Shown here: piece by piece, positions 1 through 64,000 of the stretch | Position numbering within the stretch: the first letter of the stretch is position 1 | Layout: every line of letters begins with the position of its first letter | Assembly (NCBI RefSeq): GCF_039535475.1 | Contig: NZ_BAAAXG010000009.1 | Span: 32,119-96,118 of the forward strand | DNA from: Streptomyces showdoensis | GTDB taxonomy: Bacteria; Actinomycetota; Actinomycetes; Streptomycetales; Streptomycetaceae | Reading direction: 5' to 3' | DNA length: 64,000 nt | Notes under the pieces: model-generated | Databases searched by the model: none | What the model was told of the DNA's origin: nothing | Seen by the model: only the letters and a program-made list of their open reading frames with translations | Position numbers and translations under genes: made by a program

Positions 1-233
1 CGCTCGATCTGCCGGGTGGCGACGCGGGTCTGGGCGTCCCAGGCGCGGTACGTGGCGGCGGCGACCCGGCGGCGGGTGCCGCGGATCTGCCACTTCACCG
101 AGTTCACGGTGCGCTCGGGGAAGACGGACTGGGTGAGCGCGTAGTCCGCGGGGGTCTGGATCTCGCGCACGAAGGCGTTGATCTCGGTCGGGTTGATGTC
201 CCGCAGGAGGACCTCAAGCATGTCGTTCGGCAT
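1..233 (-). CDS. Major capsid protein, N-terminal part (cut by window edge)
   Basis: The first 77 residues of a protein that runs off the left edge. It starts MPNDMLEVLLRDI behind a GAGGAGG ribosome site. It is the next gene after the decoration protein in a minus-strand late cluster, which is the usual place for the major capsid protein. The N-terminal pattern (a short hydrophobic start, a segment near ALTQSVFPERTVNSVKW, then a basic stretch) resembles gpE-type capsid proteins (phage major capsid protein E family). Position and partial similarity support the call; the core fold lies outside the window. Confidence 0.65.
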   Translation of the reverse strand, partial: MPNDMLEVLLRDINPTEINAFVREIQTPADYALTQSVFPERTVNSVKWQIRGTRRRVAAATYRAWDAQTRVATRQIE

Positions 234-243
234 GGGGGCCTCC

Positions 244-978
244 TCAGACCTTGTAGACGAACTGGGTGTTGGAGCCGGCCGGGACGTCCTTCGGGTCGAA
301 GGCGACCGGCAGCTTGGCGACGTCGATCTGGCCGTGGACCATCAGCGGCGCGGCGGCCTTGGTGGAGCCGGGGTAGAAGCTGACCTCGGTGAAGAGGAAC
401 CCGGCGAAGAGCTGGGTGCCGTCGGAGGCGGTCGCTGTGCCGCCGCCCGTGGTGGTGGCGACGGTGACGCCCGGGGTGGTGCCGCCGGTCAGGGACGCGG
501 TGGCGGTCATCTGGGTCACGTTGTCGCCCAGGTACTGGCCGCCGAACGTGACCGTGTAGGGGCCGCCGGCGTTGCCGGTGACGGTGACGTCGCCCGGGTT
601 GATGTTCGACAGGGCGACGAGCGCCGCCTGCACGGCCGCGGCGGTCGCGTTGTACGCGATGGCGGCGGCGGTCTGCCCGTTGAGCGTGAGGGTGAATGTG
701 CCGCCGGTCGGGGCGCCGGTGACGGTGACGGACTGGACCTCGTTGGTGACGGCCGCGTACGGCTCGTACAGCCCGGTGGCGGTGTTCCGGCCAAGGGGGA
801 TGCCGGACTTCAGCCGCCTCTCGGGCTGGTACTTCGACGCCTCCAGCCAGTGGATGTTCTGGTCAAAGGCGGTCAGGTCGAGGGTGACCGTCTGGTTCGC
901 TTCGATGCCGAGCATGCTCATCAGCCACGGGCGGCCGACGGAGAGCGTCTCGCTGGTGGTGTACGGCTGGATGTCCAC
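244..978 (-). CDS. Phage head decoration protein with inserted Ig-like repeat domain
   Basis: A 244-residue virion protein predicted to bind the outside of the capsid. The N-terminal half (about residues 1-85) looks like the head decoration family of Streptomyces phages, including LKSGIPLG and TGLYEPY. Residues about 90-185 form a Thr/Gly/Val-rich beta domain of the kind repeated in many phage surface proteins (motifs GTFTLTLNGQTA and NPGDVTVTG). The decoration fold then resumes with LFAGFLFTEV and MVHGQIDV. The GTG start was chosen because GAAAGGGG lies just upstream and the upstream reading is Arg/Pro-rich shadow sequence. It ends 10 bp before the capsid gene. Confidence 0.75.
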   Translation of the reverse strand: MDIQPYTTSETLSVGRPWLMSMLGIEANQTVTLDLTAFDQNIHWLEASKYQPERRLKSGIPLGRNTATGLYEPYAAVTNEVQSVTVTGAPTGGTFTLTLNGQTAAAIAYNATAAAVQAALVALSNINPGDVTVTGNAGGPYTVTFGGQYLGDNVTQMTATASLTGGTTPGVTVATTTGGGTATASDGTQLFAGFLFTEVSFYPGSTKAAAPLMVHGQIDVAKLPVAFDPKDVPAGSNTQFVYKV

Positions 979-1081
979 GCCGAACCCCTTTCGCGGTGAT
1001 CGCGGAAACGGTGGTGAGGCACTGCGTGGTGCCGTCCACGAGGGGTTGGGCGTGGTCCCAGGCTGTGGTGGTGCGGGTTGG

Positions 1082-1921
1082 TCAGGCGGCGTCGGCCGAG
1101 CGCAGCCCCATGTCGATCGCGCGCTGGCGGGCCGCCTCTCGGAGGGCGTCCTTGCCGCCAGCGGGGGTGCGCGGCGGCGGGCCGCCGGCCGGGGCGCCAC
1201 CGGGGGCGGGCGGGAGCGGGGGCGCCGCGGGGGTGCCGCCGAAGAGCGTCGGGCGGCGCTCCTTGAGCGCTTCGGCGGCCGCGGTGATGGCCGCGTCGTC
1301 GGCGCCGTCGGGGAGCTTGCCCTTGACCAGCTCGTACGCGTCGTCCTGGTCGTCACCGTGGGCGTTGAGGCGGGCGAGCGCGGCACGGACCTTGGACTCG
1401 CGGTCGCGGGCGGCAGCGGCGTCCTCGCGGGCCTGCGCGGCCTGCTCCCGGGCCGTCAGGGCCGCCTCCCGGGCGGTGAGTTCCTCCGCCGTCTTCTGCG
1501 CCTCGGTGAGCTGTGCCTTCCGTGCGTCCTCGGCGCCCTTGAGCAGGGTCCCGAAGGTGGTCGGGTCGAAGTTGTCGACGTCGATGGAGAGGCCGGACGC
1601 CTCGGCGAGCTCGCGGAGCAGCTTGCGGCGGCCGCGGCCCTGCTGCGTCGCCATCAGGGTGTTCAGGCGCTCCTGGGTCATCGGCAGGCCGGAGTCGCGG
1701 TCGAGGAGAGGGCCCGGACCGGCGGGGGCTGGCGGCGCGGGCGGCGTCGGGCGCGGCGGGATGTCGGCCGGGCTCGGCGCCGGCGGAACGACCGGGGCGG
1801 GCGGCACGACCGGCTCGGTGCCGCCGGAGTTGTAGAAGACGGCGAGCGCGTCGACACCCGCGTACGGGTGGGACCAGGCGGTGTCGGCCGGCGTAGGGCG
1901 GTACAGCGCGGGGCGGCGCAT
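1082..1921 (-). CDS. Capsid scaffolding-like protein
   Basis: 279 residues between portal and decoration genes. It has a Pro/Ala-rich N-terminus, a long charged Ala/Glu/Arg coiled coil (about residues 130-200), a Gly/Pro-rich linker and a short basic C-terminal helix ending RAIDMGLRSADAA. This is the usual build of tailed-phage scaffolding proteins, which template procapsid assembly through the C-terminal helix. No protease domain is visible. The ATG has a GGGAGGT site; the reading 34 codons upstream lacks one. A 13-bp sequence shared with two other late genes lies 29 bp upstream. Confidence 0.65.
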   Translation of the reverse strand: MRRPALYRPTPADTAWSHPYAGVDALAVFYNSGGTEPVVPPAPVVPPAPSPADIPPRPTPPAPPAPAGPGPLLDRDSGLPMTQERLNTLMATQQGRGRRKLLRELAEASGLSIDVDNFDPTTFGTLLKGAEDARKAQLTEAQKTAEELTAREAALTAREQAAQAREDAAAARDRESKVRAALARLNAHGDDQDDAYELVKGKLPDGADDAAITAAAEALKERRPTLFGGTPAAPPLPPAPGGAPAGGPPPRTPAGGKDALREAARQRAIDMGLRSADAA

Positions 1922-1950
1922 GGGGGCACTACCTCCCGAGAGAAGTTCGT

Positions 1951-1963
1951 CAGGCCCCGCGCC
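1951..1963 (-). promoter_or_regulatory. Late-gene 13-mer, copy 1 (upstream of scaffold)
   Basis: The exact 13-mer GGCGCGGGGCCTG (minus-strand reading) lies 29 bp before the scaffold start. Identical copies precede the portal and small terminase starts. It may mark late promoters or mRNA processing sites; its function is inferred only from position and conservation. Confidence 0.4.
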
Positions 1964-2234
1964 TTGATCCAAGGAGAGCACACATTCGCCGGGTCGTTCC
2001 CCCAGGTCGTGCCGGATCTCCATGAAGGCGGCTGCGCGCTGCGAAACCTCTGAAGATCGAGTACGGCCGCCCGCATCTTTTTTGACGGAAAGTGAGGAGG
2101 CTTACAGTGCGGCCCCTTTGCGTGTGCTGGTAGACGTCGCTGCCGTAGTCTGCCCCTCGAAACGACTCGTCTGGCTCTCCTGTCTGCGCCCTCGTGCGGA
2201 GACAGACTCCGCCCTCGGAGACAAGGAGACGATC

Positions 2235-2378
2235 ATGAGGAGTTGGTTCGAGAGGCGCAAGAGGTTGTTCCGCCGCCTCTTGGTGCTGGCCGCCATCGCG
2301 GTGATGGTGGGTCTGCTCAAGGGGGCTGCGACCGAGGCCGGTCAGGAGCTGTACAGGGCCGCTCGGGTCTGGTGGTAG
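2235..2378 (+). CDS. Small basic membrane protein (moron-like)
   Basis: A 47-residue protein on the strand opposite the late operon. It has a very basic start (RSWFERRKRLFRRL) followed by one membrane segment (about residues 15-29, LLVLAAIAVMVGLLK). The ribosome site AAGGAGA is 7 bp before the ATG, and a strong hairpin follows about 60 bp after the stop, so the gene has its own transcription unit. An isolated, oppositely oriented gene with its own terminator inside a structural cluster fits a moron expressed from the prophage, for example in immunity or exclusion. The function is unknown. Confidence 0.6.
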   Translation: MRSWFERRKRLFRRLLVLAAIAVMVGLLKGAATEAGQELYRAARVWW

Positions 2379-2438
2379 AACAGCTGAAGCCCAGCCGATA
2401 TCCGTGAACCTGATATCGACCGGGCACGGGCCAGGCAA

Positions 2439-2470
2439 GAGCCTCGCAGGGCTGGCACCCTGCGGGGCTC
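2439..2470 (+). terminator. Terminator after small membrane protein gene
   Basis: A near-perfect 13-bp stem (GAGCCTCGCAGGG against CCCTGCGGGGCTC) with a 6-base loop, followed by TTGTTCGTT. It separates the plus-strand moron from the minus-strand portal gene that ends at 2686. Confidence 0.8.
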
Positions 2471-2685
2471 TTGTTCGTTCCCAGGCCCCTCAGCTGTCCT
2501 TGTCAGCAGCGCAGTTGCCTCGGCGTACCCGACTCAAAGTGCGCTCGTCTGCACACAAGCACACAGCGGGTCTGACCCGATGCAACTACGCCTCGGCGGA
2601 GGTGAGCAGGGCTGCTCATTCGCCTACCTGACGTCACGAGGGTAGTGGAGGTGTCAATCGCGGTCGACGCGTATGAGCCGTTGTG

Positions 2686-4539
2686 TCATAGCTCACCGGA
2701 CGCGACGCTCTGCTCAGGATTGGGCAGCTGCGGCGTGGGCGGCGTCGGGTCGGGCTCGATGTCGATGCCGAGGTAGTCGCCGACGGCCTTCGTGGAGCCG
2801 GTCGCGTCGGCGAGGATCCGGGCGTCCTCGAAGCGGCGGGACTGGATGAGCTGGATCTCGGTCTCGGCGTCCTCCATGGGCCAGCCGGCCTCGGCGAGGA
2901 TGCGGATGCCGGTCTCCAGCGACATGACGCCGCCCTTGACCGCGTTGGTGACCTGCTCGAGGACGGCGGCCTTGTCGGTCGGGGTGTACGGGCCGAAGGC
3001 GAGCTCGGCGGGCTGCGGGCGGACCCCGGCCCAGTCGGGGTGCTGCCCGGCCAGGGAGAGGCGCTGCACCATCTTGAGCAGCAGGACGTACTTGTGCGCG
3101 CGGGCGAGGCGCATGGCGCCGACGAGGGAGTTGAGCGGGCCGAGGGAGATCTCCAGGGCGTAGCCGGAGGGGACCTCGGTGGGGTTGACGGTGCCGAGCG
3201 CGACGGCGGGCAGCCGGGCGATGGTCGCGGCCCGCTCCGAGAGCTCCGTGGTCCGGTTGCGGAGCTCGGCGAGCTGCGGGGAGGTGTCGACGGCGTCGAG
3301 CCGGCCGCCCTCTCCGAGTTCGAGGATGGTGCCGGGGGCGACGGCCATCTCGCTGCGCCGGCCGCTGCCGCCGCGGCCGGAGATCGCGAGGATCGGGGCG
3401 CCGGTCGTCGCGGAGGCCTTCGCGGAGTCGGTGTCGGTGCCGGAGAGCTCGTCGAAGACCTGCAAGACCTTCGCGAGGGACGAGGTGCCCCAGTGCTCCT
3501 CGGCGTCGGGGACGGTGTTGGGCACGTGGACGATCGGGAGGAAGTCGATGTAGAGGTCGAGCCGGTCGAGGACCTCGCCTGCGGCGTTGGTCGCGAAGTG
3601 CGCCTTGTCCATGGGCAGGTCGTCGACGTCGTGGGGGCCCTTGAGGTCGCCGAGGTCCCAGGTGGCGTCGGTGAGGTAGCAGGTGAAGTGCGACGGGGTG
3701 TCGTTCCACGGGTACTGGCGGACGATCAGGCCCTCTGGGGTGATGGTGTCGCCGACGCCGAGGACCGGCTGGGCGGGGGTGCCGTCGTCGGGCTCAGTCT
3801 CGACCAGGGTGCGCACGGGCCGGCCGGTCTGGTCGATGCCGGAGGTGGTGGCTGGGTGGATCCAGCCGAGCTCGTAGGTGATGCGGCGAAGCCGCGGCTT
3901 CAGGCCGCGCTTCTTGTCCTCGGGGAGCTCCCAGGCGAGGTGGACGCGCTCGGGGTAGTCGGTCGCGTCGCCGTCTTCGCCGAGGACGGGGAAGTAGAAG
4001 CCGGGGTCGTAGGTCTTGCAGCGGACGCGGCCCTTGGCCGGGTCCCAGGCGAGGAGGTAGACGCCGTCCCCGTAGGTGACGGCCTTCCGCTCGGTCTGCA
4101 TGACCCGCATGGCGAGGAGCTCGTCCACGGCCCAGGCGCGGAGCAGGGTCTGGACGCGTTCGGCCATCGCGCGGTCGGTGCCCGGCTCGTCCTGGGCTGC
4201 GGTCTGTTCAGCGCCGGGCACGACGATGGTCTGCTCGTCGCCCAGGACGTGCGCGAGGACCGCTTCGACGAACAGGCTCGGGTCTCCGAACTCGCGGCGC
4301 TCGCGGGCGGCGTCGCCGTCCCGGAACGCGGCCAGCTCGGCCGCCTGGTTGTTGTCGTACGCGGCGAGCAGCTTGTAGGCGGCCAGGCGCCGCTCGTCCT
4401 CGGCCGGCACCCAGGAGGCGGCAGCCTCGGGGAACGCACGGCGGTGCGGCATGCCCAGGGCGTCGGAGTAGATCGGCTTGTAGTTCGCCCAGCCCCACGC
4501 GTCGATGAGGACGGACTTCACGCCGCTGAACAGGCCCAC
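2686..4539 (-). CDS. Phage portal protein
   Basis: 617 residues; the expected dodecameric ring at the capsid vertex through which DNA passes. It lies between the large terminase and the scaffold, the normal order. The N-terminus (MGLFSGVKSVLIDAWGW), a central beta-rich region with LPIVHVPN and the long helical C-terminus with ALEISLGPLNSLV match the actinophage portal type. The GTG start has AGCGGAGGG upstream and agrees with the length of the family. One copy of the late 13-mer lies 17 bp upstream of the start. Confidence 0.8.
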   Translation of the reverse strand: MGLFSGVKSVLIDAWGWANYKPIYSDALGMPHRRAFPEAAASWVPAEDERRLAAYKLLAAYDNNQAAELAAFRDGDAARERREFGDPSLFVEAVLAHVLGDEQTIVVPGAEQTAAQDEPGTDRAMAERVQTLLRAWAVDELLAMRVMQTERKAVTYGDGVYLLAWDPAKGRVRCKTYDPGFYFPVLGEDGDATDYPERVHLAWELPEDKKRGLKPRLRRITYELGWIHPATTSGIDQTGRPVRTLVETEPDDGTPAQPVLGVGDTITPEGLIVRQYPWNDTPSHFTCYLTDATWDLGDLKGPHDVDDLPMDKAHFATNAAGEVLDRLDLYIDFLPIVHVPNTVPDAEEHWGTSSLAKVLQVFDELSGTDTDSAKASATTGAPILAISGRGGSGRRSEMAVAPGTILELGEGGRLDAVDTSPQLAELRNRTTELSERAATIARLPAVALGTVNPTEVPSGYALEISLGPLNSLVGAMRLARAHKYVLLLKMVQRLSLAGQHPDWAGVRPQPAELAFGPYTPTDKAAVLEQVTNAVKGGVMSLETGIRILAEAGWPMEDAETEIQLIQSRRFEDARILADATGSTKAVGDYLGIDIEPDPTPPTPQLPNPEQSVASGEL

Positions 4540-4556
4540 GGGGCACCCTCCGCTAC

Positions 4557-4569
4557 CAGGCCCCGCGCC
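4557..4569 (-). promoter_or_regulatory. Late-gene 13-mer, copy 2 (upstream of portal)
   Basis: Same 13-mer (GGCGCGGGGCCTG on the minus strand) as at 1951 and 7319, placed 17 bp before the GTG start of the portal gene. Confidence 0.4.
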
Positions 4570-4865
4570 ATGTGATCAGCGTACGGGGCGCGGCGGGCCT
4601 CGATCCCCAAGGACGGCGCGGAGGTCTGATGGTGGCTGCTCGCCAAGATTCACCCCGATGGGGGAATCGCCGTTTGCCTGCATTACACAGAAAAGCGCGC
4701 TATGCCTGGAACTTGTGATCCGATACGGCCCGTAAACTCGGTACCGGAATCGATCGTCTCCACCCAACAACCCTGACTCCGACGCCAGCTGGGCCGGGGA
4801 ACTCGGCTGCCCGTCCCACCCGGCACACACCCCGGTGAGACTGCCGAGAGGTTGGAGGGGAGCAG

Positions 4866-4949
4866 ATGGACGACGACGGTCCCAACTGGGACTTTTGGAA
4901 CTTCGTGATCACCGTAATCGGTTTGGTAGCCCAGGTGATCATGAAGTAG
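4866..4949 (+). CDS. 27-residue hydrophobic micropeptide
   Basis: A tiny plus-strand reading frame between terminase and portal genes. It starts ATG after GGAGGGGAGCAG and encodes an acidic start (MDDDGPNWD) followed by one membrane helix (FWNFVITVIGLVAQVIM) and a terminal Lys. The ribosome site is strong and a hairpin follows before the next gene. Size and shape are like type I toxins and small exclusion proteins; this is inference only. It is the second opposite-strand mini membrane gene in the late cluster. Confidence 0.5.
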   Translation: MDDDGPNWDFWNFVITVIGLVAQVIMK

Positions 4950-5084
4950 CCGGTCCCAGCGGGACACTCCCGCGACGGCTCCTCGCAACCAGCGGGGAGC
5001 CCTTCGCGTTGTCGCGAGCCCACCTCAGCGTACTGAGCAGTGCGCCGAGGTCCAATGTACTGAGAATTTTCGCTAGTGGAAAAT

Positions 5085-5112
5085 CCCGGCTCCAAGAATT
5101 CTTGGAGCCGGG
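5085..5112. terminator. Perfect 28-bp palindrome, probable bidirectional terminator
   Basis: Two 14-base arms (CCCGGCTCCAAGAA and its exact complement) with no spacer, flanked by TTTT on the minus-strand exit and CCTTTC on the plus-strand exit. It sits 38 bp past the large terminase stop and beyond the 4866 micropeptide, so it can end transcription from both sides. If it stops terminase transcripts, the portal gene needs its own promoter. Confidence 0.7.
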
Positions 5113-5150
5113 AACCTTTCAGAGTTGGATTCCCGAAGGATTTCGATCTC

Positions 5151-6752
5151 TCATCGGCGCCCCGCGAGACGCTGGTCGGAGTACGAGCCGCTCGTGGACG
5201 GGGCGGCGGCGGGGTCGGCGAGCTCGGTGAGGGCGTGGACGGCGGCGTCCATGCGGTCCGGGGAGTCCATGCCGGGAATCCAGGTGACGAGCTGCCCTTC
5301 GAGGCGGGGGTGTTCGCCGACGTGGTGGACGAGGCCCTGGGAGTAGAGCTGCGCGATCGGCTCCGCGCGCAGCCGCTTGCCCTGCTTGGCGTGGACCTCG
5401 ATGACCGCGGGCATGAGCCGGCCCTTCGTCTCGCCGCTCTCCGTGAGCTCCTTCCAGGCCTGCACGATGATCTGCTTGGCCATGTCGCCGCCGAAGTTGT
5501 CCTCGACGACGATGGCGTCGGCGTCGACTTCCAGGGCGAGACGGCAGGCCTTGTGCCCCCAGGTGTCGGCGCCCATCCGGTCGGACTGGTCGGCGACGAC
5601 GTAGAAGTGGCCGTCGGCGGTGCGGCCGGCCGCGACGAGGCCCGTCTCGTCGTTGACGTCGTCGGCACCGCCCGCGTGGTCGACGGCGACGACAATGCGG
5701 GAGAGGTCGACACCGCGGAGTGCGACGGGCCCGATGCGGTGGTCGGTGATCCAGGGCCACTTCCACACACCGCCTTCGAGCGGGCGGGGCTTCTGCTGGT
5801 AGAGCGACCACCAGACGCGCTCGCCGACAGCGCGGCGGAACTTGTTGAGGGTGCGCCGGTTGAAGCGGCCGGGCCACAGTGCGGCGCCGATCGGGCGGCC
5901 GAGCGGATCATCGGCGGAGTCACAGATCGCGGGCAGGTCGATCTTGATCCAGTCGTCGGCGTCCTCGCCTTCGAGGAGGCGACCGGCGAGATCCTGCTCG
6001 TGCCACCTGGTCTGGATGACCAGAATGCTGCCGTTGGGCTCCAGGCGGGTGTTGATGACGGAGGTCCACCAGGACCAGAGGCGGCGGCGGAGGGTCGGGG
6101 ACTCGGCGTCGGCGGCGTCCTTGATGGGGTCGTCGACGATCGCGAGGTGGGCGCCCTTGCCGGTGAGGCCTCCGCCGACACCGGCGGCGACGAGTCCGCC
6201 GCGCAGGCGGTCTCCGGTGACGGGGTCGGCGAGGTCGAAGCGGGCCGCGGCCTGGGAGCCGGCGTGGAGGGCGAGGCCGATGCGGGGGCCGTACGTCTTG
6301 ATGGCGTCGCGGATCCAGCGGGAGTGCTCCTCGGCGAGGTCGGCGCCGTAGGAGGCGATCATGACGCGGTGGTCGGGGTGCCGGGACAGGTACCACAGCG
6401 GCGCCCACCGGGCTGCTCTCTGGCTCTTCCCGTGCCGCGGCGGCATGGTGATGAGCGCCTTGACCGACTCGCCGCGCGCCATCCGCTGGAAGAGCCGGTC
6501 GATGAGGACCAGGTGCGGGGCCTGCATCTCGATGCCGTCGGTGAGGGTGACGGCCATGGAGCCTGGGGAGCGTTCGAGCGCCATCGCGTACTCGACTTCG
6601 GCGAGGACGGTCCGCAGTTCGGGGCTGGCGCGGCGGGCGACGCGGCGCCGCTCGGCGCGGCGCATCCTCCGGTAGGCGGTGATGAGCCGGAGCGTGGCGT
6701 CGGCCTCGGAGACGACGTCGGGGTCGAGGTCAGGCCGAAGTACGGTCGTCAT
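5151..6752 (-). CDS. terL: Terminase large subunit
   Basis: 533 residues; the DNA-packaging motor with ATPase and nuclease domains. Walker A is MPPRHGKS at 103-110 and Walker B LAIVDDP at 203-209. Nuclease acidic residues are visible in VVAVDHAGG (Asp358), IVVEDNFGG (Glu417) and PDRMDAAVHAL (Asp502). Both halves and the linker are intact, so it should be functional. It overlaps the end of the small subunit by 23 bp and is followed by a palindromic terminator. Confidence 0.93.
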   Translation of the reverse strand: MTTVLRPDLDPDVVSEADATLRLITAYRRMRRAERRRVARRASPELRTVLAEVEYAMALERSPGSMAVTLTDGIEMQAPHLVLIDRLFQRMARGESVKALITMPPRHGKSQRAARWAPLWYLSRHPDHRVMIASYGADLAEEHSRWIRDAIKTYGPRIGLALHAGSQAAARFDLADPVTGDRLRGGLVAAGVGGGLTGKGAHLAIVDDPIKDAADAESPTLRRRLWSWWTSVINTRLEPNGSILVIQTRWHEQDLAGRLLEGEDADDWIKIDLPAICDSADDPLGRPIGAALWPGRFNRRTLNKFRRAVGERVWWSLYQQKPRPLEGGVWKWPWITDHRIGPVALRGVDLSRIVVAVDHAGGADDVNDETGLVAAGRTADGHFYVVADQSDRMGADTWGHKACRLALEVDADAIVVEDNFGGDMAKQIIVQAWKELTESGETKGRLMPAVIEVHAKQGKRLRAEPIAQLYSQGLVHHVGEHPRLEGQLVTWIPGMDSPDRMDAAVHALTELADPAAAPSTSGSYSDQRLAGRR

Positions 6753-7293
6753 CTTCGTCCTCGTCGACGTAGCGCAGGTCGTCGTCCTCGTCGTCGTCCG
6801 TCTCGTCGGTGTCGGGGTCGCCGGCGGTGGCGATGAGCCTGTTCAGCTCGGCGAGGCCGACGTGGTCGAGGCGGACCGCTCCCCCGCCGGGCCCGGACAC
6901 CTCGGTCTTCACGGGCGCGTCGAGGCCGTTGAGCTTGGCGCGGCGGTCCATGAGCTTGAGGACGGTGTCGACGGCGCGCATGTCGACCTCGTTGCCGATG
7001 AACTGGCCGTCCTTGCCGTAGACGGGGCGCTCGGTGGTGGCCTGCCTCCAGACGGCGTCGAGGAGGGCGTCGAGGCGTTCGTTCTCCTGCTGCCGGTAGA
7101 CGGAGGCCTCGGCGGCGGCGTCGTCGCGGTGGGCTTCCAGGGCGCGGATGAGGTCCTTGGACGCGGCTCCGGGGCTGGCGTATCCGAGGTCGAGGATGCG
7201 GTGATCGTTGAAGGGCACGCCACGGAGCCGCAGGCGGATCAGATCGGCGCGGCGGGCGGCGACTTCGGCCTGCTCGGCCAGCGAATGGGGCAT
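6730..7293 (-). CDS. Terminase small subunit-like protein
   Basis: 187 residues directly upstream of, and overlapping, the large terminase. It has an N-terminal helix-turn-helix-like region (AEVAARRADLIRLRLRGVPF), a long coiled segment (about residues 50-85), and an extremely acidic tail (DTDETDDDEDDDLRYVDEDE). That order (DNA recognition, oligomerisation helix, tail contacting TerL) fits small terminases that recognise the packaging site. No specific pac or cos site was identified. A copy of the late 13-mer precedes it. Confidence 0.65.
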   Translation of the reverse strand: MPHSLAEQAEVAARRADLIRLRLRGVPFNDHRILDLGYASPGAASKDLIRALEAHRDDAAAEASVYRQQENERLDALLDAVWRQATTERPVYGKDGQFIGNEVDMRAVDTVLKLMDRRAKLNGLDAPVKTEVSGPGGGAVRLDHVGLAELNRLIATAGDPDTDETDDDEDDDLRYVDEDEDDDRTSA

Positions 7294-7318
7294 GGCGGTG
7301 GGGGCTCCCGCTCCTGGT

Positions 7319-7331
7319 CAGGCCCCGCGCC
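7319..7331 (-). promoter_or_regulatory. Late-gene 13-mer, copy 3 (upstream of small terminase)
   Basis: Third exact copy of GGCGCGGGGCCTG (minus strand), 25 bp before the small terminase start at the head of the late cluster. Confidence 0.4.
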
Positions 7332-7402
7332 TTCCGTTCGATGATCCCCGATCTGAGCGCATCCGATCCCCCGGGCCCGACGGCGGTGGCATATTCGCGG
7401 GC

Positions 7403-8107
7403 ATGAGACATGTACGAGGGGTGGGGGCCGCGGCGGTCGGCGTGGCTGTGGTGTTGCTGGTGTCGGGGTGTTCAGGGGGTGGTGACGGGTCGTCGGCGAA
7501 GGCGCCAGAGGTGACCCCGACGACGGGGGCCGAGGTGGTGCCCACCGAGATGCCGGTGGAGCCGACGACGGCGGCGCCGGCCACCCCAGCCTCCCCGCAG
7601 GACGAGCTGAAGGCGCTCGCGGCGGAGAACGGCTGGCAGGTCGACGAGCTGTATGCGGGGTCGGCGGTGGCGTTCGTGGAGGATGTCTGCGCATCGCTGC
7701 CGGTGAGCGGCGTCGAGGGAGCGTCGCGGCCGCAGTGGCTGGCGGAGGCGGGGAACTTCGACGGCGACGGGAAGGCCATCTTGCAGGCGGGCATCCCGAA
7801 GCTGTGCCCGAAGTGGACGGGCGTGCTGAAGCAGGCGGTGTCCGGGAAGTACGACCGGTGGTTCGGCAGCGGGACGTTCGTGGTGTCGTCGAAGCCGGCG
7901 GCCGCCGGGGAGGACGAGACGATCCCGCCGGGGACGTACCGGGCCGAGGGCAAGATGGACGGCTGCTACTGGGAGCGGACCTCGGAGTCCGGGGAGATCG
8001 TCGACAACAACTTCGCCACAAGCGCGCGGAAGATCACGGTGACGATCCGTTCGTCGGACGGGCAGTTCACGTCAGAGCGCTGCTCGGTGTGGAAGCCGGT
8101 GAAGTAG
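7403..8107 (+). CDS. Small lipoprotein
   Basis: 234 residues, facing away from the terminase genes. A signal peptide with a lipobox (VLLVSGC, Cys about residue 22) predicts a lipid-anchored protein on the outer face of the membrane. A Ser/Thr/Pro-rich tether is followed by a folded domain with conserved-looking Cys, Trp and Gly (CASLPVSG, DGCYWERT, FTSERC). The gene stands alone between phage packaging genes and a regulator, with its own terminator, which fits a lysogenic-conversion or superinfection-exclusion lipoprotein. That role is inferred. Confidence 0.7.
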   Translation: MRHVRGVGAAAVGVAVVLLVSGCSGGGDGSSAKAPEVTPTTGAEVVPTEMPVEPTTAAPATPASPQDELKALAAENGWQVDELYAGSAVAFVEDVCASLPVSGVEGASRPQWLAEAGNFDGDGKAILQAGIPKLCPKWTGVLKQAVSGKYDRWFGSGTFVVSSKPAAAGEDETIPPGTYRAEGKMDGCYWERTSESGEIVDNNFATSARKITVTIRSSDGQFTSERCSVWKPVK

Positions 8108-8121
8108 CCCCGGGCATGGAG

Positions 8122-8155
8122 CGGCCCCGCCGGACGGGGGAGACCGGCGGGGCCG
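8122..8155 (+). terminator. Terminator after the lipoprotein gene
   Basis: A perfect 12-bp stem (CGGCCCCGCCGG and its complement) with a 10-base loop, 14 bp past the lipoprotein stop. There is no long T run, as is common in streptomycetes. The remaining bases to 8333 hold no gene that I can see. Confidence 0.7.
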
Positions 8156-8333
8156 TGAGGTTCTCCGCGACGGGGGTGCGCGGGCGAACCTGGGGGGAAT
8201 TCTTGCACGTCCGGGGCCCGTAACGGGCGCGGGGACACCATGAATTGCGCGCCCCGGACGCTGCAGGAACCATCGTGGCGCACGGGCGGGCGTTTGTCTG
8301 AGGTGCTATCCCCGGTACTCCCCTGGCGGGGGG

Positions 8334-9053
8334 TCAGAGCGTTCCGGCTTCCCAGCGGTCGAAGCCGCGCTCGCGTACGTGGCGCCAGTCCTGCGGAGCG
8401 CCGATGAGCTGGTCGGCCCAGCTGCGGGCGGCCACGGCATCGGCGGCCTCGTCGCGGGTGAAGGCCTCGTGGATCTCGGAGATTGCGTCGCCGTCGGGGC
8501 GGATGCCCTTCAGCTCCCAGCCGTAGACGCCGACGTCGATGTGCCCGGGTTCGAGCGTGTAGCGGGCGAAGGCCGGGGCGGCGGTGGCGGTGGTCGGCTT
8601 GGTGGTGATGGGGCGGTCGATGTGGCGGTGCTCGACCTCGCAGCCGACGTCGGCGGCGCGGAGGTAGGCGGCGATCTCCTCGGCGATGGCGACGGAGCGG
8701 TGGCGGCCGCCACCGCACATGACGTGGATGTCGACGCGGGTGGGCTGGGCGGTGCCGACCCAGCGCTTCTGGTTCTTGGGGTCGAGGAGGATCAGGGCCT
8801 TCTCGGCGTTGCGGGAGACGAGTTCGCGGGCGCCGCGGGTGGCCATGACGTAGTGGCGGACCTCTCGGTCGAGGCCGTTGGAGTTGAGCATGCGCTCGCG
8901 GACGGCGGGGTCCTCCGGGGGGTTGCGCAGGGCGCGGGTGTCTACGAGCAAGGCGTCGCCGGTGGGGTTGTCGGTGTGGTTCTCGCCGAAGCTGGTGATG
9001 ACGCAGCGGAGGTGGTTGTCGCTGTAGAGGGCGGAGGCGTCGTCGTAGGTCAT
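8334..9053 (-). CDS. RapZ C-terminal-domain-like P-loop protein
   Basis: 239 residues. The middle carries IHVMCGGGRHRSVAIAEEIA, the signature of the RapZ (YvcJ) C-terminal domain, here without the usual N-terminal kinase-like domain. RapZ adapts RNA for RNase E in enterobacteria; free C-terminal-domain proteins of phages and actinomycete plasmids have no established role. Its ATG has AAAGGCACC upstream. The gene is alone behind dyad A and lies downstream of traB on the same strand, so it may be read both from its own promoter and by traB readthrough. Confidence 0.7.
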   Translation of the reverse strand: MTYDDASALYSDNHLRCVITSFGENHTDNPTGDALLVDTRALRNPPEDPAVRERMLNSNGLDREVRHYVMATRGARELVSRNAEKALILLDPKNQKRWVGTAQPTRVDIHVMCGGGRHRSVAIAEEIAAYLRAADVGCEVEHRHIDRPITTKPTTATAAPAFARYTLEPGHIDVGVYGWELKGIRPDGDAISEIHEAFTRDEAADAVAARSWADQLIGAPQDWRHVRERGFDRWEAGTL

Positions 9054-9122
9054 GGGGTGCCTTTCTGCTGGTCGGGCAGGGGCGGTGTGCGTGGGCCGGG
9101 GTGGGCGGCGCGGAAACGACAC

Positions 9123-9162
9123 TACCCCATATTCTATTGTCAAGACAATAGAATATGGGGTA
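9123..9162 (-). promoter_or_regulatory. Dyad A: operator/promoter of the RapZ-like gene
   Basis: The core is CCATATTCTATTG, a 6-base spacer, and the exact inverted copy (9127-9158); the match extends to 17-bp arms (9123-9139 and 9146-9162). On the minus strand TTGTCT, 18 bases and TAGTGT form a plausible promoter whose -35 and spacer lie inside the dyad. It is one of four copies in the window. Confidence 0.7.
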
Positions 9163-9175
9163 GCTGGTTCGAGGG

Positions 9176-11515
9176 TCAGGCGGCCTCCTCGGCGGCCTCC
9201 GGCCGCGGGCCGAGAGCCACCTTCGAGGTCTTCCCTTCCTTGATCCGGTGGATCTTCCCCGCCTTCTCCAGCTTGTTGAGGACGTTCGCGAAGGTGGACT
9301 CCGAGACCCCACAGGCGGCCTGAAGCTGGCCCCGCTCCACGTAGTCGACGTCGCCAGGGTCGATGTCGTCGCCGACGTCGACCATGTCCACGTACATCGG
9401 GTCGGACTCATCGCGGAGGGCAGCCAGCACCTTCTCCTCCGAAGTGAGCTCCTTGGCCTTCGGGAGGTCGACACCAGGGAACGAGGTCCCGGCCTCGCCG
9501 GTAGCGCCTTCGCCGTCCTTCTCCTCGAACCCGGGGATCGGCGTGCGGGCCAGCTCCTCCATGTACGCCTCGTCGCCCCACCAGGGGACGTCGACCGGCG
9601 CGAGGATGTTCTCCGGCCGGATGTGATCAGTGGCGTCCTCAAGGGTGTCGATGCGCATCATCCCGGCACGGCCGCCGGGGGCAGCGACGTATCCGAGGCC
9701 GAAGGTGCGGCGCGGGTCCGACTCCTCCATGGTCGGGTCGTACACCAGCGCGTCGTCCTCCTCCACCCACACCGGCGGGATCAGGGAGGGGTCGATTCCC
9801 TCGAAGCCAGGGGGGAGGTCGCCGAGGTTCACCTGGTCGCTGTCGGTGCGCAGGATGATCCAGGTGCCGCCGGCGATGAGGTTGGCGCGGATGGCCTGCT
9901 CGCCGCCGAGCTGGTCGAGGTTGACGGTCTGGTTGATCAGGACCCAGGGCATGCCCAGGGAGCGGGTGAGGGAGGCGCCGTCCTTGACGATCTTGATGGC
10001 TTCCTTGCGGTTCGGCGCGCCGGGGGCGAGCATTTGGGCGGCCTCGTCCAGGATCGTGGCGCAGTACGGCCGCATCGCGGACGGCTCGAAGTTCTTCAGC
10101 TCCAGACGGGCGGCCTCTTCGATTCGGTGCTGCAGGACCCACCAGGACAGCCGCATGGCGCCCAGGGCGCCCTCCTTCGTAAGGCCGCTGTAGGCGGCCA
10201 TCTTCGGGATTGCCGGGTTGCTGGCGCCCTTGGGGTCGCCGTAGATCTGGGACATCTTGTTGGCGTGGTACGCCAGGCTGATCATCTGGCCCGTGCCGCC
10301 CTTGCCGGAGCCGGTGGTGCCAGCGATCACGACGTGGAGGGCGCCCAGCTTCGGGTCGAACAGCTGGATCTTCGCCGGGAAGCCGGAGACGATCTTGCCG
10401 ATGTTGACCCAGCCGCCCGGGGTGGCCTTGAGCGAGTCCAGGCCCTGGAAGTCGTGGCCGGCCTCCAGGGGGTTGTGGTCCATGACGCGGATGATCGCGC
10501 GCCGGGGGTCGCGCCGGCCCGGCTCGTAGGAGACGAGGTCGATGGACCGGCGCAGCGCGCCGGCGAGCTCGCCGAGGTTGACGACGCGGGGCAGCGCGTC
10601 CAGGTCGTCGTCGGCGACGACGCGCGCCACCTGGCCGCCGGTGTTCTCGTCGTGGCCGACCTCTTCCAGGTGGGTCTTCGGGAGGACCCGTGCGCGGACT
10701 CGCTTCCAGGCGCCTTGGAGGGTGGAGGGGTCGAGCTCCGCGCGCTGGGTGTACCAGACGGTGATGAAGACCTCGCCGGAGTGCGCGCCTACCTTCATGT
10801 CGATGTCGTCGACCGTGCGGCCGAAGAGGGAGGAGACGGTGTCCTTCGCGACGTTCACGGAGTCGCCGAGGGCGGCGGTGATCCGGCCTTCCCAGCGGTC
10901 GGTGTAGATCACGACATCGGAGAGCACCTGGTTCTTGTGCCGGCCGTTCTTCGGGTCGCTGATCACGTGCCCCCAGGCCGCGATCATCTTGTCGGCCATG
11001 GACACGGCGGCCGGGGCGCCGGTGTTGGCCGGGGCGGCCTGGACCGCCTGCTGGGCCTGCGTCTGCTCCACCTCGACCTTTCGGCGGCCGAAGACGCGGC
11101 GCAGGCGCCAGCCGGTGAAGACGACCGCGGCCCACCAGCCCAGCGACAGGATCCCGGGGATGGAGAGCGGCTCCAGGGCGCCGGCCAGCAGGGCGTCGGT
11201 CGCCTCGGCGCCGCCCAGCTGCCCCAGGGCGAGGCCCATGCCGGTGGTGATCGTGGAGATTCCCATGGTGTCGCGGTGCGCCCGCGCGATGTCGATCCCG
11301 GGGAGCTGGTTCGCCCAGCGGCCGAGGCGGTTCATGTAGTTGGCGCCGGCGAACGTCGCTCCTGCCACGAAGCCGATCCCGGCGTAGGCCGCGGCGTTCG
11401 GGTCCAGGAACGGGGCCAGGATGCCCACCCCGACGGGCAGGAGGACCTGGAGCGCTGCGGCGGCGCGCTCCGCCGGCTCCGCGTTCGGCACGGTCTTGGT
11501 GATGGTGGTGGACAT
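9176..11515 (-). CDS. traB: TraB-type FtsK/SpoIIIE DNA translocase (conjugal transfer)
   Basis: 779 residues; the single translocase that moves double-stranded DNA between mycelial cells in Streptomyces conjugation. Order: membrane segments in the first 135 residues, a helical stalk, then an FtsK-type ATPase with Walker A GTTGSGKGG (399-407) and Walker B ATILDE (486-491), and a C-terminal winged-helix domain (about 700-765, QLQAACGVSESTFANVLNKL) that in TraB reads short clt repeats. It is the last gene of an approximately 11 kb operon of transfer and spread-like genes. No tandem clt 8-mer array was found nearby. Confidence 0.88.
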   Translation of the reverse strand: MSTTITKTVPNAEPAERAAAALQVLLPVGVGILAPFLDPNAAAYAGIGFVAGATFAGANYMNRLGRWANQLPGIDIARAHRDTMGISTITTGMGLALGQLGGAEATDALLAGALEPLSIPGILSLGWWAAVVFTGWRLRRVFGRRKVEVEQTQAQQAVQAAPANTGAPAAVSMADKMIAAWGHVISDPKNGRHKNQVLSDVVIYTDRWEGRITAALGDSVNVAKDTVSSLFGRTVDDIDMKVGAHSGEVFITVWYTQRAELDPSTLQGAWKRVRARVLPKTHLEEVGHDENTGGQVARVVADDDLDALPRVVNLGELAGALRRSIDLVSYEPGRRDPRRAIIRVMDHNPLEAGHDFQGLDSLKATPGGWVNIGKIVSGFPAKIQLFDPKLGALHVVIAGTTGSGKGGTGQMISLAYHANKMSQIYGDPKGASNPAIPKMAAYSGLTKEGALGAMRLSWWVLQHRIEEAARLELKNFEPSAMRPYCATILDEAAQMLAPGAPNRKEAIKIVKDGASLTRSLGMPWVLINQTVNLDQLGGEQAIRANLIAGGTWIILRTDSDQVNLGDLPPGFEGIDPSLIPPVWVEEDDALVYDPTMEESDPRRTFGLGYVAAPGGRAGMMRIDTLEDATDHIRPENILAPVDVPWWGDEAYMEELARTPIPGFEEKDGEGATGEAGTSFPGVDLPKAKELTSEEKVLAALRDESDPMYVDMVDVGDDIDPGDVDYVERGQLQAACGVSESTFANVLNKLEKAGKIHRIKEGKTSKVALGPRPEAAEEAA

Positions 11516-11627
11516 CAGGCGGGACTCTCCTGTCTGGGAACGGGGTGACGTGCGAGGAGCGCGGCCGGCCGCTGGGAACGCGATCCCCGGGGGGCGGCCG
11601 CGCGTCGGTAGGGGTGGTGCGGTGGTG

Positions 11628-12008
11628 CTACTCCTGCTCGAACCAGTCGCGTGAGACCTTCTCCAGGTCCGTCACGTCCGACCGGTCGAAGGCCTCCTGG
11701 AACCCGGCGTGGGTGGTGCGGGCCTGGTCCCCGGCGGCCTTCGCGGCCTTCGCGGTGTCGGCCGTCTTCGACGCGTAGTCGATCGCGCCGTCCGACACCC
11801 CGCGGATGATCCTCGCCAGCTCCTGGCACTCCGCCAGGGAGTCGCGGTCCACGGTCTTGGCACCCAGCGCGTCCGCGTCGGAGGCGGTGTCGTCGGCCAG
11901 GTCCTTGATGCGGTCCGCGGCCTGCTTGACGCCCTCCGCGTTGCGGGCCAGGGCCCTCTCCTTGGCCTCGGTCTTGCGGACGAGGGCCTTGAACGTCAGC
12001 TCTGCCAT
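11628..12008 (-). CDS. Transfer-operon protein, helical, unknown function
   Basis: 126 residues, almost entirely Ala/Asp/Lys-rich helix (coiled-coil-like from about residue 10 to 110), with no membrane segment. It lies immediately upstream of traB in the transfer operon. I recognise no family; Streptomyces plasmids commonly have small spread (Spd) proteins at this place. ATG is preceded by GGGAGTACC. Confidence 0.55.
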   Translation of the reverse strand: MAELTFKALVRKTEAKERALARNAEGVKQAADRIKDLADDTASDADALGAKTVDRDSLAECQELARIIRGVSDGAIDYASKTADTAKAAKAAGDQARTTHAGFQEAFDRSDVTDLEKVSRDWFEQE

Positions 12009-12029
12009 GATCGGTACTCCCGTCCGGTC

Positions 12030-13808
12030 CTACGCGGCGGGCGCGTAGGAGCCCTTGTCGTTGTAGAAGCGGAGCTCGGCGGGCTTCGTCACGTCGCTGT
12101 CGACGACGGCCTTGTAGAGCGGCGCGTACCGGGTCCCGATGTTGGTCAGGACGACCTTGCACATCTCCGCCGCCCGCTTCGCGCGCTTGTGGAGCTCGGC
12201 GGCCTCCGCCGCCTGGGCCTTCGCCGCGTCGGCCAGCTTCGTCAGCTTCGCCGCGAGCTTCTCGCCGCCCTCGACGGCCTTCGCCTGCTCGGCCAGCTGC
12301 TGGCAGTCCTTCGCCTCGTCCTGAGCGGCGGCCTCCAGCGACTTGCACGCCTCGGCCACCTTGATCAGGTGGGTCTCCTTGGCTTCCAGCTTCCGCTCGT
12401 ACTGCTTGAAGTTCCGCAGCTCCTTCCGGCTGATCGCCCCCCGGGCGCCGTCCGTGCCCAGGGTCAGCGTGTTCGCGTCGATCTCCTTCACCAGAAGGGG
12501 CTTCACGTCCGTGCTCACTCCGTCGTCCTCCTTGTCCGGCGGGGCGATGACGAGCGTCTGGCCGTTCGGCCCGGTGACCGCCGTCCCCTTCGGGTCGTCC
12601 TTCTTCGGGTCCTGCTGCTTCGCCTTGTGGTCGGCGCGGGCCTTGTCCAGCCGCGTGTGCTCCTCGGCGTTCGCCTCCTTCTTGTCCTGGTAGCCGTCCT
12701 TCGCGCCCTGCGCGTACGCCTGGACGTGGTCGATCACGTTCCGGACCTTGGAGCCGTCGCTGTGGCCCGTCTCCCTGGAGCGCTGAAGCGGGGTCCGGCC
12801 GCCGGCCCCGTCGGAGCCGGAGCCGCCGCCCTTCCCGCCCCTGCCGTTCTTGCCAGGGCTGCCACCCGAACCGGAGCCGCCGCTGCTCCCGGAGGAGCCG
12901 CCCGAACCCTGGCCGCCGCCCTTCTTCAGGTCGCCCTTCGCGCCCTGGCCCGCCTTGCCCTTCGAGGCGTTCGGGGCACCGGAGTTCCCGCCGGACGAGC
13001 CACCGGCCACCGTTCCGCCAGCGCTCCCAGCGGCACCAGGCTTTCCGTCCTTGCCCGCCTTTCCACCAGCCCCCGAGCTACCCGATGAGCCGTCTTTCCC
13101 CTTGGCCCCAGAGTCCTTAATGGGCTTCGGTCCGGCCTCCTTCGGAGAACTCCCGCCACCGTTTCCGCTAGCTCCGCGACCACCGCCGGATCCTGCATTC
13201 CCATTCGAGCCGGACGAGCCGCGCCCACCACTTCCGGTGGCGCCGCCATTCCCACCACGCCCGGCACCTGCTGAGCCGCTCCCGCTGGAATTGCGGCCCG
13301 AATTCCCGCCTCCACCGGCCCCTCCTTGGGGACCGTTCCGGGGCGGAAGTCCGGGCGATTTCGTGACCGTGGTGGTCCGGGTCTCCTTCACCTGGAGCGC
13401 GGCGGCCCTGGCCTTCGCCACGTCCAGGCGCTTGTTCGCGGTCCCGCCGCCCTTCGCCCAGCGAGTCGCGCCCGCCCGGATCAGGGTCTTGAGCACGCCC
13501 TCCTTGTACCGGGCGCCAGCCGCGTCGGACCCGGCGCCGGCCAGGTCCTCCGGGGCCTTGAACGACTCGCTGGTGACGCCCGGGGAGCTGCGGCCTACCA
13601 CCCCGCCGGGGTCCGCCTTCGCGGTCGGGTCGTCACCGTCCGGCCGGGCCCCGGCACCGGTCGCGGTGACCGGCCTGGCCGGTTCCACCGCGGCCATCAG
13701 GGCGGCCATGATGCCGGTGTTCCCGGCCGCCGCGGGCGTCCCGCCGGCGGCCGCGGCGGGCGGATCGGGCGGTCCTCCGGGGACCGGGGGCGCCGTGTCG
13801 ACCGCCAT
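12030..13808 (-). CDS. Large Gly/Ser-rich linker protein of the transfer operon
   Basis: 592 residues in three parts: a Pro/Ala-rich start, a long Gly/Ser/Lys/Asn-rich collagen-like or linker region (about 150-360), and a charged alpha-helical C-terminus (about 365-590, KELRNFKQYERKLEAKE). No enzyme motif and no signal peptide are visible. The middle region uses more A/T-ended codons around 13000-13300 (serine and proline codons in runs) than its neighbours, which suggests repeat expansion or replacement. It may be a spacer or scaffold in the transfer apparatus. Confidence 0.6.
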   Translation of the reverse strand: MAVDTAPPVPGGPPDPPAAAAGGTPAAAGNTGIMAALMAAVEPARPVTATGAGARPDGDDPTAKADPGGVVGRSSPGVTSESFKAPEDLAGAGSDAAGARYKEGVLKTLIRAGATRWAKGGGTANKRLDVAKARAAALQVKETRTTTVTKSPGLPPRNGPQGGAGGGGNSGRNSSGSGSAGAGRGGNGGATGSGGRGSSGSNGNAGSGGGRGASGNGGGSSPKEAGPKPIKDSGAKGKDGSSGSSGAGGKAGKDGKPGAAGSAGGTVAGGSSGGNSGAPNASKGKAGQGAKGDLKKGGGQGSGGSSGSSGGSGSGGSPGKNGRGGKGGGSGSDGAGGRTPLQRSRETGHSDGSKVRNVIDHVQAYAQGAKDGYQDKKEANAEEHTRLDKARADHKAKQQDPKKDDPKGTAVTGPNGQTLVIAPPDKEDDGVSTDVKPLLVKEIDANTLTLGTDGARGAISRKELRNFKQYERKLEAKETHLIKVAEACKSLEAAAQDEAKDCQQLAEQAKAVEGGEKLAAKLTKLADAAKAQAAEAAELHKRAKRAAEMCKVVLTNIGTRYAPLYKAVVDSDVTKPAELRFYNDKGSYAPAA

Positions 13809-13811
13809 CTC

Positions 13812-14369
13812 TCACTCACCTTCCTCGTGTACCACCAGCGACCACCGGCGCTCCGAATTGCTGACCAGCCCGACGCTCTTGAGCTCGGACAGCTTCACGC
13901 CCAGATGGGGCACGGAAACGCCTGTCGCCGTGGCCACTTCATGCACCGTCATCGGAGCGACGCCGGCCTTCAAAGAGGCCAGGATCTTCTCCTTGACCGT
14001 GAGCGCAGAGGGCGATCGCTTCTGGCTTTCCCGGAGCTCTTCCAGCCCTTCCGGAGATGGGAACAGCCCTTTGTCCCGAAGGGCCTGAACCGCGTCGGTG
14101 ACCATGTGAATGGGGTTCGCCTCTCCGAAGTCGAACCACTCCCCGATCCCCCGGAAGCGCTTCAGGTGCTCGTGGATCAGCCTCTCCAGAAGGCGCCCGC
14201 CCTCGACGGTCGCCAGGATCCGGAGGGGGTTCGGGTTGCCCGATTGCAGCTCCATCAGGCGGTTGCGCGCGTTGCCTGCAGAGCCGATCTTCACCCGCCG
14301 GTCAGCTGCGGATCCGATCACGTAGACCACGCCGTGCGCGTTGCTCCTGCCGGTCCTGTCGTGCCTCAT
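13812..14369 (-). CDS. GIY-YIG-like domain plus helix-turn-helix protein
   Basis: 185 residues. The first 75 residues have the GIY-YIG arrangement of T5orf172/Mug113 type: VVYVIGSAADRRVKIGSAGN with ARNRLMELQSGNP, then a conserved HEHLKRFRGIGEWFDF end. Residues about 115-180 form a winged-helix-like domain (MTVHEVATATGVSVPHLGVKL). Such fusions may cut or bind DNA. It ends 3 bp before the Gly-rich gene starts, so it is in the same operon. The first tyrosine of GIY is replaced by Val (VYVIG), so catalysis is uncertain. Confidence 0.6.
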   Translation of the reverse strand: MRHDRTGRSNAHGVVYVIGSAADRRVKIGSAGNARNRLMELQSGNPNPLRILATVEGGRLLERLIHEHLKRFRGIGEWFDFGEANPIHMVTDAVQALRDKGLFPSPEGLEELRESQKRSPSALTVKEKILASLKAGVAPMTVHEVATATGVSVPHLGVKLSELKSVGLVSNSERRWSLVVHEEGE

Positions 14370-14393
14370 ACTCTCCCTCGATCGTCACTCAGA

Positions 14394-14503
14394 GTGGTTA
14401 CTCCCTACTCGCTTCCCGAACTGGGAAGGCCGCGAGGGCACCTCCAGAGGCACCTTTTCGCTGTTCAGGCGGCCGGGAGCAGGGAAGGAGTAACCACCTC
14501 GAC
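14394..14503. repeat. Spaced inverted repeat flanking an approximately 80-bp intergenic segment
   Basis: GTGGTTACTCC near 14395 is mirrored by GGAGTAACCAC near 14492, with about 80 bp between them, in the gap between the membrane protein gene (ends 14516) and the GIY-YIG gene (starts 14369). It may form a long stem or bind a dimeric regulator. The minus-strand leader of the GIY-YIG gene begins here. Confidence 0.5.
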
Positions 14504-14515
14504 TACTTTTCGTGA

Positions 14516-15163
14516 CTATGCGTCGGCCTTCTTGCCCTTGCGCGCGAACACCGCGATGGCCAGGCCGCCTCCGGCGACCAGGCCCAGCAGGGTCGGGGAG
14601 TTGATCCCCTCGCTCCCCGCTCCGCCTGCACCGCGGCCGGCGGCCTGGACGTTGCTGGCGGCCGTCATGAGGGACCCGTCGACGGTTTCGTACTGCTGCT
14701 TGCAGTCCGCCACGACGGCGCTCCGCGAGGGCGGTCCGTAGCCCTTGTCGGCCAGCGCGAAGGAGTCCTTCACGCACTTGTCGACGGCCGCCTGGACCTT
14801 CTCGGCGGAGGCGGTCGCGGCCTTCTGGTCGCTGCTCGCCTGCGCGTTGCGGATCCTCATCTCCTCCAGCTCCAGCTGCTTCATCTGGATCTGGAGGGCG
14901 GCGGCCTCCTTCTCGTCCTTCGCGACGGCCGCCGAGTGGACCTGGAACCAGATGGTCCCGCCGCCGACGAGCGCGACCCCGGCGACCGCGACGGCGACCT
15001 TCCCCCGACGGGTCAGACCAGCCTTCTCGGACTTCACGACCGGCGTTCCGTACGGGCTTTCATCGGCGTACGGGGAAACGTCGGGAGCGTCGTTCCCGAA
15101 GGCCATTCCAGCCACCATTCCGGCCTGAATTCCTTCGAATGCGCTCTCTTCATCCGGTGTCAT
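14516..15163 (-). CDS. Two-pass membrane protein of the transfer operon (Spd-like)
   Basis: 215 residues. One membrane segment at about 55-72 (VAVAVAGVALVGGGTIWF), a long Lys/Glu/Ala coiled coil (75-125), and a second segment near the C-terminus (SPTLLGLVAGGGLAIAVFA) followed by basic residues. Both termini are predicted cytoplasmic, with the coil and two Cys (CVKDSF and ADCKQQY) between. Membrane proteins with coils are usual among Streptomyces spread genes, which help plasmids cross septa; this role is inferred from context. Confidence 0.6.
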   Translation of the reverse strand: MTPDEESAFEGIQAGMVAGMAFGNDAPDVSPYADESPYGTPVVKSEKAGLTRRGKVAVAVAGVALVGGGTIWFQVHSAAVAKDEKEAAALQIQMKQLELEEMRIRNAQASSDQKAATASAEKVQAAVDKCVKDSFALADKGYGPPSRSAVVADCKQQYETVDGSLMTAASNVQAAGRGAGGAGSEGINSPTLLGLVAGGGLAIAVFARKGKKADA

Positions 15164-15164
15164 T

Positions 15165-15689
15165 TTATTCTCCGTTCTTACGCGCCAGGCCGGAGGCCGC
15201 AGAGATCATGGCCTCCACGCCTTGGAAAGTGTTGCCGGAAAGGTCGTTCCACGCCCAAAACTCCATCTCCACACCCTGGCGGGCCAGTTGGGTCTGGAGA
15301 TAATTCACGGCCTTCCCCCGGTCGATCGCGGTCACATGCCCGGTGGATTCCAGAAAGGTCTGGGCACCCCTGATGCACATACGGCCGGTGGGAGAGAAGT
15401 CGAAGGACTGGCCCCAGCCGTAGCGGGTCAGGACTTCGATCACCTGGGCCAGGTGGTACGAGGGCTTCAAGGGGCGCGGCTCCTGCCAGAGCCCCAGGTC
15501 AGCCATCGCGGACCGGACGCCCTTGGGGATCAGGCGCTGCCCCCAGGTCGGGGGGTCCGGGGCCAGCGTCGGGAGCGGTACGTGCAGCCGGTGGGGGCCG
15601 CGCGGCGGCCGCGGGGTGACCGGGGCAGTCGGCCGCGGCGCCGGGCGGCGGGCCGCCGGCGCCGTGACGGGCAGGCTCTGCGTCGCCAT
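15165..15689 (-). CDS. DUF6197-like protein
   Basis: 174 residues. After a Pro/Arg-rich N-terminus, residues about 80-170 hold the pattern of the DUF6197 family: YHLAQVIEVLTRYGW, MCIRGAQTFLE, VNYLQTQL and FWAWNDL. The function of the family is unknown; it is common on Streptomyces plasmids and phages. The true start is the ATG that overlaps the previous stop (TGATG); the longer upstream reading is shadow. One base separates it from the next gene. Confidence 0.6.
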   Translation of the reverse strand: MATQSLPVTAPAARRPAPRPTAPVTPRPPRGPHRLHVPLPTLAPDPPTWGQRLIPKGVRSAMADLGLWQEPRPLKPSYHLAQVIEVLTRYGWGQSFDFSPTGRMCIRGAQTFLESTGHVTAIDRGKAVNYLQTQLARQGVEMEFWAWNDLSGNTFQGVEAMISAASGLARKNGE

Positions 15690-15919
15690 CAGTCGGCCGC
15701 CGGGGTGCTGTGGCGGGCGTCGATCAGGGCGTCGAGCGCGCTGTGGTCGAGGGTGACGGTGACCATGACCGGGGTGGTCTTCTGGGTCTTCCACTGGCCG
15801 TGTCCGTCTCCGGGGACCGCGGCGGCCATCTTGGCGAGGAGGAGGCCGCGGGCGGCGTCCAGGAGGTCGATGGCCTCGGCGACGGTGGTGCCGGTCCAGG
15901 TCTTCGGGGGGTTCGACAT
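15689..15919 (-). CDS. Small transfer-operon protein, unknown
   Basis: 76 residues with an N-terminal helical part (VAEAIDLLDAARGLLLAKM) and a beta-like strand (VMVTVTLDHSALDALIDA). No family recognised. Its stop overlaps the next start as TGATG, so translation is probably coupled. Confidence 0.5.
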   Translation of the reverse strand: MSNPPKTWTGTTVAEAIDLLDAARGLLLAKMAAAVPGDGHGQWKTQKTTPVMVTVTLDHSALDALIDARHSTPAAD

Positions 15920-15936
15920 CGGGGGCTCCTTCTGGG

Positions 15937-17472
15937 TCAGGCACTTCGGGTGTCGGTGGTCTGCTTCGCGTCCTCGAAGAGGACCCGGGCGGACTTCAGG
16001 CGGTCGTAGGCGGTGGTCTGCTTCAGCCCGAAGTCGTTCATCACGTCCTCCAGGGACACGGCCTCCGGGCTGTCGGCTTCGAGGAGGCGGGCGAGGACCT
16101 GCTCCACTTCGGATTCGCGCTTCGAGCGCTGCCCGCCGAGGGCGACCGCTCCGGCACCCGAACCTGAAGTGGCACCCGAAGCTGAAGCCGAACCCGTGGC
16201 CCCGGGCCGAAGCGAAACCGAAGTGGCGCTTCGGGTCCGGGCTTCGGCCGCCACACGCTGCGCCCGGTCCTGCGCGGCGGCCAGCTCCTGGCGTCGAACC
16301 TCTTCGGCTTCGGCTGCGGCCTGCGCGAACTTCTGCTGCCGCTCCATCTCCCGGGCACGGCCCTGCTGCTCGCGCTGCTTCAGTTCGGCTTCGGCTTCGG
16401 CCTCGCGGCGCCGCCGGGCGATGGCTTCGAGCTTCGCTTCGGTTTCGGCTTCGACCACCCGGGCCGCCGCTTCGGCTTCACGGCGCTTCGCTTCCACTTC
16501 GAGCCGGGCCGCTTCGGCCGCGACTTCGGCCCGGGACTTCGCTTCGGCTTCGGCCGCTTCAGCTTCGGCACGTTCGGCCCGGCGCTTCGCTTCGGCTTCG
16601 ACGTCGCGGAGTTCGGCCGCGTGCTTCGCTTCAGCTTCGGCTTCAGCCTTCGCCTTCGCTTCGGCCTGCCGCTTCGCTTCGGCTTCAGCCTGCCGCTTCT
16701 CCTCCTGGTAGGGGAGATCGATCGCCTCCTCCACGCTCATGCCGTCGGCGACGAGGTCGAGGACGAGAAGCTGGTCGGCGGACGCCTTCCGGCGCCACCG
16801 CCGGCCGTGCTGCTTACGCAGCTGCGCGCGGTAGATCCGGGCCTGCCGCTCCAGGTCGATGACGGCGGCGTAGGAGCGGATGTCCCACAGCCGCTGGCGG
16901 CGCCAGATGACGAAGGTGTTGAAGGGGTTGAGGAACCAGCGGGACAGGGGCGGTGACTCGATGTGCTTGTCGGCGGTGATGTCGGCGATCCGGCCCACTG
17001 CGTGGCGGGCGGCCTCGACGGCGATGACGAACAGGATCGGGATGACGCCGTGCATGCCGACGCCGACCGGGTCGGGCCAGGCGGCGACGGCGTTGAACGC
17101 GATCGTCGCCGCGGTGAGGCCCCAGGCGGTCTGGCGGAGCAGGGGGTAGGGGATGCGGCGCCAGGTGAGGAGGAGGTCGAGGGCGAGGAAGGCGATGATG
17201 CCGGCGTCGACGGCGACCGGGAACGCGTCTGCGAACGCACCGAAGCCCTTCGCCCTGGCGAGCTTGGTGACGGCGGTGTAGGAGCCGATGAACCCGAGGG
17301 TCGCGATGGTCAGAACGGCGGCGGCGACGGTCCCGATGAGGACCTTCTGCACCATCGACAGCGGCTCGGGCTCAGAGCTGCGGGGGGTGGTGACCCCGCC
17401 GGTGGGCAGGGGCTGCCACTCCCCCATGGTCAGGGGCTGGGGCGGCACGGGGCCGGCCGGGGTCATGGTCAC
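15937..17472 (-). CDS. DUF2637 membrane protein with long charged helix
   Basis: 511 residues. The N-terminal 170 residues contain four membrane helices (first VLIGTVAAAVLTIATLGFI) in the DUF2637 pattern found on actinomycete plasmids. Residues about 255-400 are an extraordinary Ala/Glu/Lys/Arg heptad region with AEAKRQ-type repeats, predicted to be one long coiled coil. The last 70 residues look like a helix-turn-helix (SLEDVMNDFGLKQTTAYDRLK). A membrane anchor, rod and DNA-binding tip suggest that it ties plasmid DNA to the envelope during transfer. Two ATG codons lie at the start; the first is used here. Confidence 0.7.
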   Translation of the reverse strand: MTMTPAGPVPPQPLTMGEWQPLPTGGVTTPRSSEPEPLSMVQKVLIGTVAAAVLTIATLGFIGSYTAVTKLARAKGFGAFADAFPVAVDAGIIAFLALDLLLTWRRIPYPLLRQTAWGLTAATIAFNAVAAWPDPVGVGMHGVIPILFVIAVEAARHAVGRIADITADKHIESPPLSRWFLNPFNTFVIWRRQRLWDIRSYAAVIDLERQARIYRAQLRKQHGRRWRRKASADQLLVLDLVADGMSVEEAIDLPYQEEKRQAEAEAKRQAEAKAKAEAEAEAKHAAELRDVEAEAKRRAERAEAEAAEAEAKSRAEVAAEAARLEVEAKRREAEAAARVVEAETEAKLEAIARRRREAEAEAELKQREQQGRAREMERQQKFAQAAAEAEEVRRQELAAAQDRAQRVAAEARTRSATSVSLRPGATGSASASGATSGSGAGAVALGGQRSKRESEVEQVLARLLEADSPEAVSLEDVMNDFGLKQTTAYDRLKSARVLFEDAKQTTDTRSA

Positions 17473-17501
17473 AGTGATCGGTGTCCTTCCTGGTCTCGGA
17501 G

Positions 17502-17693
17502 TCAGCGGTTGATGCGGGCGGCCTGGTAGTCGGCCTTCGTGCAGCCGGCGTCCTCCGCGTAGTCGAGCGCGTTGTCCGCGAGGGCGACGGCCTCCTGCAC
17601 TTCGGGGCTGTCGGGTCCGTGCTCGGCGAGGGTTCGGGTGAAGTGCTGGCCGGCTGCCACGGCGAGCGCCGCGGCGATGTCCTTCTGGGACAT
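17502..17693 (-). CDS. Small transfer-operon protein, 63 residues
   Basis: A short, acidic, helical protein (DIAAALAVAAGQHFTRTLAEH then EVQEAVALADNALDYAED). No family recognised. ATG follows GAGAGGAGCA. The hairpin at 17728-17755 separates it from the gene upstream. Confidence 0.5.
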   Translation of the reverse strand: MSQKDIAAALAVAAGQHFTRTLAEHGPDSPEVQEAVALADNALDYAEDAGCTKADYQAARINR

Positions 17694-17727
17694 GTGCTGC
17701 TCCTCTCGGGTCAGGTGGCGGTGGGAG

Positions 17728-17755
17728 CCCTGGGGCCGGGAGACCGGCCCCAGGG
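17728..17755 (-). other. Intergenic stem-loop in transfer operon
   Basis: A perfect 12-bp stem (CCCTGGGGCCGG and complement) with a 4-base GAGA loop, between genes ending at 17768 and starting at 17693. There is no T run. It may be an attenuator or an mRNA stability/processing hairpin inside the operon. Confidence 0.6.
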
Positions 17756-17767
17756 CGCCCGCAGCGG

Positions 17768-18070
17768 TCAGGCGGCGCCGTGGCGGGCGTGGTCGGTGGC
17801 GATGGCGGTGAGGCGGGCCTGCTCGTCCGCGCTGACGCCAGCCATCTCGATCTGGACGCCGCACCCGTCCTGGCCGCAGGTCACGGTGCTGCTCGGGGAG
17901 TCGCTGCGCCGCGTGGCGTTGACCGCCCACGCCACGTTCGCGACGGCCAGGGCGACGACGGACACCGTCGCCATCACGGAGGCGCCGGACATCCAGACCT
18001 GGGTGGCGATGACGGTGCTGGCGGAGGCGGTACCGATGACGACGACGGAGTTGGCGATGGGCGAGGACAT
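17768..18070 (-). CDS. Small two-segment membrane protein
   Basis: 100 residues. Two hydrophobic segments (about 5-25, SVVVIGTASASTVIATQV, and 30-50, VMATVSVVALAVANVAWAV) are followed by a soluble tail with paired Cys (CGQDGCG). It is similar in size to the SpdB-type small membrane proteins of Streptomyces plasmids; no firm family assignment. Confidence 0.55.
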   Translation of the reverse strand: MSSPIANSVVVIGTASASTVIATQVWMSGASVMATVSVVALAVANVAWAVNATRRSDSPSSTVTCGQDGCGVQIEMAGVSADEQARLTAIATDHARHGAA

Positions 18071-18111
18071 GGGGCTCCTTCGGTGAGGTCTCTGGTTCGG
18101 GGAGAGGGGTG

Positions 18112-18146
18112 GTGTCCGGCCCGTTGTCGGCTCCCGGGCCGGACAC
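18112..18146 (-). other. Intergenic stem-loop in transfer operon
   Basis: A perfect 12-bp stem (GTGTCCGGCCCG and complement) with an 11-base loop, between genes ending at 18161 and starting at 18070. Same class as the hairpins at 17728 and 18969. Confidence 0.6.
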
Positions 18147-18160
18147 CGTGGGGAGGGTGG

Positions 18161-18460
18161 TCAGGCGACGGCGAGGCGGTACTCGGCGACCATGTCCGGC
18201 AGGTCCTTCAGGCGGTCGGCGACCTGGTTCAGCAGCACCTGCTTCGCGGCGGCGTCCGGAGCGCGCCACTCGGCGTCGTCGATGAAGGTGACGGCGTCCC
18301 TGATGTCCTCGAAGCCGTTGATGCCGCTCCGCTTGAAGATGTGGACGGCGTCGAGGAGCTGGTTGCCGAGGTCGCACAGGTCCACGACCGGGTTGTCTTC
18401 GACGACGAACGCGACGTCGTCGGCGTACTTGGCGAGGATCTTCTCGGGGGTGTGGTCCAC
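18161..18460 (-). CDS. Transfer-operon protein, unknown
   Basis: 99 residues, acidic and helical (EKILAKYADDVAFVVEDN and KQVLLNQVADRLKDLPDMV). No membrane segment, no known domain. It sits between stem-loops in the operon upstream of traB. Confidence 0.5.
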   Translation of the reverse strand: MDHTPEKILAKYADDVAFVVEDNPVVDLCDLGNQLLDAVHIFKRSGINGFEDIRDAVTFIDDAEWRAPDAAAKQVLLNQVADRLKDLPDMVAEYRLAVA

Positions 18461-18515
18461 GGTGGATGCTCCTTCTGCGCGGTCCGGCGCGGGCAGGGCG
18501 GTCAGAGGGTGTTGA

Positions 18516-18941
18516 TCAGCGGCCGTTGTACGGGAGCGCGCGGCACGTCTCGGCGTGCTGCTGCGCCCACTTCCGGGCGGCGGCGAGGGGGGCCAGTGCG
18601 GCGGCGGAGGCCTCGTCGGCGTCCGCGCTCAGCGGGACGGCGTCGGTGGCGGGCACCTGGTGCTCCTGGTCGGCGCAGCCGTTGCCAGCGCAGCGGACGA
18701 GGGCGGCGATGGCGACGCCGTCCTGCATCTCGGTGAAGGAGCCATGCTTGCGCTTCCGGGAGAACTTGACCTGGAGGTCGGCCTCGATGACGGCGCCGCC
18801 GACGCCCTGGTACCGGCCAGCGGGGATGGCGACGATGTGGTTGGTGCTGAGGACGCGGCGGCCGCTCTCCAGGTGCCGCCTCTGGATGCGGATCTCCTCG
18901 GGGACGGCGTCGGCCGGGTTGGGCGCGAAGTTGGTGTACAT
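18516..18941 (-). CDS. Transfer-operon protein with paired Cys, unknown
   Basis: 141 residues. A basic/beta-rich N-terminal half (EIRIQRRHLESGRRVL, VIEADLQVKFSRKRKHG) is followed by VRCAGNGCADQEHQ, a possible metal-binding or disulfide pair, and an Ala-rich helical C-terminus. Family not recognised; conserved company with DUF2637 and TraB suggests a transfer role. Confidence 0.5.
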   Translation of the reverse strand: MYTNFAPNPADAVPEEIRIQRRHLESGRRVLSTNHIVAIPAGRYQGVGGAVIEADLQVKFSRKRKHGSFTEMQDGVAIAALVRCAGNGCADQEHQVPATDAVPLSADADEASAAALAPLAAARKWAQQHAETCRALPYNGR

Positions 18942-18968
18942 GGCGGGCCCTCTCAGGTGGTCGGGAGC

Positions 18969-18993
18969 GGGGCCCGGCCCGTTGCCGGGCCCC
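18969..18993 (-). other. Intergenic stem-loop in transfer operon
   Basis: A perfect 9-bp GC stem (GGGGCCCGG and complement), 7-base loop, between genes ending at 19014 and starting at 18941. Confidence 0.55.
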
Positions 18994-19013
18994 AGTGGTG
19001 CCGTGCGGGTGGG

Positions 19014-19433
19014 TCAGGAGCGGTCGATGAGGGCGGCGGCCTCGCCGGTGTGATCACGCGGCGCGAACTCCGCCAGCTCGTACGCGAACCGCTCGCCGCA
19101 CAGCTCGACCTGCTTGGCCGTCTCCGCGTCCAGGCCGTCGAGCGCCGGGTTCGAGTCGGCGTTCGTCAGCCGCTGCACCAGCAGCCCGAACGCGGCCAGC
19201 AGGTCGGTGCCGTTCCCGGCGATCGTGGAGAGGATCGTCTGCGTCTGGTCCGCCGTCAGGGCGTCCAGCGCAAGGAGGCGGATCCCGTCGCGGATCATGT
19301 CGACCCCGGGGTGGACCCCGGCGGTGTCGTCGAGGACGCCTTCGAGCTCGTCGTCGAGCGGCGGAACACCGACCTCAACCGGCGGCTGCAGCTCGCCCGG
19401 CCGGTGATACCAGGGGTAGGAGCCCTTCGCCAT
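19014..19433 (-). CDS. Transfer-operon protein, unknown
   Basis: 139 residues, acidic, largely helical (GLDAETAKQVELCGERFAYE near the end). No known domain. ATG overlaps the stop of the previous gene as TGATG; a GTG one codon upstream is an alternative start. Confidence 0.5.
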   Translation of the reverse strand: MAKGSYPWYHRPGELQPPVEVGVPPLDDELEGVLDDTAGVHPGVDMIRDGIRLLALDALTADQTQTILSTIAGNGTDLLAAFGLLVQRLTNADSNPALDGLDAETAKQVELCGERFAYELAEFAPRDHTGEAAALIDRS

Positions 19434-19612
19434 CACAGCTCCCCCTCCACCGACTCACCCAGGAACGCCTCGTACGCCAGGACACCGGCCTCCGGGTCGG
19501 CGCCGTTCAGCGCGTCCGCGAGGAGGCTGATCGGGTCGACGGCGGCGAAGTGGTCCTCGATCGCAGCGACCAGCAGCGGGTCCAGCTCGTCGTACTCCGC
19601 GCCCGCTGCCAT
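19433..19612 (-). CDS. Small acidic transfer-operon protein
   Basis: 59 residues, strongly acidic, helical (DPLLVAAIEDHFAAVDPISLL). Overlaps both neighbours by TGATG junctions, so translation is coupled on both sides. Function unknown. Confidence 0.5.
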   Translation of the reverse strand: MAAGAEYDELDPLLVAAIEDHFAAVDPISLLADALNGADPEAGVLAYEAFLGESVEGEL

Positions 19613-20046
19613 CACGCCACGACCTTCGAGGCGGAGGCCGGGCCGGACGGGGTGAAGCCGCCGCACGTCCCGGGGCACAGCCACATGTCGCAGATCGGGC
19701 AGCGCTCGTTGCTCGCGGTCAGCTTCGCCAGCCGCTTCTTCTCGAACCGGAGGTTGTCCAGCGCGGCGGCCTGCGTCTCGCACGGCACGCTCTGGAAGCT
19801 GGGCGACTCGACGTAGGTGGTCAGCCGTCGGACAGCGGCGCGGGCCGCGTCGACCTCGGACCGCTCGACCGCCGGGGCGAGACGCAGCACCGGCTGCCGC
19901 TCGAAACCGGGGGCCATCTCAGCGAGCGTCCGACGCGCCGGACGGGCCACGTTCGCGTCGTCCAGCCGCGCTCGGCGCAGGGCCTCAGCCGCGCCGTGGG
20001 AGGCGGTGTAGATGGAGGTGGGGGTCTTCGTGCGATCCTGATTCAT
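19612..20046 (-). CDS. First gene of the transfer operon, zinc-finger-like C-terminus
   Basis: 144 residues; the first translated gene of the long minus-strand operon. A coiled central part (EVDAARAAVRRL, DNLRFEKKRLAKL) precedes ERCPICDMWLCPGTC, four Cys that look like a zinc knuckle. ATG has CAGGAGG upstream. It lies about 180 bp from the divergent GntR gene, with a consensus-like promoter between them. Confidence 0.6.
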   Translation of the reverse strand: MNQDRTKTPTSIYTASHGAAEALRRARLDDANVARPARRTLAEMAPGFERQPVLRLAPAVERSEVDAARAAVRRLTTYVESPSFQSVPCETQAAALDNLRFEKKRLAKLTASNERCPICDMWLCPGTCGGFTPSGPASASKVVA

Positions 20047-20155
20047 GGCGGATCTGGCCTCCTGTGTGGCAGGTAGGGCTGGTCTGCTTCGCGGTCCCTG
20101 GTGTGCAACCACCAGGGACCGTTGTGCTTCTGAGGGATCCTCAGCGGCACAACTC

Positions 20156-20204
20156 AATATTCCTAGGACTAGACTTGCGTGTCAAGCTAGGCGGCGAATA
20201 GTCT
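20156..20204. promoter_or_regulatory. Divergent promoter region of transfer operon and GntR regulator
   Basis: On the minus strand TTGACA (20185-20180), 18 bases and AATATT (20161-20156) form a near-consensus promoter for the transfer operon. On the plus strand TTGCGT (20175-20180), 18 bases and TAGTCT (20199-20204) serve the GntR gene. The two -35 boxes overlap in a partly palindromic CTAG-rich segment (CCTAG ... CTAGG, with CTTG and CAAG inside), which is a good site for GntR autoregulation. Confidence 0.7.
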
Positions 20205-20226
20205 CGTGATTAGAGAGGAGGACCGG

Positions 20227-20997
20227 ATGCCGAAGCCCCAGCCGAAGTACCGCGACATCGCGGACGAGCTGCGCGCCCAGATCGAAAGCGGAGAACTCCC
20301 GCCCGGCAAGAAGTTGCCGTTCACCGACGACCTGGTGGAGCGGTTCGGCGTGTCGAAGCAGACCGTCAGGGCTGCCGTTGACGTGCTCGCGCAGGAAGGG
20401 CTGGTCGTAGTGCGACGTCGCTACGGAACCGTCGTCCGAGATAGGCGACCCGTCCGGATACCGCTGAGCCGCTACCAAGGCTCGCTGGACTCAGATGGCC
20501 AGCTCGGCCCCTTCGAAGCCGCCTGCGAGGCGCAGGGGTTGAGGGGCGTCATGAAGACCGTGTCGGTGGAGCAGGTGCGTGCCCCGGATGTCGCGGCCCT
20601 GCTGGGCCTCGAGTCCGAAGACGCCTTGGTCTGCCGGCGTCGTGAGGCGCACATAGAGGAGCAGGTCGTCCAGTTCCAGCAGGCCTGGTACCCGCTCGAC
20701 GTGGCGCAGGCAGCCGGCCTGGACCAGCCGGGCAAGGTGACAGGCGGCGTCTACGGAGCGCTGGCCGCTGCAGGAATGGCGCCAGCTGAGGCCGACGAGC
20801 GCGTCGGGGCCCGGATGCCCACGAAGGAGGAGGGAGCACAGCTCGGCACAGGGCTTGCCCTGCCCGTGCTCACGGTTGAAAGGATCAGTCGCGACAACGC
20901 TGGTCGCCCGCTGGAGCTGCTCCGTGTAGTTGCCGCGGGAGACCGGATGGATCTCGTCTACGAGGCACTGCCTCTTCCCGGAAGGCACCAGGCATGA
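20227..20997 (+). CDS. GntR-family repressor (KorSA/TraR-like), likely controls transfer
   Basis: 256 residues. The N-terminal winged helix (about 8-75, KYRDIADELRAQIESGELP, then RFGVSKQTVRAAVDVLAQEGLV) is classic GntR, and the rest fits a UTRA ligand-binding domain (HutC type) with RRREAHIEE and VYGALAAAGM. Streptomyces conjugative elements use such proteins (KorSA of pSAM2, TraR of pSN22, KorA of pIJ101) to repress tra genes whose unchecked expression is lethal. It is divergent from the transfer operon and shares its promoter region. ATG follows GAGAGGAGGA. Confidence 0.85.
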   Translation: MPKPQPKYRDIADELRAQIESGELPPGKKLPFTDDLVERFGVSKQTVRAAVDVLAQEGLVVVRRRYGTVVRDRRPVRIPLSRYQGSLDSDGQLGPFEAACEAQGLRGVMKTVSVEQVRAPDVAALLGLESEDALVCRRREAHIEEQVVQFQQAWYPLDVAQAAGLDQPGKVTGGVYGALAAAGMAPAEADERVGARMPTKEEGAQLGTGLALPVLTVERISRDNAGRPLELLRVVAAGDRMDLVYEALPLPGRHQA

Positions 20998-21048
20998 CCG
21001 TGCTGCGGCACTGACCGTTCAGTCCTGGACTCCATCCAGGACGGCGAA

Positions 21049-21080
21049 CGGCCGGAGGGGCTACCGACCCCACCCGGCCG
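21049..21080 (+). terminator. Terminator after the GntR gene
   Basis: Stem CGGCCGG-A-GGGG against CCCC-AC-CCGGCCG with a 7-base loop, followed by TCCTT, about 50 bp past the stop. The rest of the gap to 21204 shows no further gene. Confidence 0.65.
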
Positions 21081-21204
21081 TCCTTGCACCACCGATCTGC
21101 GAAATCGGCAGCAATGACGCACCAACCCTCATCAGGAAGGCCGTCTCCATGAGCCTACTTCTTCTGAGACATCGAAGTAATCCAGCGTCCCGTAAGGACT
21201 CGCT

Positions 21205-21486
21205 GTGACCCCCGGCGGCAGGTCTGACCTGCCCTCTTTCGTCACCTTCAAGACGGGCGCCGAGCTCCTCGTCGAGCAAGGGATCGCAACCAGCATCACC
21301 CCCGACGGCGTTCGGTACATCGCTCGCCAGGACAACCAGGAATGGCCCTTCGGCGAAGGCAAGCCGCACCCGTACGAGAAGGTCGGCAACGCCCGCGTCA
21401 TGGCCACCAAGCCGTTCCTGGACTACTTCCGCAGCCACCCGCCGAAGGGGCGGGGCCCGGACAGAGCACCCCGCAGCACCCAGTGA
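21205..21486 (+). CDS. Small conserved-type plasmid protein, unknown
   Basis: 93 residues: a compact fold with LPSFVTFKTGAELLVEQG, ITPDGVRYIARQ, and WPFGEGKPHPYEKVGNARV. The look is of a DNA-binding or regulatory domain of Streptomyces plasmids, but I cannot name it. The GTG start has AAGGA 8 bp upstream. It is followed by a strong terminator, so it is transcribed alone. Confidence 0.55.
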   Translation: MTPGGRSDLPSFVTFKTGAELLVEQGIATSITPDGVRYIARQDNQEWPFGEGKPHPYEKVGNARVMATKPFLDYFRSHPPKGRGPDRAPRSTQ

Positions 21487-21527
21487 ACCGGCCCGTCTGG
21501 CGCGCGATACGCCAGCCCAGACATGCC

Positions 21528-21560
21528 GAAGGCCGGCGAGTTCACAGCTCACCGGCCTTC
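21528..21560 (+). terminator. Terminator after the 21205 gene
   Basis: A 9-bp perfect stem (GAAGGCCGG and complement) extended by GAG/CTC around one mismatch, with a 9-base loop. The bases from here to 21708 contain no gene. Confidence 0.7.
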
Positions 21561-21708
21561 GAAGCACAACAGCGGGTGGTCGCCCGCTGCACCAAGACCC
21601 ACCTCGTGAAAGTCAGGTCTACGGGATGACTGTACCCGGATCACCGGTGGAGCCCACCAGAAGCGGCGCACTGCGCCGAGTGAGCCAGCCGTTTGCTGGA
21701 GGCCTGCG

Positions 21709-23184
21709 ATGAGGAAGCGAGCATCGAGGCCGAACCGTTTCGCGGCGGTCGAGAACACGGCGATCGACGCGTTGCCGTCGGTCTTGGCGACGGGCCTGTT
21801 GACGAAGCTGATCCGCGCGCGTGACGGCGAGGATGTGACCGTCGAGGGCCTGTGCAAGACGCACGTCGAGGGCCGTGAGGCCCTGACCAAAGCAATGCGA
21901 ATGCTCGTGGAGAAGGCGTTCGTCGTGAAGTTCAAGCTGCAGCGGGCCGCCTCCGAGATGGTCGAGGAGGACGGGGAGCTCGTCGCGAAGCGCGGGGGCT
22001 CCTGGTACACGACGTTCAGCGTCGACTCGTTCGCCTTCACGGCCGAGGACGTGAGCGCCATGCTGGCGGAGATCTATGACGGCGGGAACGTGAAGTCGCA
22101 CCGGATCGAGCCGGAGCACCTGGACCCGAACAAGAACGGGGCGGGCTGGTCGCGACCGGGTGCGGGAATCCCGTCGGTCGGTGCGACCAGGGAGAACGCC
22201 GAGCCCTGGCCAGAGGGTGACTCGCGACCGACCTACGGCTCACCGACGGTCGGTCCACCGACCGTCGGTCACCCGGCGGCTCATATAAGGAAGAAGACTG
22301 TTCTCTCTGAAACTAAGAGCGAAGACGGGATGCCCCTGTCGGGGCGTAGCCCCGTGGACGGGCGTAGCCCTTCGTCTACCGGTAGTAGGGCTGCTGGGGA
22401 CGAAGGCGGCTCCGCCGCGTCCGGCAAGACCCAGCGCTCCCCCTCGACGAAGAAGGCGGCGGCCGGCGGGAAGCGGCACAGCCGCGCCGAGCGGGCCACG
22501 GTCGAACAGGTCCTCGCGTTCCTGCCGCCTGAGCTGCCCGTCGACCAGGTCCGCCTTCCCGTCGTCGCCGACGCGATTCTGTCGGCGATGGCCGCGGACG
22601 GGCGGAGCGTCGAGGAAATGGGGCAGCGGATCCTGTACCGCTGGCTGCACCACGGCTTCGCCGAGAAGGTCGCTGCCGGCCAGCTGCGGAACCCGGTTGG
22701 CACCGTCGTGGCCCTCGTCCGGCCGCTGCGCCGGGGAGACAAGTACGCCTGTGCCGACGCCGGGTGCGAGAACGGCCGCGTGAAGGTCACGGGCGTAGAG
22801 GAGGACTGCCGCCTGTGCGCGGTCCGAATCGCCGACTGGAAGGCCGCGCAGCAGCGGAACCGGCCCCCTAGCGGGGAGAAGCCGCCAGTGCCGCCGCAGC
22901 GGGCCCCCGTGGCGCCGTCGAAGCCGCTCTTGGAGGACTGCACCGGCCCTTACTGCACCCGGTCCGTCCGGGCGGGGCGCGCCCTGTGTGACGACTGCCA
23001 GGAGAAACAGGAAGCTGCAGCGGCAGGTGCTGACCTGGTCGGGCAGTGGGACATGGAGGACGCCCGCCGGGCCGAGCAGCAAGCTGCTGCCGTGCAGGTA
23101 GATGCTGAGGACGCCCGGCTGCGCGCGGAGTTCGCCGCCCAGAACCCGGGGCTCGCCGCCTACAGCTCGGATGCGCCGTTCTGA
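21709..23184 (+). CDS. Candidate replication initiator (phage O-like winged-helix, zinc-binding C-terminus)
   Basis: 491 residues. The N-terminal 130 residues form a winged-helix domain (AVENTAIDALPSVLATGLL, LTKAMRMLVEKAFVVKF) of the type in phage replication O and plasmid regulators. A low-complexity linker (about 140-270) is coded by iteron-like repeats next to AT-rich DNA. The C-terminal part has a helical domain (EQVLAFLPPELPVDQVRL) and two Cys clusters (CADAGCENG with CRLC, and CTGPYC with CDDCQEK) that look like zinc ribbons. An origin inside the initiator gene is known for lambda O. No other initiator is evident in the window. Confidence 0.55.
   Translation: MRKRASRPNRFAAVENTAIDALPSVLATGLLTKLIRARDGEDVTVEGLCKTHVEGREALTKAMRMLVEKAFVVKFKLQRAASEMVEEDGELVAKRGGSWYTTFSVDSFAFTAEDVSAMLAEIYDGGNVKSHRIEPEHLDPNKNGAGWSRPGAGIPSVGATRENAEPWPEGDSRPTYGSPTVGPPTVGHPAAHIRKKTVLSETKSEDGMPLSGRSPVDGRSPSSTGSRAAGDEGGSAASGKTQRSPSTKKAAAGGKRHSRAERATVEQVLAFLPPELPVDQVRLPVVADAILSAMAADGRSVEEMGQRILYRWLHHGFAEKVAAGQLRNPVGTVVALVRPLRRGDKYACADAGCENGRVKVTGVEEDCRLCAVRIADWKAAQQRNRPPSGEKPPVPPQRAPVAPSKPLLEDCTGPYCTRSVRAGRALCDDCQEKQEAAAAGADLVGQWDMEDARRAEQQAAAVQVDAEDARLRAEFAAQNPGLAAYSSDAPF
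22171..22320. other. Candidate replication origin: iteron-like repeats and AT-rich stretch
   Basis: Repeats of the ACCGAC/GTCGGT type occur within about 100 bp: CCGTCGGTCGGT (22171-22182), GCGACCGACC near 22224, ACCGACGGTCGGT (22242-22254) and ACCGACCGTCGGT (22257-22269), the last two being self-complementary except at the centre. They are followed at once by an AT-rich tract (22279-22320, TCATATAAGGAAGAAGAC and on). The arrangement inside the linker of a putative initiator copies the lambda ori plan. Confidence 0.45.
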
Positions 23185-23193
23185 CCTGGTGAG

Positions 23194-23225
23194 GTGGGCG
23201 TACGGCGTGATGCCCGTACGCCCAC
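23194..23225 (+). terminator. Terminator after the O-like gene
   Basis: Stem GTGGGCGTACGG against CCCGTACGCCCAC with a short loop, followed by CTTCCT, 10 bp past the stop codon. Confidence 0.75.
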
Positions 23226-23364
23226 CTTCCTAGCCGTCCTCGCTCTGGCGACTGGTGGCCTCAGACAGCCCTTGAACGGCCGCAGTTCGCCAATCGGCCG
23301 CCGCAGGCCCTCCTGGGACGGGAAGATGGGACTATTCGCCCAAGACCGGCTTGGAGGCCAGTTC

Positions 23365-24081
23365 ATGGACGCTCGTCAGATCACCGCGCTCGACGACGAA
23401 GCCTTCGAGGAGTTACTCCTCGCCCACGTACACCCGCCCGTCCGCGACCCCGACGTCTGGGCCGGGCTGACCCATCCCGACAACATCCGCCGCACCCAGT
23501 CCGTCGCGGCAGCCAAGCACCAGCGCACCGCCCACGCCCTGCGCAAGCGGAAGGCGGAGCGGGAGGTCTTTCAGCAGGAATGTCTCGCCCGCGGCTATGA
23601 GGGCAAGCGGGATTGGTTCGAGACGCGCGCCGAATACGAGAGCTGGCGATCCCGCGCTGGCAACTTCCACCAGACGATGCAGAAGGCCCTCTCCGAGATC
23701 GCTCGGATCATGAGGGACCAGAACCGATCCGCAGGCGACCGAAGCTTCGGTGCCCAGCGCAACACTCTCCGCCTCCTCGCCCTCGCAGTGAGCAAGCATC
23801 AGGCCGCTCACGCCCGCGCTGGCGGCGTTGCCGAGCAGCAGGACTACGAACTCTGGCGAGTCCTGGACCAGCTCACGGTGCCCACCGGGCCGGATCAGGA
23901 CCAGGTGTCGCTTCGCACGATGCTCGACGTGTATTGGACGGAGGTGAATCCGGTCAGCGACGTCGAAGAGCGGCGCGCCGATGCCGAGCGGATGATGCGT
24001 GGGGCGCCCGGCGGCCAGTCATCCCGCTACGCGGGAGTCCCTCGCGCCCGGCACGTCGACAACGGCAAGGGGCTCGCCTGA
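23365..24081 (+). CDS. Unknown helical protein
   Basis: 238 residues, mostly alpha-helical and charged (VAAAKHQRTAHALRKRKAER, then NFHQTMQKALSEIARIMRD). No known domain. ATG has TTGGAGGCC upstream; the longer reading frame starts within the preceding terminator and was rejected. It lies between the replication candidate and murB with its own upstream gap of about 140 bp. Confidence 0.55.
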   Translation: MDARQITALDDEAFEELLLAHVHPPVRDPDVWAGLTHPDNIRRTQSVAAAKHQRTAHALRKRKAEREVFQQECLARGYEGKRDWFETRAEYESWRSRAGNFHQTMQKALSEIARIMRDQNRSAGDRSFGAQRNTLRLLALAVSKHQAAHARAGGVAEQQDYELWRVLDQLTVPTGPDQDQVSLRTMLDVYWTEVNPVSDVEERRADAERMMRGAPGGQSSRYAGVPRARHVDNGKGLA

Positions 24082-24213
24082 ACGACTGAAGCGACTGGCG
24101 GCCGGGCATCCCGACGGCGCCGGGCGGCCGCTCGGGAGTCTGCCGCCCCTCTCCTGATGTGACCGGGCTCACGCCTCCTGACCTGCATCTGCGGCCCGTA
24201 GCGGTGCGGCACG

Positions 24214-24219
24214 TAGGGT
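24214..24219 (+). promoter_or_regulatory. Leaderless promoter of murB (-10 TAGGGT)
   Basis: TAGGGT lies 7 bases before the GTG start, so the transcript would begin at or next to the start codon. No ribosome site is visible. This fits leaderless mRNA, common in streptomycetes. Confidence 0.5.
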
Positions 24220-24226
24220 GTGGCGG

Positions 24227-25282
24227 GTGCAGGTACAGAACAACGCCCTCCTCGCCCCGCTGACGACCTTCAGGCTCGGCGGGCCCGCCACCCGGCTCGT
24301 CACCGCCACCACGGACGACGAGGTGATCGCCGCCGTCCGCGAGGCCGACGCCTCCGGCACGCCGCTGCTCGTCATCGGCGGCGGATCCAACCTGGTCATC
24401 GGCGACAAGGGCTTCGACGGCACCGCCCTGCACATCGCCACGACCGGCTTCTCCCTCGACGGCACCCGTCTGGAGCTGGCCGCCGGAGAGGTCTGGACGG
24501 ACGCCGTCGCGCGGACCGTCGAGGCCGGGCTCGCCGGGATCGAGTGCCTCGCCGGCATCCCCGGCTCCGCGGGCGCCACCCCCATCCAGAACGTCGGCGC
24601 CTACGGCCAGGACGTCTCCGCCACCGTCACCGAGGTCGTCGCGTACGACCGGCGGGCCGAGGAGACGGTCACCCTCACCAACGCCGAGTGCGCCTTCTCG
24701 TACCGCCACAGCCGCTTCAAGGACCAGCCCGACCGCTACGTCGTGCTCCGGGTCCGCTTCGAGCTGGAGGACGCCGACGGGATGTCCGCGCCGATCGCCT
24801 ACCCGGAGACCGCCCGCGCCCTCGGCGTCGAGGCCGGCGACCGGGTGCCCCTCACGCGGGCCCGGGAGACCGTCCTGCGGCTGCGGGCGGGCAAGGGCAT
24901 GGTCCTGGACCCGGAGGACCACGACACGTGGTCGGCCGGCTCCTTCTTCACCAACCCGATCCTCACGATCGAGGCCTTCGACGCGTTCGCCGCTAAGGCC
25001 CGCGCGCGCCTCGGCGACGAGGTGGCGCCGCCGGCGTTCCCGACCACGGACGGCCAGGTGAAGACCTCCGCCGCCTGGCTGATCGACAAGGCCGGCTTCG
25101 TGAAGGGCTACGGGACCGGGCCCGTCCGGATCTCCACCAAGCACACCCTCGCCCTCACCAACCGCGGCGAGGCGACCACCGAGGACCTGCTCGCGCTCGC
25201 CCGCGAGGTCGTCGCCGGGGTACGGGACGCCTTCGGGGTCACCCTCGTCAACGAGCCCGTGACGGTGGGCGTCGCGTTGTAG
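24227..25282 (+). CDS. murB: UDP-N-acetylenolpyruvoylglucosamine reductase (MurB)
   Basis: 351 residues. MurB is the FAD enzyme that uses NADPH to reduce enolpyruvyl-UDP-GlcNAc to UDP-MurNAc, a cytosolic step of peptidoglycan synthesis. The FAD-binding segment VIGGGSNLVIGDKGF, the GIPGSAGATPIQNVGAYGQD loop and the catalytic region SAGSFFTNPIL are all present, and the C-terminal domain is complete, so it should be active. MurB is normally a single essential chromosomal gene, so its presence among phage and plasmid genes is odd. The first GTG in frame lies three codons upstream; this start fits the family better. Confidence 0.93.
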   Translation: MQVQNNALLAPLTTFRLGGPATRLVTATTDDEVIAAVREADASGTPLLVIGGGSNLVIGDKGFDGTALHIATTGFSLDGTRLELAAGEVWTDAVARTVEAGLAGIECLAGIPGSAGATPIQNVGAYGQDVSATVTEVVAYDRRAEETVTLTNAECAFSYRHSRFKDQPDRYVVLRVRFELEDADGMSAPIAYPETARALGVEAGDRVPLTRARETVLRLRAGKGMVLDPEDHDTWSAGSFFTNPILTIEAFDAFAAKARARLGDEVAPPAFPTTDGQVKTSAAWLIDKAGFVKGYGTGPVRISTKHTLALTNRGEATTEDLLALAREVVAGVRDAFGVTLVNEPVTVGVAL

Positions 25283-25344
25283 GAACACCGCAGGCCCGGC
25301 CGCACTTCGGAGGCGTTGTCAGTGGGCGCCCCTACGGTGGGGGC

Positions 25345-26001
25345 ATGATGAATACCGTCCGGCCGCGGAACCCCGATGTCCTGCTCCGCGCCGTCCGGAT
25401 GATCTTCGGCGTGTCCTGCCTGCGGTGCGGTATCAGCCGGCCAGACCCGGTGATGGCGCACATCCGGAACTGGCCCGGGACTCTCAAGGTCGTGACCACC
25501 AAGATGAAGGGTTCCGTGCCGGAGACGGAAAAGTTCACCAAGGTCATCGACGAGTACACCTACTCGCTCTTCCACAACATCGGTAACGTCCTGCCGCTCT
25601 GCCCGAATTGCCACGCTCTCTTCGACGGCGCCAAGTACACCGAGTCCGACGAGCGGGAGATACGACAGCTGCGCGACGAGGCCGTACGCCAGCCGGAGGT
25701 TCTTGAGCAGGCGATCGCCTACATCCGCGCCGAGCTCGCGGGGCGCACGAACCGCTGCTCGCACAAGGACGAGGCTGGCGATCGGCTCCACACCCGCAGG
25801 ACCGACACCTCGGCCCTCGGTGCGCCTTTGACCTGGGTGATGAACGGGTTCCGGCGCGGCCTGGACCTGGGCGATCCGAACATCGTCGTCAACACGGCCA
25901 CGCCGGGCCAGCACTACCACGTCGCCCTGGACCGGGGGTCCGTGGACCAGTGCTTCGGCACATCAGACTCGGGCTGCTCCGACTCTGAGCTGGTCGTCTA
26001 G
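25345..26001 (+). CDS. HNH endonuclease-like protein
   Basis: 218 residues. CLRCGISRP and VLPLCPNCHALFDGAKYTE, with AHIRNW between, form an HNH fold with a four-Cys zinc site (two CxxC pairs), and the first catalytic His is in MAHIRNW. The C-terminal 80 residues have no visible match. The gene stands just after murB with its own ATG (two in tandem) behind GGTGGGGG. It may be a restriction-like or homing-type nuclease. Confidence 0.7.
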   Translation: MMNTVRPRNPDVLLRAVRMIFGVSCLRCGISRPDPVMAHIRNWPGTLKVVTTKMKGSVPETEKFTKVIDEYTYSLFHNIGNVLPLCPNCHALFDGAKYTESDEREIRQLRDEAVRQPEVLEQAIAYIRAELAGRTNRCSHKDEAGDRLHTRRTDTSALGAPLTWVMNGFRRGLDLGDPNIVVNTATPGQHYHVALDRGSVDQCFGTSDSGCSDSELVV

Positions 26002-26072
26002 GCGCGATCCCGCCCGCGGTGTCGGTGGTCGCTGGGATACTCGGCGGACCGCCGTACCCCGAGAGGACCCCC

Positions 26073-26567
26073 GTGAGCGACGAGCAGCAAGAGCCGACAC
26101 CGGCCGAGCTCCGGATGTTGGCGGCCCAGACAGAAGCACTTGAGCAGCGCATCGCCGAAATCCAGGACCGGCTCCGCGCGAGCGAGGAGACCCGGGACAC
26201 CGCCTTCCGCCTGGCCGACGCCGCAGAGAACATGCGCCGTGGCCGGGATGCCCTGGAGTTGACCGTCGCCGACCTGGCTCGGATCCGTACCAGGCGGGAC
26301 CCACGGCTGTGCGGTGTGCCGTGGGGCGTGTGCCCGGAGCACGGCAACACCCTGCGGGGCAGCGGCGGCCGCGCCTGGTGCACGGACCCGGGCTGCACGA
26401 GGTCGTGGGGCTACGACAAGCTCGGCACCACGTGCGGGGAGCCGGTCACGCACACGATCACCGACGCGGCCGGCACCTCGTTCCCGGCCTGCCGGGGGCA
26501 CGCGATGGACGCGGAGCAGCGGTTGGAGGGCGGCACCGTCGTGGAGCTGCCCTCAGCGACCGCCTGA
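26073..26567 (+). CDS. Coiled-coil plus zinc-binding protein, unknown
   Basis: 164 residues. Residues 8-75 form a coiled coil (LAAQTEALEQRIAEIQDRL). The C-terminal half has CGVPWGVCPEHGN, WCTDPGCTRSWG and CGEPVTHT with CRGHAMD, several possible zinc ligands. Similar small proteins are common in Streptomyces plasmids; the function is unknown. GTG has GAGAGGACC upstream. Confidence 0.5.
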   Translation: MSDEQQEPTPAELRMLAAQTEALEQRIAEIQDRLRASEETRDTAFRLADAAENMRRGRDALELTVADLARIRTRRDPRLCGVPWGVCPEHGNTLRGSGGRAWCTDPGCTRSWGYDKLGTTCGEPVTHTITDAAGTSFPACRGHAMDAEQRLEGGTVVELPSATA

Positions 26568-26688
26568 CCCGGCATGCGGGACCGCGCGACCGAAGACCGC
26601 GGGCAGGGCGTGACCTGACCGGACCGGCCGCCCGGGGCGACGCTGCTGCGCTAGCCTCAGCGGTGTACCCGACCGGCGGAGGCCTCTG

Positions 26689-26895
26689 ATGGCGCACCTC
26701 ATCTTCAGCGAGGACGAACAGCGTGAGCTGCGGGAGGCCGCGCGCGCGGAGTTCCCCGGGAATCCGGCGCTCGCGTACGTCCTGGAGAACCTGGCGGCGG
26801 AGGGTATCGACCTGGACCGGGGCAGGGACTGGGAGGACCTCCGTGTGGAGGCTGGCCTGCCCGAGCGGAACGCCGAGGCCCCCGAAGTTGCCTAG
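26689..26895 (+). CDS. Antitoxin-like small protein (pair with 26888)
   Basis: 68 residues, acidic and helical (SEDEQRELREAARAEFPGN, AYVLENLAAEGIDLDR). It overlaps the next gene by 8 bp, and the pair is about the size of a type II toxin-antitoxin module. No DNA-binding domain is evident, so the pairing rests on arrangement and on the partner. Confidence 0.5.
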   Translation: MAHLIFSEDEQRELREAARAEFPGNPALAYVLENLAAEGIDLDRGRDWEDLRVEAGLPERNAEAPEVA

Positions 26896-27145
26896 GCACA
26901 CTCGCGGGCGGCGGCCCCGGATCGTGTTCATCGAGCCGGCCGAGACCCAGGTCCGTCTCCTCACCCCCGCGCAGGCCGCCATCCTGGACGGAACCCTCAA
27001 CGCCATCGCGGCGGACCCGGACGCGGTGAAGCCGCACGCCACCGCGTCCGCACTGCGCGACTACCAGCACGACGGGGTTCGGGTCGTGTTCTACGCGACC
27101 GCGCTCGGCAGCATCCTCATCGTCACCTACGTCGAGGTCGACTGA
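26888..27145 (+). CDS. RelE/ParE-like toxin candidate
   Basis: 85 residues from a TTG start (a GTG at 26924 is the alternative). After a basic N-terminus it has the RelE/ParE-like run of helices and strands: LLTPAQAAILDGTLNAIA, ALRDYQHDGVRVVFYAT and a final strand SILIVTYVEVD. The family acts as mRNA interferases or gyrase poisons; which applies cannot be read here. Overlap with the upstream small gene supports a toxin-antitoxin pair that would stabilise the plasmid. Confidence 0.5.
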   Translation: MPRHTRGRRPRIVFIEPAETQVRLLTPAQAAILDGTLNAIAADPDAVKPHATASALRDYQHDGVRVVFYATALGSILIVTYVEVD

Positions 27146-27182
27146 CCGCGCAGCCTGGCCTTTCCCGCCCCTGGAGACCCTG

Positions 27183-27479
27183 TTGACCGACCGCCAGCCG
27201 CTCACCGTCACCCGGAACGCTGACGGCAGCTACAGCCCCGCCTACGACGAGACCTGGCCCCCGCTGACCGAGGTGGAGTGGAGTGCTGGCGTCGCCTCGA
27301 TCGAGAGCGGTCTCACCATCCGCGTCATCGAGTCCGGCCAGGGCTACCACTTCGACATCAGCGGCGGTCGCGGCTCGTCCGGGCTGGGCCCCATGTCGCT
27401 GAGCGACGCCTACGCCTTCCTCGAAGGCGTCCGCATCGGGGCGCAGGAGACCGCCCGGCGGCTCGGCGAGAACCGCTGA
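27183..27479 (+). CDS. Small unknown protein
   Basis: 98 residues: a beta-rich start (LTVTRNADGSYSPAYDE), SGLTIRVIESGQGYHFDISG and a C-terminal helix (DAYAFLEGVRIGAQETARRL). No family recognised. TTG start with CTGGAGACC upstream. It is read in the same direction as the toxin-like gene 38 bp upstream. Confidence 0.5.
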   Translation: MTDRQPLTVTRNADGSYSPAYDETWPPLTEVEWSAGVASIESGLTIRVIESGQGYHFDISGGRGSSGLGPMSLSDAYAFLEGVRIGAQETARRLGENR

Positions 27480-27506
27480 CGGCCGAAGCCAATCCCAGGA
27501 GGCCTT

Positions 27507-28748
27507 GTGACCGACCGGCGTCCTCAGCCCGCTGACCTGTGGGCCGGGCTGAACCCCCGCCAGCAGACTTACCTCACGGTGATCTACAGCGCTGACCAGA
27601 ACGCCGAGGCGAGCCACAAGGGCGACGCGTTCACCTGGAGCCGGACGCCGGCCAGCGAGTGGCGCTGGCTGCCCTTCTCCATCAAGGCCCCGGCCGCGCT
27701 GGTGGGCCGGACGCCGATCCAGTCCGCGCTGGCCGCGAAGGACGAGCACGACCAGGGCGCCGGCTCCTCGCTGGCCGCGCTGCGGCGCCGGGCCCTGATC
27801 GAGGTCCAGGACGACATCGTCCAGACCGTGCTGGGCCCGGTGCCGCGGGTACGGGTGAAGATGACGACGCTCGGCCGGGCGACCGCCCGCGCCGGCCTTG
27901 GGCACACCGCGCCGAAGTCCCCTCCGCGCGGCCTGCTCTCCGAGTGGCTGTGGGAGAACCTGGTGCGCCTGTTCCGCGCAGGCCCGGACGGGATGCCCGA
28001 GTACTCGCCCCGCGGCACCCCGCCCGAGGAGCGCACGCCCTCCCACAAGGCGCTGTTCTTCCTGCAGCAGATGGATCGCCAGGGCGGCCGCCTCGTCGAG
28101 ACCAAGCAGATGACGACCGGCGCGGAGCCGTTCAAGAGCTACATGGGGCACATGGTCACCCCGACCGAGAGGCGGGTGCTCCTGACGGCCGCCGGGCGGG
28201 CGCACTACGAGCAGCACGTTCGCTGCTATGCCGAGCTGTGGCCGGGCGTCGACGCACCCGTCCCCGACGAGCTGCCCGAAGGCGCACACCGCAGCCTCGA
28301 CGACCACAAGATCAGCAAGCCGCGCGGTCTCCTCGCCCGGCCGCCGTTCCTGCTCCTGGCCGCCCTCGCCGAGGCCGACATCGCCAACGAGCTGTACATC
28401 CGCCAGGAGTGGTCCAGGCGGTGGACAGACTACGGGCGCACGCCGCCGGCCGAGCTGACAGCGCTCCCCTCCGGGCTGACCAACACCGCGGTGCGCCACA
28501 TCACCCGCAGCGCCGCAGCACCCGCCAAGCTCCTGGAGTTCCGCGACGGGCCCCTCGCCGCGCAGAAGGACGTTCCGCCGCACCTCTTCCCCCGCCACTC
28601 CTCCCCCGACCTGCAGCTGACGGTCCTGCACCTGACCGACGCTGGCCGCACCCACTACGCGACGCACCTCGACACCTACCGAGGCCTGTACGACGACGTG
28701 GAGACCCCGGACGCCCCGGCGGAATGGAAGGCGGGGGCAGTCTCCTAG
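27507..28748 (+). CDS. Unknown protein with duplicated domain
   Basis: 413 residues. Two related halves are suggested: RQQTYLTVIYSADQNAEAS ... RRALIEVQDD ... TTLGRATAR near the start and LLLAALAEADIANEL ... LLEFRDGPLA ... LHLTDAGRTHYA near the end, each like a winged helix ending in an LT.AGR(A/T)HY turn, with a third similar turn at LLTAAGRAHYEQH. It may be a multi-domain DNA-binding protein. Its TAG stop overlaps the opposite-strand stop of the next gene (CTAG). Confidence 0.5.
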   Translation: MTDRRPQPADLWAGLNPRQQTYLTVIYSADQNAEASHKGDAFTWSRTPASEWRWLPFSIKAPAALVGRTPIQSALAAKDEHDQGAGSSLAALRRRALIEVQDDIVQTVLGPVPRVRVKMTTLGRATARAGLGHTAPKSPPRGLLSEWLWENLVRLFRAGPDGMPEYSPRGTPPEERTPSHKALFFLQQMDRQGGRLVETKQMTTGAEPFKSYMGHMVTPTERRVLLTAAGRAHYEQHVRCYAELWPGVDAPVPDELPEGAHRSLDDHKISKPRGLLARPPFLLLAALAEADIANELYIRQEWSRRWTDYGRTPPAELTALPSGLTNTAVRHITRSAAAPAKLLEFRDGPLAAQKDVPPHLFPRHSSPDLQLTVLHLTDAGRTHYATHLDTYRGLYDDVETPDAPAEWKAGAVS

Positions 28749-29236
28749 GGCGCGGCCGTGGTGTCGTTGCACGGCGGCTCGACGAAGCGCTTGTCGAGCT
28801 CGGTCTTCCAGTGCGCGGCGACGTCCGCGGAGGTCTGGCCCGTCGGAACCGCGCGGGTGAAGCGGGCCAGCCAGGTGCCGCCTTCGGGGCCGAGGACTGA
28901 CACCTCGTAGCGGCCGCCGGTCTGCATCTGGGTCTCCGCGCCCTGTGGCAGGCCGATCTCCGCCTCGGCCGGCAGCGCCCCCTTGAACACGGACAGGGTG
29001 CGGACCTTGAACGTCTGCAGACCGGCGCCGTCGCCCTTGGCCACGAACGGGCCGCGCTCGACGACGTCGACCAGGGCGAGGTTCTGCGCGCGGGCCGCCT
29101 CGGCCGCGTCGGAGGCGGTCGCCGCGCACAGCGACTCCACCTGGACCGTGTCGTCCTGCTGGTAGTAGGCGAGGCCGCCGGCGCCGGCCGCGGCGAGCGT
29201 CACGGCGAGGGCGGTCCCGAGCACGAGCTTGTTCAT
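28745..29236 (-). CDS. Exported or membrane-anchored protein, unknown
   Basis: 163 residues with an N-terminal hydrophobic signal/anchor (LVLGTALAVTLAAAGAGGLAYY). The outside part has two Cys (ESLCAAT and EPPCNDT) that could bond, and strand-rich sequence (FKVRTLSVFKG, GGRYEVSVLG). It lies just after the secreted protease on the same strand, only 1 bp away, so they share a transcript. Confidence 0.6.
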   Translation of the reverse strand: MNKLVLGTALAVTLAAAGAGGLAYYQQDDTVQVESLCAATASDAAEAARAQNLALVDVVERGPFVAKGDGAGLQTFKVRTLSVFKGALPAEAEIGLPQGAETQMQTGGRYEVSVLGPEGGTWLARFTRAVPTGQTSADVAAHWKTELDKRFVEPPCNDTTAAP

Positions 29237-29237
29237 C

Positions 29238-29804
29238 TCAGCCCCAGAGCTTCTTGTAGCTGGTCTTGTCGACGTCGGGGATCCACGTGATCTCGTAGCC
29301 GGGCGACGGCGCTGTCTTCCACATCAGGGAGACGACGGTGTCGCTCTTGTGGCACAGGCCCAGGGCGTGGCCGAGTTCGTGGAGCGCGACGTAGCGCAGC
29401 CGGTCCTTCGAGGCGCCGGCGAGCTTCTGCTTGTTGAAGATGATGTAGTCGGTCGCCCCGAAGGATCCGTGCCGCTCGTACCGGCCGAGGGGGTCGGTGG
29501 CCCGGGTGCCGAGGTTGGCGTCCTTGAACTCGACGTCGTTGGAGGTGAGCGCGGAGTCGGCGACGATTTTGATCTTCGATCCGGAGTACTGCCACGTCGA
29601 GATCGCGTACTTGCGGGCGTCGTCGTAGGCGGTGTTGTCCGTCCAGCGGATCTCCCCGTCGTCGACGGCGGAGTTGCCCTTGGACTCGGTCTCGCCGCCC
29701 ACGCACGCGGCCGCCGCGGCGGTGCGAGCTGCCGGGGCCGGAACAGCGCCGACGAGGGCTGTGCAGGCTGCCGCGGCAAGCAGCAGACGTAACCGTCTCC
29801 TCAT
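29238..29804 (-). CDS. Secreted metzincin-type zinc protease
   Basis: 188 residues with a signal peptide (RRRLRLLLAAAACTALVGAVPAP). The active-site motif HELGHALGLCH gives the three zinc His and the catalytic Glu, and a downstream Met turn (SLMWKTAPS) is present, as in matrixin/snapalysin-like enzymes. It should digest proteins outside the cell. Possible uses are lysis of neighbours, nutrient release or cell-wall remodelling. The start is the ATG after the basic residues; the longer reading is not signal-like. Confidence 0.82.
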   Translation of the reverse strand: MRRRLRLLLAAAACTALVGAVPAPAARTAAAAACVGGETESKGNSAVDDGEIRWTDNTAYDDARKYAISTWQYSGSKIKIVADSALTSNDVEFKDANLGTRATDPLGRYERHGSFGATDYIIFNKQKLAGASKDRLRYVALHELGHALGLCHKSDTVVSLMWKTAPSPGYEITWIPDVDKTSYKKLWG

Positions 29805-29938
29805 CACGGCGCGCAGCCTAGCGAGCGGCGTGAAGCGCGACGCGGTGTTCCGTCGAGCTGTACCCGACTGGGCGAATGCGCTGGCCAGGCCGTGACAGGC
29901 ACCCCTGTCACGGCCCGGGGCGGTCTGCTCCGCTGCCA

Positions 29939-30628
29939 CTACGGCGCCGGGGTGTAGTGGACGACCGAGTCGTCACACGGGCCGTCGGCGTACACGCTGA
30001 GGGCGTCGATCTCGCTCTGGTCCGCGGACAGGCCCCAGCGGCTCTTGCCCGCGGTCCACTCCTCGATGTACCGGCAGATCGCCTCCGGGGCCGGCGGCAT
30101 CCACTGCGCCGGGTCCTGGTCTGCCTTCGACCGGTTCGACCGGGCGGTCACCGCCACCAGCGAGCTGGCCGCGCCCTGGTCGTTGGCGTAGGCCTCGCGC
30201 CGCGCGGCGGTCCAGGCGCTCGCACCGGAGTCCCAGGCCTCGGCGAGCGGGATCACGTGGTCGATGTCGAGCTTGGCCGGGTCGGTGACCTCCTGGCCGT
30301 CGTAGTAGCTCAACCAGCGGCCGCCGGTCAGCTTGCAGCCGGCCCCGACCGTCGGCGACTCGATCGCCTCCGCGAGGAGGACCTCGTTGCGGGTGTTGCA
30401 GCCGTCGGCCGGATCCAGGCCGGCGTTCCAGTGCTTGAACTTGGTCCGCTCGTAGCCGTCTCGGGACTCGGCGGCGACGGGGATCTGCTTGATCGCTTCG
30501 GCAAGTGGCAGCACCACGGCGGCCCCGGGCGCCTGGGGCGCGGCGAGCGCGGTGTGCGGGACGGCGAGCGGGGCGAGGGCGAGGGAGAGCGCGGCGAGGC
30601 CGCGGGCCATGTTCTTGATCACGAACAC
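29939..30628 (-). CDS. Secreted HNH nuclease (DUF1524/GmrSD C-terminal-like)
   Basis: 229 residues with a signal peptide ending near ALAAPQ. The catalytic region LDIDHVIPLAEAWDSGASAW, with later SNRSKADQDPAQW and a CRYIEEW segment, is the HNH form of secreted DUF1524 proteins in Streptomyces. Cys residues can pair outside the cell. It would cut extracellular DNA. The start could be GTG at 30628 or ATG at 30610. It lies 135 bp upstream of the protease gene on the same strand. Confidence 0.75.
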   Translation of the reverse strand: MFVIKNMARGLAALSLALAPLAVPHTALAAPQAPGAAVVLPLAEAIKQIPVAAESRDGYERTKFKHWNAGLDPADGCNTRNEVLLAEAIESPTVGAGCKLTGGRWLSYYDGQEVTDPAKLDIDHVIPLAEAWDSGASAWTAARREAYANDQGAASSLVAVTARSNRSKADQDPAQWMPPAPEAICRYIEEWTAGKSRWGLSADQSEIDALSVYADGPCDDSVVHYTPAP

Positions 30629-30734
30629 GTGGATAGCGCCCTGGCCTGCCGTTTGTCCGCCGATCAGCCGAAGTCTGGTCCAGGCGGGCGAAGTGGTTCA
30701 CCGGAGAAACGTCCCGCTGGCTCCCCCGCAGCGC

Positions 30735-31409
30735 CTAGGACGCCAGCACCCCGGCAGGGTCCCGCGAGACCCCGTCCTCGTGCGGCACATCCGCCATCAG
30801 CTTCCAGGGCTTGTGCCCCTCTGCCTCGCATCCGACCCACAGTCGGAAGTCCTTCGGCAGGAACTCCGCCCTCCACTGAGCGGTGTTCCCGTCGCCCCCG
30901 TAGAGCCGGTGCGGGAAGGTGGGGGTGACCGAGAACCGCATCTCATCGCCCGGTTCCACGGAGAACGGCGTGGCCGTCCGCCCAGTGTTGTCCTCCGGCG
31001 TGCGGCTGGTGAAGCGGTAGGGCCCCCAGATCGTCGCCTTGACCTCCTCGAGGGGCAGCCCACCACCGAGGGCCGGCGCGGTGCTGCGGTCCCTGTCGTC
31101 GCGGATGGTCAACGACACGACGCTCAGCTTCCCGAGGGTGGTCGGCCCCTCGTACGCCACCACCAGCTCCAGCATGCCGCGCTCCTGCGTCAGCCTGCAG
31201 ACGATGCGCGGCGTCAGTTCCTTGTGCCAGCGGTCCCGTTCGATCTGGGCCACGGCCTCTGCGGTCTGCCGCGCCAGCTCCGCAGTCTGGTTCGCCACCT
31301 TGGAGTTGTCGTCGGCGGCATCGGCGGCCTTCATGGCGCTGTACGCGGCCCAGCCGCTGAACGCGGCGGCGACGGCGGCGATTCCGCCCTCAACTATGTC
31401 CATAGGCAT
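30735..31409 (-). CDS. Membrane-anchored protein with coiled stalk, unknown
   Basis: 224 residues. One N-terminal membrane helix (IAAVAAAFSGWAAYSAM), a charged coiled coil (DDNSKVANQTAELARQTAEA), then a beta-sandwich-like domain (RIVCRLTQERGMLELVVAYEG, SVVSLTIRDDRD). This is the shape of an inner-membrane sensor or anchored cytosolic domain found widely in actinomycetes. ATG at 31409 is preferred, but ATG at 31469 is possible. A strong hairpin separates it from the small upstream gene. Confidence 0.5.
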   Translation of the reverse strand: MPMDIVEGGIAAVAAAFSGWAAYSAMKAADAADDNSKVANQTAELARQTAEAVAQIERDRWHKELTPRIVCRLTQERGMLELVVAYEGPTTLGKLSVVSLTIRDDRDRSTAPALGGGLPLEEVKATIWGPYRFTSRTPEDNTGRTATPFSVEPGDEMRFSVTPTFPHRLYGGDGNTAQWRAEFLPKDFRLWVGCEAEGHKPWKLMADVPHEDGVSRDPAGVLAS

Positions 31410-31478
31410 ATTCAACGCCGCCGGACCCTCGCGCGGGGCCGGTACGCCCCAGTAGATCGTGGCCTCCATATGCTGCGC

Positions 31479-31511
31479 GTGGGCCCTCCCGCTTACCCCG
31501 GGAGGGCCCAC
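31479..31511 (-). terminator. Strong hairpin between 31531 gene and 30735 gene
   Basis: A perfect 12-bp stem (GTGGGCCCTCCC and complement) with a 9-base loop, 19 bp past the stop of the small cysteine-rich gene. It probably terminates or attenuates transcripts from dyad B. Confidence 0.7.
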
Positions 31512-31530
31512 TCATTTGCTTCGTCCCTTC

Positions 31531-31692
31531 CTACGCGCAGCCATCTCCGTAGGCGCAGTCGATGCACTGGGTTCCGTCGCACTTCCGGCAGAGGTAGTCG
31601 ATCGGGATCGACTTGCCGGTGTCCTCATCGAGGACGGCGTCACGGATGTATCCGCGGTCGCACGAGCACATCTCCACACAGACCTTGGCCAT
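31531..31692 (-). CDS. 53-residue cysteine-rich (zinc-ribbon-like) protein
   Basis: 53 residues with eight Cys: VCVEMCSC near the start, then LCRKCDG, QCIDCAYG and a last GDGCA. The CxxC pairs suggest one or two zinc sites. It is too short for routine gene calling but has a ribosome site (GGGGAGCCCC) and is the first gene under dyad B, 74 bp from it. Small zinc proteins are frequent first genes of actinophage early operons. Function unknown. Confidence 0.65.
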   Translation of the reverse strand: MAKVCVEMCSCDRGYIRDAVLDEDTGKSIPIDYLCRKCDGTQCIDCAYGDGCA

Positions 31693-31765
31693 CTGGGGCT
31701 CCCCTGTTCTCTTTTCTGTCGCCGTTCTGAGGCGCTTTGCCCCGTTCCGACACCCAGAGACTAAC

Positions 31766-31797
31766 CCATAACCTATGGCCTACACAATAGATTATGG
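31766..31797 (-). promoter_or_regulatory. Dyad B: operator/promoter before the cysteine-rich gene
   Basis: CCATAACCTATGG, six bases (CCTACA) and CAATAGATTATGG. On the minus strand TTGTGT, 17 bases and TTAGTC form the promoter. On the plus strand an extended -10-like TGGATATGAT follows the right arm (31795-31804), so the site could also influence the operon starting at 31890. Confidence 0.7.
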
Positions 31798-31889
31798 ATA
31801 TGATGGGGGCACCCCGGCCGCACCCGAGCAGGGGGAACAACCGCGCCCAGACGCGGCAGGCTTGACCCACCCCTTCCCGAGGAGTCGCC

Positions 31890-32003
31890 TTGACCACTCC
31901 CACCCCGCTCCACACCTTCACCATCACCAACGCCACCCACGGCGACTTGGCCGCCGTCATCGTCGCCCGCGCGCTCCTGCACGGAACCGGGGAGGCACGT
32001 TGA
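31890..32003 (+). CDS. 37-residue leader-like protein
   Basis: A short frame from TTG with GAGGAGTCGCC upstream, coding TTPTPLHTFTITNATHGDL and a short helix (AAVIVARALLHG). Its TGA overlaps the next start (TTGA), so it may couple translation of the long operon. No function known. Confidence 0.45.
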   Translation: MTTPTPLHTFTITNATHGDLAAVIVARALLHGTGEAR

Positions 32004-32257
32004 CACCCCAGGGCTGGGACCAGGCCACCTACCGCTGCGGCCAGTGCGGCGCCGAACGCACCGCCGCCACCGAGGCCGAACACATCAAGGCCATCGCCGC
32101 GCACCGCGACGCGCACACGGTGTGGGAGCGCCTCGCGCCGGTGGAACGCGACGGGTTCGTCGCCGTCCTCCGCGAGATCTTCTCCATGCCCGAGCTGTGC
32201 CAGGAGCTCATCGCCCTCGCGGCCGCCGAGAGCCAGAGCGAGACCCGCCGTGGCTGA
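32000..32257 (+). CDS. Small zinc-ribbon protein
   Basis: 85 residues. YRCGQCGAERTAATEAEHIKAIAAH is a single CxxC ... H zinc-finger-like start, followed by a helical C-terminus. TTG start behind GGGGAGG. Overlaps the next gene by 8 bp. Unknown function. Confidence 0.5.
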   Translation: MTPQGWDQATYRCGQCGAERTAATEAEHIKAIAAHRDAHTVWERLAPVERDGFVAVLREIFSMPELCQELIALAAAESQSETRRG

Positions 32258-32390
32258 CGTCTGCTTCTACGGCGATTTCCACTGCGGCGACTGCGACGTG
32301 ACGTGGGCGTTCGAGCCGGTCGAGGACGGCACGCTGCTCTGGTCTCACCACGAGTGCACACCCGACAACCAGGAAGGCCAGGCCGAGTGA
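32250..32390 (+). CDS. 46-residue zinc-binding-like protein
   Basis: 46 residues with CFYGDFHCGDCDVTW and SHHECTPDN: Cys/His ligands in a compact fold. GTG start; its TGA overlaps the next GTG (GTGA). Below usual length limits but fits the coupled operon pattern. Confidence 0.5.
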   Translation: MADVCFYGDFHCGDCDVTWAFEPVEDGTLLWSHHECTPDNQEGQAE

Positions 32391-33001
32391 GCACCGAGAC
32401 CCTCACCCGATTCCGCTGCGACGCCCCGCACTGCGAGGCCAACGGCATCGGCCACGACAACATCACCCCGCCCGACGGCTGGACCAAGCTCAAGTCCACC
32501 GCGCACATCCCCGCCACCACGGACGACCCGTTCCCGGGCCGCCGCCGGACGCGCACCCTGTCGTACCGCGAGCGCTGCTACGGCAGCTTCTCTCTCCACC
32601 TCTGCCCCGACCACCCCAACGCCTTCACCGCCCACCAGCCCATCACCGACGGCCGGGGCTACAAGAACGACGTCGGTGTCAGCTGTTCCTGCGGCACCCG
32701 CGTTCGCCTGGCCCCGGCCGCCCACGTCGTCGGCCGCTACCCCAGCCACGCCACCGAAGCCGCCTGGTTCCACCACCTCCCGGCCGAGCTCCGCTGGTAC
32801 CTGTGGCGCGGCCAGCGACAGTGGGCCACACGGAAGCGCGGCAACGGCTTCGACCACATCGACCAGTACCCGAGCGAGGAACGGGCGCGCGACGCCGTCG
32901 CTTCGTCGTCCTCGCTGTACTACCTGCCGGAGGTGGTCTACCGCGACGCCGAGGGCGACGAGTGGACCGTCGCCCCGGCCGAGGCGGAGGTCGCTTCGTG
33001 A
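32387..33001 (+). CDS. Cys/His-rich protein, unknown
   Basis: 204 residues. FRCDAPHCEANG, SLHLCPDHPNAF, VSCSCGTRV form one or more zinc sites in the N-terminal 130 residues; the C-terminal part (WRGQRQWATRKRGNGFDHI) is basic. No family recognised. GTGA overlaps join it to both neighbours. Confidence 0.5.
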   Translation: MSTETLTRFRCDAPHCEANGIGHDNITPPDGWTKLKSTAHIPATTDDPFPGRRRTRTLSYRERCYGSFSLHLCPDHPNAFTAHQPITDGRGYKNDVGVSCSCGTRVRLAPAAHVVGRYPSHATEAAWFHHLPAELRWYLWRGQRQWATRKRGNGFDHIDQYPSEERARDAVASSSSLYYLPEVVYRDAEGDEWTVAPAEAEVAS

Positions 33002-33300
33002 CCACCGCCGTTCTCGCCCTCGCCGCCCTGACGGTCGGCTACGTCTTCGGCCGCACCCAGCCAGCGCCCCGGCTGCTGTCCTGGGCCGAGGACCACGCCC
33101 ACGGCGGATGGCGGAACCCCGGGAACTGGGCCGCCCAGGTCATCTTCGCCATCGGCCTCGCCTACATGTGGACCTTCCGACCGCGCCGGACGCTCGCCAA
33201 CGTCCGCTCCTGGCGCGAGGCCCAGCGCCTCGCCGCCATCCCGTCCCCGCCCGTCCGCGTCCACCGCATCACCCCCACCCCTGAGGAGCCGACCCCGTGA
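32998..33300 (+). CDS. Small membrane protein
   Basis: 100 residues with a membrane segment at the start (AVLALAALTVGYVFG) and a second at about 48-63 (WAAQVIFAIGLAYMW), then a basic tail (RPRRTLANVRSWREAQRL). Both ends cytoplasmic. GTGA overlaps on both sides. Confidence 0.55.
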   Translation: MTTAVLALAALTVGYVFGRTQPAPRLLSWAEDHAHGGWRNPGNWAAQVIFAIGLAYMWTFRPRRTLANVRSWREAQRLAAIPSPPVRVHRITPTPEEPTP

Positions 33301-33725
33301 CCTCCAGCGCCACCAAGATCCGCAACGCCGCCGAAAGGCTGCGCTCCCTGGCGACTGCCGCCGCGCACGAGGACCGCACCCGATGGATGGTCGGCCACAC
33401 CCTCGGTAGCAAGTCTCCCGTCGTCGTCGACAACCACGAGAAGCCCACCGTCCTCATCGAGAGCTGGGCCCAACACCGCGAGCAGGTCAACGACTACCTT
33501 GCCGCCTTCGGCTCCCCCATGGTCGGCCTCGCCGTCGCCGCGCTGCTGGAGCAGCAGGCCGACCTCCTCGAGGACGAGCCGTTCCACGACCAGGTCGCCT
33601 ACCCCGGCGAGCCCCGCGAGTGCTCCGAGGACTGCCACGCCTGCGCTTCCGAAGAGCACGCTCTGGGCGTCGCCCGCGCGTTCAGCGCCGCCTTCGAGAA
33701 CACCAACGCCGAAGGAGACGCATGA
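33297..33725 (+). CDS. Unknown helical protein of the operon
   Basis: 142 residues: two helical parts (KIRNAAERLRSLATAAAHED; LAVAALLEQQADLLEDE) and a Cys pair (ECSEDCHAC). Such proteins are common in actinomycete plasmids and phages; no function known. GTG overlaps the previous TGA and its TGA overlaps the next ATG. Confidence 0.5.
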   Translation: MTSSATKIRNAAERLRSLATAAAHEDRTRWMVGHTLGSKSPVVVDNHEKPTVLIESWAQHREQVNDYLAAFGSPMVGLAVAALLEQQADLLEDEPFHDQVAYPGEPRECSEDCHACASEEHALGVARAFSAAFENTNAEGDA

Positions 33726-34156
33726 TGCGCGCCCTGACCGTCCGCCAGCCGTACGCCGACGCCATCGTCCACGGGACGAAACGCTGCGAGAACCGCTCCC
33801 GCTCGGTCTCCGCGATGCACCTCGGGACCACGATCCTCATCCACGCCGCCAAGGCCCCGCACAACTCGAAGGTGACCGCCGCCGACCTCGAGCTGGCCCA
33901 CGCCCCCGACGTCCGCGGCGCCATCATCGGCACCGCCGTCCTCGACTCCTGCCACCAGGCCGACCCGGCCGGCTGCTGCGCCCCGTGGGGCATGGTCAGC
34001 TTCTGGCACTGGACCCTGCGCGACATCCGGCCCCTGCCTCGCCCGGTCCCGACCGACGGCCTGCTCGGCCTCTGGGTACCGCCTGCGGCCGTCCTCCACG
34101 ACGTCCAGGCCCAGTTCTGGGAGCCGACCCCGACCGTCCCGGGAGCCGCCTCGTGA
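33722..34156 (+). CDS. ASCH-domain protein
   Basis: 144 residues. MRALTVRQPYADAIVHGTKRCENRSR is the ASCH start (LTVRQP and ENR motifs), followed by ILIHAAKAP and GLLGLWVPP strands. ASCH domains have a PUA-like RNA-binding groove; some remove modified cytidines. In phages and plasmids it may act on RNA or modified bases. Two ATGs lie in tandem at the start. Confidence 0.75.
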   Translation: MMRALTVRQPYADAIVHGTKRCENRSRSVSAMHLGTTILIHAAKAPHNSKVTAADLELAHAPDVRGAIIGTAVLDSCHQADPAGCCAPWGMVSFWHWTLRDIRPLPRPVPTDGLLGLWVPPAAVLHDVQAQFWEPTPTVPGAAS

Positions 34157-35301
34157 ACGCCGCCCCTTCCACTTCCTTCGGCGTAGAGGGCTGCCTGTGC
34201 CTCCCTCTGACCCGAGACGAGGACGGAGACACCCGGTACCTCTGGCCCGCCGAGTCCGCTGACCGCATCATCGGTTGGGAGCGAGGTCAGAGCTGCCCCC
34301 ACCACGCGCGCTCCGTCCTTGACCCCGCCCGCCTTGCTCGCTACATGCGCCCCATCACGGGAGCCTTCGGGGTCTCCTCTCATTCGTGCGCCGAGCCGTT
34401 CATGGAGCTTGCCGACGCCGAACAGGCCGATCTGCGCCAGCAGCTGGCCATCCTTCACGCCGAGGTGGAAGCGTTCCGCAACCAGCCCGCCCTGCGCACG
34501 TGCCTCTTCCCCGGCTGCATCCGCCAGTACGACGCCATCTCCTGGATGAACGGCACCCCGCCGCCGCGCCCCACTTGGTCTGGCGCCGGCTGGCACATCC
34601 TCAAGACCAGCAGCATCTTCACCGACGGCGGGCACCTGTGCCCCGACCACGTCGACATCGTCACCACCCACCTCCCCCGCCTCGTCACGACGCCCAGCGG
34701 CCGCTACACCGTCGACTGCGCCTGCGGCTGGACGCCCGCGCCGAAGCGCTGGCACCGCCTGGTCACCGCCCTGTGGCAGGAGCACCTCCTCGAAGCCCAC
34801 GGCGACCTCCCGCCCGCGCCGCCGCTCACCGACCCCGAACACCGCACCCCCCTCGCCGACCACACCGCCCAGTCCCTGAACGAGCTGTACGACCGGCTCT
34901 GGGACGCCGAAGCCGACCGCGATGAGACCCGGGACGCGCTCCAGGAGTTCTACCGCTGCTGGAAGGAGCACAACGCGCTCCTCGCCGACCATGCCACCCT
35001 CGCCGCGCGCGTCCACAACGCCCTGCTGCTCGTCCGTACGCACATGGCCACCGGCTCCCGCGACTGGGCCCAGGACTCCAGCGACGCATGGCTGTACGCC
35101 GTCCTCTACGGCTGGGACTGCGAGCAGGAGCACCAGCACACCGACGACTGCCGGGCCGGGCTCGACGAGGTGGCGGCCAAGCACGGCTGGTCTGCTGGCC
35201 GCGTCGCGCGCACCCGCAAGCACCGGGCCGCGCTCGCCCTGGCCGGCCCGAACGGCGAGACCGAAGCCGCCGCCCGCCGCGACGACCCCGAGGAGGACTG
35301 A
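34153..35301 (+). CDS. Multi-zinc-ribbon protein, unknown
   Basis: 382 residues. Cys/His groups occur in order: CLCLPLTRDE, SCPHHARS, CLFPGCIRQ, HLCPDHVDIV, VDCACGWTP, and WDCEQEHQHTDDC. A coiled segment lies at about 235-290. The many paired Cys suggest several zinc ribbons that bind nucleic acid or protein. No family name known. GTGA overlap with the ASCH gene. Confidence 0.5.
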   Translation: MNAAPSTSFGVEGCLCLPLTRDEDGDTRYLWPAESADRIIGWERGQSCPHHARSVLDPARLARYMRPITGAFGVSSHSCAEPFMELADAEQADLRQQLAILHAEVEAFRNQPALRTCLFPGCIRQYDAISWMNGTPPPRPTWSGAGWHILKTSSIFTDGGHLCPDHVDIVTTHLPRLVTTPSGRYTVDCACGWTPAPKRWHRLVTALWQEHLLEAHGDLPPAPPLTDPEHRTPLADHTAQSLNELYDRLWDAEADRDETRDALQEFYRCWKEHNALLADHATLAARVHNALLLVRTHMATGSRDWAQDSSDAWLYAVLYGWDCEQEHQHTDDCRAGLDEVAAKHGWSAGRVARTRKHRAALALAGPNGETEAAARRDDPEED

Positions 35302-35304
35302 CCC

Positions 35305-35619
35305 GTGACCACCAAGCCGCCGTTGCCCACCGACCGCCTCGCGGACTGGGCACGCATCGCCGTCGACACTGCCGACCAAGGCGACTTCGCAGCCATCAAC
35401 CGCATCGCCGGCTTCGCCGCGTCGTCCTGGACCGTCAACAGCCCCGACGGTCCCCTCGCGAAGCCCATGCCCCTCATGCAGGCCGTCGACGGCGCCGTAC
35501 GCGAAGCACTCCTCCACCTCCTGGAGCTCGGGCTCATCGACATCGACACCGACCGCCTGTGGGCCGCCCACAGCTGGCCCATGCACCGTCCCCGCAACCA
35601 CCACGCGAAGGAGGCATGA
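35305..35619 (+). CDS. Small helical protein, unknown
   Basis: 104 residues, helical (LADWARIAVDTADQGDFAAIN, AVDGAVREALLHLLELGLIDI). Starts GTG 3 bp after the previous stop, with GAGGAGG upstream. Confidence 0.5.
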   Translation: MTTKPPLPTDRLADWARIAVDTADQGDFAAINRIAGFAASSWTVNSPDGPLAKPMPLMQAVDGAVREALLHLLELGLIDIDTDRLWAAHSWPMHRPRNHHAKEA

Positions 35620-35620
35620 A

Positions 35621-36400
35621 GTGGGAGCAGCCCTGCACCTGGCCCACGCTCACCAGCCGCTGGAGAAGAAGCGGAAGCCGAAGCGCAAAGACGGTGGCGA
35701 CGGCCCGAAGTTCGCTGAGTACGCCCAGCGGATCTACCAGGACGAGCGCGCCGACGCCTCGGCCCGGTTTCTGCTGCTGACGATCGCCTACGTCCTCACC
35801 ATGGTCCCCCTCGACGACGACACCACGGTCTGGAAGGCGACCGGGAAGGCGCTGGGGACCCGGCCGCATCACTGGCGCCGTACCTCCCTGCGCGAGCTGG
35901 TGCGAGATGACGTCCCCCGCTACGAGCCGCCCGGCTACCGGCACGGCACCGACCCGCTCGACCGGGTATGCCGCGGCCCCCGGATGCGGCCCCACCCCGA
36001 CGGCCCCGAGGACTTCCGCAACGCCATGAAGGTCTGCGGCGCCCCCGCTCAGAACAAGGTCGTCGAGAAGGACCCGGCCACCGGCTGGCTCACGAACCAC
36101 TGGTTCTGCAGCCGGCACCACGACCAACTCCTCCGTGTTCGTGAGCAGGTCCAGGCGCAGAACGACGCGGCACCCGACCCGGTCCCGAACCGTGGCGGCC
36201 TGCTCCCCTGCTACTTCGACACCGACTGGGTCAGCCTCTACCGATGGGCCTACGACTGGGACGCCTGGGAGCCGCCCTCGTACGGCTACCGCGCCGACGA
36301 CTGGCCCGTCCCCGGCCAAGACCCGCCCCCGCAGCGCGCCCGCCTCCGGCTGGTCGTCAACGGCCTTGTGGCACGGGAGGACGATGGTGACAACACCTGA
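35621..36400 (+). CDS. Unknown protein with MarR-like helical start
   Basis: 259 residues. A basic stretch (KKRKPKRKDGG), then helices (FLLLTIAYVLTMVPLDDDT, VWKATGKALGT), a Cys/His site (MKVCGAPAQ with WFCSRHHDQ) and a Trp/Tyr-rich end. It may be a winged-helix DNA-binding protein with a zinc site. GTG start behind AAGGAGG. Confidence 0.5.
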   Translation: MGAALHLAHAHQPLEKKRKPKRKDGGDGPKFAEYAQRIYQDERADASARFLLLTIAYVLTMVPLDDDTTVWKATGKALGTRPHHWRRTSLRELVRDDVPRYEPPGYRHGTDPLDRVCRGPRMRPHPDGPEDFRNAMKVCGAPAQNKVVEKDPATGWLTNHWFCSRHHDQLLRVREQVQAQNDAAPDPVPNRGGLLPCYFDTDWVSLYRWAYDWDAWEPPSYGYRADDWPVPGQDPPPQRARLRLVVNGLVAREDDGDNT

Positions 36401-36944
36401 GACGCACGCGCGGCTGCGCGCCCTCGAGACGCAGCGCACCGCGCCGTCCCCCGCCCCGATCGTTGGGCAGACTGCCATCCCCCTCCCGACCACGCCAGGA
36501 GCCACCATGCCGTCCCGTATCCAGCGCCGCCGCACCGCCGGATGGCGAAAGCCCGAAGGGTGCGTGATCGTCGACCGCACCAGCCGCTTCGGGAACCCGT
36601 TCACCGTCGTCGCCGCGATCGAAGCCCGCAGCTACACCGAGTCGGAGGCCCGCCAGTACACGGTGTCGGCGTTCAAGCAGTGGCTGGCCGGCTCCCGCGC
36701 GGAGTGGACGAGCGAGGAGGCGGACCGAAAGCGGGAGCGGATCCTCGCAGGGCTGCCCCTGCTTGTCGGGCATGACCTGGCATGCGCCTGCGCCCCGCGC
36801 GCGCTCTGCCACGCCGACGTCCTGCTGGAGTGGGCCACAGCGCCGGACCTGGACGAGCGGATCGCGAAGGCGCGCAAACACGTCGACCGGCAGCGCGCGG
36901 CGGACGGCCTGGACCCGATGCACAGCTCCGGCGAAGCGGCGTGA
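36384..36944 (+). CDS. DUF4326 protein
   Basis: 186 residues. Residues about 45-170 match DUF4326: VIVDRTSRFGNPF, ARQYTVSAFKQWLAG and GHDLACACAPRALCHADVLLE, the last a Cys-rich loop. The family is frequent in phages and is of unknown function. ATG with CGGGAGG upstream, inside the end of the previous gene by 17 bp; an internal ATG at the start of the domain is an alternative. Confidence 0.7.
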   Translation: MVTTPETHARLRALETQRTAPSPAPIVGQTAIPLPTTPGATMPSRIQRRRTAGWRKPEGCVIVDRTSRFGNPFTVVAAIEARSYTESEARQYTVSAFKQWLAGSRAEWTSEEADRKRERILAGLPLLVGHDLACACAPRALCHADVLLEWATAPDLDERIAKARKHVDRQRAADGLDPMHSSGEAA

Positions 36945-37276
36945 GCGCGGTCAGCGACTTCAACCCGGCCGCCCGCGGCGACACCCGCCGGGACCCGCGG
37001 TACCCGGCGGCGCTGGAGCAGGTGGTCAAGATGGCCTGGCCGTCTGGGCAGCCGATGGTGCCCGGCGGGTGGGCGGAGACGCTCGCCACGGACGTGCTGG
37101 CCGCGATCCGCCGCTGCGAGGGCCAGCACCGGCTCATCACCCACCACACCTACGAGGGCCCCGGCCCGTGCGCCGCCCAGTTCTTCGGCGCCGGCGCGTG
37201 CGGCTACCCGCGCGACGAGCACCAGCTGCACGACGACGAGACGGCCCAGGCCGACGAGGAAGGACCCACCCCATGA
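36941..37276 (+). CDS. Small unknown protein of the operon
   Basis: 111 residues. Helical middle (EQVVKMAWPSGQPMVPGGWA) and a C-terminal Cys/His segment (GPCAAQFFGAGACGYPRDEH). No family known. GTGA overlap before it and ATGA overlap after it. Confidence 0.5.
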   Translation: MSAVSDFNPAARGDTRRDPRYPAALEQVVKMAWPSGQPMVPGGWAETLATDVLAAIRRCEGQHRLITHHTYEGPGPCAAQFFGAGACGYPRDEHQLHDDETAQADEEGPTP

Positions 37277-38223
37277 CCGGCTCTGACTGGCTCGGCGGGA
37301 CGGTGCGCCACTACTGCCCGCTGTGCGCGTGGCACCTGGACGTCCCGGTCCACCACGACATGGCGGTCACCGGGCAGATGGTGCGCGACCACTTCGCCGT
37401 CGAGCACGGACTGGCCGACGCTGGCACCATCACCTCCCGCGCCTCGGGCGGGCCGCCTCAGCACGCGGCCCAGGAGCCGGGCGCGCTCGACTCCCGGCTG
37501 ACGCACTTCCAGATCGAGCTGCCCGCCTCCGCAGGCGCGCCGCGGCCCGAGACGCCCATCGGGGGCCCGGCGGCCGCCGAGGCGCGTGAGGAGCGGGTGC
37601 GGTACGACTGCCCGATGTGCGACTGGCACACCAACCCGGCCGAGGGCGGCACCCGGCAGAGCGCGCACCAGCAGCTCGGAGGGCACATCCTCGGGGTCCA
37701 CGCGCTCGACCCGGCCGGGCTCGTGCACCGTCTCCTCCAGCTCCTGCCGGACAACGCCGGCTCCCCGCGGCCGGTCCCGAACCGGGTGACCGCCCGCCTC
37801 GCCGACCACCTGTCGCGGGCGTACGACTTCCTGCCTCTGGAGCAGCTCCAGGAGGAGGACACCGCGCGGGCTGGGGAGCACTGGGCGGCCGCTCACGAGC
37901 TGCGGCCGTGGCTGAAGCAGCTGCCGAAGGACGAGGAGGAAGAGGCGTTCAAGCGGGGGTGGGACCGCGCCATGGCGCGCGCGAAGCGCAGGATCGCCGA
38001 GCTCGAAGCCGTCATCGACAGCCGGCAGGACGAGGCGCCGCTCACCGGGGACCTCGCGGTCGACTGGGCGGGAGCTCGGCAGGACCCCCGCTACGACGTC
38101 GTCCGCCGGGTCCTCGTCGGGCTGGAGACCGTCGACGGGGCCGCAGCCCTTCCGGCCGCGCTGCAGGAGCTGGCGGCGCTGAAGGTGCTGGGTGCCATCC
38201 GCGAGGCCGAGGCGACGAGGTAG
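37273..38223 (+). CDS. Protein with two C2H2-like zinc fingers, last gene of operon
   Basis: 316 residues. Two copies of a finger-like unit: YCPLCAWHLDVPVHHDMAV with a later HFAVEHG, and YDCPMCDWHTNP with HIL GVH. A helical coiled part follows (EEEAFKRGWDRAMARAKRRIAELE). The duplicated Cys-His units suggest nucleic-acid binding. It closes the 31890-38223 operon. Confidence 0.55.
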   Translation: MTGSDWLGGTVRHYCPLCAWHLDVPVHHDMAVTGQMVRDHFAVEHGLADAGTITSRASGGPPQHAAQEPGALDSRLTHFQIELPASAGAPRPETPIGGPAAAEAREERVRYDCPMCDWHTNPAEGGTRQSAHQQLGGHILGVHALDPAGLVHRLLQLLPDNAGSPRPVPNRVTARLADHLSRAYDFLPLEQLQEEDTARAGEHWAAAHELRPWLKQLPKDEEEEAFKRGWDRAMARAKRRIAELEAVIDSRQDEAPLTGDLAVDWAGARQDPRYDVVRRVLVGLETVDGAAALPAALQELAALKVLGAIREAEATR

Positions 38224-38420
38224 GTGGCCCCGGGCGAAAGGTGGGTTCCGAAGGTGCCCGGGGCCAACAGCCGACCAGGCGGCGCAAGGGGGAGCGCGCC
38301 GCCGGCCGATCACACGGCCGGTACCGAGGACGCGGCATCGTGGCGATGTCGGTACCGGGCCGTAGTCTCAGGGGCCCTCTCGAAACCCGGCAGGCGCTAC
38401 CGGACGGTGCCGAGCTGCGA

Positions 38421-38442
38421 AATCCGTACCTCGGTACGGATT
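38421..38442. promoter_or_regulatory. Near-perfect palindrome in the 38224-38722 gap
   Basis: AATCCGTACC, TC, GGTACGGATT. It lies in a 500-bp non-coding gap upstream of the MmyB-like gene. Its CCGTAC core is related to that of the palindrome at 40876. A second short stem (TCTGACG/CGTCAGA, about 38512-38530) is nearby. The gap otherwise holds no gene that I can support; it becomes AT-richer near 38620-38680, where a promoter for the regulator is likely. Confidence 0.5.
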
Positions 38443-38722
38443 ACGGCACTGTCCGGGAGCACCCGCCGGAGCTTCGGCGAGGGCAAACAGGGCTGCCCCA
38501 ACGACTCCGATCTGACGGATTTCGTCAGAGGACTCGCAACAGGCCCTGCGGTACTGCAATGTGGCCGCTCAGCCCAGCTTCCCGGCAGGTCAGCGCGCCC
38601 ACGACCAACAGCTTGTACGTTCAAGCACTGGTTTTCTACACGCAGCTTTTATTACGAAACACGGCGCCACTAATTACACTCCAGGCGGCGCATGCAAGGT
38701 ACACGGGGAGAAAGTGACAGCG

Positions 38723-39556
38723 ATGATAAATAAGCGGGCGCTTAAGGCGCTTCTTGAGGAACGCCGGGCCCTGATCAAACCCGAGGACCACGACCTGACC
38801 CGGCCAACCGGCCAGGGCCGGCGTGCCCGAGGCCTGTCCCAGCAGCAGGTCGACGAACTCACCGCCCGCGCGCCGCACACCTACAACCGCCTGGAGACCG
38901 GCCGCTACACCAACCCGCCCGTCGACTACCTCCGCCAGGTCGCCCGCCTCTTCGGCCTCAACGAGCAGGAGTGGGTCTCCCTCTGCCGCTACGCCGGCAT
39001 CGGCGACCCGCCCGGCCCCCTCACCGCCGCCTCCGGCCTCGAGGTCCCCGGCGTCTGGCAGGAGGCCGTCGACGGCATCACGCACATGGCGTACGTCACC
39101 GACGCCTCCTGGAACCTCCTGGCCCACAACCAGTGCTGGGCGTCGCTCTTCCCCGGCGGCCGGATCCCCCGCAACACCATGCGCTGGATGCTCCTCGACC
39201 CCGACGGCCGCAACACCCTCCTGGACTGGCACACCGTCTGGGCCCCGCTCGTCCTTCCGCAGCTCCGCGCCGCGCTCGCCGTACGCCCCGACGACGAAAC
39301 ACTCCTGCAGATCGCGAAGGAAGTCGCCGCCGACCCCGACCTCGCCCCGCTCTGGGAAGCCGGCGGCGCTCACATCCACCCCGACGGCGACGAGCGCCCG
39401 ATACTCCACGCCGAACACGGACCCGGCCACGTCACCATGTGCGCCGCCCAGCCCATGACCGCCCCCGGAGCCCGCCTGATCATCCTCATCTACCACCCCG
39501 GCGCCAGGAAAGCGCACACCCGCGTCCCCGTCCTCCGCGCCCGCGAGACCCCCTGA
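38723..39556 (+). CDS. MmyB-type XRE regulator with ligand-binding domain
   Basis: 277 residues. The N-terminal helix-turn-helix (about 12-75: RRARGLSQQQVDELTARAPHT ending NRLETGRY) is followed by the MmyB-like ligand-binding domain (about 100-270: VTDASWNLLAHNQ, FPGGRIPRNTMRWML, GHVTMCAAQPM). Related domains bind small acyl or fatty-acid-like ligands. The adjacent gene makes a polyketide synthase-like enzyme, so product-sensing is a reasonable guess. ATG is used; GTG three codons upstream lies closer to GGGGAG. Confidence 0.8.
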   Translation: MINKRALKALLEERRALIKPEDHDLTRPTGQGRRARGLSQQQVDELTARAPHTYNRLETGRYTNPPVDYLRQVARLFGLNEQEWVSLCRYAGIGDPPGPLTAASGLEVPGVWQEAVDGITHMAYVTDASWNLLAHNQCWASLFPGGRIPRNTMRWMLLDPDGRNTLLDWHTVWAPLVLPQLRAALAVRPDDETLLQIAKEVAADPDLAPLWEAGGAHIHPDGDERPILHAEHGPGHVTMCAAQPMTAPGARLIILIYHPGARKAHTRVPVLRARETP

Positions 39557-39605
39557 CAACTCATCACGAGGGCCGTCTACCGCCTGATCAGGGGGAATAC
39601 CCCGC

Positions 39606-39626
39606 ACACCGTGACGTACGGTGTGC
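39606..39626. promoter_or_regulatory. Palindrome before the type III PKS-like gene
   Basis: CACACCGT, GACGT and ACGGTGTG (8-bp perfect arms), 41 bp before the GTG start, between the regulator and the synthase. A candidate operator. Confidence 0.5.
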
Positions 39627-39666
39627 CCACCCCCCACGCCAACCCCCTGTTGTGCCGGAGGCCCAA

Positions 39667-40734
39667 GTGCCCGTCTACATCTCCCGACCCCACACCGTCC
39701 TCCCCGCTCACAAGGTGACCACCGACGAGATCGTCGAGGACATCCTCACTCGCCACCCCGACTACCCTCGCCGCGCCGCGCTCCCGCGCTACATGGCCAG
39801 CCTGAAAGTCAACACCCGCTACTTCACCCGCCCGCTCCACTCCCCCACGGTGGCCGGCGACGCCGACGTCGAGCAGCGCGCCACCACAGCGTTCGCCGAC
39901 GCCCTCGACATGGCCGCCGACGCAGCAGCGCGGGCCCTGGACGCGGCGCACCTCAGCCGCGGGCCGGACGGCTATGCCGGCATCGACGCCGTCATCACCA
40001 CGCACTCCACCGGCTGGTCCGTCCCCAACCTCGACATCCACCTCATAGGCCGGCTGAACCTGCGGCCCACCGTCAGACGCATCGCCTTGACGACCATGGC
40101 CTGCGCCGGCGGCACCCAGGCCCTGATCCGCGCCGTCGACCACATCGCCGCCCACCCCGGCGCGCGGGTCCTGGTCGTCGCCGCCGAGGTCATCTCCAGC
40201 GTCTACAACCACAACGACACCTCCGTCGAGGCGATGATCTACAAGGCGCTGTTCGGCGACTCCGCCTCCGCCTGCATCGTCACCGACACCCCCCTCGGCC
40301 CCGGCCTCACCGTCGACAGCCCCGAGGACACCCTGGAGTTCGTCCTCCCGGACAGCGTCGACCGCTACTCCGGCCGCATCGGCGCCGACGGCCTCCACTT
40401 CGACTCCACGAAGGCCGCGCTCACCGCCGCCGACGACGTCCTACCGACGGTCCTAGACTGGCTCGGGCCCGACCGGATCATCGACTGGGCCGCGATCCAC
40501 CCTGGCAGCCCCCGCATCATCTGCGACACCGCAGAAGCCCTCGGCCTCGACGAACACGACTCCCGGCACTCCACCGCCACCCTCGCCGACGAGGGCAACC
40601 TGGGCGGCGTCTCCGTTCTGCGCGTCCTCGAACGCACCCACGCCGAACCGCCCGCCGACGGCGCCGCCGGCCTCCTTGTCGCCTACGGCCCCGGCTTCAC
40701 CACCGCCGCCCTTCGCGGCACCTGGCGCGCCTGA
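39667..40734 (+). CDS. Type III polyketide synthase-like (chalcone synthase superfamily) enzyme
   Basis: 355 residues, the normal length for the family. The Cys-His-Asn triad is visible: Cys146 in TTMACAGGTQAL, His278 in WAAIHPGSPRI and Asn311 in DEGNLGGVSVL; ALFGDSASACIV matches the GDG-region loop. Type III enzymes condense malonyl-CoA units on an acyl-CoA starter without a carrier protein. With the MmyB-like regulator 110 bp upstream it may make a signal or pigment. No tailoring enzymes lie nearby. KAS III cannot be ruled out but the Asn and GN spacing favour type III. GTG start behind GGAGGCC. Confidence 0.75.
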   Translation: MPVYISRPHTVLPAHKVTTDEIVEDILTRHPDYPRRAALPRYMASLKVNTRYFTRPLHSPTVAGDADVEQRATTAFADALDMAADAAARALDAAHLSRGPDGYAGIDAVITTHSTGWSVPNLDIHLIGRLNLRPTVRRIALTTMACAGGTQALIRAVDHIAAHPGARVLVVAAEVISSVYNHNDTSVEAMIYKALFGDSASACIVTDTPLGPGLTVDSPEDTLEFVLPDSVDRYSGRIGADGLHFDSTKAALTAADDVLPTVLDWLGPDRIIDWAAIHPGSPRIICDTAEALGLDEHDSRHSTATLADEGNLGGVSVLRVLERTHAEPPADGAAGLLVAYGPGFTTAALRGTWRA

Positions 40735-40870
40735 CGCCGCCACTCCCCCCCGCCCCCTTGCCGCAGGGACCGGCCAGGGGGCGTTGTCACGCCTCCGCAG
40801 GCGCACTCTCGGCTCCAGGGACCCCATCCCAAGAGAAAATCCCGCCCAACAGTTCGACAGGGCAAGGCCG

Positions 40871-40904
40871 TTGACAACCTTGCCGTACGTACGGCAAGGT
40901 TATG
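40871..40904 (+). promoter_or_regulatory. Promoter with perfect 26-bp palindromic operator
   Basis: TTGACA (40871-40876) is followed by a perfect palindrome with 13-base arms (AACCTTGCCGTAC and its complement, 40876-40901). The -10 is less clear (GGTTAT at about 40898). The palindrome covers the promoter spacer, as expected for a TetR- or XRE-type repressor. It drives the gene at 40951. Confidence 0.75.
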
Positions 40905-40950
40905 GGTGTCGAGAACGCCAGGCGCATCACACCTCCCAAGGAGAACCACG

Positions 40951-41517
40951 ATGAGCACCACCACCAGCTACGGCACCTGGACCAACCGCGTCAACAACTA
41001 CTCCACCAGCCCCGACGCCGACGTCCTCGACTACATCAACGGCGGCGACAGCGACTGGCAGGAGCTCCTGGAGGCCTCCGGCGCCCTCTCCCGTATCCAG
41101 TCCGAGTACCGCGACGCGATCGAAGCCGTCCTCCCGCCCGGCATCAGCCTGTGCGGCGACGAGTTCATCGGCCCGTGGCAGCCCGCCGAGGACGAGTTCG
41201 ACGGCTACCCGGTCGACGAACTCGACAACCTGGACTTCGCCGCGATGGTCCAGGAGATCGACCTGGCCTCCATCGTCGACCGCAACGAACCGCTCACCCT
41301 GGAGGACATCGGCCGCGACGAGCTGAAGTCCACGGCCAAGGAGCCCGCCAAGGCCGCCTCCAAGGCGATGTCCCGCCTCCAGGTGAAGCCCGCCTACGGA
41401 TACCACCCTCACCCCGGCTCCGGCCGTCCCCAGGCCCTCTACCGCGCCGAGGACGTCCGCACGGCCCTCGCCACCCGCCCCGGGCAGGGAGCCCGCACTG
41501 ACAAGGCCGGCGAGTGA
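40951..41517 (+). CDS. Unknown acidic protein under the palindromic promoter
   Basis: 188 residues, acidic N-terminal two thirds (SDWQELLEASGALSRIQSEY) and a basic, helix-turn-helix-like end (KPAYGYHPHPGSGRPQALY with RAEDVRTALATR). Could be a regulator or a partner of the next gene, whose GTG overlaps its stop. ATG behind AAGGAGA. Confidence 0.5.
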   Translation: MSTTTSYGTWTNRVNNYSTSPDADVLDYINGGDSDWQELLEASGALSRIQSEYRDAIEAVLPPGISLCGDEFIGPWQPAEDEFDGYPVDELDNLDFAAMVQEIDLASIVDRNEPLTLEDIGRDELKSTAKEPAKAASKAMSRLQVKPAYGYHPHPGSGRPQALYRAEDVRTALATRPGQGARTDKAGE

Positions 41518-42389
41518 ACGTCCGCCCCTCCCACCTCCCGAAACTGCGCCGCCAGACCGTCCGATACCTCACCGACCCGGCTTCGGCTCTGCGTAGGGGC
41601 GTCAAGGACGACGGCAACGTCGAGGGACTCAAAGCCCTCGCTTCCTGCCTTGAGGTTGCCGACCTGTTCTGGGTTCAGCAGGACATGGCGGCCCTCGCCA
41701 TGCACTCCGGGGAGCAGCTCGCCGCGGCGCGATGGGCCACCGGCGACCGACCCGCCCCCGCCGGACTGCTGTTCTGGCAGGACGGCATCGGTGCCATCGA
41801 CTCCCACGGCGTGACAATCCCGGTCGAGGCGTGCGCCTGGGGCCCCCACGACGGCGGCATGCTGCTGTGGCTCCTCATGTCGAGAAACCGGCTCGTGGCT
41901 GAAACCGCTGACCGCCCGTTCACCCTCGTCACCGAGGAGATTCCGCCCCTCATCCCCATCCTCGGCAGCGTCCTCCCCATCACGGCCGAGCCCCTTTCGA
42001 TGGCCGAGGTCGACCCCAAGCTGCCCCAGCCCATCGTTGCCGCACTCGCCGCCGCCTGGCTGCTCATGCAGCAGCCCATGTTGATCGACCGCACCCGGGA
42101 ACACGCTGACAAGCCCACCTCCCGTGCCTACAGCCGTGACGGACTGCCTTCACCGGACGTGACCGTCGTCGACCTGCGCCGGCAGTACACCGCGCAGGAC
42201 CAAGACCCCACCTCGGACAGCCTCGGCCGCCGCTACAAGCACCGCTGGATCGTCTCCGGGCACTGGCGCAACCAGGCCTACGGACCCGAGCGCGCCCTGC
42301 GAAGGCAGACCTGGGTACCCGCCCACGTGAAAGGGCCAGACGGCGCCCCGCTCCTGGCGACCGAGAAGGTCAACGTCTGGCGACGCTGA
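41514..42389 (+). CDS. Unknown phage/plasmid-type protein
   Basis: 291 residues. A helical first half (EGLKALASCLEVADLFWVQQD) and a C-terminal signature HRWIVSGHWRNQAYGPER ... WVPAHVKGP, which I associate with actinophage and Streptomyces plasmid proteins of unknown function. Translationally coupled to the previous gene by GTGA. Confidence 0.55.
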   Translation: MNVRPSHLPKLRRQTVRYLTDPASALRRGVKDDGNVEGLKALASCLEVADLFWVQQDMAALAMHSGEQLAAARWATGDRPAPAGLLFWQDGIGAIDSHGVTIPVEACAWGPHDGGMLLWLLMSRNRLVAETADRPFTLVTEEIPPLIPILGSVLPITAEPLSMAEVDPKLPQPIVAALAAAWLLMQQPMLIDRTREHADKPTSRAYSRDGLPSPDVTVVDLRRQYTAQDQDPTSDSLGRRYKHRWIVSGHWRNQAYGPERALRRQTWVPAHVKGPDGAPLLATEKVNVWRR

Positions 42390-42509
42390 CCGCCGCCATG
42401 GCCGCGCCCGCAGACCGGTGTCAGCGCCGGATGACATTCTGTCGGGGCCCGGCGGCGCCCATCAGGAGCCGATGCTGCCGCCGGGCACACACCGAGCGGA
42501 GGCGCAGGG

Positions 42510-42674
42510 ATGCAGAAGGTCTTCAGGATCACGTGGGCGCAGCAGGGCCAGGACGAGCGGAAGGTGTCGGTCGTCAGCTACAGCGAGAAGGCCGCTGAGA
42601 CGTACAAGGCGCGGAAGGCCGCCGAGGACGGTGTCTCGGACGTCGAGGTCGTCGAGGTCAAGCCCGGCGAGTAG
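42510..42674 (+). CDS. 54-residue small protein
   Basis: 54 residues: beta start (KVFRITWAQQG, KVSVVSYSEKAAE) then helix and acidic end (SDVEVVEVKPGE). Good ribosome site (GCGGAGG). Too short for routine calling; codon use and site support it. Function unknown. Confidence 0.5.
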   Translation: MQKVFRITWAQQGQDERKVSVVSYSEKAAETYKARKAAEDGVSDVEVVEVKPGE

Positions 42675-42764
42675 CCGCCGGCCGGCGGCGATGTCAGACC
42701 CGGCTCGTAGCGTCGAGGGGAACGGGGCCGGGATGGGCCCGGCCCGCCGACGGACGGAGCGGTC

Positions 42765-43028
42765 ATGGGCCAGATCAGCGTGACGCCGGAGCACCTCGAC
42801 CACCTCCTCGCGGACCCCGCGAGCACGCACGTCCACCCCTACCAGCGGGCCTACGCAGAGCTCGCCGCCACATACCGCGGCCGGCCTGCCGCTGAGATCG
42901 TGCCGCTGCTGCGCGCGGCCGCCGACCGGGCCCTCCTCGGCTTCACCCCGGCAGACCTGGCCGAGCAGGCGCAGGCGATCAGCACGGGCGTCCCCTACGA
43001 GCTGCGAGTCCGCGTCACCGGCCGGTAG
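42765..43028 (+). CDS. Small unknown protein
   Basis: 87 residues, helical (PEHLDHLLADPASTHVHPY, PLLRAAADRALLGFTPADL). No domain recognised. Its stop coincides with the start of a GC hairpin (43028-43045). Confidence 0.5.
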   Translation: MGQISVTPEHLDHLLADPASTHVHPYQRAYAELAATYRGRPAAEIVPLLRAAADRALLGFTPADLAEQAQAISTGVPYELRVRVTGR

Positions 43029-43057
43029 CCCGGGTGCGCCCGGGCTGGGTGGCGCCC
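43028..43057 (+). terminator. Tandem hairpins after the 42765 gene
   Basis: GCCCGGG/CCCGGGC with a 4-base loop, directly followed by CTGGG/CCCAG with a 5-base loop. Confidence 0.6.
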
Positions 43058-43146
43058 AGCCCTGTTCGCCACCGAATCCGGGCTGGCTCGTTGTAGGGCG
43101 CGGGGCCCGTCGACCGGGACGGGCCAGTGCAGGGAGGGGCTTTCAG

Positions 43147-43830
43147 GTGAGCGAGATCGACCCGTACGTGGAACTGCGGCGGCAGAAGGAGGCGGCCAGG
43201 GAGCGGTTCGCCTCCGACTCCGTGGGCGCGACGATGACCCTTGTGAAGGACGAGGGGGTCTACCGGCACTTGGCCTTCCGGTTCCCGAAGTCGTCCTGGG
43301 AGTGGTGCGAGATCCTCACCTGGCCCGGCGCGCTGATCCTGCGGGGCGGGCTCGGCTGCTGGTCCTTCACCCGCACCGAGGACATGTTCGATCTCTTCCG
43401 ACCTTCCTCGCCCGACGAAGGCGTCGACCCCGTGTACTGGGCGGAGAAGCTGGTGCCCGGCTCCGGCGCCGAGGTCATGAAGTACGACGCCGAGCGGGCC
43501 GAGGCGTACGTGCGGGAGGCCGTGGAGGCTGCGGTCAAGGCGTACGACCACGTCTCGGCCGAGGAAGCCGAGGAGTGGCTGTCCTCGGACTGGTCCGGCG
43601 CGGACTTCAGCACCGAGGCGGACCTGATGCGCTCGCTCGGCCGGTTCGAGGCGCTCGTCGACGCCCACAGGCCGACGTCCACCTTCGGAAGGGGCGACTA
43701 CCAGGAGTTCTCCTTCCCGGTGCACGAGTGGGACCTGCGCCGGTACAACGACTGGTTCCTCCTGGCCTGCGAGATGCTGCCCTGGGCTGTCGGGCAGTAC
43801 GACGCGGCCGTCCTGGTCCCGGTCGGCTGA
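43147..43830 (+). CDS. Phage-type protein, unknown
   Basis: 227 residues. Strand-rich start (DEGVYRHLAFRFPKSSWEWCEILTW), GGLGCWSFTR, then helical (ERAEAYVREAVEAAVKAYD). Similar proteins occur in actinophages; no function is known to me. It stands alone with GTG start and CAGGGAGGGGC upstream. Confidence 0.55.
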   Translation: MSEIDPYVELRRQKEAARERFASDSVGATMTLVKDEGVYRHLAFRFPKSSWEWCEILTWPGALILRGGLGCWSFTRTEDMFDLFRPSSPDEGVDPVYWAEKLVPGSGAEVMKYDAERAEAYVREAVEAAVKAYDHVSAEEAEEWLSSDWSGADFSTEADLMRSLGRFEALVDAHRPTSTFGRGDYQEFSFPVHEWDLRRYNDWFLLACEMLPWAVGQYDAAVLVPVG

Positions 43831-43908
43831 CGGCGGGTGCGATCACGGCGCCGGTCTGCATAGCCTGGGCCTAGAGCCCAGGGGGGGGCGTCCTGGAGGA
43901 GCGCTACG

Positions 43909-44838
43909 GTGCCTGCCCGCCCGATCTGGAAGGGTGCGATCTCGTTCGGCCTGGTCACGGTGCCCGTGGCCCTGGAGCCGGCTACCGAGTCGCACAGCGT
44001 CGCCTTTCGCCAGATTCACCTCCCCGACGGTGGCCGCGTCCGCTACCGGAAGGTCTGCGAGGTCGACGGCGAGGAGCTGCGCGAGGACCAGATCGGCAAG
44101 GGCTACGAGATCTCCAAGGACCAGATCGTCCCGATCACCGACGCCGACCTGGACGGGATGCCGCTGCCGACCGCGAAAGCGATCGAGATCGTTGCCTTCG
44201 TCGACTCCGACACCGTGGACGCCACCCAGTACGGCGCGGGCGCCTATTACCTGGCCGCCGACGGCCCCGTCGCCGCGAAACCGTACGTGTTGCTGCGCAA
44301 GGCCCTGGAGCGTACGGAGAAGGCGGCCGTGGCGAAGTTCGCGCTCCGCGGCCGCGAGCGCCTCGGCATCCTGCGCCCCATGGGCGACGCGCTGCTCCTG
44401 CAGGGTCTGCACTGGGGCGACGAGATCCGCTCGCCCGCCGAGCTCGTCCCGCCCGACACCGACCTGACCGAGGACGAGGTCGAGCGGGCGCTCGCGCTGA
44501 TGGACACGATGAGCACCGAGCACCTCGACGACCTCGGTGAGCAGCTCACCGACCGGTACACCGATGCCCTGATCGAGGTGATCAACGCGAAGGCCGAGCA
44601 CCGGGCACCCGTGGCCGTGGAGGGCGAGGAGGCGCCGGCGGCGCCCGTGGTGGACCTGATGGCCGCGCTGGAGGAGTCCGTCGCGAAGGCGCGGGAGTCG
44701 CGCGGCGATGACGCAGGGCCGGGCACGGTGCACGAGATGCCGAAGCCGAAGAAGAAGGCCGCGGCCAAGAAGGCCCCCGCGAAGAAGACGGCGGCGAAGA
44801 AGACGGCGGCCCCGGCAGGCCGCCGGAAGACCGCGTAG
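43909..44838 (+). CDS. ku: Ku DNA end-binding protein
   Basis: 309 residues. Bacterial Ku forms a ring homodimer on DNA ends for non-homologous end joining. The core (about 1-255: RPIWKGAISFGLVTVPVALE, VRYRKVCEVDGEEL, GDALLLQGLHWGDEI, LTDRYTDALIEVINAKA) is complete. A Lys/Ala-rich tail (KKAAAKKAPAKKTAAKK), seen in Streptomyces Ku, follows. No LigD ligase is in the window, so a host ligase would be needed. Some mycobacteriophages (Omega, Corndog) carry Ku, thought to help circularise the genome. Confidence 0.92.
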   Translation: MPARPIWKGAISFGLVTVPVALEPATESHSVAFRQIHLPDGGRVRYRKVCEVDGEELREDQIGKGYEISKDQIVPITDADLDGMPLPTAKAIEIVAFVDSDTVDATQYGAGAYYLAADGPVAAKPYVLLRKALERTEKAAVAKFALRGRERLGILRPMGDALLLQGLHWGDEIRSPAELVPPDTDLTEDEVERALALMDTMSTEHLDDLGEQLTDRYTDALIEVINAKAEHRAPVAVEGEEAPAAPVVDLMAALEESVAKARESRGDDAGPGTVHEMPKPKKKAAAKKAPAKKTAAKKTAAPAGRRKTA

Positions 44839-44865
44839 GCCGGGGGCGCCGGCTCACCCGGCCTA
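44836..44865. terminator. Bidirectional terminator between ku and 44863 gene
   Basis: Perfect 9-bp stem TAGGCCGGG/CCCGGCCTA with a 12-base loop, spanning the convergent stops. Confidence 0.65.
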
Positions 44866-45249
44866 CGGAAACTCGACCCCTTCAGCCCCGGCGGCCTGCC
44901 CGGCCTGGGTGGGCGGCTTGTCGACGCCGAGGCTCCCCCATGGCGCGCAGATGCTGCAGAGGACCGCGGCCGGGAACTGCTGGGCGAAGACCATGACCTC
45001 GTCGCGGTCGAGCAGCCCGCCGCCGCGCTCGTACTGGCCGCAGTTCCCCCGGTGGAGGGTGGGCTGGCCGTGCTCCGCCCGGGACGGCTCGACCTTCCAC
45101 CGCAGCTCGCGGCGCGCGACCTCCTGCCGCCGCTTCTCCTCCGCCTGCTCCCGCTCCAGGCGCCGGATCGTCTCCCGGGTCGTCTGGACCTGGTACTCCA
45201 GCCACGACAGCACGGCCCGGTTCTTCTCCAGCCGCTCGGCTATGTCCAT
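44863..45249 (-). CDS. DUF6233-like protein
   Basis: 128 residues. Helical N-terminus (IAERLEKNRAVLSWLEYQVQ) then a beta core with LHRGNCGQYERGG and VLCSICAPWGSLGVD; the two Cys-containing loops are the family pattern. Function unknown; many Streptomyces have several. The start was set at the ATG after GGGGAGCTGG. Confidence 0.6.
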   Translation of the reverse strand: MDIAERLEKNRAVLSWLEYQVQTTRETIRRLEREQAEEKRRQEVARRELRWKVEPSRAEHGQPTLHRGNCGQYERGGGLLDRDEVMVFAQQFPAAVLCSICAPWGSLGVDKPPTQAGQAAGAEGVEFP

Positions 45250-45259
45250 CCCAGCTCCC

Positions 45260-45652
45260 CTACGCCGCGGCGGTCTCGGCAGTGTCGCCGGCGGGCAGGT
45301 CAAGGACGTCCGGGTCGTGCTTGAGCTTGCTGCGGGCCGCGACCAGGCTCCCGTCCTTCGGCAGCTTCTCCCAGTACGGGTGACAGGAGACCTTGATCGC
45401 CAGCTCCTGGACGAGCGCGAGGAGACGGCTGTGCTCCTCCCGCTGCTCCTGGGTCCACCCGGGGCTCTCCGGTCGTCCGCCGGTGACCTGGTCGGTGTGC
45501 GGGTGCTTGGTGCCGGGCCAGCCCGGGTCGGGTTCTACGGACCAGGGCAGGGCCGCGCACAGGGCGGCGAAGTCGTGGCGGGCCTGGTGGAGGCGCCGCT
45601 GGAGGTCGAGCAGGTCCGCCGGGAAGGGGGAAGGGGTCGGTGTTTCAGCCAC
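45260..45652 (-). CDS. Small unknown protein, pair with DUF6233-like gene
   Basis: 130 residues. Helical (LLDLQRRLHQARHDFAALCAAL; QEQREEHSRLLALVQELAIK) and a C-terminal tail. It is 10 bp upstream of the DUF6233-like gene and read with it. No domain known. Confidence 0.5.
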   Translation of the reverse strand: MAETPTPSPFPADLLDLQRRLHQARHDFAALCAALPWSVEPDPGWPGTKHPHTDQVTGGRPESPGWTQEQREEHSRLLALVQELAIKVSCHPYWEKLPKDGSLVAARSKLKHDPDVLDLPAGDTAETAAA

Positions 45653-45769
45653 GACCGAAATACTACGCCTGTTCGATTACCGGAGTATGGATCACCGCGC
45701 GACCAGCAGCTACTGTCACCCCAACGGCGCACACCAGCGCGCCCCAACCCGCACCACCTGGAGGGGACC

Positions 45770-45898
45770 ATGCGACGAGACATCGGATGGGGAGTACAGG
45801 GCGACCCCGGCTGGGGCCTGCACGACAGCGGCTGGGGCATCGCCCCCTCGCTCCGCGACCCCGAGTGGGACGTCACCGGCGACCCCGGCTGGGACTAG
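45770..45898 (+). CDS. Trp-repeat micropeptide, 42 residues
   Basis: 42 residues made of degenerate repeats of D-x-x-W-(G/D): DIGWGV, DPGWGL, DSGWGI, DPEWDV, DPGWD. ATG follows GGAGGGGACC. It ends 12 bp before the convergent stop of an HTH-TPR regulator. No signal peptide, no Cys. It could be a signalling peptide for that regulator or a modified-peptide precursor; both are inference. The repeats are visible in the sequence itself. Confidence 0.6.
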   Translation: MRRDIGWGVQGDPGWGLHDSGWGIAPSLRDPEWDVTGDPGWD

Positions 45899-45910
45899 CT
45901 CCTCCCGGCC

Positions 45911-47155
45911 TCAGGTGCCGAGGGCGTCCCCCAGGACCGCACGCGGCCGGCCGTCGAGGCGGTGGTGGAGGAGCTCCACGCGGGACCGTACGAGGCCGTG
46001 CCGGTAGCTCTCCGGGAGCCGGTCCAGGACGGCGGCAGCCATGTCGGCGGCCGCGCCCGGGTCGCCGTCCGCGCGCAGGCACGCCGCGGTGTCCATCGCG
46101 ATCAGGGCGCGGGTCATCACCGAGGGCGAGTCGGTGAGGTCCAGGGCGTCGTCCTGCGCCTGGAACGCGGCCGGTGTGTCACCGAGGAGGGTGTACGCCT
46201 GCGACAGGTGGACGTGGTGCTTCTGCAGGGGGTAGCCGAACCAGGTGTCGGCCGCCTCCTTCCCCGTCAGGCGCTCGGCGAGCCCGCGGACGTCGCTCAC
46301 GGCCTGCCGGGCGCCCGCCTGGTCGCCGACCGCGGCCAGGGCGCGGGCGGTGACGGCCGCCGCCAGCGCCCCCGCACCGGTCGGAGCCTTCCCCGCGACG
46401 CGGCGGGCCTGCGCTGCGAGCCGGGCGGCCTGTTCGGGGGCGCCGTAGTTCAGCGGCACCATGGCGTGCCGCGCGAGGACCCAGGCCGTCATGCGCCGGT
46501 CGCCGCACTCGCGGGCAGCGCGTTCGGCGGTGTGGAACCAGCGGTGCGCGTCGGCCTCGTCCCCACGGTCGTGCTGGATGATCGCGACCAGGCCGGCGAG
46601 CCCTGCCGCGATGTGCACGAGCTCCGAGCGGCTTCGTGTGGGGTGGGGCTGCTGCATGACGGCCTTCAGCAACGTGATGTCGCCGTGCATCTCCTGCAGG
46701 AACTCGTGTGGTGAGCGGCCCCGGTAGCCGCCGCGGTGCCGCTCGAACGCGCTCGCCAGGTAGTCGATGTCACCGCCGCCGGCGCCCGTCAGCGCCCCGT
46801 CGATGCCTTCCCTGGCCTGTGCGATGCCGGGCAGCGCGGCAACGCCCGCTGCCGCTGCCGCAGCCCCTATGAATCGGCGCCGGTCCACGCTGGTCTCCTT
46901 GCCCTGCCCTCGGCGGTGCTGCCGCGATGCGGCGATGGCGGTCTTGATGTCCTCCAGGTCCAGGCCGTACACGGCGGCGATGGCGTCGTGCCACACCGCG
47001 GTGGGTAACCGGCGCTCGGTCTCCCACCGCTTCAGGTTCTCCGGGTCGCACGGCTCACCAGCGGCCGTCATGAGCTCAGCCTGCTCCTCGCGGGTCCGGC
47101 CCGCCGCCTCGCGCACGCTCCGCAGCAGCTCCCCGATCCCGCCCGCACGCGTCAT
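45911..47155 (-). CDS. HTH-TPR regulator (XRE family with TPR-like repeats)
   Basis: 414 residues. N-terminal helix-turn-helix (about 8-75: IGELLRSVREAAGRTREEQA, PENLKRWETERRLP), then a basic DRRRFIGAAAAAAGVAALPG segment that looks like a twin-arginine signal but is probably an internal helix, then TPR-like helix pairs to the end (AERAARECGDRRMTAWVLAR; ALDLTDSPSVMTRALIAMD). Streptomyces has many such proteins; peptide-sensing RRNPP regulators share the plan. The convergent micropeptide gene strengthens this. ATG with CGGGGGTC upstream. Confidence 0.75.
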   Translation of the reverse strand: MTRAGGIGELLRSVREAAGRTREEQAELMTAAGEPCDPENLKRWETERRLPTAVWHDAIAAVYGLDLEDIKTAIAASRQHRRGQGKETSVDRRRFIGAAAAAAGVAALPGIAQAREGIDGALTGAGGGDIDYLASAFERHRGGYRGRSPHEFLQEMHGDITLLKAVMQQPHPTRSRSELVHIAAGLAGLVAIIQHDRGDEADAHRWFHTAERAARECGDRRMTAWVLARHAMVPLNYGAPEQAARLAAQARRVAGKAPTGAGALAAAVTARALAAVGDQAGARQAVSDVRGLAERLTGKEAADTWFGYPLQKHHVHLSQAYTLLGDTPAAFQAQDDALDLTDSPSVMTRALIAMDTAACLRADGDPGAAADMAAAVLDRLPESYRHGLVRSRVELLHHRLDGRPRAVLGDALGT

Positions 47156-47383
47156 CACGACCCCCGCCATGTAGGTGCTGGGACTCTGATTCTGGCCCTG
47201 GGAGCGGCACCCCGGCGGCGAAACGCACCCCCTGGTGGCCCTCCTGGTTCTCATGCCCACCCGGTGCAATGAGGGAACGCCGTACGGAGGTTGAAGGACC
47301 CTCCAGACGGCGCCCCGAGGCAGCGGGCCGGGCCGTGTACCCGTTCACACCCGCCCGGCCCGCTGCCGTCCCGCTCTCACCGG

Positions 47384-47980
47384 ATGGAGAACGCCGTGCA
47401 CGCTGCCCTCGTCCGCCCCGCCCCCGAAACAGCCGCCGCCCACGCCCGCACGATCCACGCCGCGTGGCTGGCCGACCCCGAGATGCGCACCGTCCTCGAC
47501 GGCTGCGCGAAGTACAGCAGCGACTGGGACGACTTCTACGGCGGCCCGCTGGTCTCCGAGTACAGCGTCGCCCGCGACGCCAAACACCTCCTGGACGGCG
47601 CGCTGAAGGTCATGGCCCTCAAGTCGGCCGTGTACGAGCTGACCGGTGACGAGCTCGCCGCCGAGCTGCCCGTCCCGGTCCCCCTCGACGTCACCACCCA
47701 TGCGCTCTGCGCCCAGTTCACCGCGCTGTCGCGCGTCCAGGCCCGCACAGGGCACCTGTTCGTCCACTCGACGGTGAACGAGCACACCGTCGAGACACCG
47801 TGGCGGGCCGGGGACTACACCCATCAGGCGTACCGGCAGGCGTTCGGTCCCGTTGACGAGCGGTACTGGATCGACGCCCCCGAGGCCGAGCGCCGACGCA
47901 ACATCCTGGACGCCAAGTACGCGTCCATCGGCATCACCGACCGAGGAATGACCAGCGCCGTCGCTTACCCGCCGGCGTAG
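47384..47980 (+). CDS. Unknown protein facing the HTH-TPR gene
   Basis: 198 residues, mixed alpha/beta (HARTIHAAWLADPEMRTVLD, LLDGALKVMALKSAVYELTG, GHLFVHSTVNEHTVETPW). No domain recognised. Divergent from the HTH-TPR regulator and probably under its control. It overlaps the following opposite-strand gene by 47 bp at the 3' end. Confidence 0.5.
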   Translation: MENAVHAALVRPAPETAAAHARTIHAAWLADPEMRTVLDGCAKYSSDWDDFYGGPLVSEYSVARDAKHLLDGALKVMALKSAVYELTGDELAAELPVPVPLDVTTHALCAQFTALSRVQARTGHLFVHSTVNEHTVETPWRAGDYTHQAYRQAFGPVDERYWIDAPEAERRRNILDAKYASIGITDRGMTSAVAYPPA

Positions 47981-48221
47981 CCTCCGGCTCCAGGTTCACG
48001 GGCTCCGGCGGCGGCGCGGTCCGGTCCGGCTCGACACCGAGCTTGTCCGGGTGCACACACGCCGGAGTCCCGTCAGCCGTGTACCGGTAGCCGTCCGCGG
48101 GGTTGAACGGCGCCTCGCGCGTCGGCCGGTCATAGACCACGAAACGGTCGCGCGGCAGGCGCTTCGAGGGGCAGATCCCACACGCCGGATGATCGTCGCC
48201 CTGGGCGAACGGCTCACTCAT
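47934..48221 (-). CDS. Small zinc-binding-like protein
   Basis: 95 residues. Motif HPACGICPSKRLPRDRF with a later TPACVHPDKLG suggests a metal site; the tail is Pro/Arg-rich. Convergent overlap of 47 bp with the plus-strand gene is unusual and could give antisense effects. Confidence 0.5.
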   Translation of the reverse strand: MSEPFAQGDDHPACGICPSKRLPRDRFVVYDRPTREAPFNPADGYRYTADGTPACVHPDKLGVEPDRTAPPPEPVNLEPEATPAGKRRRWSFLGR

Positions 48222-48274
48222 GACCGCACGATAGCGACACGGGCCGCTCCCCTCGCCCATACCGCGCGACCCTG

Positions 48275-48841
48275 TCACCGGTCACCGCCCCCGCGGCGGC
48301 TTCCGCCGCCACCGCTGTCTCGCCACCACCGCAGCCCGGCCGGCTCGCCCCGCTCCGGTTCACCGTCGACCGCGGCCAGGTAGGCGCTGTACGCCGCGAC
48401 CCGGTCCGCCGCGTACTCCCGCTGCTCGGTCGTCATCCGCGACGTCACCCACTCCCACCGGGCCTCCAGCCACACGGTGAACCAGGCGCCGTTCTCCACC
48501 GTGTCCCCGGCATGGGCCCGCGCCGTACGGGCCTCCGCGCGGCCTTCGAGCGCCGTCACCTCCCGCCGCAGCGCCTCCTCGTACGCCGGCAGGTACGACA
48601 GGCAGGACCCGCACGACGCCGCCGCGCCGCCGAAGAGGGGCACGCTGTCGACGGACCGCCCACACAGGCCCTGGCCGACAACCCAGTCCTCGAGGCGGTC
48701 CTGCCACGAGTACAGCGCCAGGTGGACGGCCTCGGGCTCGGCAGGCAACTGGAGGTGGCCGGCCGCGACGAGATACCGACGGCGTACGTCCAGGTCCTCG
48801 CCCCCGCGGGCAAGCACTGACTGATGTCGGGTCCTACTCAT
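48275..48841 (-). CDS. Unknown protein
   Basis: 188 residues. Trp-rich helical (EAVHLALYSWQDRLEDWVVG, WFTVWLEARWEWVTSRMTTE) with CGSC in the middle and a Gly/Ser/Arg tail. No family known. Starts just left of an inverted repeat. Confidence 0.45.
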   Translation of the reverse strand: MSRTRHQSVLARGGEDLDVRRRYLVAAGHLQLPAEPEAVHLALYSWQDRLEDWVVGQGLCGRSVDSVPLFGGAAASCGSCLSYLPAYEEALRREVTALEGRAEARTARAHAGDTVENGAWFTVWLEARWEWVTSRMTTEQREYAADRVAAYSAYLAAVDGEPERGEPAGLRWWRDSGGGGSRRGGGDR

Positions 48842-48894
48842 GTCCCTCCCAGGACGCGATGTGACGAGTAGTTACCGGAGCCAGGCTGGTTGGG

Positions 48895-48918
48895 GTATCC
48901 GCCCGGGGATCCGGATAC
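48895..48918. promoter_or_regulatory. Inverted repeat in the 48842-48948 gap
   Basis: GTATCCG and CGGATAC separated by 10 bases. The gap between two minus-strand genes is about 100 bp, so this may be an operator for the gene at 48841. Confidence 0.4.
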
Positions 48919-48948
48919 TTCGATCAAGAAACGGTCACTGCGTGTTAC

Positions 48949-49254
48949 TTATGGGCGTCCCGTAGACCGCCGTGCAGCTCCGCCCTGGCGCCTGGCCGGG
49001 TCGGGCCGTGCGGCGGCGAGTACCGCCCGCAGGGCGTCCTCCCCTCCTCCCCCGATCAGCGGGCCGGCCACCTTGGCGAGCAACTCGACTTCCTGCCGCG
49101 CTGACTGCAGGGAGGCCAGCAGCCCGGACACCTGCCGCCGGTTCGCCTCCAGGGACCGCAGCTGGTCCCGCAGCACACCGGCCTCCTCCGCACGCAGCGG
49201 CCGGTGCTCCGCCTCGTCGACGAGGGTGAGGAGCGCGTTCAGGTACTGGCTCAT
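48949..49254 (-). CDS. Small coiled-coil protein
   Basis: 101 residues. Heptad helix (LNALLTLVDEAEHRPLRAEE; LRSLEANRRQVSGLLASLQS). No domain recognised. Overlaps the LuxR-like gene upstream by ATGA, so they are coupled; it is the last gene of the operon that begins near 53073. Confidence 0.5.
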   Translation of the reverse strand: MSQYLNALLTLVDEAEHRPLRAEEAGVLRDQLRSLEANRRQVSGLLASLQSARQEVELLAKVAGPLIGGGGEDALRAVLAAARPDPARRQGGAARRSTGRP

Positions 49255-49565
49255 GCGGCACTCTCCTGCCGGTGTTGGTGAACGTCGGATTCGGTGAGCA
49301 GGCCTGCACTGAAGGCCAGCGCCACGGCATGCGAGTGGTTGGCGGCGCCGAGCCTGGGCCGGATCCCCCACCGCCACTGATCGCGGACGGTGTGGATGCT
49401 GAGCCCGAGACGGCGGGCGGTCGCCTGGTCGGTGTATCCGTTGGCCGTCAGCCGCAGGATGTCGAGCTGCCGCGGCGACAGGTGCGGGGCACCCACAGTG
49501 GGAGGAATGGCAGCGGGTCCGCCACCAGCCGGTGACGGACCCGCCGTGCGACTCGTACGCGTCAT
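49251..49565 (-). CDS. LuxR-type helix-turn-helix protein
   Basis: 104 residues. LSPRQLDILRLTANGYTDQA, then LGLSIHTVRDQWRWGIRP is the LuxR/GerE DNA-binding helix pair. There is no receiver or sensor domain, so it is a stand-alone DNA binder, like those used by phages and plasmids for local control. It overlaps the exonuclease gene by four bases (ATGA). Confidence 0.75.
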   Translation of the reverse strand: MTRTSRTAGPSPAGGGPAAIPPTVGAPHLSPRQLDILRLTANGYTDQATARRLGLSIHTVRDQWRWGIRPRLGAANHSHAVALAFSAGLLTESDVHQHRQESAA

Positions 49566-50122
49566 GCCGAGCGCGCCTCCCCCAAGGCCATGAGGTGTTC
49601 GTGGATCCTCCGGTTGTGCTCGGCGTCGGCGAGCGCGTGGTGCGCACCGGCCGGCTGCTCGGGCAGCCGCGGATTCCCAGCGTCGACGATGAGCGCCTGG
49701 AGCTCGGTGAACCACTGCGGGATGAACTCCGGCATCAGGGCCCAATTGTTGTCCCAGAGCATGTGCAGCCGGCCGATGTCCTGCCCGCCGTAGTACGCGT
49801 ACAGCCGGGTCTCCGACGCGTCGGTGTCCGCGAAGTACTGGGCCACCTCCTTGCGGATCGTCTCGAGGGACTTCATGTCGTTGTGCTCCCAGTCCAAGTC
49901 CTGGGCCGAGCCTTCGCCGTCGGCTCCCCGGTTCAGCGGCAGGAAGCGCACGACGTTGTTCACCATCCACGGGACGGCGAGCACTGCGGCGACGTCCATG
50001 TCGCGGTTGACCGCGTAGTACGAGCGGCCCTGGTCGTCGGTGAGGCCAATGGAGACGAGCCCGCGGTTGGTGGGGTCGGCGGGGAGGAATTCGGTGTCGA
50101 GGTAGACGCTGCGAACGGTCAT
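49562..50122 (-). CDS. 3'-5' exoribonuclease, Rv2179c-like
   Basis: 186 residues. RNase T superfamily layout: SVYLDTEFLPADP (first Asp, Glu), YAYYGGQDIGRLHMLWD (middle Asp), HHALADAEHN (His and last Asp). Rv2179c-type enzymes trim 3' overhangs of RNA or DNA. Found in many actinophages. It could act in RNA turnover during infection. Confidence 0.82.
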   Translation of the reverse strand: MTVRSVYLDTEFLPADPTNRGLVSIGLTDDQGRSYYAVNRDMDVAAVLAVPWMVNNVVRFLPLNRGADGEGSAQDLDWEHNDMKSLETIRKEVAQYFADTDASETRLYAYYGGQDIGRLHMLWDNNWALMPEFIPQWFTELQALIVDAGNPRLPEQPAGAHHALADAEHNRRIHEHLMALGEARSA

Positions 50123-50124
50123 GC

Positions 50125-51357
50125 TCAGATCTCCTTCATGGTGGTGGACGGCACGCGGGTGCGGCCGCGGTTGTAGTGCGGGACCGGGTCCACACCGGGG
50201 ACGAAGCCGTAGTCGTCACCGGTCATCTCCTGGCCGTCGCGGACACGGTGGTAGCGGGTCTCGTCGGTCGGGCCGTAGGGGCCGTCGTTCTCGACGCTGA
50301 CGCCGGCGGCACGCAGCTGGGAGTCGGTCATGTCCTTGAGCTGGATGTGCTTCCCAGCGGTGACGTCGTACGCCTGCGCCTGCGGTACGCCCCGGAAGGT
50401 GTCGTCGAGCTCATTGAGCAGTCCAGTGAACTGCTCCTGCCACTGGATCGGCATCGACTGCAGGAGGGCGCGGGGGACGACGAGGTAGTTGGCGTACGAG
50501 AGACCGAAGTAGGTGTGGATGTCGATGCGGTCGCGCGCCGTGGTGTCGGTGTCATGGTTGGTGGCCGGGACCAGCCCGGCAACGGGGGTGCTGGCGAGCT
50601 TGGCCTCGGCAGTGATCGCCCGGTTGTGCATCTGGTTGTAGACCGACCACAGCACGGGGCGCTCGGTGCCTTCGGCGTACCCCTGGACTTCCAGCATCAG
50701 CTCGTTGTTGACCTGATCGGCCCGGCGCAGGCTGGCCTCGTGCTTCTCGCGGAGCTGCACGATCTCGGCCTCCAGCTCGGCCACGCGCTGCTCGTCGGGG
50801 GCCGGCTGTCCGGCGGCGGTCAGCGGGCCGAAGAAGCGCTGTACGTCCCGGCGCAGCATGGGTGCCATGTCGCCAGCCGAAGGCAGCATCACCCGGTCAC
50901 CGTCGTGCGTCTCGTCGGTTAGGTGCCACACCTCGGCGTCACGGTCGGTGTACTCCGGCCAGGGCAGCGGGAGGCCACTGTTCGTGGATTCGCTGATCTC
51001 GGCGACGATCTCGTCGGGGATGGTGGCTGCGCCGAGGCGGAGCGCGCGGGCCATGGGGTGCTCGGCGGCCGGCTGTCCGGCGGCCTGGCGGGCGGCGTCC
51101 CGGACCGTGGCCGCGAGCTCCTGCGCCGCGTCCTGGTCACCGCCTGCAGCGCGGGCAGCGAGGGGCAGGTCGTTCCAGACGTCGCCCAGCCACTCCATGG
51201 CCCACTCGTCGCCGCTCTTGCTGGCCCGGTCCATGTCGTCGCGGATGCGGCGGAGGGCGTCGACGAGGGGCTGCTGGAGGGCGCGGTACTCCTGGATGGA
51301 GGCCATGAGGGCGGAGATGGTCTCGGCGCGGGTGGCGGTCTGGTCGGTCATGGTCAT
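50125..51357 (-). CDS. Phage-type protein with C-terminal conserved domain, unknown
   Basis: 410 residues. Helical start (ISALMASIQEYRALQQPLVDAL), a coiled coil (QRVAELEAEIVQLREKHEA), and a C-terminal region (TYFGLSYANYLVVPRALLQ, WQEQFTGLLNELDDTF) that I associate with actinophage early proteins. No enzyme motif. Two ATGs lie near the start. It is 2 bp from the exonuclease gene. Confidence 0.5.
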   Translation of the reverse strand: MTMTDQTATRAETISALMASIQEYRALQQPLVDALRRIRDDMDRASKSGDEWAMEWLGDVWNDLPLAARAAGGDQDAAQELAATVRDAARQAAGQPAAEHPMARALRLGAATIPDEIVAEISESTNSGLPLPWPEYTDRDAEVWHLTDETHDGDRVMLPSAGDMAPMLRRDVQRFFGPLTAAGQPAPDEQRVAELEAEIVQLREKHEASLRRADQVNNELMLEVQGYAEGTERPVLWSVYNQMHNRAITAEAKLASTPVAGLVPATNHDTDTTARDRIDIHTYFGLSYANYLVVPRALLQSMPIQWQEQFTGLLNELDDTFRGVPQAQAYDVTAGKHIQLKDMTDSQLRAAGVSVENDGPYGPTDETRYHRVRDGQEMTGDDYGFVPGVDPVPHYNRGRTRVPSTTMKEI

Positions 51358-51386
51358 GCTCCTGGTGGTGTGGAAGGCTGGTGGGG

Positions 51387-51415
51387 GGCCGCCCCGCCTA
51401 GCCCGCGGGGCGGCC
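51387..51415 (-). other. Intergenic stem-loop
   Basis: Perfect 11-bp stem (GGCCGCCCCGC and complement) with a 7-base loop between genes ending at 51431 and starting at 51357. Confidence 0.6.
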
Positions 51416-51430
51416 GGCTTGCGTGCGGGG

Positions 51431-51877
51431 TCAGGCGGCGGGGTGGTCGGGGCAGTAGTCGCGGCCCTCCACATCCGTCCAGCCGTCGGCAGCGAGCGTC
51501 CGGCGGTGGTTCGCGTCCCGCTCCTCGCGGGTCGCGGACATGCCGGCGGTGATCGCGTAGCCGGTGCAGTCCTCGTGGTCGCAGGTGGTCTGGATGGTGG
51601 CGGTGCGGTTGCTGCGCATGGCTGCTCCTGTGTGTGCGGGTAGTGGAACCGGGCGGTCAGACGGCGGGGCGGAGTACGAGCCCCAGGACGATGGCCGAGG
51701 CGCCTGGGTGGGCGGAGCCCAGGTGTGCCAGCGGGCCGACGCCTTCCACTGCTGGAAGTGCGCGCGCTGGTCGGTGCCGCACCAGCGGCAGCCGTACGGG
51801 GTCGGCGGCTGACCGTCGGGGTAGACGACCGCGCCTCGGCGGAGGCCTGTGGCGGGGTCCCGGGTGACGAGGGACAT
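51431..51877 (-). CDS. Apparent fusion of two small zinc-binding proteins
   Basis: 148 residues. The first half (MSLVTRDPATGLRRG, YGCRWCGTDQRAHFQQW) looks like a complete small Streptomyces phage protein. The second half starts at an internal ATG (51619) with its own AGGAGC site and has CDHEDCTGYA and YCPDHPAA. The two are joined in frame by a low-complexity stretch (SSWGSYSAPPSD). The internal ribosome site suggests that the halves were once separate genes, joined by a small indel; a 62-residue product from 51619 is likely as well. Confidence 0.5.
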   Translation of the reverse strand: MSLVTRDPATGLRRGAVVYPDGQPPTPYGCRWCGTDQRAHFQQWKASARWHTWAPPTQAPRPSSWGSYSAPPSDRPVPLPAHTGAAMRSNRTATIQTTCDHEDCTGYAITAGMSATREERDANHRRTLAADGWTDVEGRDYCPDHPAA

Positions 51878-51897
51878 GTGGTTCTCCAAGGGGCGGT

Positions 51898-52656
51898 TCA
51901 GGTGGTGGGGATGTCGGCGATGAGGACGGTGGCGTTGTCGGCGTACGGGTTGTCCGGGCGGGCGGCGAGCGACGTCTTGACGGCGCCGTCGGCGAACTTG
52001 CGGGCGAGGCTGCGCAGGCTGGGGCCTGTGAGCAGCGGGGCGAGGTCCTGCTCGGCGTCCTCGTACGGTTCGTAGGCGCCGTCGGAGGCGAGGAGCAGCC
52101 GGACGGGGCCGGGCGGCAGGGTGTGGGTCTCGATGGGCGGGTGTCCGAAGTGCTCAGTGCACTCGCCTTCGGTGAGGGTGCTGCCGAGGTACGAGGTGAT
52201 GACGTTGCGGTTCCCGCCGCGGTGGCCGTTCTGGGGCGGCCAGACGCGGCGGAGGTTGTGGTCGCGGGTGAGGCGGATGGCGGGGCCGTCGGGGGTGAGG
52301 GTGTAGGCGCGGGAGTCGCCGCACCAGGCGAGGGAGAGGCGCGCGCCGGGCGCGGTGACGGCGACGACGGCGGCGGCCGCGGGCATCCCGTCGCGGGTGA
52401 AAGGGTCGTTCCTGTCCGGCTCGGCGGCGTAGCGCAGGTACTCGGTCCGCAGGCCGTGCTCGGCGTCGCCGGTGCGGGCGGCGGCGCGGGCGAGGCTCCG
52501 GGCGGCCGTGCGGGTCCAGTCCCGGATGGTGGGCGTGGAGCCGATGCCGTCGAGGAGTGCGTATGCGGTGGTGCCGTCGGGGGCGGTGAACACGGCGGTG
52601 GCGTCGCACTGGTGGGAGCGCAGCCCGATGTTCTGGGCGGTCGCGTACGTGGCCAT
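51898..52656 (-). CDS. PP2C-type serine/threonine phosphatase
   Basis: 252 residues. PP2C metal motifs are visible in order: AYALLDGIGS, SLAWCGDSRAY, LTRDHNLRR, LLLASDGAYE, YADNATVLIA. The metal-binding Asp residues are conserved; the usual DGHGG is DGIGS. It removes phosphate from Ser/Thr proteins and may counter host kinases such as Pkn proteins. No kinase is in the window. ATG follows GGAGAAAC. It lies between structured gaps and the zinc gene. Confidence 0.85.
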   Translation of the reverse strand: MATYATAQNIGLRSHQCDATAVFTAPDGTTAYALLDGIGSTPTIRDWTRTAARSLARAAARTGDAEHGLRTEYLRYAAEPDRNDPFTRDGMPAAAAVVAVTAPGARLSLAWCGDSRAYTLTPDGPAIRLTRDHNLRRVWPPQNGHRGGNRNVITSYLGSTLTEGECTEHFGHPPIETHTLPPGPVRLLLASDGAYEPYEDAEQDLAPLLTGPSLRSLARKFADGAVKTSLAARPDNPYADNATVLIADIPTT

Positions 52657-52692
52657 GCTGTTTCTCCGCTCAGTCGAGGTCGGCGGGGGTGG

Positions 52693-52730
52693 GCCGCGCG
52701 CCCCGGAAGGGGGAGTACGGGGCGCGCGGC
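52693..52730 (-). terminator. Hairpin 1 of three between 52894 and 52656 genes
   Basis: Perfect 12-bp stem (GCCGCGCGCCCC and complement) with a 14-base loop. It is the last of three successive GC hairpins on the minus-strand transcript after the small gene. Confidence 0.6.
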
Positions 52731-52819
52731 CGGGGTTGGGCGGCACTCGTCGGAAGCGGGGTCGGTGCGCGGAAGGGGGAGTCGCGCGGGCCCGCGATAT
52801 CCGGGTGCCTGCCCGGGGT

Positions 52820-52854
52820 CCGCCCTCCCCGGGTGGGGGGAGTGGGGAGGGCGG
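52820..52854 (-). terminator. Hairpin 2 of three
   Basis: Perfect 11-bp stem (CCGCCCTCCCC and complement) with a 13-base loop. Confidence 0.6.
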
Positions 52855-52855
52855 T

Positions 52856-52882
52856 CGGCTCCCCGTTGCGGGCGGGGAGCCG
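52856..52882 (-). terminator. Hairpin 3 of three, directly after the 52894 stop
   Basis: Perfect 9-bp stem (CGGCTCCCC and complement), 9-base loop, 11 bp past the stop of the small gene. Confidence 0.6.
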
Positions 52883-52893
52883 GTCTGGGGCGG

Positions 52894-53073
52894 CTAGCGG
52901 ACGCGGACGGTGTAGTCGCGGGCGTTGTAGCCGAAGTCGGCCCACTGGGAGGCGTGCTCGGGGGCGACGGTCTCGATCAGGTGGGTGGTGATGGTGTCGA
53001 CCTGGTCGGTGGGGACGTCGCGGTGGGTGGTGACGGTGTAGCCGTTGGGCTCGATGAGGGTGACGGTGGCCAT
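52894..53073 (-). CDS. 59-residue protein, first gene after dyad C
   Basis: 59 residues, beta-rich then helical (ATVTLIEPNGYTVTTHRDV; VDTITTHLIETVAPEH) ending DYTVRVR. No domain known. It has a GGAAGGGGAA site and is the first gene behind dyad C; three hairpins follow it, so it is mostly transcribed alone. Confidence 0.55.
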   Translation of the reverse strand: MATVTLIEPNGYTVTTHRDVPTDQVDTITTHLIETVAPEHASQWADFGYNARDYTVRVR

Positions 53074-53137
53074 GTGGGTTCCCCTTCCATCCCTGGGCTG
53101 TTGCCCGTTGGGTCGTTGTCGGCTCCGCCAGCCTAAT

Positions 53138-53169
53138 CCATAACCTATTGCTCGCACAATAGGTTATGA
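53138..53169 (-). promoter_or_regulatory. Dyad C: operator/promoter
   Basis: CCATAACCTATTG, CTCGCA, CAATAGGTTATGA. Minus-strand TTGTGC, 17 bases and TTAGGC make the promoter. The upstream flank CGTTGTCGGCTCC is shared with dyad D. Confidence 0.7.
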
Positions 53170-53183
53170 AGTTCGAGGGGAAA

Positions 53184-53212
53184 AGAAGGGCCCGGCCCCA
53201 CCCGGGACCGGG
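53184..53212 (-). terminator. Terminator after ssb
   Basis: GGCCCGG stem pairs with CCGGGCC around a GC loop; on the minus strand it exits into CTTCTTTT. It separates the ssb-containing operon from dyad C. Confidence 0.75.
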
Positions 53213-53230
53213 CCACACACCAACACCCCG

Positions 53231-53776
53231 TCAGAACGGCGGCTCGTCCACTCCCCCGCCACCCCACGACCCGCCACCACCGGACCCAGCACCGGCGCCC
53301 CACGAACCGCCCCCCGCCCCACCGCCCGTACCCGGCGTACCCGACGTCCACGGATCCTGCACCGACTCCGCCCCCTGCTCCCGCCGCGCCGACTCGTACG
53401 CCCCACGCCCCGCGCCGGCCTTCGTCACCCTCGCCGTCGCCGACCGCAGCGACGGCCCCACCTCCTCCACCTCCAGCTCGAACACCGTCCGCTTCACACC
53501 CTCCCGGTCCTCGTACGACCGCTGCCGAAGCCGACCCACCACGAGCACCCGCATCCCCTTCTGCAAGGACTCCGCCACGTGCTCCGCCGCCTGCCGCCAC
53601 ACCGTGCACGGCAGGAACAGCGACTCGCCGTCCCGCCACTCGTTCGTCTGCCGGTCGAACGTCCTCGGCGTCGACGCAATCCGGAACTTCGCCACCGCCG
53701 CCCCCGCCGGCGTGAACCGCAGCTCGGGATCATCCACCAGGTTCCCGACCACCGTCATCACGGTCTCTCCAGCCAT
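53231..53776 (-). CDS. ssb: Single-stranded DNA-binding protein
   Basis: 181 residues. An OB fold ([53 protein letters not shown]) and a Gly-rich flexible tail that ends VDEPPF, the acidic tip by which SSB recruits replication proteins. It differs from typical host SSBs in details, so it is the element's own copy. It ends the 59121-to-53231 operon. Confidence 0.93.
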
Positions 53777-53802
53777 GCGTCCTGCTCCTCTCTCCTCGCC
53801 GC

Positions 53803-54360
53803 TCAGGCGACGTTCCCGATCTGTCCCACCGGCTGCCTCGGAACAGGCCGGCCTTCCGCGAGTGCACGCTCCTTCGCGCGCGTCCACGCCTTCTGGACGG
53901 CCGCGACAGTCATCCCGAGGCGCTCCGCGACGTCCTCGTACGGCATGCCGCGCCGGATCCCGACGTCCACGGCGAACGCGCGCTCCGGCGAAGACAGCCA
54001 CACCGAGTCCCCCGGGGTCAGAGCCCGGTCCACCGCCACCACGTCAATGCCATGGCCGCGCGGCGCGGCGTTCGGCACGGCATCCCGCACCCTGCGCGCC
54101 GACCGCGACGTCGATACCGGCACGTGGTCGCCGTACTCGTCGAAGTCCACCCACCTCAGCGCGTCCAGCACAGGCCTCTCCGGGTCAGCCAGTGCGGCAA
54201 CCACGACGGCCAGGGCCTCTAGCTCGTGCCGGGTGAGCCCCTGGAGCCGGGACCGGATGTCCTGCGCCGACCCCTCGTGCACGTCGACGATCAGGCCGGC
54301 GGCCTCCGGCAGCATCGCCTGCGCCATGTCGCCGCGTGCCTCCGCGCTGAGCTCGCCCAT
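53803..54360 (-). CDS. Sigma-like helix-turn-helix protein
   Basis: 185 residues. The C-terminus ([26 protein letters not shown]) is a sigma70 region-4-type helix pair; the N-terminal two thirds are helical, with no region 2 seen. It may modify host transcription. Its ATG overlaps the WhiB stop by a single base, so translation is coupled. Confidence 0.6.
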
Positions 54361-55034
54361 CACGCCGCCACCTCCAGCGCCGCCACCATCGACTTGTTCA
54401 CGAAGGTGATGGCCTTCTCGGCGCAGGAGACGCTGACACCCAGGTACGCCGACACGTCGAACCGGTTCCCGCCCGCCTTCAGCACCCGCGCGATCTCCGG
54501 CCCGTGTGCATCCGCGACCCGCTGCCACTTCGGGGTGAGCTCACCGTCCGCCCGCAGCTGCGCCCGAGTGCCGTCCAGGTCCAGCCACCACAGCGCCAGA
54601 CGCGTCGTCACCAGGTGCTGGGGAGTCGTGCCGCCGATCGCCCTGGTGATCTCGTCCAGGGTGAGGCGCTGCTCGTGAAGATGGCGCAGCTTCCTCATCC
54701 AGTCCCAGCCGATCAGCTGCCCGGCCTTCGTGACGTCGGGCCGGGCGCCGTGCAGACGCTCCTCCCACACCAGGGCGAGGCGCTGCGGGGCGGTCAGTCC
54801 GGCGGCCATGCCCCACCGGTCCTGGCTCCAGGCCTCCTCGGCCGCGGTGCCGCTCAGGCACTGCATCAGCACGGGGCAGCGAACGCACACCTGCCGGGCG
54901 GTCTTCTGCCCGTCCACGGAGCCGTCGTAGAACGCGTCCCGCCCGACGCTGGCGCAGGCAGCGCTGCCCCGCCAGGTGTCGCCAGTCCGGGCAGAAACGG
55001 CCGGTGTTATGGGACGGCGGGTGAGCGTGATCAT
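54360..55034 (-). CDS. WhiB-like iron-sulfur regulator with extra C-terminal domain
   Basis: 224 residues. The WhiB core has Cys27, Cys50, Cys53 and Cys59 (AACASVG; VCVRCPVLMQC) and the turn WGMAAG (usual G(V/I)WGG changed). Wbl proteins bind a 4Fe-4S cluster and sigma factor. Phage versions such as WhiB of TM4 interfere with host WhiB2. The additional C-terminal 110 residues (LTLDEITRAIGGTTPQHL) include a second helix-turn-helix. Overlaps RusA-like and sigma-like genes. Confidence 0.85.
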   Translation of the reverse strand: MITLTRRPITPAVSARTGDTWRGSAACASVGRDAFYDGSVDGQKTARQVCVRCPVLMQCLSGTAAEEAWSQDRWGMAAGLTAPQRLALVWEERLHGARPDVTKAGQLIGWDWMRKLRHLHEQRLTLDEITRAIGGTTPQHLVTTRLALWWLDLDGTRAQLRADGELTPKWQRVADAHGPEIARVLKAGGNRFDVSAYLGVSVSCAEKAITFVNKSMVAALEVAA

Positions 55035-55561
55035 GAGGGGTCTCCGAGGGTGTAGAGGCGGATGACGGCGCCGGGCGCGGGGAGGGCTTCGGGGTGTTCG
55101 CCGGGGTAGACCTTGCGTACGGTGAGGTCGACGATCTGGGAGTCGTCCTTGATGACGCCGGACTCGGACAGGGAGTCGAGGACGGCGCGGGCGTGGTGGT
55201 CGACGTCGGTGCTGTACCGGGTGATGGGCCAGGACCGGCGCCGCTTGGGGGCGTTGGCCGGCTTGGGCACGGTGATGGTGATCTGCGCGCCGGTGGGGAT
55301 GTTGGCGTAGAGGCCGTGGGCGTCCTTGGCGGTGCGGCAGATCACGCAGGTGCCGGTGCGGCGGGGGTCGAGGTACCCGTGGACGCCGGTCTTCTTGCGG
55401 ACGGCTGTGATGATGGCGGCCCGCCAGGGCTTGAGGGTCTTCTCGTTGGTGTGGCGGGCTCCGCGGCCCTTGCCGAGGAAGGAGATCTGTCCTTGTCCGG
55501 CGGGCGTGCCCTGGACGGTGATGACGACGGCCTGGTGCCAGGTGTCGGTGGGGGTGGTCAC
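55031..55561 (-). CDS. RusA-like Holliday junction resolvase
   Basis: 176 residues. RusA motifs: VQGTPAGQGQISFLGKGRG, then STDVDHHARAVLDSL and SGVIKDDSQIVDL with the catalytic Asp residues. It cuts branched DNA formed in replication and recombination. A Cys pair (TCVICRTAKD) is inserted in the middle. GTG start; ATGA overlap with the WhiB gene downstream. Confidence 0.8.
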   Translation of the reverse strand: MTTPTDTWHQAVVITVQGTPAGQGQISFLGKGRGARHTNEKTLKPWRAAIITAVRKKTGVHGYLDPRRTGTCVICRTAKDAHGLYANIPTGAQITITVPKPANAPKRRRSWPITRYSTDVDHHARAVLDSLSESGVIKDDSQIVDLTVRKVYPGEHPEALPAPGAVIRLYTLGDPS

Positions 55562-55893
55562 GTGGCGTCCGCCTTCCTGGCGGCAGCGCGCTCGTCGTAG
55601 TCGGCGATCCACTGGTCGGGGTCGTGGCCGAGGGCCTGGGCGGTGCGGTAGGCGGGGCCGCCGATGTCGCCGACGGTGAAGATGCTGTCGAGGTGGTCGG
55701 CGAGGCTGTTGGCGATGTCGGGGGCGTGTCGGCGGAGCATCTCCATGGCCATGGCGGCGATAAGGCCGTTGATGGCGCTGTGGCTGTGGGCGCCGTGGGG
55801 CCAGGTGATGAGGAGGCGGTAGCGGTCGGGGGTGCTGACGCTGGTGTTGTGGTTGCCTCGGTTGTTCGGACGGGGTCCTCGGCGTCGGGCCAT
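55558..55893 (-). CDS. Small unknown early protein
   Basis: 111 residues. Basic start (ARRRGPRPNNRGNH), then helices (INGLIAAMAMEMLRRHAPD). No domain recognised. Overlaps both neighbours. Confidence 0.5.
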   Translation of the reverse strand: MARRRGPRPNNRGNHNTSVSTPDRYRLLITWPHGAHSHSAINGLIAAMAMEMLRRHAPDIANSLADHLDSIFTVGDIGGPAYRTAQALGHDPDQWIADYDERAAARKADAT

Positions 55894-56885
55894 CACGCAC
55901 CGACCGGGTAGTCGTCGTGGATGCGGCCGTCGAGGTCGCGGCCGGCGGCCTTCTTGCCGGCGCGCTTCATCTCGACGCGGTGTCCGAGGTCGTCGACGGG
56001 GTCGCCGAAGGCGATGTTGCCCTTCTCGCGGGGGCCGCCGATGACGAGGTAGCCGGTGGGCGCGTAGTCGCCCCACTGCTTGAACAGGAACGGGACGTGG
56101 GCGGCGGCGCACTGGTCGCGGAGGGTGCGGAACCAGTCGGGGTGCGCGGGGCGGGCGCCGTGCCCGGACTCGCCCCCGGCGACGACCCAGTCGACGCCGG
56201 GGCGGGAGGCGGGGTGGCAGGAGCAGGAGCAGCGGCCCCAGACGTGCCTGTCGTGGTAGTCGACGGGGCCGAGCGGGGCGCAGCGGACGCAGGCGGGGAG
56301 CTGGGGGCGCTTGAGCCACGGGTGGAGGTCGACGGGGCCGAGGAGGGGTTCGGCGGAGATCCAGCGGACGGCGGCGGGGGTGCCGAGGAGGACGGGGACG
56401 CGGATGTCCGCCCACTGCTGGTTCTCGACAGACACGCCGAGCCACAGGTTGGGCAGGGGCCAGGCCCAGTCGGCGTCGGGGAGACCCTTGCCGCGGGCGA
56501 GCGTACACACCTGGGCGGTGAAGTTCGGGTCGGTGAACAGGGACCGCATGCGGGCGTGCCGCTTGGTGAGGAGCTGGAAGGTGTGGCGGCGGGCGGCGGC
56601 CATGACGGCAACGATGTTCGCGATCCAGGCCTCGTCGACGTCCTGGTGGAACAGGTCCGACATGGAGTTGACGAAGACCTTCGCCGGGCGCCGCCAGGAG
56701 AGCGGGGCGTTGACCTTCTCGTCGCGGATGCGGACGTCGAATCCGTGGGGGAAAGCGGCGGTGCCGCGGAAGCGCTCGGCGATGGTCTTGGCGTAGCAGT
56801 GGTCGCAGCCGGCCGAGATCTGGGTGCAGCCCGTCGTCGGGTTCCAGGTGCGGTCGGTCCACTCGATGGTGGTGGTGTCAGCCAT
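55893..56885 (-). CDS. DUF5131 (phage Gp37/Gp68) family protein
   Basis: 330 residues. The signature start TIEWTDRTWNPTTGC with CTQISAGCDHCYAKTIAERF, a CxxxxxxCxxC iron-sulfur-like site, VFVNSMSDLFHQD and FQLLTKRH define the family. Related to radical SAM-like proteins; its reaction is unknown. Widespread in phages. A second Cys group (ACVRCAPLG; CSCSCH) is present in the middle. Overlap of one base with the following gene. Confidence 0.85.
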   Translation of the reverse strand: MADTTTIEWTDRTWNPTTGCTQISAGCDHCYAKTIAERFRGTAAFPHGFDVRIRDEKVNAPLSWRRPAKVFVNSMSDLFHQDVDEAWIANIVAVMAAARRHTFQLLTKRHARMRSLFTDPNFTAQVCTLARGKGLPDADWAWPLPNLWLGVSVENQQWADIRVPVLLGTPAAVRWISAEPLLGPVDLHPWLKRPQLPACVRCAPLGPVDYHDRHVWGRCSCSCHPASRPGVDWVVAGGESGHGARPAHPDWFRTLRDQCAAAHVPFLFKQWGDYAPTGYLVIGGPREKGNIAFGDPVDDLGHRVEMKRAGKKAAGRDLDGRIHDDYPVGA

Positions 56886-57354
56886 GGGAGTGCTCCTGGG
56901 CGTGGTCGGCGCGGAGGGTGGTGACGTCGAGGGGCTGGGTGTCCGCGCCGGGGCCGTGGGGGAAGGCGTCGGCGAGGGGCCGGACGGCGGGCGTCGGCTC
57001 GGGCCGTGTGGGCGGCCGGTGGGCCGAGGTGCAGGCGGCGGCGTCGGCCTGGGCGTTGCGGAGGTCGGCGAGGGTGGCGACGGGGTGCGGGTGCCGTACG
57101 CCGGCCGCGCAGGGGGTGAGTGCGGTGAGGGGGGTGCCGGGGCTGTAGGCGAGGGCGGCGCCGGTGGGGAGGATCTGGAGGAGGGAGCCGTCGGCCTGCT
57201 GCTCCCAGCCGGTGATGGTGAGGCGGGTGACTCCGGCGCGGAGGGCGGCGGTGTACGCGGCCGTCTGCGCCTCGGTGATGAACGGCCGGTGGTCGGCGGC
57301 GGGGTGGGGGCGGACGGGTATCGGCGCGGGGGCGGCGTGGGTGCTGGTGGTCAC
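56878..57354 (-). CDS. Unknown early protein
   Basis: 158 residues. A compact domain (TEAQTAAYTAALRAGVTRLTI; LLQILPTGAALAYSPGTPL) then a Pro/Thr-rich tail. GTG start. No family recognised. Confidence 0.5.
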   Translation of the reverse strand: MTTSTHAAPAPIPVRPHPAADHRPFITEAQTAAYTAALRAGVTRLTITGWEQQADGSLLQILPTGAALAYSPGTPLTALTPCAAGVRHPHPVATLADLRNAQADAAACTSAHRPPTRPEPTPAVRPLADAFPHGPGADTQPLDVTTLRADHAQEHSHG

Positions 57355-57479
57355 GGCTGGTCTCCGTCCGGAGGGTCCTGGGGCGGGAGAGTGCGGGTGC
57401 CGAGGCCGTGCTGGGAGAGCGCGACCAGGGCGGCGGCGATGAGGCCGAGGACGATGGCGATGGCGGCGGGCCCGGTCAC
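57351..57479 (-). CDS. 42-residue membrane peptide
   Basis: 42 residues: one membrane helix (PAAIAIVLGLIAAALVALSQH) then a Pro/Asp-rich tail. GTG start overlapping the previous stop; its own stop overlaps the next GTG. Under the length limit of routine calling but linked on both sides. Confidence 0.5.
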   Translation of the reverse strand: MTGPAAIAIVLGLIAAALVALSQHGLGTRTLPPQDPPDGDQP

Positions 57480-57883
57480 GAGCGCTCCGCGTGGCGGGTA
57501 CGCCGGATCCGGATGTCGTCCTGCTCTCCGCCGAGGAGCCAGTGGGCGACCTTGACGCGGTCCTCGCGGTCGAAGAGCAGCGCCACGGGCTGTGCGTTGT
57601 CAGCGATGGCGCCGATGGTGAGGACCGGGTCCTCCTCGGGCGCGGGCTCCATGGCGATGTCGAAGCGGGACACGATGAGCGGTTCGGGACCGGTCGCGTG
57701 GGGTTCGATCGGGCCGGCGTCGATGTCGATGCCCCGCTCGCGGAACCAGCGGCAGAGGGTGTCGACGGCGTCGACGGCATTCCATGTCCCGTCCTCCTCC
57801 TCGTCGGCCTGGATGAGGTTGAACAGGGTGACGATCGCTTCGCCTTCGGGCGTGGTCGGGTCGATGCGCAGGTTGTGCGCCAT
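57476..57883 (-). CDS. Unknown early protein
   Basis: 135 residues, acidic. Helical start (EGEAIVTLFNLIQADEEED) and a strand-rich end (VLTIGAIADNAQPVALLFDRED). No domain known. In the operon between small membrane and DUF5131 genes. Confidence 0.5.
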   Translation of the reverse strand: MAHNLRIDPTTPEGEAIVTLFNLIQADEEEDGTWNAVDAVDTLCRWFRERGIDIDAGPIEPHATGPEPLIVSRFDIAMEPAPEEDPVLTIGAIADNAQPVALLFDREDRVKVAHWLLGGEQDDIRIRRTRHAERS

Positions 57884-57905
57884 GGCTGTGTCCTCGGGGC
57901 GTGGG

Positions 57906-58172
57906 CTACTGGGGGCGGGGGCGCTCGGTGTGGGCGTTCTCGGTCTCGACGGCGACGTGACCCTGCTCCTCGCGGCGGATCTCCAAGACGCGGTCGGCGT
58001 AGCCGAGGGCGTAGCCGGTGGAGGGGTGGAGGTCGGCGATGACGGCGGCGCGGTGGGCGAGTTCGGTGAGGGTGGCGCCCTGGGCGTGCTCGTCGTAGGC
58101 GTCGGCGCGGCCGGCGTAGAGGTCGGGGTCGTGGCCGCCGGTGATGCTCGTGGTGAGGGTCATGAGGCTCAT
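57906..58172 (-). CDS. Small unknown early protein
   Basis: 88 residues. LYAGRADAYDEHAQGATLTEL and STGYALGYADRVLEIRRE, helical. Seen often in Streptomyces phages and plasmids; function not known. Confidence 0.5.
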   Translation of the reverse strand: MSLMTLTTSITGGHDPDLYAGRADAYDEHAQGATLTELAHRAAVIADLHPSTGYALGYADRVLEIRREEQGHVAVETENAHTERPRPQ

Positions 58173-58195
58173 GGCGGAACTCCGTTCTGGGCGGG

Positions 58196-58227
58196 CGCCG
58201 GGGGCGGGGGCGGGCGGGCCCCCGGCG
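58196..58227 (-). other. Intergenic stem-loop
   Basis: 10-bp perfect stem (CGCCGGGGGC and complement), 12-base loop, between genes ending at 58244 and starting at 58172. Confidence 0.55.
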
Positions 58228-58243
58228 TGCGGTGGACGGGTGG

Positions 58244-58678
58244 TCAGGCGGCGGGGCGCAGGTCGGGGATGTCGGTGCACGCGTCAGCGGTCTGCGCGGC
58301 CCGGCCCAGGACGCCGATGGCGTCGGAGGTGTTGGGGCAGCGGTCAAGGAAGAAGTCGGGTTCGAGGACCCAGAAGGCGAGGTGCTCGATGTGGTCGTCG
58401 ATGCCAGTGCCCTGGTCGTGCGAGGGGTAGGTCGGCAGGACGGCGGAGACCCAGCGGATGGCGTCCGTGACCAACTCGTTCGCGTCGATGAGCTGCCGGG
58501 CGATCTTGGGGGCGTTGATGAAGCAGTCCGGGGTGGTGCCGGTGGCGGCGCGGTAGATGGCGGCGACGATGTCGAGGCGTCCATCGGGGTCGGCGAAGTT
58601 GCCGAGGTCGGAGTCGAGGAGGCCGTGCTCGTGCAGGACCTGCTGGGCGGCGCGGAGGAGGCGGGCGGTCTCGGACAT
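58244..58678 (-). CDS. DUF6197-like early protein
   Basis: 144 residues. LLRAAQQVLHEHGLLDSDLG and RLDIVAAIYRAATGTTPDCF resemble the N-terminal half of DUF6197; the end (LIDANELVTDAIRWVSAVLP) agrees less. If so, there is one in the transfer operon and one in the early operon. Function unknown. Confidence 0.45.
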   Translation of the reverse strand: MSETARLLRAAQQVLHEHGLLDSDLGNFADPDGRLDIVAAIYRAATGTTPDCFINAPKIARQLIDANELVTDAIRWVSAVLPTYPSHDQGTGIDDHIEHLAFWVLEPDFFLDRCPNTSDAIGVLGRAAQTADACTDIPDLRPAA

Positions 58679-58718
58679 GGGTGTCTCCCGGTGCGTTCGG
58701 GGTGGGTCTGTGGTTGGT

Positions 58719-58767
58719 CCGGTCCGGCCGCCAGGGAGCGGGTTCCTCGACCTGGCGGCCGGACCGG
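58719..58767 (-). other. Long intergenic stem-loop
   Basis: Perfect 17-bp stem (CCGGTCCGGCCGCCAGG and complement) with a 15-base loop, between genes ending at 58777 and starting at 58678. The longest of the intergenic hairpins. Confidence 0.65.
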
Positions 58768-58776
58768 TGCTGGGGG

Positions 58777-59121
58777 TCAGTCCTCGTCGGGGACGGGGTG
58801 CTCGTCGGCGCAGCGGGCGCACTGGAGGAGCGGCAGGTTGTAGCCGTTGGAGTCCTCCACCGTGCGGAGGCCGGGGGCGGCGGTGTCGAAGAGGGCGCCG
58901 CAGTGGCAGTCGGGGCAGGCGCACTTGGCGATGTCGTGGCCGCGCGGGATGTCGAGCTTGGCGAGGCTGGCGGCCGTCTCCATGAGGATGCGGAACTCGG
59001 CGTTGTCGACGGTGTTGTCGGCCTGCTCCAGGGCGTGGTCGAGGAGGGCCTTGGTGTGGGGGCCGAGCTCGCCGTAGTCGGCGGTCTGGCTGGTCGGGCG
59101 GGCGGGGCTTATGACGCTCAT
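58777..59121 (-). CDS. Zinc-binding-like protein, first gene after dyad D
   Basis: 114 residues. Helical start (LGPHTKALLDHALEQADNTV), then CACPDCHCGALFD with LLQCARCADEH, which makes a zinc ribbon likely. First gene of the operon that contains SSB, RusA, WhiB and DUF5131. Confidence 0.55.
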   Translation of the reverse strand: MSVISPARPTSQTADYGELGPHTKALLDHALEQADNTVDNAEFRILMETAASLAKLDIPRGHDIAKCACPDCHCGALFDTAAPGLRTVEDSNGYNLPLLQCARCADEHPVPDED

Positions 59122-59195
59122 CGCTGCGCTCCTGAACTGGGAACTCCCACCTGCCCGTTGCTGGGCTGGTGCGTTGTCGGCTCCACCACCATAAG

Positions 59196-59227
59196 CCATA
59201 ACCTATGGCACGAGCAATAGGTTATGG
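59196..59227 (-). promoter_or_regulatory. Dyad D: operator/promoter of the early operon
   Basis: CCATAACCTATGG, CACGAG, CAATAGGTTATGG. Minus-strand TTGCTC, 17 bases and TTATGG. Upstream flank CGTTGTCGGCTCC as at dyad C. It heads the largest early operon, about 6 kb. Confidence 0.75.
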
Positions 59228-59242
59228 CTGTGTGGGGGCAGC

Positions 59243-59276
59243 AAAAAGCCCCGCCCCCGGGAAGCGGGGCGGGGCG
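59243..59276 (-). terminator. Terminator after the 59293 gene
   Basis: GCCCCGCCCC pairs with GGGGCGGGGC with a short loop; on the minus strand it exits into TTTTT, a clear intrinsic terminator just upstream of dyad D. Confidence 0.85.
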
Positions 59277-59292
59277 AGCAGGCGGTGGAGGG

Positions 59293-59526
59293 TCAGGGGA
59301 TGGTCGCGGCGGCGGCCACCCAGTCCCCGTGGGCGACGAGAAGGTCAGAGAACGAGACGTAGACGCCGCCGGCCATCCTCACGGTGACGCGGCCGCCCTC
59401 CTTCATCCATCGGCGCATCGTGCTCTCCGAGACGGCATGACCAGTCTCGGCGAACAGCGCCTTGGCCTCCTTGTACGTCACCAGGTCGAGCTTGGGCAGG
59501 GTGGGCTGGGCGATGGTGCTGGCCAC
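59293..59526 (-). CDS. Small MerR/excisionase-like DNA-binding protein
   Basis: 77 residues. VTYKEAKALFAETGHAVSES then TMRRWMKEGGRVTVRMAGG is a winged-helix of MerR/Xis type. It stands alone between a terminator and the next gene, beside dyad D. It could be a Cro-like or Xis-like control protein of the early operon. GTG start behind GGGAG. Confidence 0.6.
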   Translation of the reverse strand: MASTIAQPTLPKLDLVTYKEAKALFAETGHAVSESTMRRWMKEGGRVTVRMAGGVYVSFSDLLVAHGDWVAAAATIP

Positions 59527-59665
59527 TGGGGCTCCCGAGTATCGGCGGCCATCGTTCGCAGCTCCGGCGGCCGGTATGCGGGTTAAACGGTTGAGCGCGG
59601 CCGGCTTAGGCGGCCACGGTGATGAGGACGGACAGAGGATGCAGGTTAGACCCGCGAGAGGGCCA

Positions 59666-60205
59666 TCAGGTTGCACGGCGGGCGGAGACCGCCTGCCGGG
59701 CGATGTACTCCTTGGCGATCTGGGCGAGCGTCCAGTACGTCGACACGCCGTCGTCGTCGGCGCAGTAACGATTCACGCAGACAGCGGCGCGGCGCTCGGG
59801 CCGCCAGAACAGGCTCCAGGTGGCACAGCCGGGGCAGGCGTGCCGACGGATGACGGACTCCTCGCCCATGAGGATCGCGTGCTCCAGGCCCTGCCGGTAG
59901 ATCAGGGCGTCGCGGGCCTGCTGCCGCTCGGCGTCCAGGTGCGCAGTTTCCGCGACCATCCAGCCGTACAGTTCGTCAAGTCCACGGGGCCTGGGGGCCG
60001 CGTCGGGGGCCGCGGCGCGGGTGTGCTCGGCGGCCTCCTCGACGCTGGCGCGGATGTGCTCGTAGACGCTGAGCCGGATCGGCGCCGCCGGCGTCGTGCT
60101 GGTGGTGACGCGCTCGGCACGCTCGCCCGGGCCGGGCTGGAGGAACTCGGCCTGCAGGAGCCGGAGTCGTGCTGCTGGCGTCGTGGTGTCGTCCCCTGCG
60201 GTCAT
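59666..60205 (-). CDS. Zinc-ribbon protein, unknown
   Basis: 179 residues. Helical middle (HIRASVEEAAEHTRAAA, DELYGWMVAETAHLDAER) and a C-terminal CPGCATWSLFWRPERRAAVC ... NRYCADDDG, a four-Cys zinc ribbon. Phage-type. A stem (CCCCATC/GATGGGG at about 60309-60331) lies upstream and may be its operator. Confidence 0.5.
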   Translation of the reverse strand: MTAGDDTTTPAARLRLLQAEFLQPGPGERAERVTTSTTPAAPIRLSVYEHIRASVEEAAEHTRAAAPDAAPRPRGLDELYGWMVAETAHLDAERQQARDALIYRQGLEHAILMGEESVIRRHACPGCATWSLFWRPERRAAVCVNRYCADDDGVSTYWTLAQIAKEYIARQAVSARRAT

Positions 60206-60412
60206 CGTCTCCCCGTCCGCTGTGCGGCCCCGTCAGGGCGCGGTGCGTGACGGTGAGTGCCAGGGACGCGCGCCCGGGGCCGGAGTCTGTCACTCCGGGT
60301 GTTCCGGACGCCCCATCGTGGCACAGATGGGGCCCGTGGTGAACTGACCGTACAGAAAGATCAACAGGCAGCAACGGGCCGCCGGGTGCGGCACGACCCT
60401 AGCCGCACCGGC

Positions 60413-60757
60413 TCAGACGAGCGTCGGGGCCTGCCTCATCTCCTCGAACATCGCGCGCAGGGCGTGCCAGCCGCTGTCGTCCATGAGCGCCTGGGCGCGC
60501 GCGCCGTCGACCATGAGGAGGACGGCACCCATCGTGGCGTCGAAGGTCTCAGCGGTCGCGGGGTCGGTGAGACTCTGGCCCCGGGCAAGGAGCATGGCCT
60601 GAACGGTGTAGGCGAGCTCGGACTTCGGGTCGGCGCGGGCGGCACGCTCCGCTGCGCGCTGCGGGCACCGGCGGTCGGCAAGCGGGATCACGTTTCCTGT
60701 GCCGGGCCGGGCAAGGACGGCCGGCTGGGGCACGGGGGCGTGCTCTGCTGAGGGCAT
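60413..60757 (-). CDS. Unknown protein upstream of par region
   Basis: 114 residues, helical (LAYTVQAMLLARGQSLTDP, TFDATMGAVLLMVDGARAQA). No domain known. A short GTGCGGC/GCCGCAC hairpin follows its stop. The gap 60758-61140 to the right is AT-richer and non-coding. Confidence 0.5.
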   Translation of the reverse strand: MPSAEHAPVPQPAVLARPGTGNVIPLADRRCPQRAAERAARADPKSELAYTVQAMLLARGQSLTDPATAETFDATMGAVLLMVDGARAQALMDDSGWHALRAMFEEMRQAPTLV

Positions 60758-61014
60758 TGGGGCGTCTCCGCTCCGGGGGCAGTCCGGGAAGGGTTCCGAC
60801 GACCCTGGCACTCCCCTTGGCCAGATCCGTCGGGCCGGGGCGGCTGCCGCCCGCCCCAGGTACGCCACTGTCGCACCAAAACGCCCGTCGTGGGGAGGCG
60901 CGGTCTGTTTTTGACGTCACCCTCCACAAACAAACCACACATTTTGCGCCAGACCGCTCTGCGCTGGGCCGAAAATGGTCGGTTTCTGTGGCCGCCGTGT
61001 TCCGGCCATGAAGA

Positions 61015-61069
61015 AGCCCCTGCAGGAAGGGACGGAGTTTTGCCGACAACGACCCAGCCCACAGGGGCT
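61015..61069 (-). terminator. Possible terminator of the parAB transcript
   Basis: AGCCCCTG and CAGGGGCT pair over a 39-base loop; the minus-strand exit is CTTCTTC. Rather weak but placed well past the parA stop. The region 60890-61010 has no gene. Confidence 0.35.
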
Positions 61070-61140
61070 CAGAGACCTCACGGGGCACGCCCGTCAGATG
61101 ACGGCGATTGTAGCCAGACGCCTCGCCAGGGCGGTACCCC

Positions 61141-61155
61141 GGTTCTGCCAGAACC
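61141..61155. repeat. parS-like site 1
   Basis: GGTTCTGCCAGAACC, a 15-bp palindrome. First of eight copies around parAB. Confidence 0.8.
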
Positions 61156-61205
61156 GGCATCCAGTGCTGGGCTGCGGGGCGATGTGTTGCGACGGACCAA
61201 CAGCG

Positions 61206-61244
61206 CGTCGTCTGGTCGGTTCTGCCAGAACCGACCAGACGACG
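61206..61244. repeat. parS-like site 2 inside a perfect 39-bp palindrome
   Basis: The core GGTTCTGCCAGAACC (61218-61232) is extended on both sides to perfect 19-base arms (CGTCGTCTGGTCGGTTCTG and complement) around one central C. It is by far the most symmetric copy. Confidence 0.85.
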
Positions 61245-61310
61245 TTGGCAGTGCTCGAGGCCAGCGGCTCACACGCTTCCGGAGAACCGGCCGGCTGCAT
61301 GCGACGGACC

Positions 61311-61325
61311 GGTTCTGCCAGAACC
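61311..61325. repeat. parS-like site 3
   Basis: GGTTCTGCCAGAACC, three bases past the parA stop (plus-strand coordinates), flanked by CC and GG. Confidence 0.8.
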
Positions 61326-61327
61326 GG

Positions 61328-62215
61328 CTACGCCCTCTTCTCGGGGAAGCCCAGCTGGTCCGCGATGAGGCCGATGGTCTTCATCGACTCGGATTTCGGC
61401 GCCCAGATCGGCAGCGGCTCTTGAGCGTCGTACGCCTCGGCGACGATGACCGCGTTCTTCAGCTCGGGAAGGAGTCGATCGCCGTAGATCTCACGGGCCT
61501 CGTCCTGAATGTTGCTGAAGAAGTGGCCCTGGCTGGCGACCTTGGCGTCGTTGATGCAGTACCAGGTCGGCGAGACCCGTACGTCGTGCCTGTCGTAGTC
61601 GTCGTTGAGCGAGACGATCTCCTTGGCAAGCGCCGCGGCGCCACGGAGCTCCTTCCGCATCGGCTTCATCATCGTGATGACGTCCGTGGCGGCCACGAGC
61701 AGCGACTCGGACAGGCGCCCGTAGGACGCCGGCGCGTCGATGACGATGAAGTCGTACTTGCCCTGGGGGACCTGCTTGCGGATGACGTTCTGCAGCCAGA
61801 ACACCGCGAGAGCGTCCTTGGCGCTGACGAGCTCGCCGTCTGCCTGCTTCATCTTGATGTCGCCGCGGACGAGGTCGAGGCCGGGGATCTCCTGGAAGGC
61901 GTCGTCGCCTTGTCCGGCCGCGATCCGAGTGCGCGCGGGCACCGTCACGGCTTCGAGAGTGGCGCTGCCGAGCATCAGGTCGTGGATCGTCGGAGTGTCC
62001 TCCGGCACCATGTCGCCGTCGTAGCCGAACCAGAAGGACATGTCGCTCTGCAGGTCGGCGTCGATGATGAGGCCTGTCCAGCCTCGGAGGGCAGCGAGCG
62101 TGAAGACGCTGTTGGCGACACTCGTCTTGCCGACGGAGCCGGCCCGGTTCATCACGAGGAAGACCGGGATCTGTAGATGAGGGGCGTACTTCGGGGGCAG
62201 GTAAGTGGGGTTCAT
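61328..62215 (-). CDS. parA: ParA-type partition ATPase
   Basis: 295 residues. Deviant Walker A NRAGSVGKTS (23-32), with Arg24 where the signature Lys usually sits, Walker A' LIIDADLQSD, and Walker B KYDFIVIDAPAS. It would move plasmid copies together with ParB. The start is the ATG 23 bp past the parB stop; the longer upstream reading is inside parB and is shadow. Confidence 0.9.
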   Translation of the reverse strand: MNPTYLPPKYAPHLQIPVFLVMNRAGSVGKTSVANSVFTLAALRGWTGLIIDADLQSDMSFWFGYDGDMVPEDTPTIHDLMLGSATLEAVTVPARTRIAAGQGDDAFQEIPGLDLVRGDIKMKQADGELVSAKDALAVFWLQNVIRKQVPQGKYDFIVIDAPASYGRLSESLLVAATDVITMMKPMRKELRGAAALAKEIVSLNDDYDRHDVRVSPTWYCINDAKVASQGHFFSNIQDEAREIYGDRLLPELKNAVIVAEAYDAQEPLPIWAPKSESMKTIGLIADQLGFPEKRA

Positions 62216-62238
62216 GGAGGCTCCAGGGCGGGGGCGCG

Positions 62239-63651
62239 TCATCGGCTGAGGTGCTGCTTCTCCCAGGACGTCGGCTCGTAGCCGACGTCGACCAGGTGCT
62301 GCAGGTAGGCGACGTCCCTGGAGTCCCAGATGCGTCGGCGGCGGTCGGAAGCTCGGTTCTCTGCCTCGCCCAGGGCAACGGCGTAGGCGAACCGGGAAAG
62401 GGCAGGCTCGCCCAGCATGAGGACCATGTCGCGGTAGCTGGTCTCGCCAACGCCGGCGGCGTCCGCGTCGTGCTCCTTGAGCCACTTGTGGGCGCGGGCG
62501 ATGGCAGCGGGTGAGGCTTGCCGGACAGCCATCTCGGCCACCCGGCTGCTGTGGGAGTCGACGACCGGGTTGGTGTAGGCGGCCACGTGCTCCTTGCAGT
62601 ACTCGTTGCGCCTCGCGGCCGCGAGCGCATGCTGCCGGACCTCGTTGACTTCTTCGGCGGGCGATCCGTCGTGCTCAGGCTGCCCAGCGGGCGGGGCCTC
62701 GGCGGCGGGCACGAGCTCGCGGGCCTCGCTGTCCTCGGAGCCGCTTTCCGGTTCTGGCAGAACCGGTTCGGTGCGCGCGTGAGGGACGGAGGCATCGTCC
62801 TGAGATACGCCCGTGGGGCCCTGAACCGGTTCTGCCAGAACCGCCACCGCAGCGGGTGCCGTCTGCTGCCTGGTGTTCGACGGGGTGGCGGAGGACGGTT
62901 CTGCTTCGGTTCTGGCAGAACCGGCCAGGACCCTGTTGACGGCGTCCATGGCGGTCTGGGTGCGGTCGCTGCGGAGGATCTCGTTGGCGGTGAGCAGCAG
63001 GTGCAGGCTCCCGCCCTCTTCCCTGCCGAGGGCGGTGTAGAGGTTGTAGGCGTTGTCGATGGTGAGCGTCTTGTCGAGGAGCGCCCGCTTGGCTTCGTCA
63101 GGAAGCCGAAGCATTGCGAGGCGCTTGGTGATGGTCGACTTGGACTTGCCCACCTTCGCGGCGATCGTCGCGTGACTGTCGCCCTTGGCCTCGATGCGAC
63201 GGTAGCCCTCGGCCTCCTGGAGGACCGTCAGCTCCTTGCGCTTCAGGTTCTCCTCCAGCATGAGGAGGTCCATGTTGGGGATCTGGTCGTCGTTGACCTC
63301 GATGCGCACCGTGTCGAGGGGAGCTTCGAGGCAGGCAGCGTGTCGGCGGTGGCCGGCCAGGATGACGAAGTCGGCGGCCGCGACCAGTTCTTCATCCGCG
63401 GGATGAGCTTTGAGGTATCCCTCGCGGGTGCAGACGACCAGCGGCTGGATGAGGCCCACGGTGCGGATCGAGTGCACCATGTCCTGCATCTGCTTCTCGT
63501 TCTCCCACAGGTCGCCGTCGCGCAGGTTCCTGGGGTTGGCGATGATGCTGTTCGTCGCCGCCTTCCGGGGGAGCGCGGTGGGCCGGAGAGGCACGTCGGA
63601 CATGCCTGCCCCGGTCGTGTTCTGTGATCCGCCCGATCCCTTGCGCGGCAT
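62239..63651 (-). CDS. parB: ParB-type centromere-binding protein
   Basis: 470 residues. ParB/Srx fold with FVILAGHRRHAACLEAPL (the GxRR CTP-binding motif), and a helix-turn-helix (DSHATIAAKVGKSKSTITKR). An unusual Pro/Ala/Glu-rich linker (about 245-335) is coded by DNA that contains three parS-like copies. The C-terminus (SPAAIARAHKWLKEHDAD) is a phage/plasmid-specific domain. ATG start with AGGAGG upstream. Operon with parA. Confidence 0.9.
   Translation of the reverse strand: MPRKGSGGSQNTTGAGMSDVPLRPTALPRKAATNSIIANPRNLRDGDLWENEKQMQDMVHSIRTVGLIQPLVVCTREGYLKAHPADEELVAAADFVILAGHRRHAACLEAPLDTVRIEVNDDQIPNMDLLMLEENLKRKELTVLQEAEGYRRIEAKGDSHATIAAKVGKSKSTITKRLAMLRLPDEAKRALLDKTLTIDNAYNLYTALGREEGGSLHLLLTANEILRSDRTQTAMDAVNRVLAGSARTEAEPSSATPSNTRQQTAPAAVAVLAEPVQGPTGVSQDDASVPHARTEPVLPEPESGSEDSEARELVPAAEAPPAGQPEHDGSPAEEVNEVRQHALAAARRNEYCKEHVAAYTNPVVDSHSSRVAEMAVRQASPAAIARAHKWLKEHDADAAGVGETSYRDMVLMLGEPALSRFAYAVALGEAENRASDRRRRIWDSRDVAYLQHLVDVGYEPTSWEKQHLSR
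62750..62764. repeat. parS-like site 4 (inside parB)
   Basis: GGTTCTGGCAGAACC; on the coding strand it gives EPVLPEPES in the linker. Confidence 0.8.
62828..62842. repeat. parS-like site 5 (inside parB)
   Basis: GGTTCTGCCAGAACC, 78 bp from site 4; coded linker VAVLAEPVQ. Confidence 0.8.
62908..62922. repeat. parS-like site 6 (inside parB)
   Basis: GGTTCTGGCAGAACC, 80 bp from site 5; coded linker LAGSARTEAEP. A partial copy lies just left. Confidence 0.8.
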
Positions 63652-63691
63652 GAGTCCTCCTGTGGTGCCGAGATTCGAAGGGGACCTTACC

Positions 63692-63706
63692 GGTTCCGCC
63701 AGAACC
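63692..63706. repeat. parS-like site 7 (one mismatch)
   Basis: GGTTCCGCCAGAACC, 41 bp upstream of the parB start, in or near the promoter, where ParB could autoregulate. Confidence 0.7.
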
Positions 63707-63789
63707 GATTCGGCGCCAGGTCCGGGTAGTGCGTTCCTATTGCCATTGAATGCCCGGTTCTGAAGGTACGTCGCACAACGGAGTACCCC

Positions 63790-63804
63790 GGTTCTGGCAG
63801 AACC
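63790..63804. repeat. parS-like site 8
   Basis: GGTTCTGGCAGAACC, 98 bp from site 7. A half site (GGTTCTG) lies between. The 63652-63891 gap holds no gene; a GATCCTCC/GGAGGATC stem near 63830-63872 may be a terminator of the next gene to the right. Confidence 0.8.
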
Positions 63805-63891
63805 GATGGTGCAGGAGATGGGTGCCTGGATCCTCCAGCGGGTGTCGTGAGCTTCCAGGCTGGCGGAGGATCAGCCGATCGTTCCCCCGGG

Positions 63892-64000
63892 TCAGGCAGC
63901 GCCGAAGACCTGTCGGGGCTCGCGGCTGCCGGTGGGCTGGCCGGTGCGGGCCCGGCGTAGCGCGGCCTGGATGGTGGTCTCGTAGTCGTCGCTGGGCAGG
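63892..64000 (-). CDS. C-terminal end of an unknown gene (cut by window edge)
   Basis: The last 35 residues of a minus-strand gene, ending SDDYETTIQAALRRARTG then EPRQVFGAA and stop. Codon use is normal. It lies upstream of parB in the same direction. No function can be read from this fragment. Confidence 0.45.
   Translation of the reverse strand, partial: LPSDDYETTIQAALRRARTGQPTGSREPRQVFGAA

Follow-up and report, generated by a model that had tools for sequence, protein, structure and literature searches.

Dispersed dyads as probable operators and a candidate tandem ribbon-helix-helix repressor in a family of Streptomyces phage-plasmids

Background

The stoperators of mycobacteriophages L5 and Bxb1, which belong to an HTH-type repressor, are short, asymmetric and for the most part remote from promoters. 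The operators of P1 are likewise short and asymmetric, and its C1 repressor is a different, larger protein. In N15, the SopB sites form a dispersed centromere. Among ribbon-helix-helix (RHH) proteins, TraY of the F plasmid carries tandem RHH units in one chain and acts at oriT in conjugation together with a relaxase, whereas Arc of P22 is a repressor with one RHH per chain and is not known to control a dispersed regulon.

Here we describe dyads on a contig (C9) of Streptomyces showdoensis, together with a candidate repressor, f2. As in L5 and Bxb1, many dispersed sites of one lettering would belong to one phage repressor, and the lettering would differ between immunity groups. Unlike stoperators, the sites are symmetric dyads of about 31-33 bp that stand before genes, and 0 of 90 sites in 20 elements lie wholly inside called genes; the L5 type was rejected on these grounds. 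The locus shares with P1 C1 the phage-plasmid setting and, as proposed here, a single repressor whose operators would stand before a number of separate operons, its own among them, but differs in the symmetry of the dyads and in the tandem-RHH candidate. With N15 it has in common that a phage-plasmid carries a small number of scattered inverted repeats close to its early genes, but here the lettering does not follow ParB. In contrast to TraY (identity of 11-15% in alignments), f2 is predicted to carry an additional helical part at the N-terminus, and four units are predicted in relatives; in contrast to Arc, the candidate would be a tandem RHH protein with a dispersed regulon.

Results

Six dyads on one contig

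An earlier note had reported four dyads of common lettering in the window, that is, the whole stretch of 64,000 nucleotides analysed. All four were recovered where it had placed them, with arms of 13 bp and a spacer of 6 bp. The count of four holds for the window, whereas the whole contig carries six sites; the lettering is indeed common to the copies, but the arms of site A are a variant and read CCATATTCTATTG rather than CCATAACCTATTG. The dyads, with their -35-like and -10-like boxes, and f2 are as follows.

9127..9158, minus strand: dyad A, 32 bp, arms CCATATTCTATTG, overlying the putative promoter of the gene with the RapZ C-terminal domain; TTGTCT 9143-9148, TAGTGT 9119-9124
31766..31797, minus strand: dyad B, 32 bp; TTGTGT 31782-31787, TAGTCT 31758-31763
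53138..53169, minus strand: dyad C, 32 bp, followed by leader motif GCCGACAAC; TTGTGC 53154-53159, TAGGCT 53130-53135
59196..59227, minus strand: dyad D, 32 bp, followed by leader motif GCCGACAAC; TTGCTC 59212-59217, TATGGT 59188-59193
C9:8371-8402 and C9:8446-8477: two further dyads beyond the window, flanked by a WYL-domain gene and f2
C9:7804-8292, minus strand: f2, 162 aa, unannotated, outside the window, adjoining two dyads

A pattern search of the window with up to three mismatches gave four matches, against 0.00 expected from 100 shuffles. Occurrence at a chance rate elsewhere, a concern raised with the original proposal, was not seen: in the whole-genome search, the motif was confined to this one 96-kb contig of the 8.5-Mb genome, with no copy beyond the six sites. 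The reversed pattern, searched as a control, had 0 matches in the whole genome, and a degenerate dyad pattern had no match in viral_contigs. Several copies thus stand at separate transcription units and none on the host chromosome, as in a dispersed-operator circuit.

Contig C9 is a pZL12-type phage-plasmid and encodes ParA and ParB (PF13614 and PF17762; ParB is family f20). Relatives of f2 were found in 36 of 72,556 plasmid records, whose PLSDB mobility type is non-mobilizable, and in 17 of 392 Streptomyces genomes, its own genome included; part of the 36 plasmid relatives were read.

Promoter-like geometry and downstream genes

Each dyad in the window lies upstream of a minus-strand gene, as first proposed, at distances of 74 (A), 74 (B), 65 (C) and 75 bp (D) to the nearest called gene.

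8334..9053, minus strand: RapZ C-terminal-domain gene (PF22740), 239 aa, downstream of site A
29939..31692, minus strand: three genes behind site B
31531-31692, minus strand: 53-aa gene, nearest to site B
30735-31409, minus strand: 224-aa gene, downstream of site B
29939-30628, minus strand: 229-aa protein with GmrSD-C/HNH match, downstream of site B
51898..53073, minus strand: two genes behind site C
52894-53073, minus strand: 59-aa gene (family f87), nearest to site C
51898-52656, minus strand: PP2C-like phosphatase, downstream of site C
53231..59121, minus strand: early gene block behind site D, an operon with RusA, WhiB and SSB, headed by f10
58777-59121, minus strand: f10, first gene of the ssb/rusA/whiB operon
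58244-58678, minus strand: DUF6197 protein, site D block
55893-56885, minus strand: DUF5131 protein, site D block
55031-55561, minus strand: RusA, site D block
54360-55034, minus strand: WhiB, site D block
53803-54360, minus strand: sigma-70-region-4-like protein, site D block
53231-54001 (ORF), minus strand: SSB, site D block
59293..59526, minus strand: f11, 77 aa, adjoining site D, read by eye as a MerR/excisionase-type HTH protein

In line with the proposed placement of the dyad over the -35 and spacer, minus-strand TTGNNN and TANNNT boxes stand 18 bp apart at 4/4 sites. Judged from sequence, a -10-like box follows the dyad at 58 of 95 oriented sites, against a background of 79/11,722. Because this box is often directly behind the dyad, a bound protein would cover the -35 and the spacer. 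The extended flank that had been noticed at copies C and D is real. This flank, CGTTGTCGGCTCC, does not belong to the operator; it is a leader motif in its own right, which reads GCCGACAAC on the coding strand and persists in elements with differing operators.

The regulon recurs in related phage-plasmids

For the site search, every element received a separate matrix: its junction dyad was the seed, its hits were used for refinement, and three Markov resamples served as control. Ninety sites exceeded the control in the 20 elements, 20 of these being the seeds; W13 and W19 had no site besides the seed. Among the 19 elements with a called f10, 17 carried a site before this gene. Dyads recur at the same promoters in related phage-plasmids, and the idea of one regulon of dispersed operators over promoters, with no copy elsewhere in the host genome, was supported. 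The lettering varies among elements of a single host genus, and palindromes with other lettering are present in pCQ4, W06, W14 and W16, some of them near parAB.

f2 as candidate repressor

The earlier note had found no repressor gene, which is correct for the window; on the contig, the candidate f2 lies beside two of the sites. In its predicted structure, a helical N-terminal part precedes two RHH units in tandem (beta-alpha-alpha), and four units are predicted in some relatives. Pfam Arc was matched in 5/20 f2 members at E values up to 1 (best 0.0027, with the cut-off absent from the table), and structural matches to the RHH fold were moderate. The predicted strand and two helices, repeated, would place f2 with Arc/MetJ-type RHH proteins. 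Among accepted sites, the operator close to f2 ranked weakest in 8 of the 11 elements that have one, and the -10 of the f2 promoter is usually poor (GAGACT-like). Far relatives of f2 (L133-L144, with identities of at most 41% across most of the match) had unclear junction dyads or none and were left out.

The product of the divergent WYL gene gave a WYL match only (residues 12-90 of 149, E up to 1) and no HTH domain, and another small protein occupies this position in 5/20 elements. The WYL protein was rejected as repressor, since no DNA-binding domain was found in it, some elements lack it and 27 pairs with at least 70% identity had different operators.

Covariation of proteins with operator lettering

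Operators were called different or alike at >0.25 and <0.17 in a first comparison, which drew on families having 8 alike pairs or more (family alignments numbered 48), and at >0.27 and <0.15 in a test of 31 elements and 14 chosen families. For the 11 elements added in the latter, the operators were the best dyads before f2 and f10 only, and dyads with a core below 6/8 were kept out of the matrix; the operators of W21 are doubtful, and the junction dyad of G248 was chosen by eye from the sequence, the script having ranked another stretch top. Among the 14 families, f2 alone never broke the match between protein and operator. Between pCQ3 and plasmid W06, f2 is 47% identical, its neighbours are 97-99% identical, and the operators at shared promoters differ. 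We conclude, with a probability of roughly 0.7, that one autoregulated repressor encoded by the element uses the dyads as its dispersed operators; this repressor is most likely f2, which would bind and repress at these sites.

An alternative that we regard as unlikely is that f2 binds the dyads as a Cro-like early turn-off protein in lytic growth and that another protein maintains lysogeny. A recombinase gene (AAA_24/ERF/Rad52/Bet) does follow f2, often with a DNA methyltransferase gene as well. The weak operator next to f2 and a conserved hairpin between f2 and the next gene argue against such a role, both being compatible with a separate f2 supply in the plasmid state, and apart from f2, none of the 14 families passes the pair test.

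It is less probable still that the repressor is f11 or another co-varying protein (f12, f13 or f16). The covariation of f11 with the operators is the highest of all (partial r 0.58, AUC 0.97), and its sole Pfam match is DUF1580 (E 0.0034, below its cut-off). Yet between pCQ3 and pCQ4 or W06, whose operators at shared promoters differ, f11 is 94%, f12 92-95% and f13 94-95% identical, and f16 is 91.5-94.5% identical over 236 and 183 of 250 residues. Pairs of at least 70% identity with different operators numbered 8 for f11, 5 for f12, 2 for f13 and 3 for f16 among the 31 elements. Being nearly unchanged in pCQ3 despite the best covariation, f11 was rejected.

That the dyads form a dispersed centromere bound by the element's own ParB, as in N15, is highly improbable, even though the element encodes both partition proteins and those of pCQ3 both differ from their counterparts in pCQ4 and W06. 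The dyad lettering does not follow ParB (partial r 0.02): alike dyads accompanied ParB proteins of <40% identity in 16 pairs of the first comparison and in 14 pairs of the 31 elements at stricter cut-offs, and different dyads accompanied ParB of at least 70% identity in 5 pairs of the 31 elements. Moreover, the dyads stand before genes with promoter-like boxes, and of the palindromes of other lettering in pCQ4, W06, W14 and W16, some lie near parAB. Sites of a host regulator, or repeats without regulatory meaning, are equally improbable despite the same architecture in all elements examined, given the host genome without any further copy, the lettering that varies within one host genus and the fixed position relative to promoter-like boxes.

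Discussion

The sequences themselves show the sites and their promoter-like geometry; they also show that the regulon recurs, that operators and f2 diverge together and that pCQ3 differs from pCQ4 and W06. In the circuit proposed around f2, the protein bound to the 32-bp dyad would occupy the -35 box with the spacer and exclude RNA polymerase. Repression would act at six places: at two sites in the divergent junction of WYL and f2, at site D before the ssb/rusA/whiB early operon, at site C before the f87 operon, and at sites A and B before one further operon each. The usually weakest operator and poor -10 of the f2 promoter would be expected of a leaky, self-limiting repressor supply. Operators and candidate repressor diverge together between elements, as in the immunity groups of temperate phages, and this makes it probable that lysogeny and superinfection immunity of these Streptomyces phage-plasmids are governed by the circuit.

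A two-layer lysogeny switch in this family, with a tandem-RHH repressor reading its operators in two parts and an RNA hairpin as checkpoint, is a tentative extension and doubtful as a whole. The nearly invariant second strand (NLNV) of the single-chain repressor might read the invariant ATTG core, and the variable first strand the variable outer arm, so that changing one unit could create new immunity groups. The hairpin between the repressor and recombinase genes, with its invariant loop GACGCCGACA, might be a second transcription checkpoint beyond f2, its loop letters possibly reappearing in leaders of those early operons that f2 would repress. A scan of window positions 45000-64000 against Rfam gave a single match, whose E value of 0.83 was far from reaching its cut-off.

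A repressor and its operators are thereby proposed for the whole Streptomyces phage-plasmid family, and its elements can be sorted into likely immunity groups. The comparison of pCQ3 with pCQ4 and W06 represents a natural experiment that is reproducible at the bench. If the proposal is true, this pairing of a tandem-RHH repressor with operators that are symmetric and dispersed would offer a good model of the evolution of immunity specificity.

A dispersed operator-like dyad on an element of the pZL12 kind

The four dyads (A to D) that the earlier note had claimed were found at its coordinates, with arms of 13 bp and spacers of 6 bp. The degenerate motif had four matches in the window against 0.00 expected from 100 dinucleotide-preserving shuffles. 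A search of the whole genome (8,497,953 bases, 29 contigs) confined it to six places on contig C9 (96,118 bases), and the reversed pattern had 0 matches in the same 8,497,953 bases. The window corresponds to C9:32119-96118. The two copies found by this search outside the window are spaced 75 bp apart:

C9:8371-8402, dyad copy
C9:8446-8477, dyad copy

Both lie between divergent genes, one encoding a WYL-domain protein (PF13280, 36.4 bits) and the other a 162-aa unannotated protein, f2 (C9:7804-8292, minus strand), with predicted ribbon-helix-helix (RHH) units. Relatives of f2 were detected by tblastn in 36 of 72,556 plasmid records, by name 35 Streptomyces and one Kitasatospora, and phage ZL12 carries one too. 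All 19 regions that were read kept one gene order, with f2 between a small divergent gene and a recombination gene, after which a DNA methyltransferase gene often came. The recombination gene was mostly annotated as ERF, Rad52, Bet, AAA or ATP-binding and was hypothetical in some; of the divergent genes of the 20 elements, 15 were WYL-family members and five encoded another small protein. Longer f2 relatives (about 260 aa or more; L012, L014, L018, L021, L024, L028, L150 and L152) occur beside two-unit relatives with similar operators; the one modelled, from L152, has four predicted RHH units.

C9 belongs to the pZL12-type phage-plasmids. Window positions 50000-60000 matched 24 plasmid records, the best 20 of which are 85-102 kb, as well as phage ZL12 (two records, one phage). 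The contig start truncates the conserved gene f16 (C9:8-685, minus strand), so the element may be circular or permuted, with an assembly break at this contig end.

Putative operator sites and promoters in related elements

Nineteen relatives were taken, 18 whole and W15 to base 100,000 of 102,011, and genes were called with a simple codon-score caller. For each element, a matrix was seeded from the best dyad of its own junction (the gap between f2 and the divergent gene), refined on its own matches and compared with three Markov resamples. Ninety sites exceeded the control in the 20 elements, 20 of them the seeds themselves. At least two sites exceeded the control in 18 of 20 elements, W13 and W19 having the seed only. 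None of the 90 sites lay wholly within a called gene, although called genes made up 0.786 of the sequence.

From element to element the same promoters had sites. In 19 of 20 elements the divergent gene had a dyad 37-42 bp 5' of it, and in pZL12 the distance was 4 bp, by a gene start set in this analysis. A second junction site was present in 11 elements, in eight of them 79-87 bp upstream of f2. The ssb/rusA/whiB block opens with f10; wherever f10 was called (19 elements), a site lay upstream of it, scoring above control in 17 and below it in W13 and W19. More copies preceded the small early genes f87, f171 and f166 and other genes. Half-site lettering varied by element: CCATAACCTATTG in C9, CCATACTCCATTG in pCQ4, approximately NNCATTCCYATTG in seven elements, and CGTATTG or CGTATGG ends in pZL12 and pCQ3. 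The ATTG core was nearly constant, in part as an effect of the method, this core having served to pick the junction dyads.

Read toward the gene, TTGNNN lies at the dyad centre, often with a TANNNT box 17-18 bp further. For oriented sites lying no more than 105 bp from a gene start, TANNNT started 0-3 bp past the dyad in 58 of 95, compared with 79 of 11,722 random upstream positions. The f2-ward sites differed: TANNNT was found in 2 of 15, the usual box, by eye, being of GAGACT or GACACT type. By eye, too, the lowest-scoring accepted site was the f2-proximal one in 8 of the 11 elements having one (C9, W07, W08, W10, W11, W14, W15 and W16; exceptions W02, W05 and W19).

Leader motif and f2-f1 hairpin

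The extended flank that the earlier note described as common to copies C and D proved to be a leader motif of early operons, GCCGACAAC, kept in elements whose operators differ and found also inside genes and elsewhere, 4 to 13 times per element. By eye, a small hairpin frequently comes next. Another hairpin, in the gap from f2 to the following gene (f1), has these letters as its loop:

Window 53115-53123 and 59173-59181, minus strand, leader motif GCCGACAAC just past the promoters at sites C and D
C9:7747-7795 (L007:7747-7795), outside the window, minus strand, hairpin with loop GACGCCGACA between f2 and the recombinase gene

Eleven hairpins were read from sequence, 10 of them in the f2-f1 gap and one upstream of f122; of the 16 stem pairs, 13 had compensatory changes on both sides. 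Pairing held in 87.4% of cells against a shuffled mean of 69.8 (0 of 500 reached 87.4%), and slid versions gave 36-51%. Built from these 11, a model matched 22 times in 98 sources at an E-value of up to 0.1, with 11 of the matches being rows of the model itself, and once in the genome of C9, at the f2/recombinase gap. By eye, the exact nine letters were absent upstream of f1 in seven elements, six of which retained GCCGACACC; pZL12 had neither there. The hairpin may be a terminator or attenuator separating the putative repressor from the recombinase.

Which protein reads the sites

Across the 20 elements, with mean protein distance removed, operator distance correlated with protein distance for f11 (an HTH-like 77-aa protein; 0.58), f16 (0.54), f2 (0.50), f13 (0.43) and the WYL-position gene (0.40), compared with -0.01 for ParA and 0.02 for ParB. 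Relatedness alone can produce such covariation of early proteins with operators.

The case that tells the candidates apart is pCQ3 compared with pCQ4 and W06. pCQ4 and W06, an S. albidoflavus plasmid, have f2 proteins 98% identical and operators in common. Among the 106 called genes of pCQ3, 73 were matched in W06 (46 at 90% identity or more) and 82 in pCQ4 (54 at that level). Identity to the two was 96-97% for the divergent gene, 94% for f11 and 96-98% for f10; f1 was 99.1% identical to that of W06, with a short match only in pCQ4. The f2 of pCQ3 shared 47.0% with W06 and 48.8% with pCQ4, and its operators were unlike theirs at the shared junction, f10, f119 and f166 promoters. Other pCQ3 genes below 70% against both were f8, f9, f33, f34, one f35 gene and ParB, and ParA had no match in either.

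Most of these candidates failed in other pairs. Pairs with agreeing operators at below 40% identity numbered 16 (ParB), 20 (ParA), 23 (f9) and four (f8); operators differed at 70% identity or more in 13 pairs for ParA, seven for f8, 18 for f34, three for f33 and two for f35. In the 20-element test, f2 pairs at 70% identity or above never had different operators, and two f2 pairs below 40% (pCQ4 and W06, each with W14) had an operator distance of 0.17. With 11 elements added (31 elements, 465 f2 pairs) and stricter cut-offs, f2 had 0 and 0 mismatching pairs, compared with totals of 3 to 57 for 13 other families. Because the family-wide correlation fails to single out f2 without pCQ3, the choice of f2 rests mainly on the pCQ3 event and the pair counts.

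Among held-out elements, all ten with an f2 at least 60% identical to one of the first 20 had a junction dyad in the relative's class, as judged by eye (L149, L152, L173, L174, L175, L176, G248, W20, W23 and W24; L176 lies on the same contig as G315). Against this, the f2 of W26 is 49% identical to its nearest relative (W12), yet the lettering is pZL12-like. W22, at 59.9% from pZL12 and just outside the cut, had mixed lettering; W25, W27 and G314 (37-40% from the nearest) had lettering of their own, and a clear junction dyad was not found in W21 or L150.

Putative immunity and partition

Most likely, f2 binds each dyad, covering the -35 box and spacer, and when so bound would repress the early operons and its own gene.

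The partition genes and other palindromes lie at:

Window 61328-63603, ParA (PF13614) and ParB (PF17762) genes
pCQ4 record 75107-77517, W06 42592-43581, W14 86622 and 87021, W16 44631, other palindromes

The short palindromes of the parAB region (GTGATTGCGGGGCAATCAC; AATATTGCGNCGCAATATT) are unlike the operators and are possible parS sites. Unlike ParA/ParB alleles occur among otherwise alike elements, pCQ3 and pCQ4 included, and the ParAB set of pCQ3 differs from that of W06 as well.

The co-divergence of f2 and operators is the pattern that immunity groups would show. Selection for coexistence would be expected to leave largely similar elements that differ in both partition and putative immunity determinants, as is the case here.
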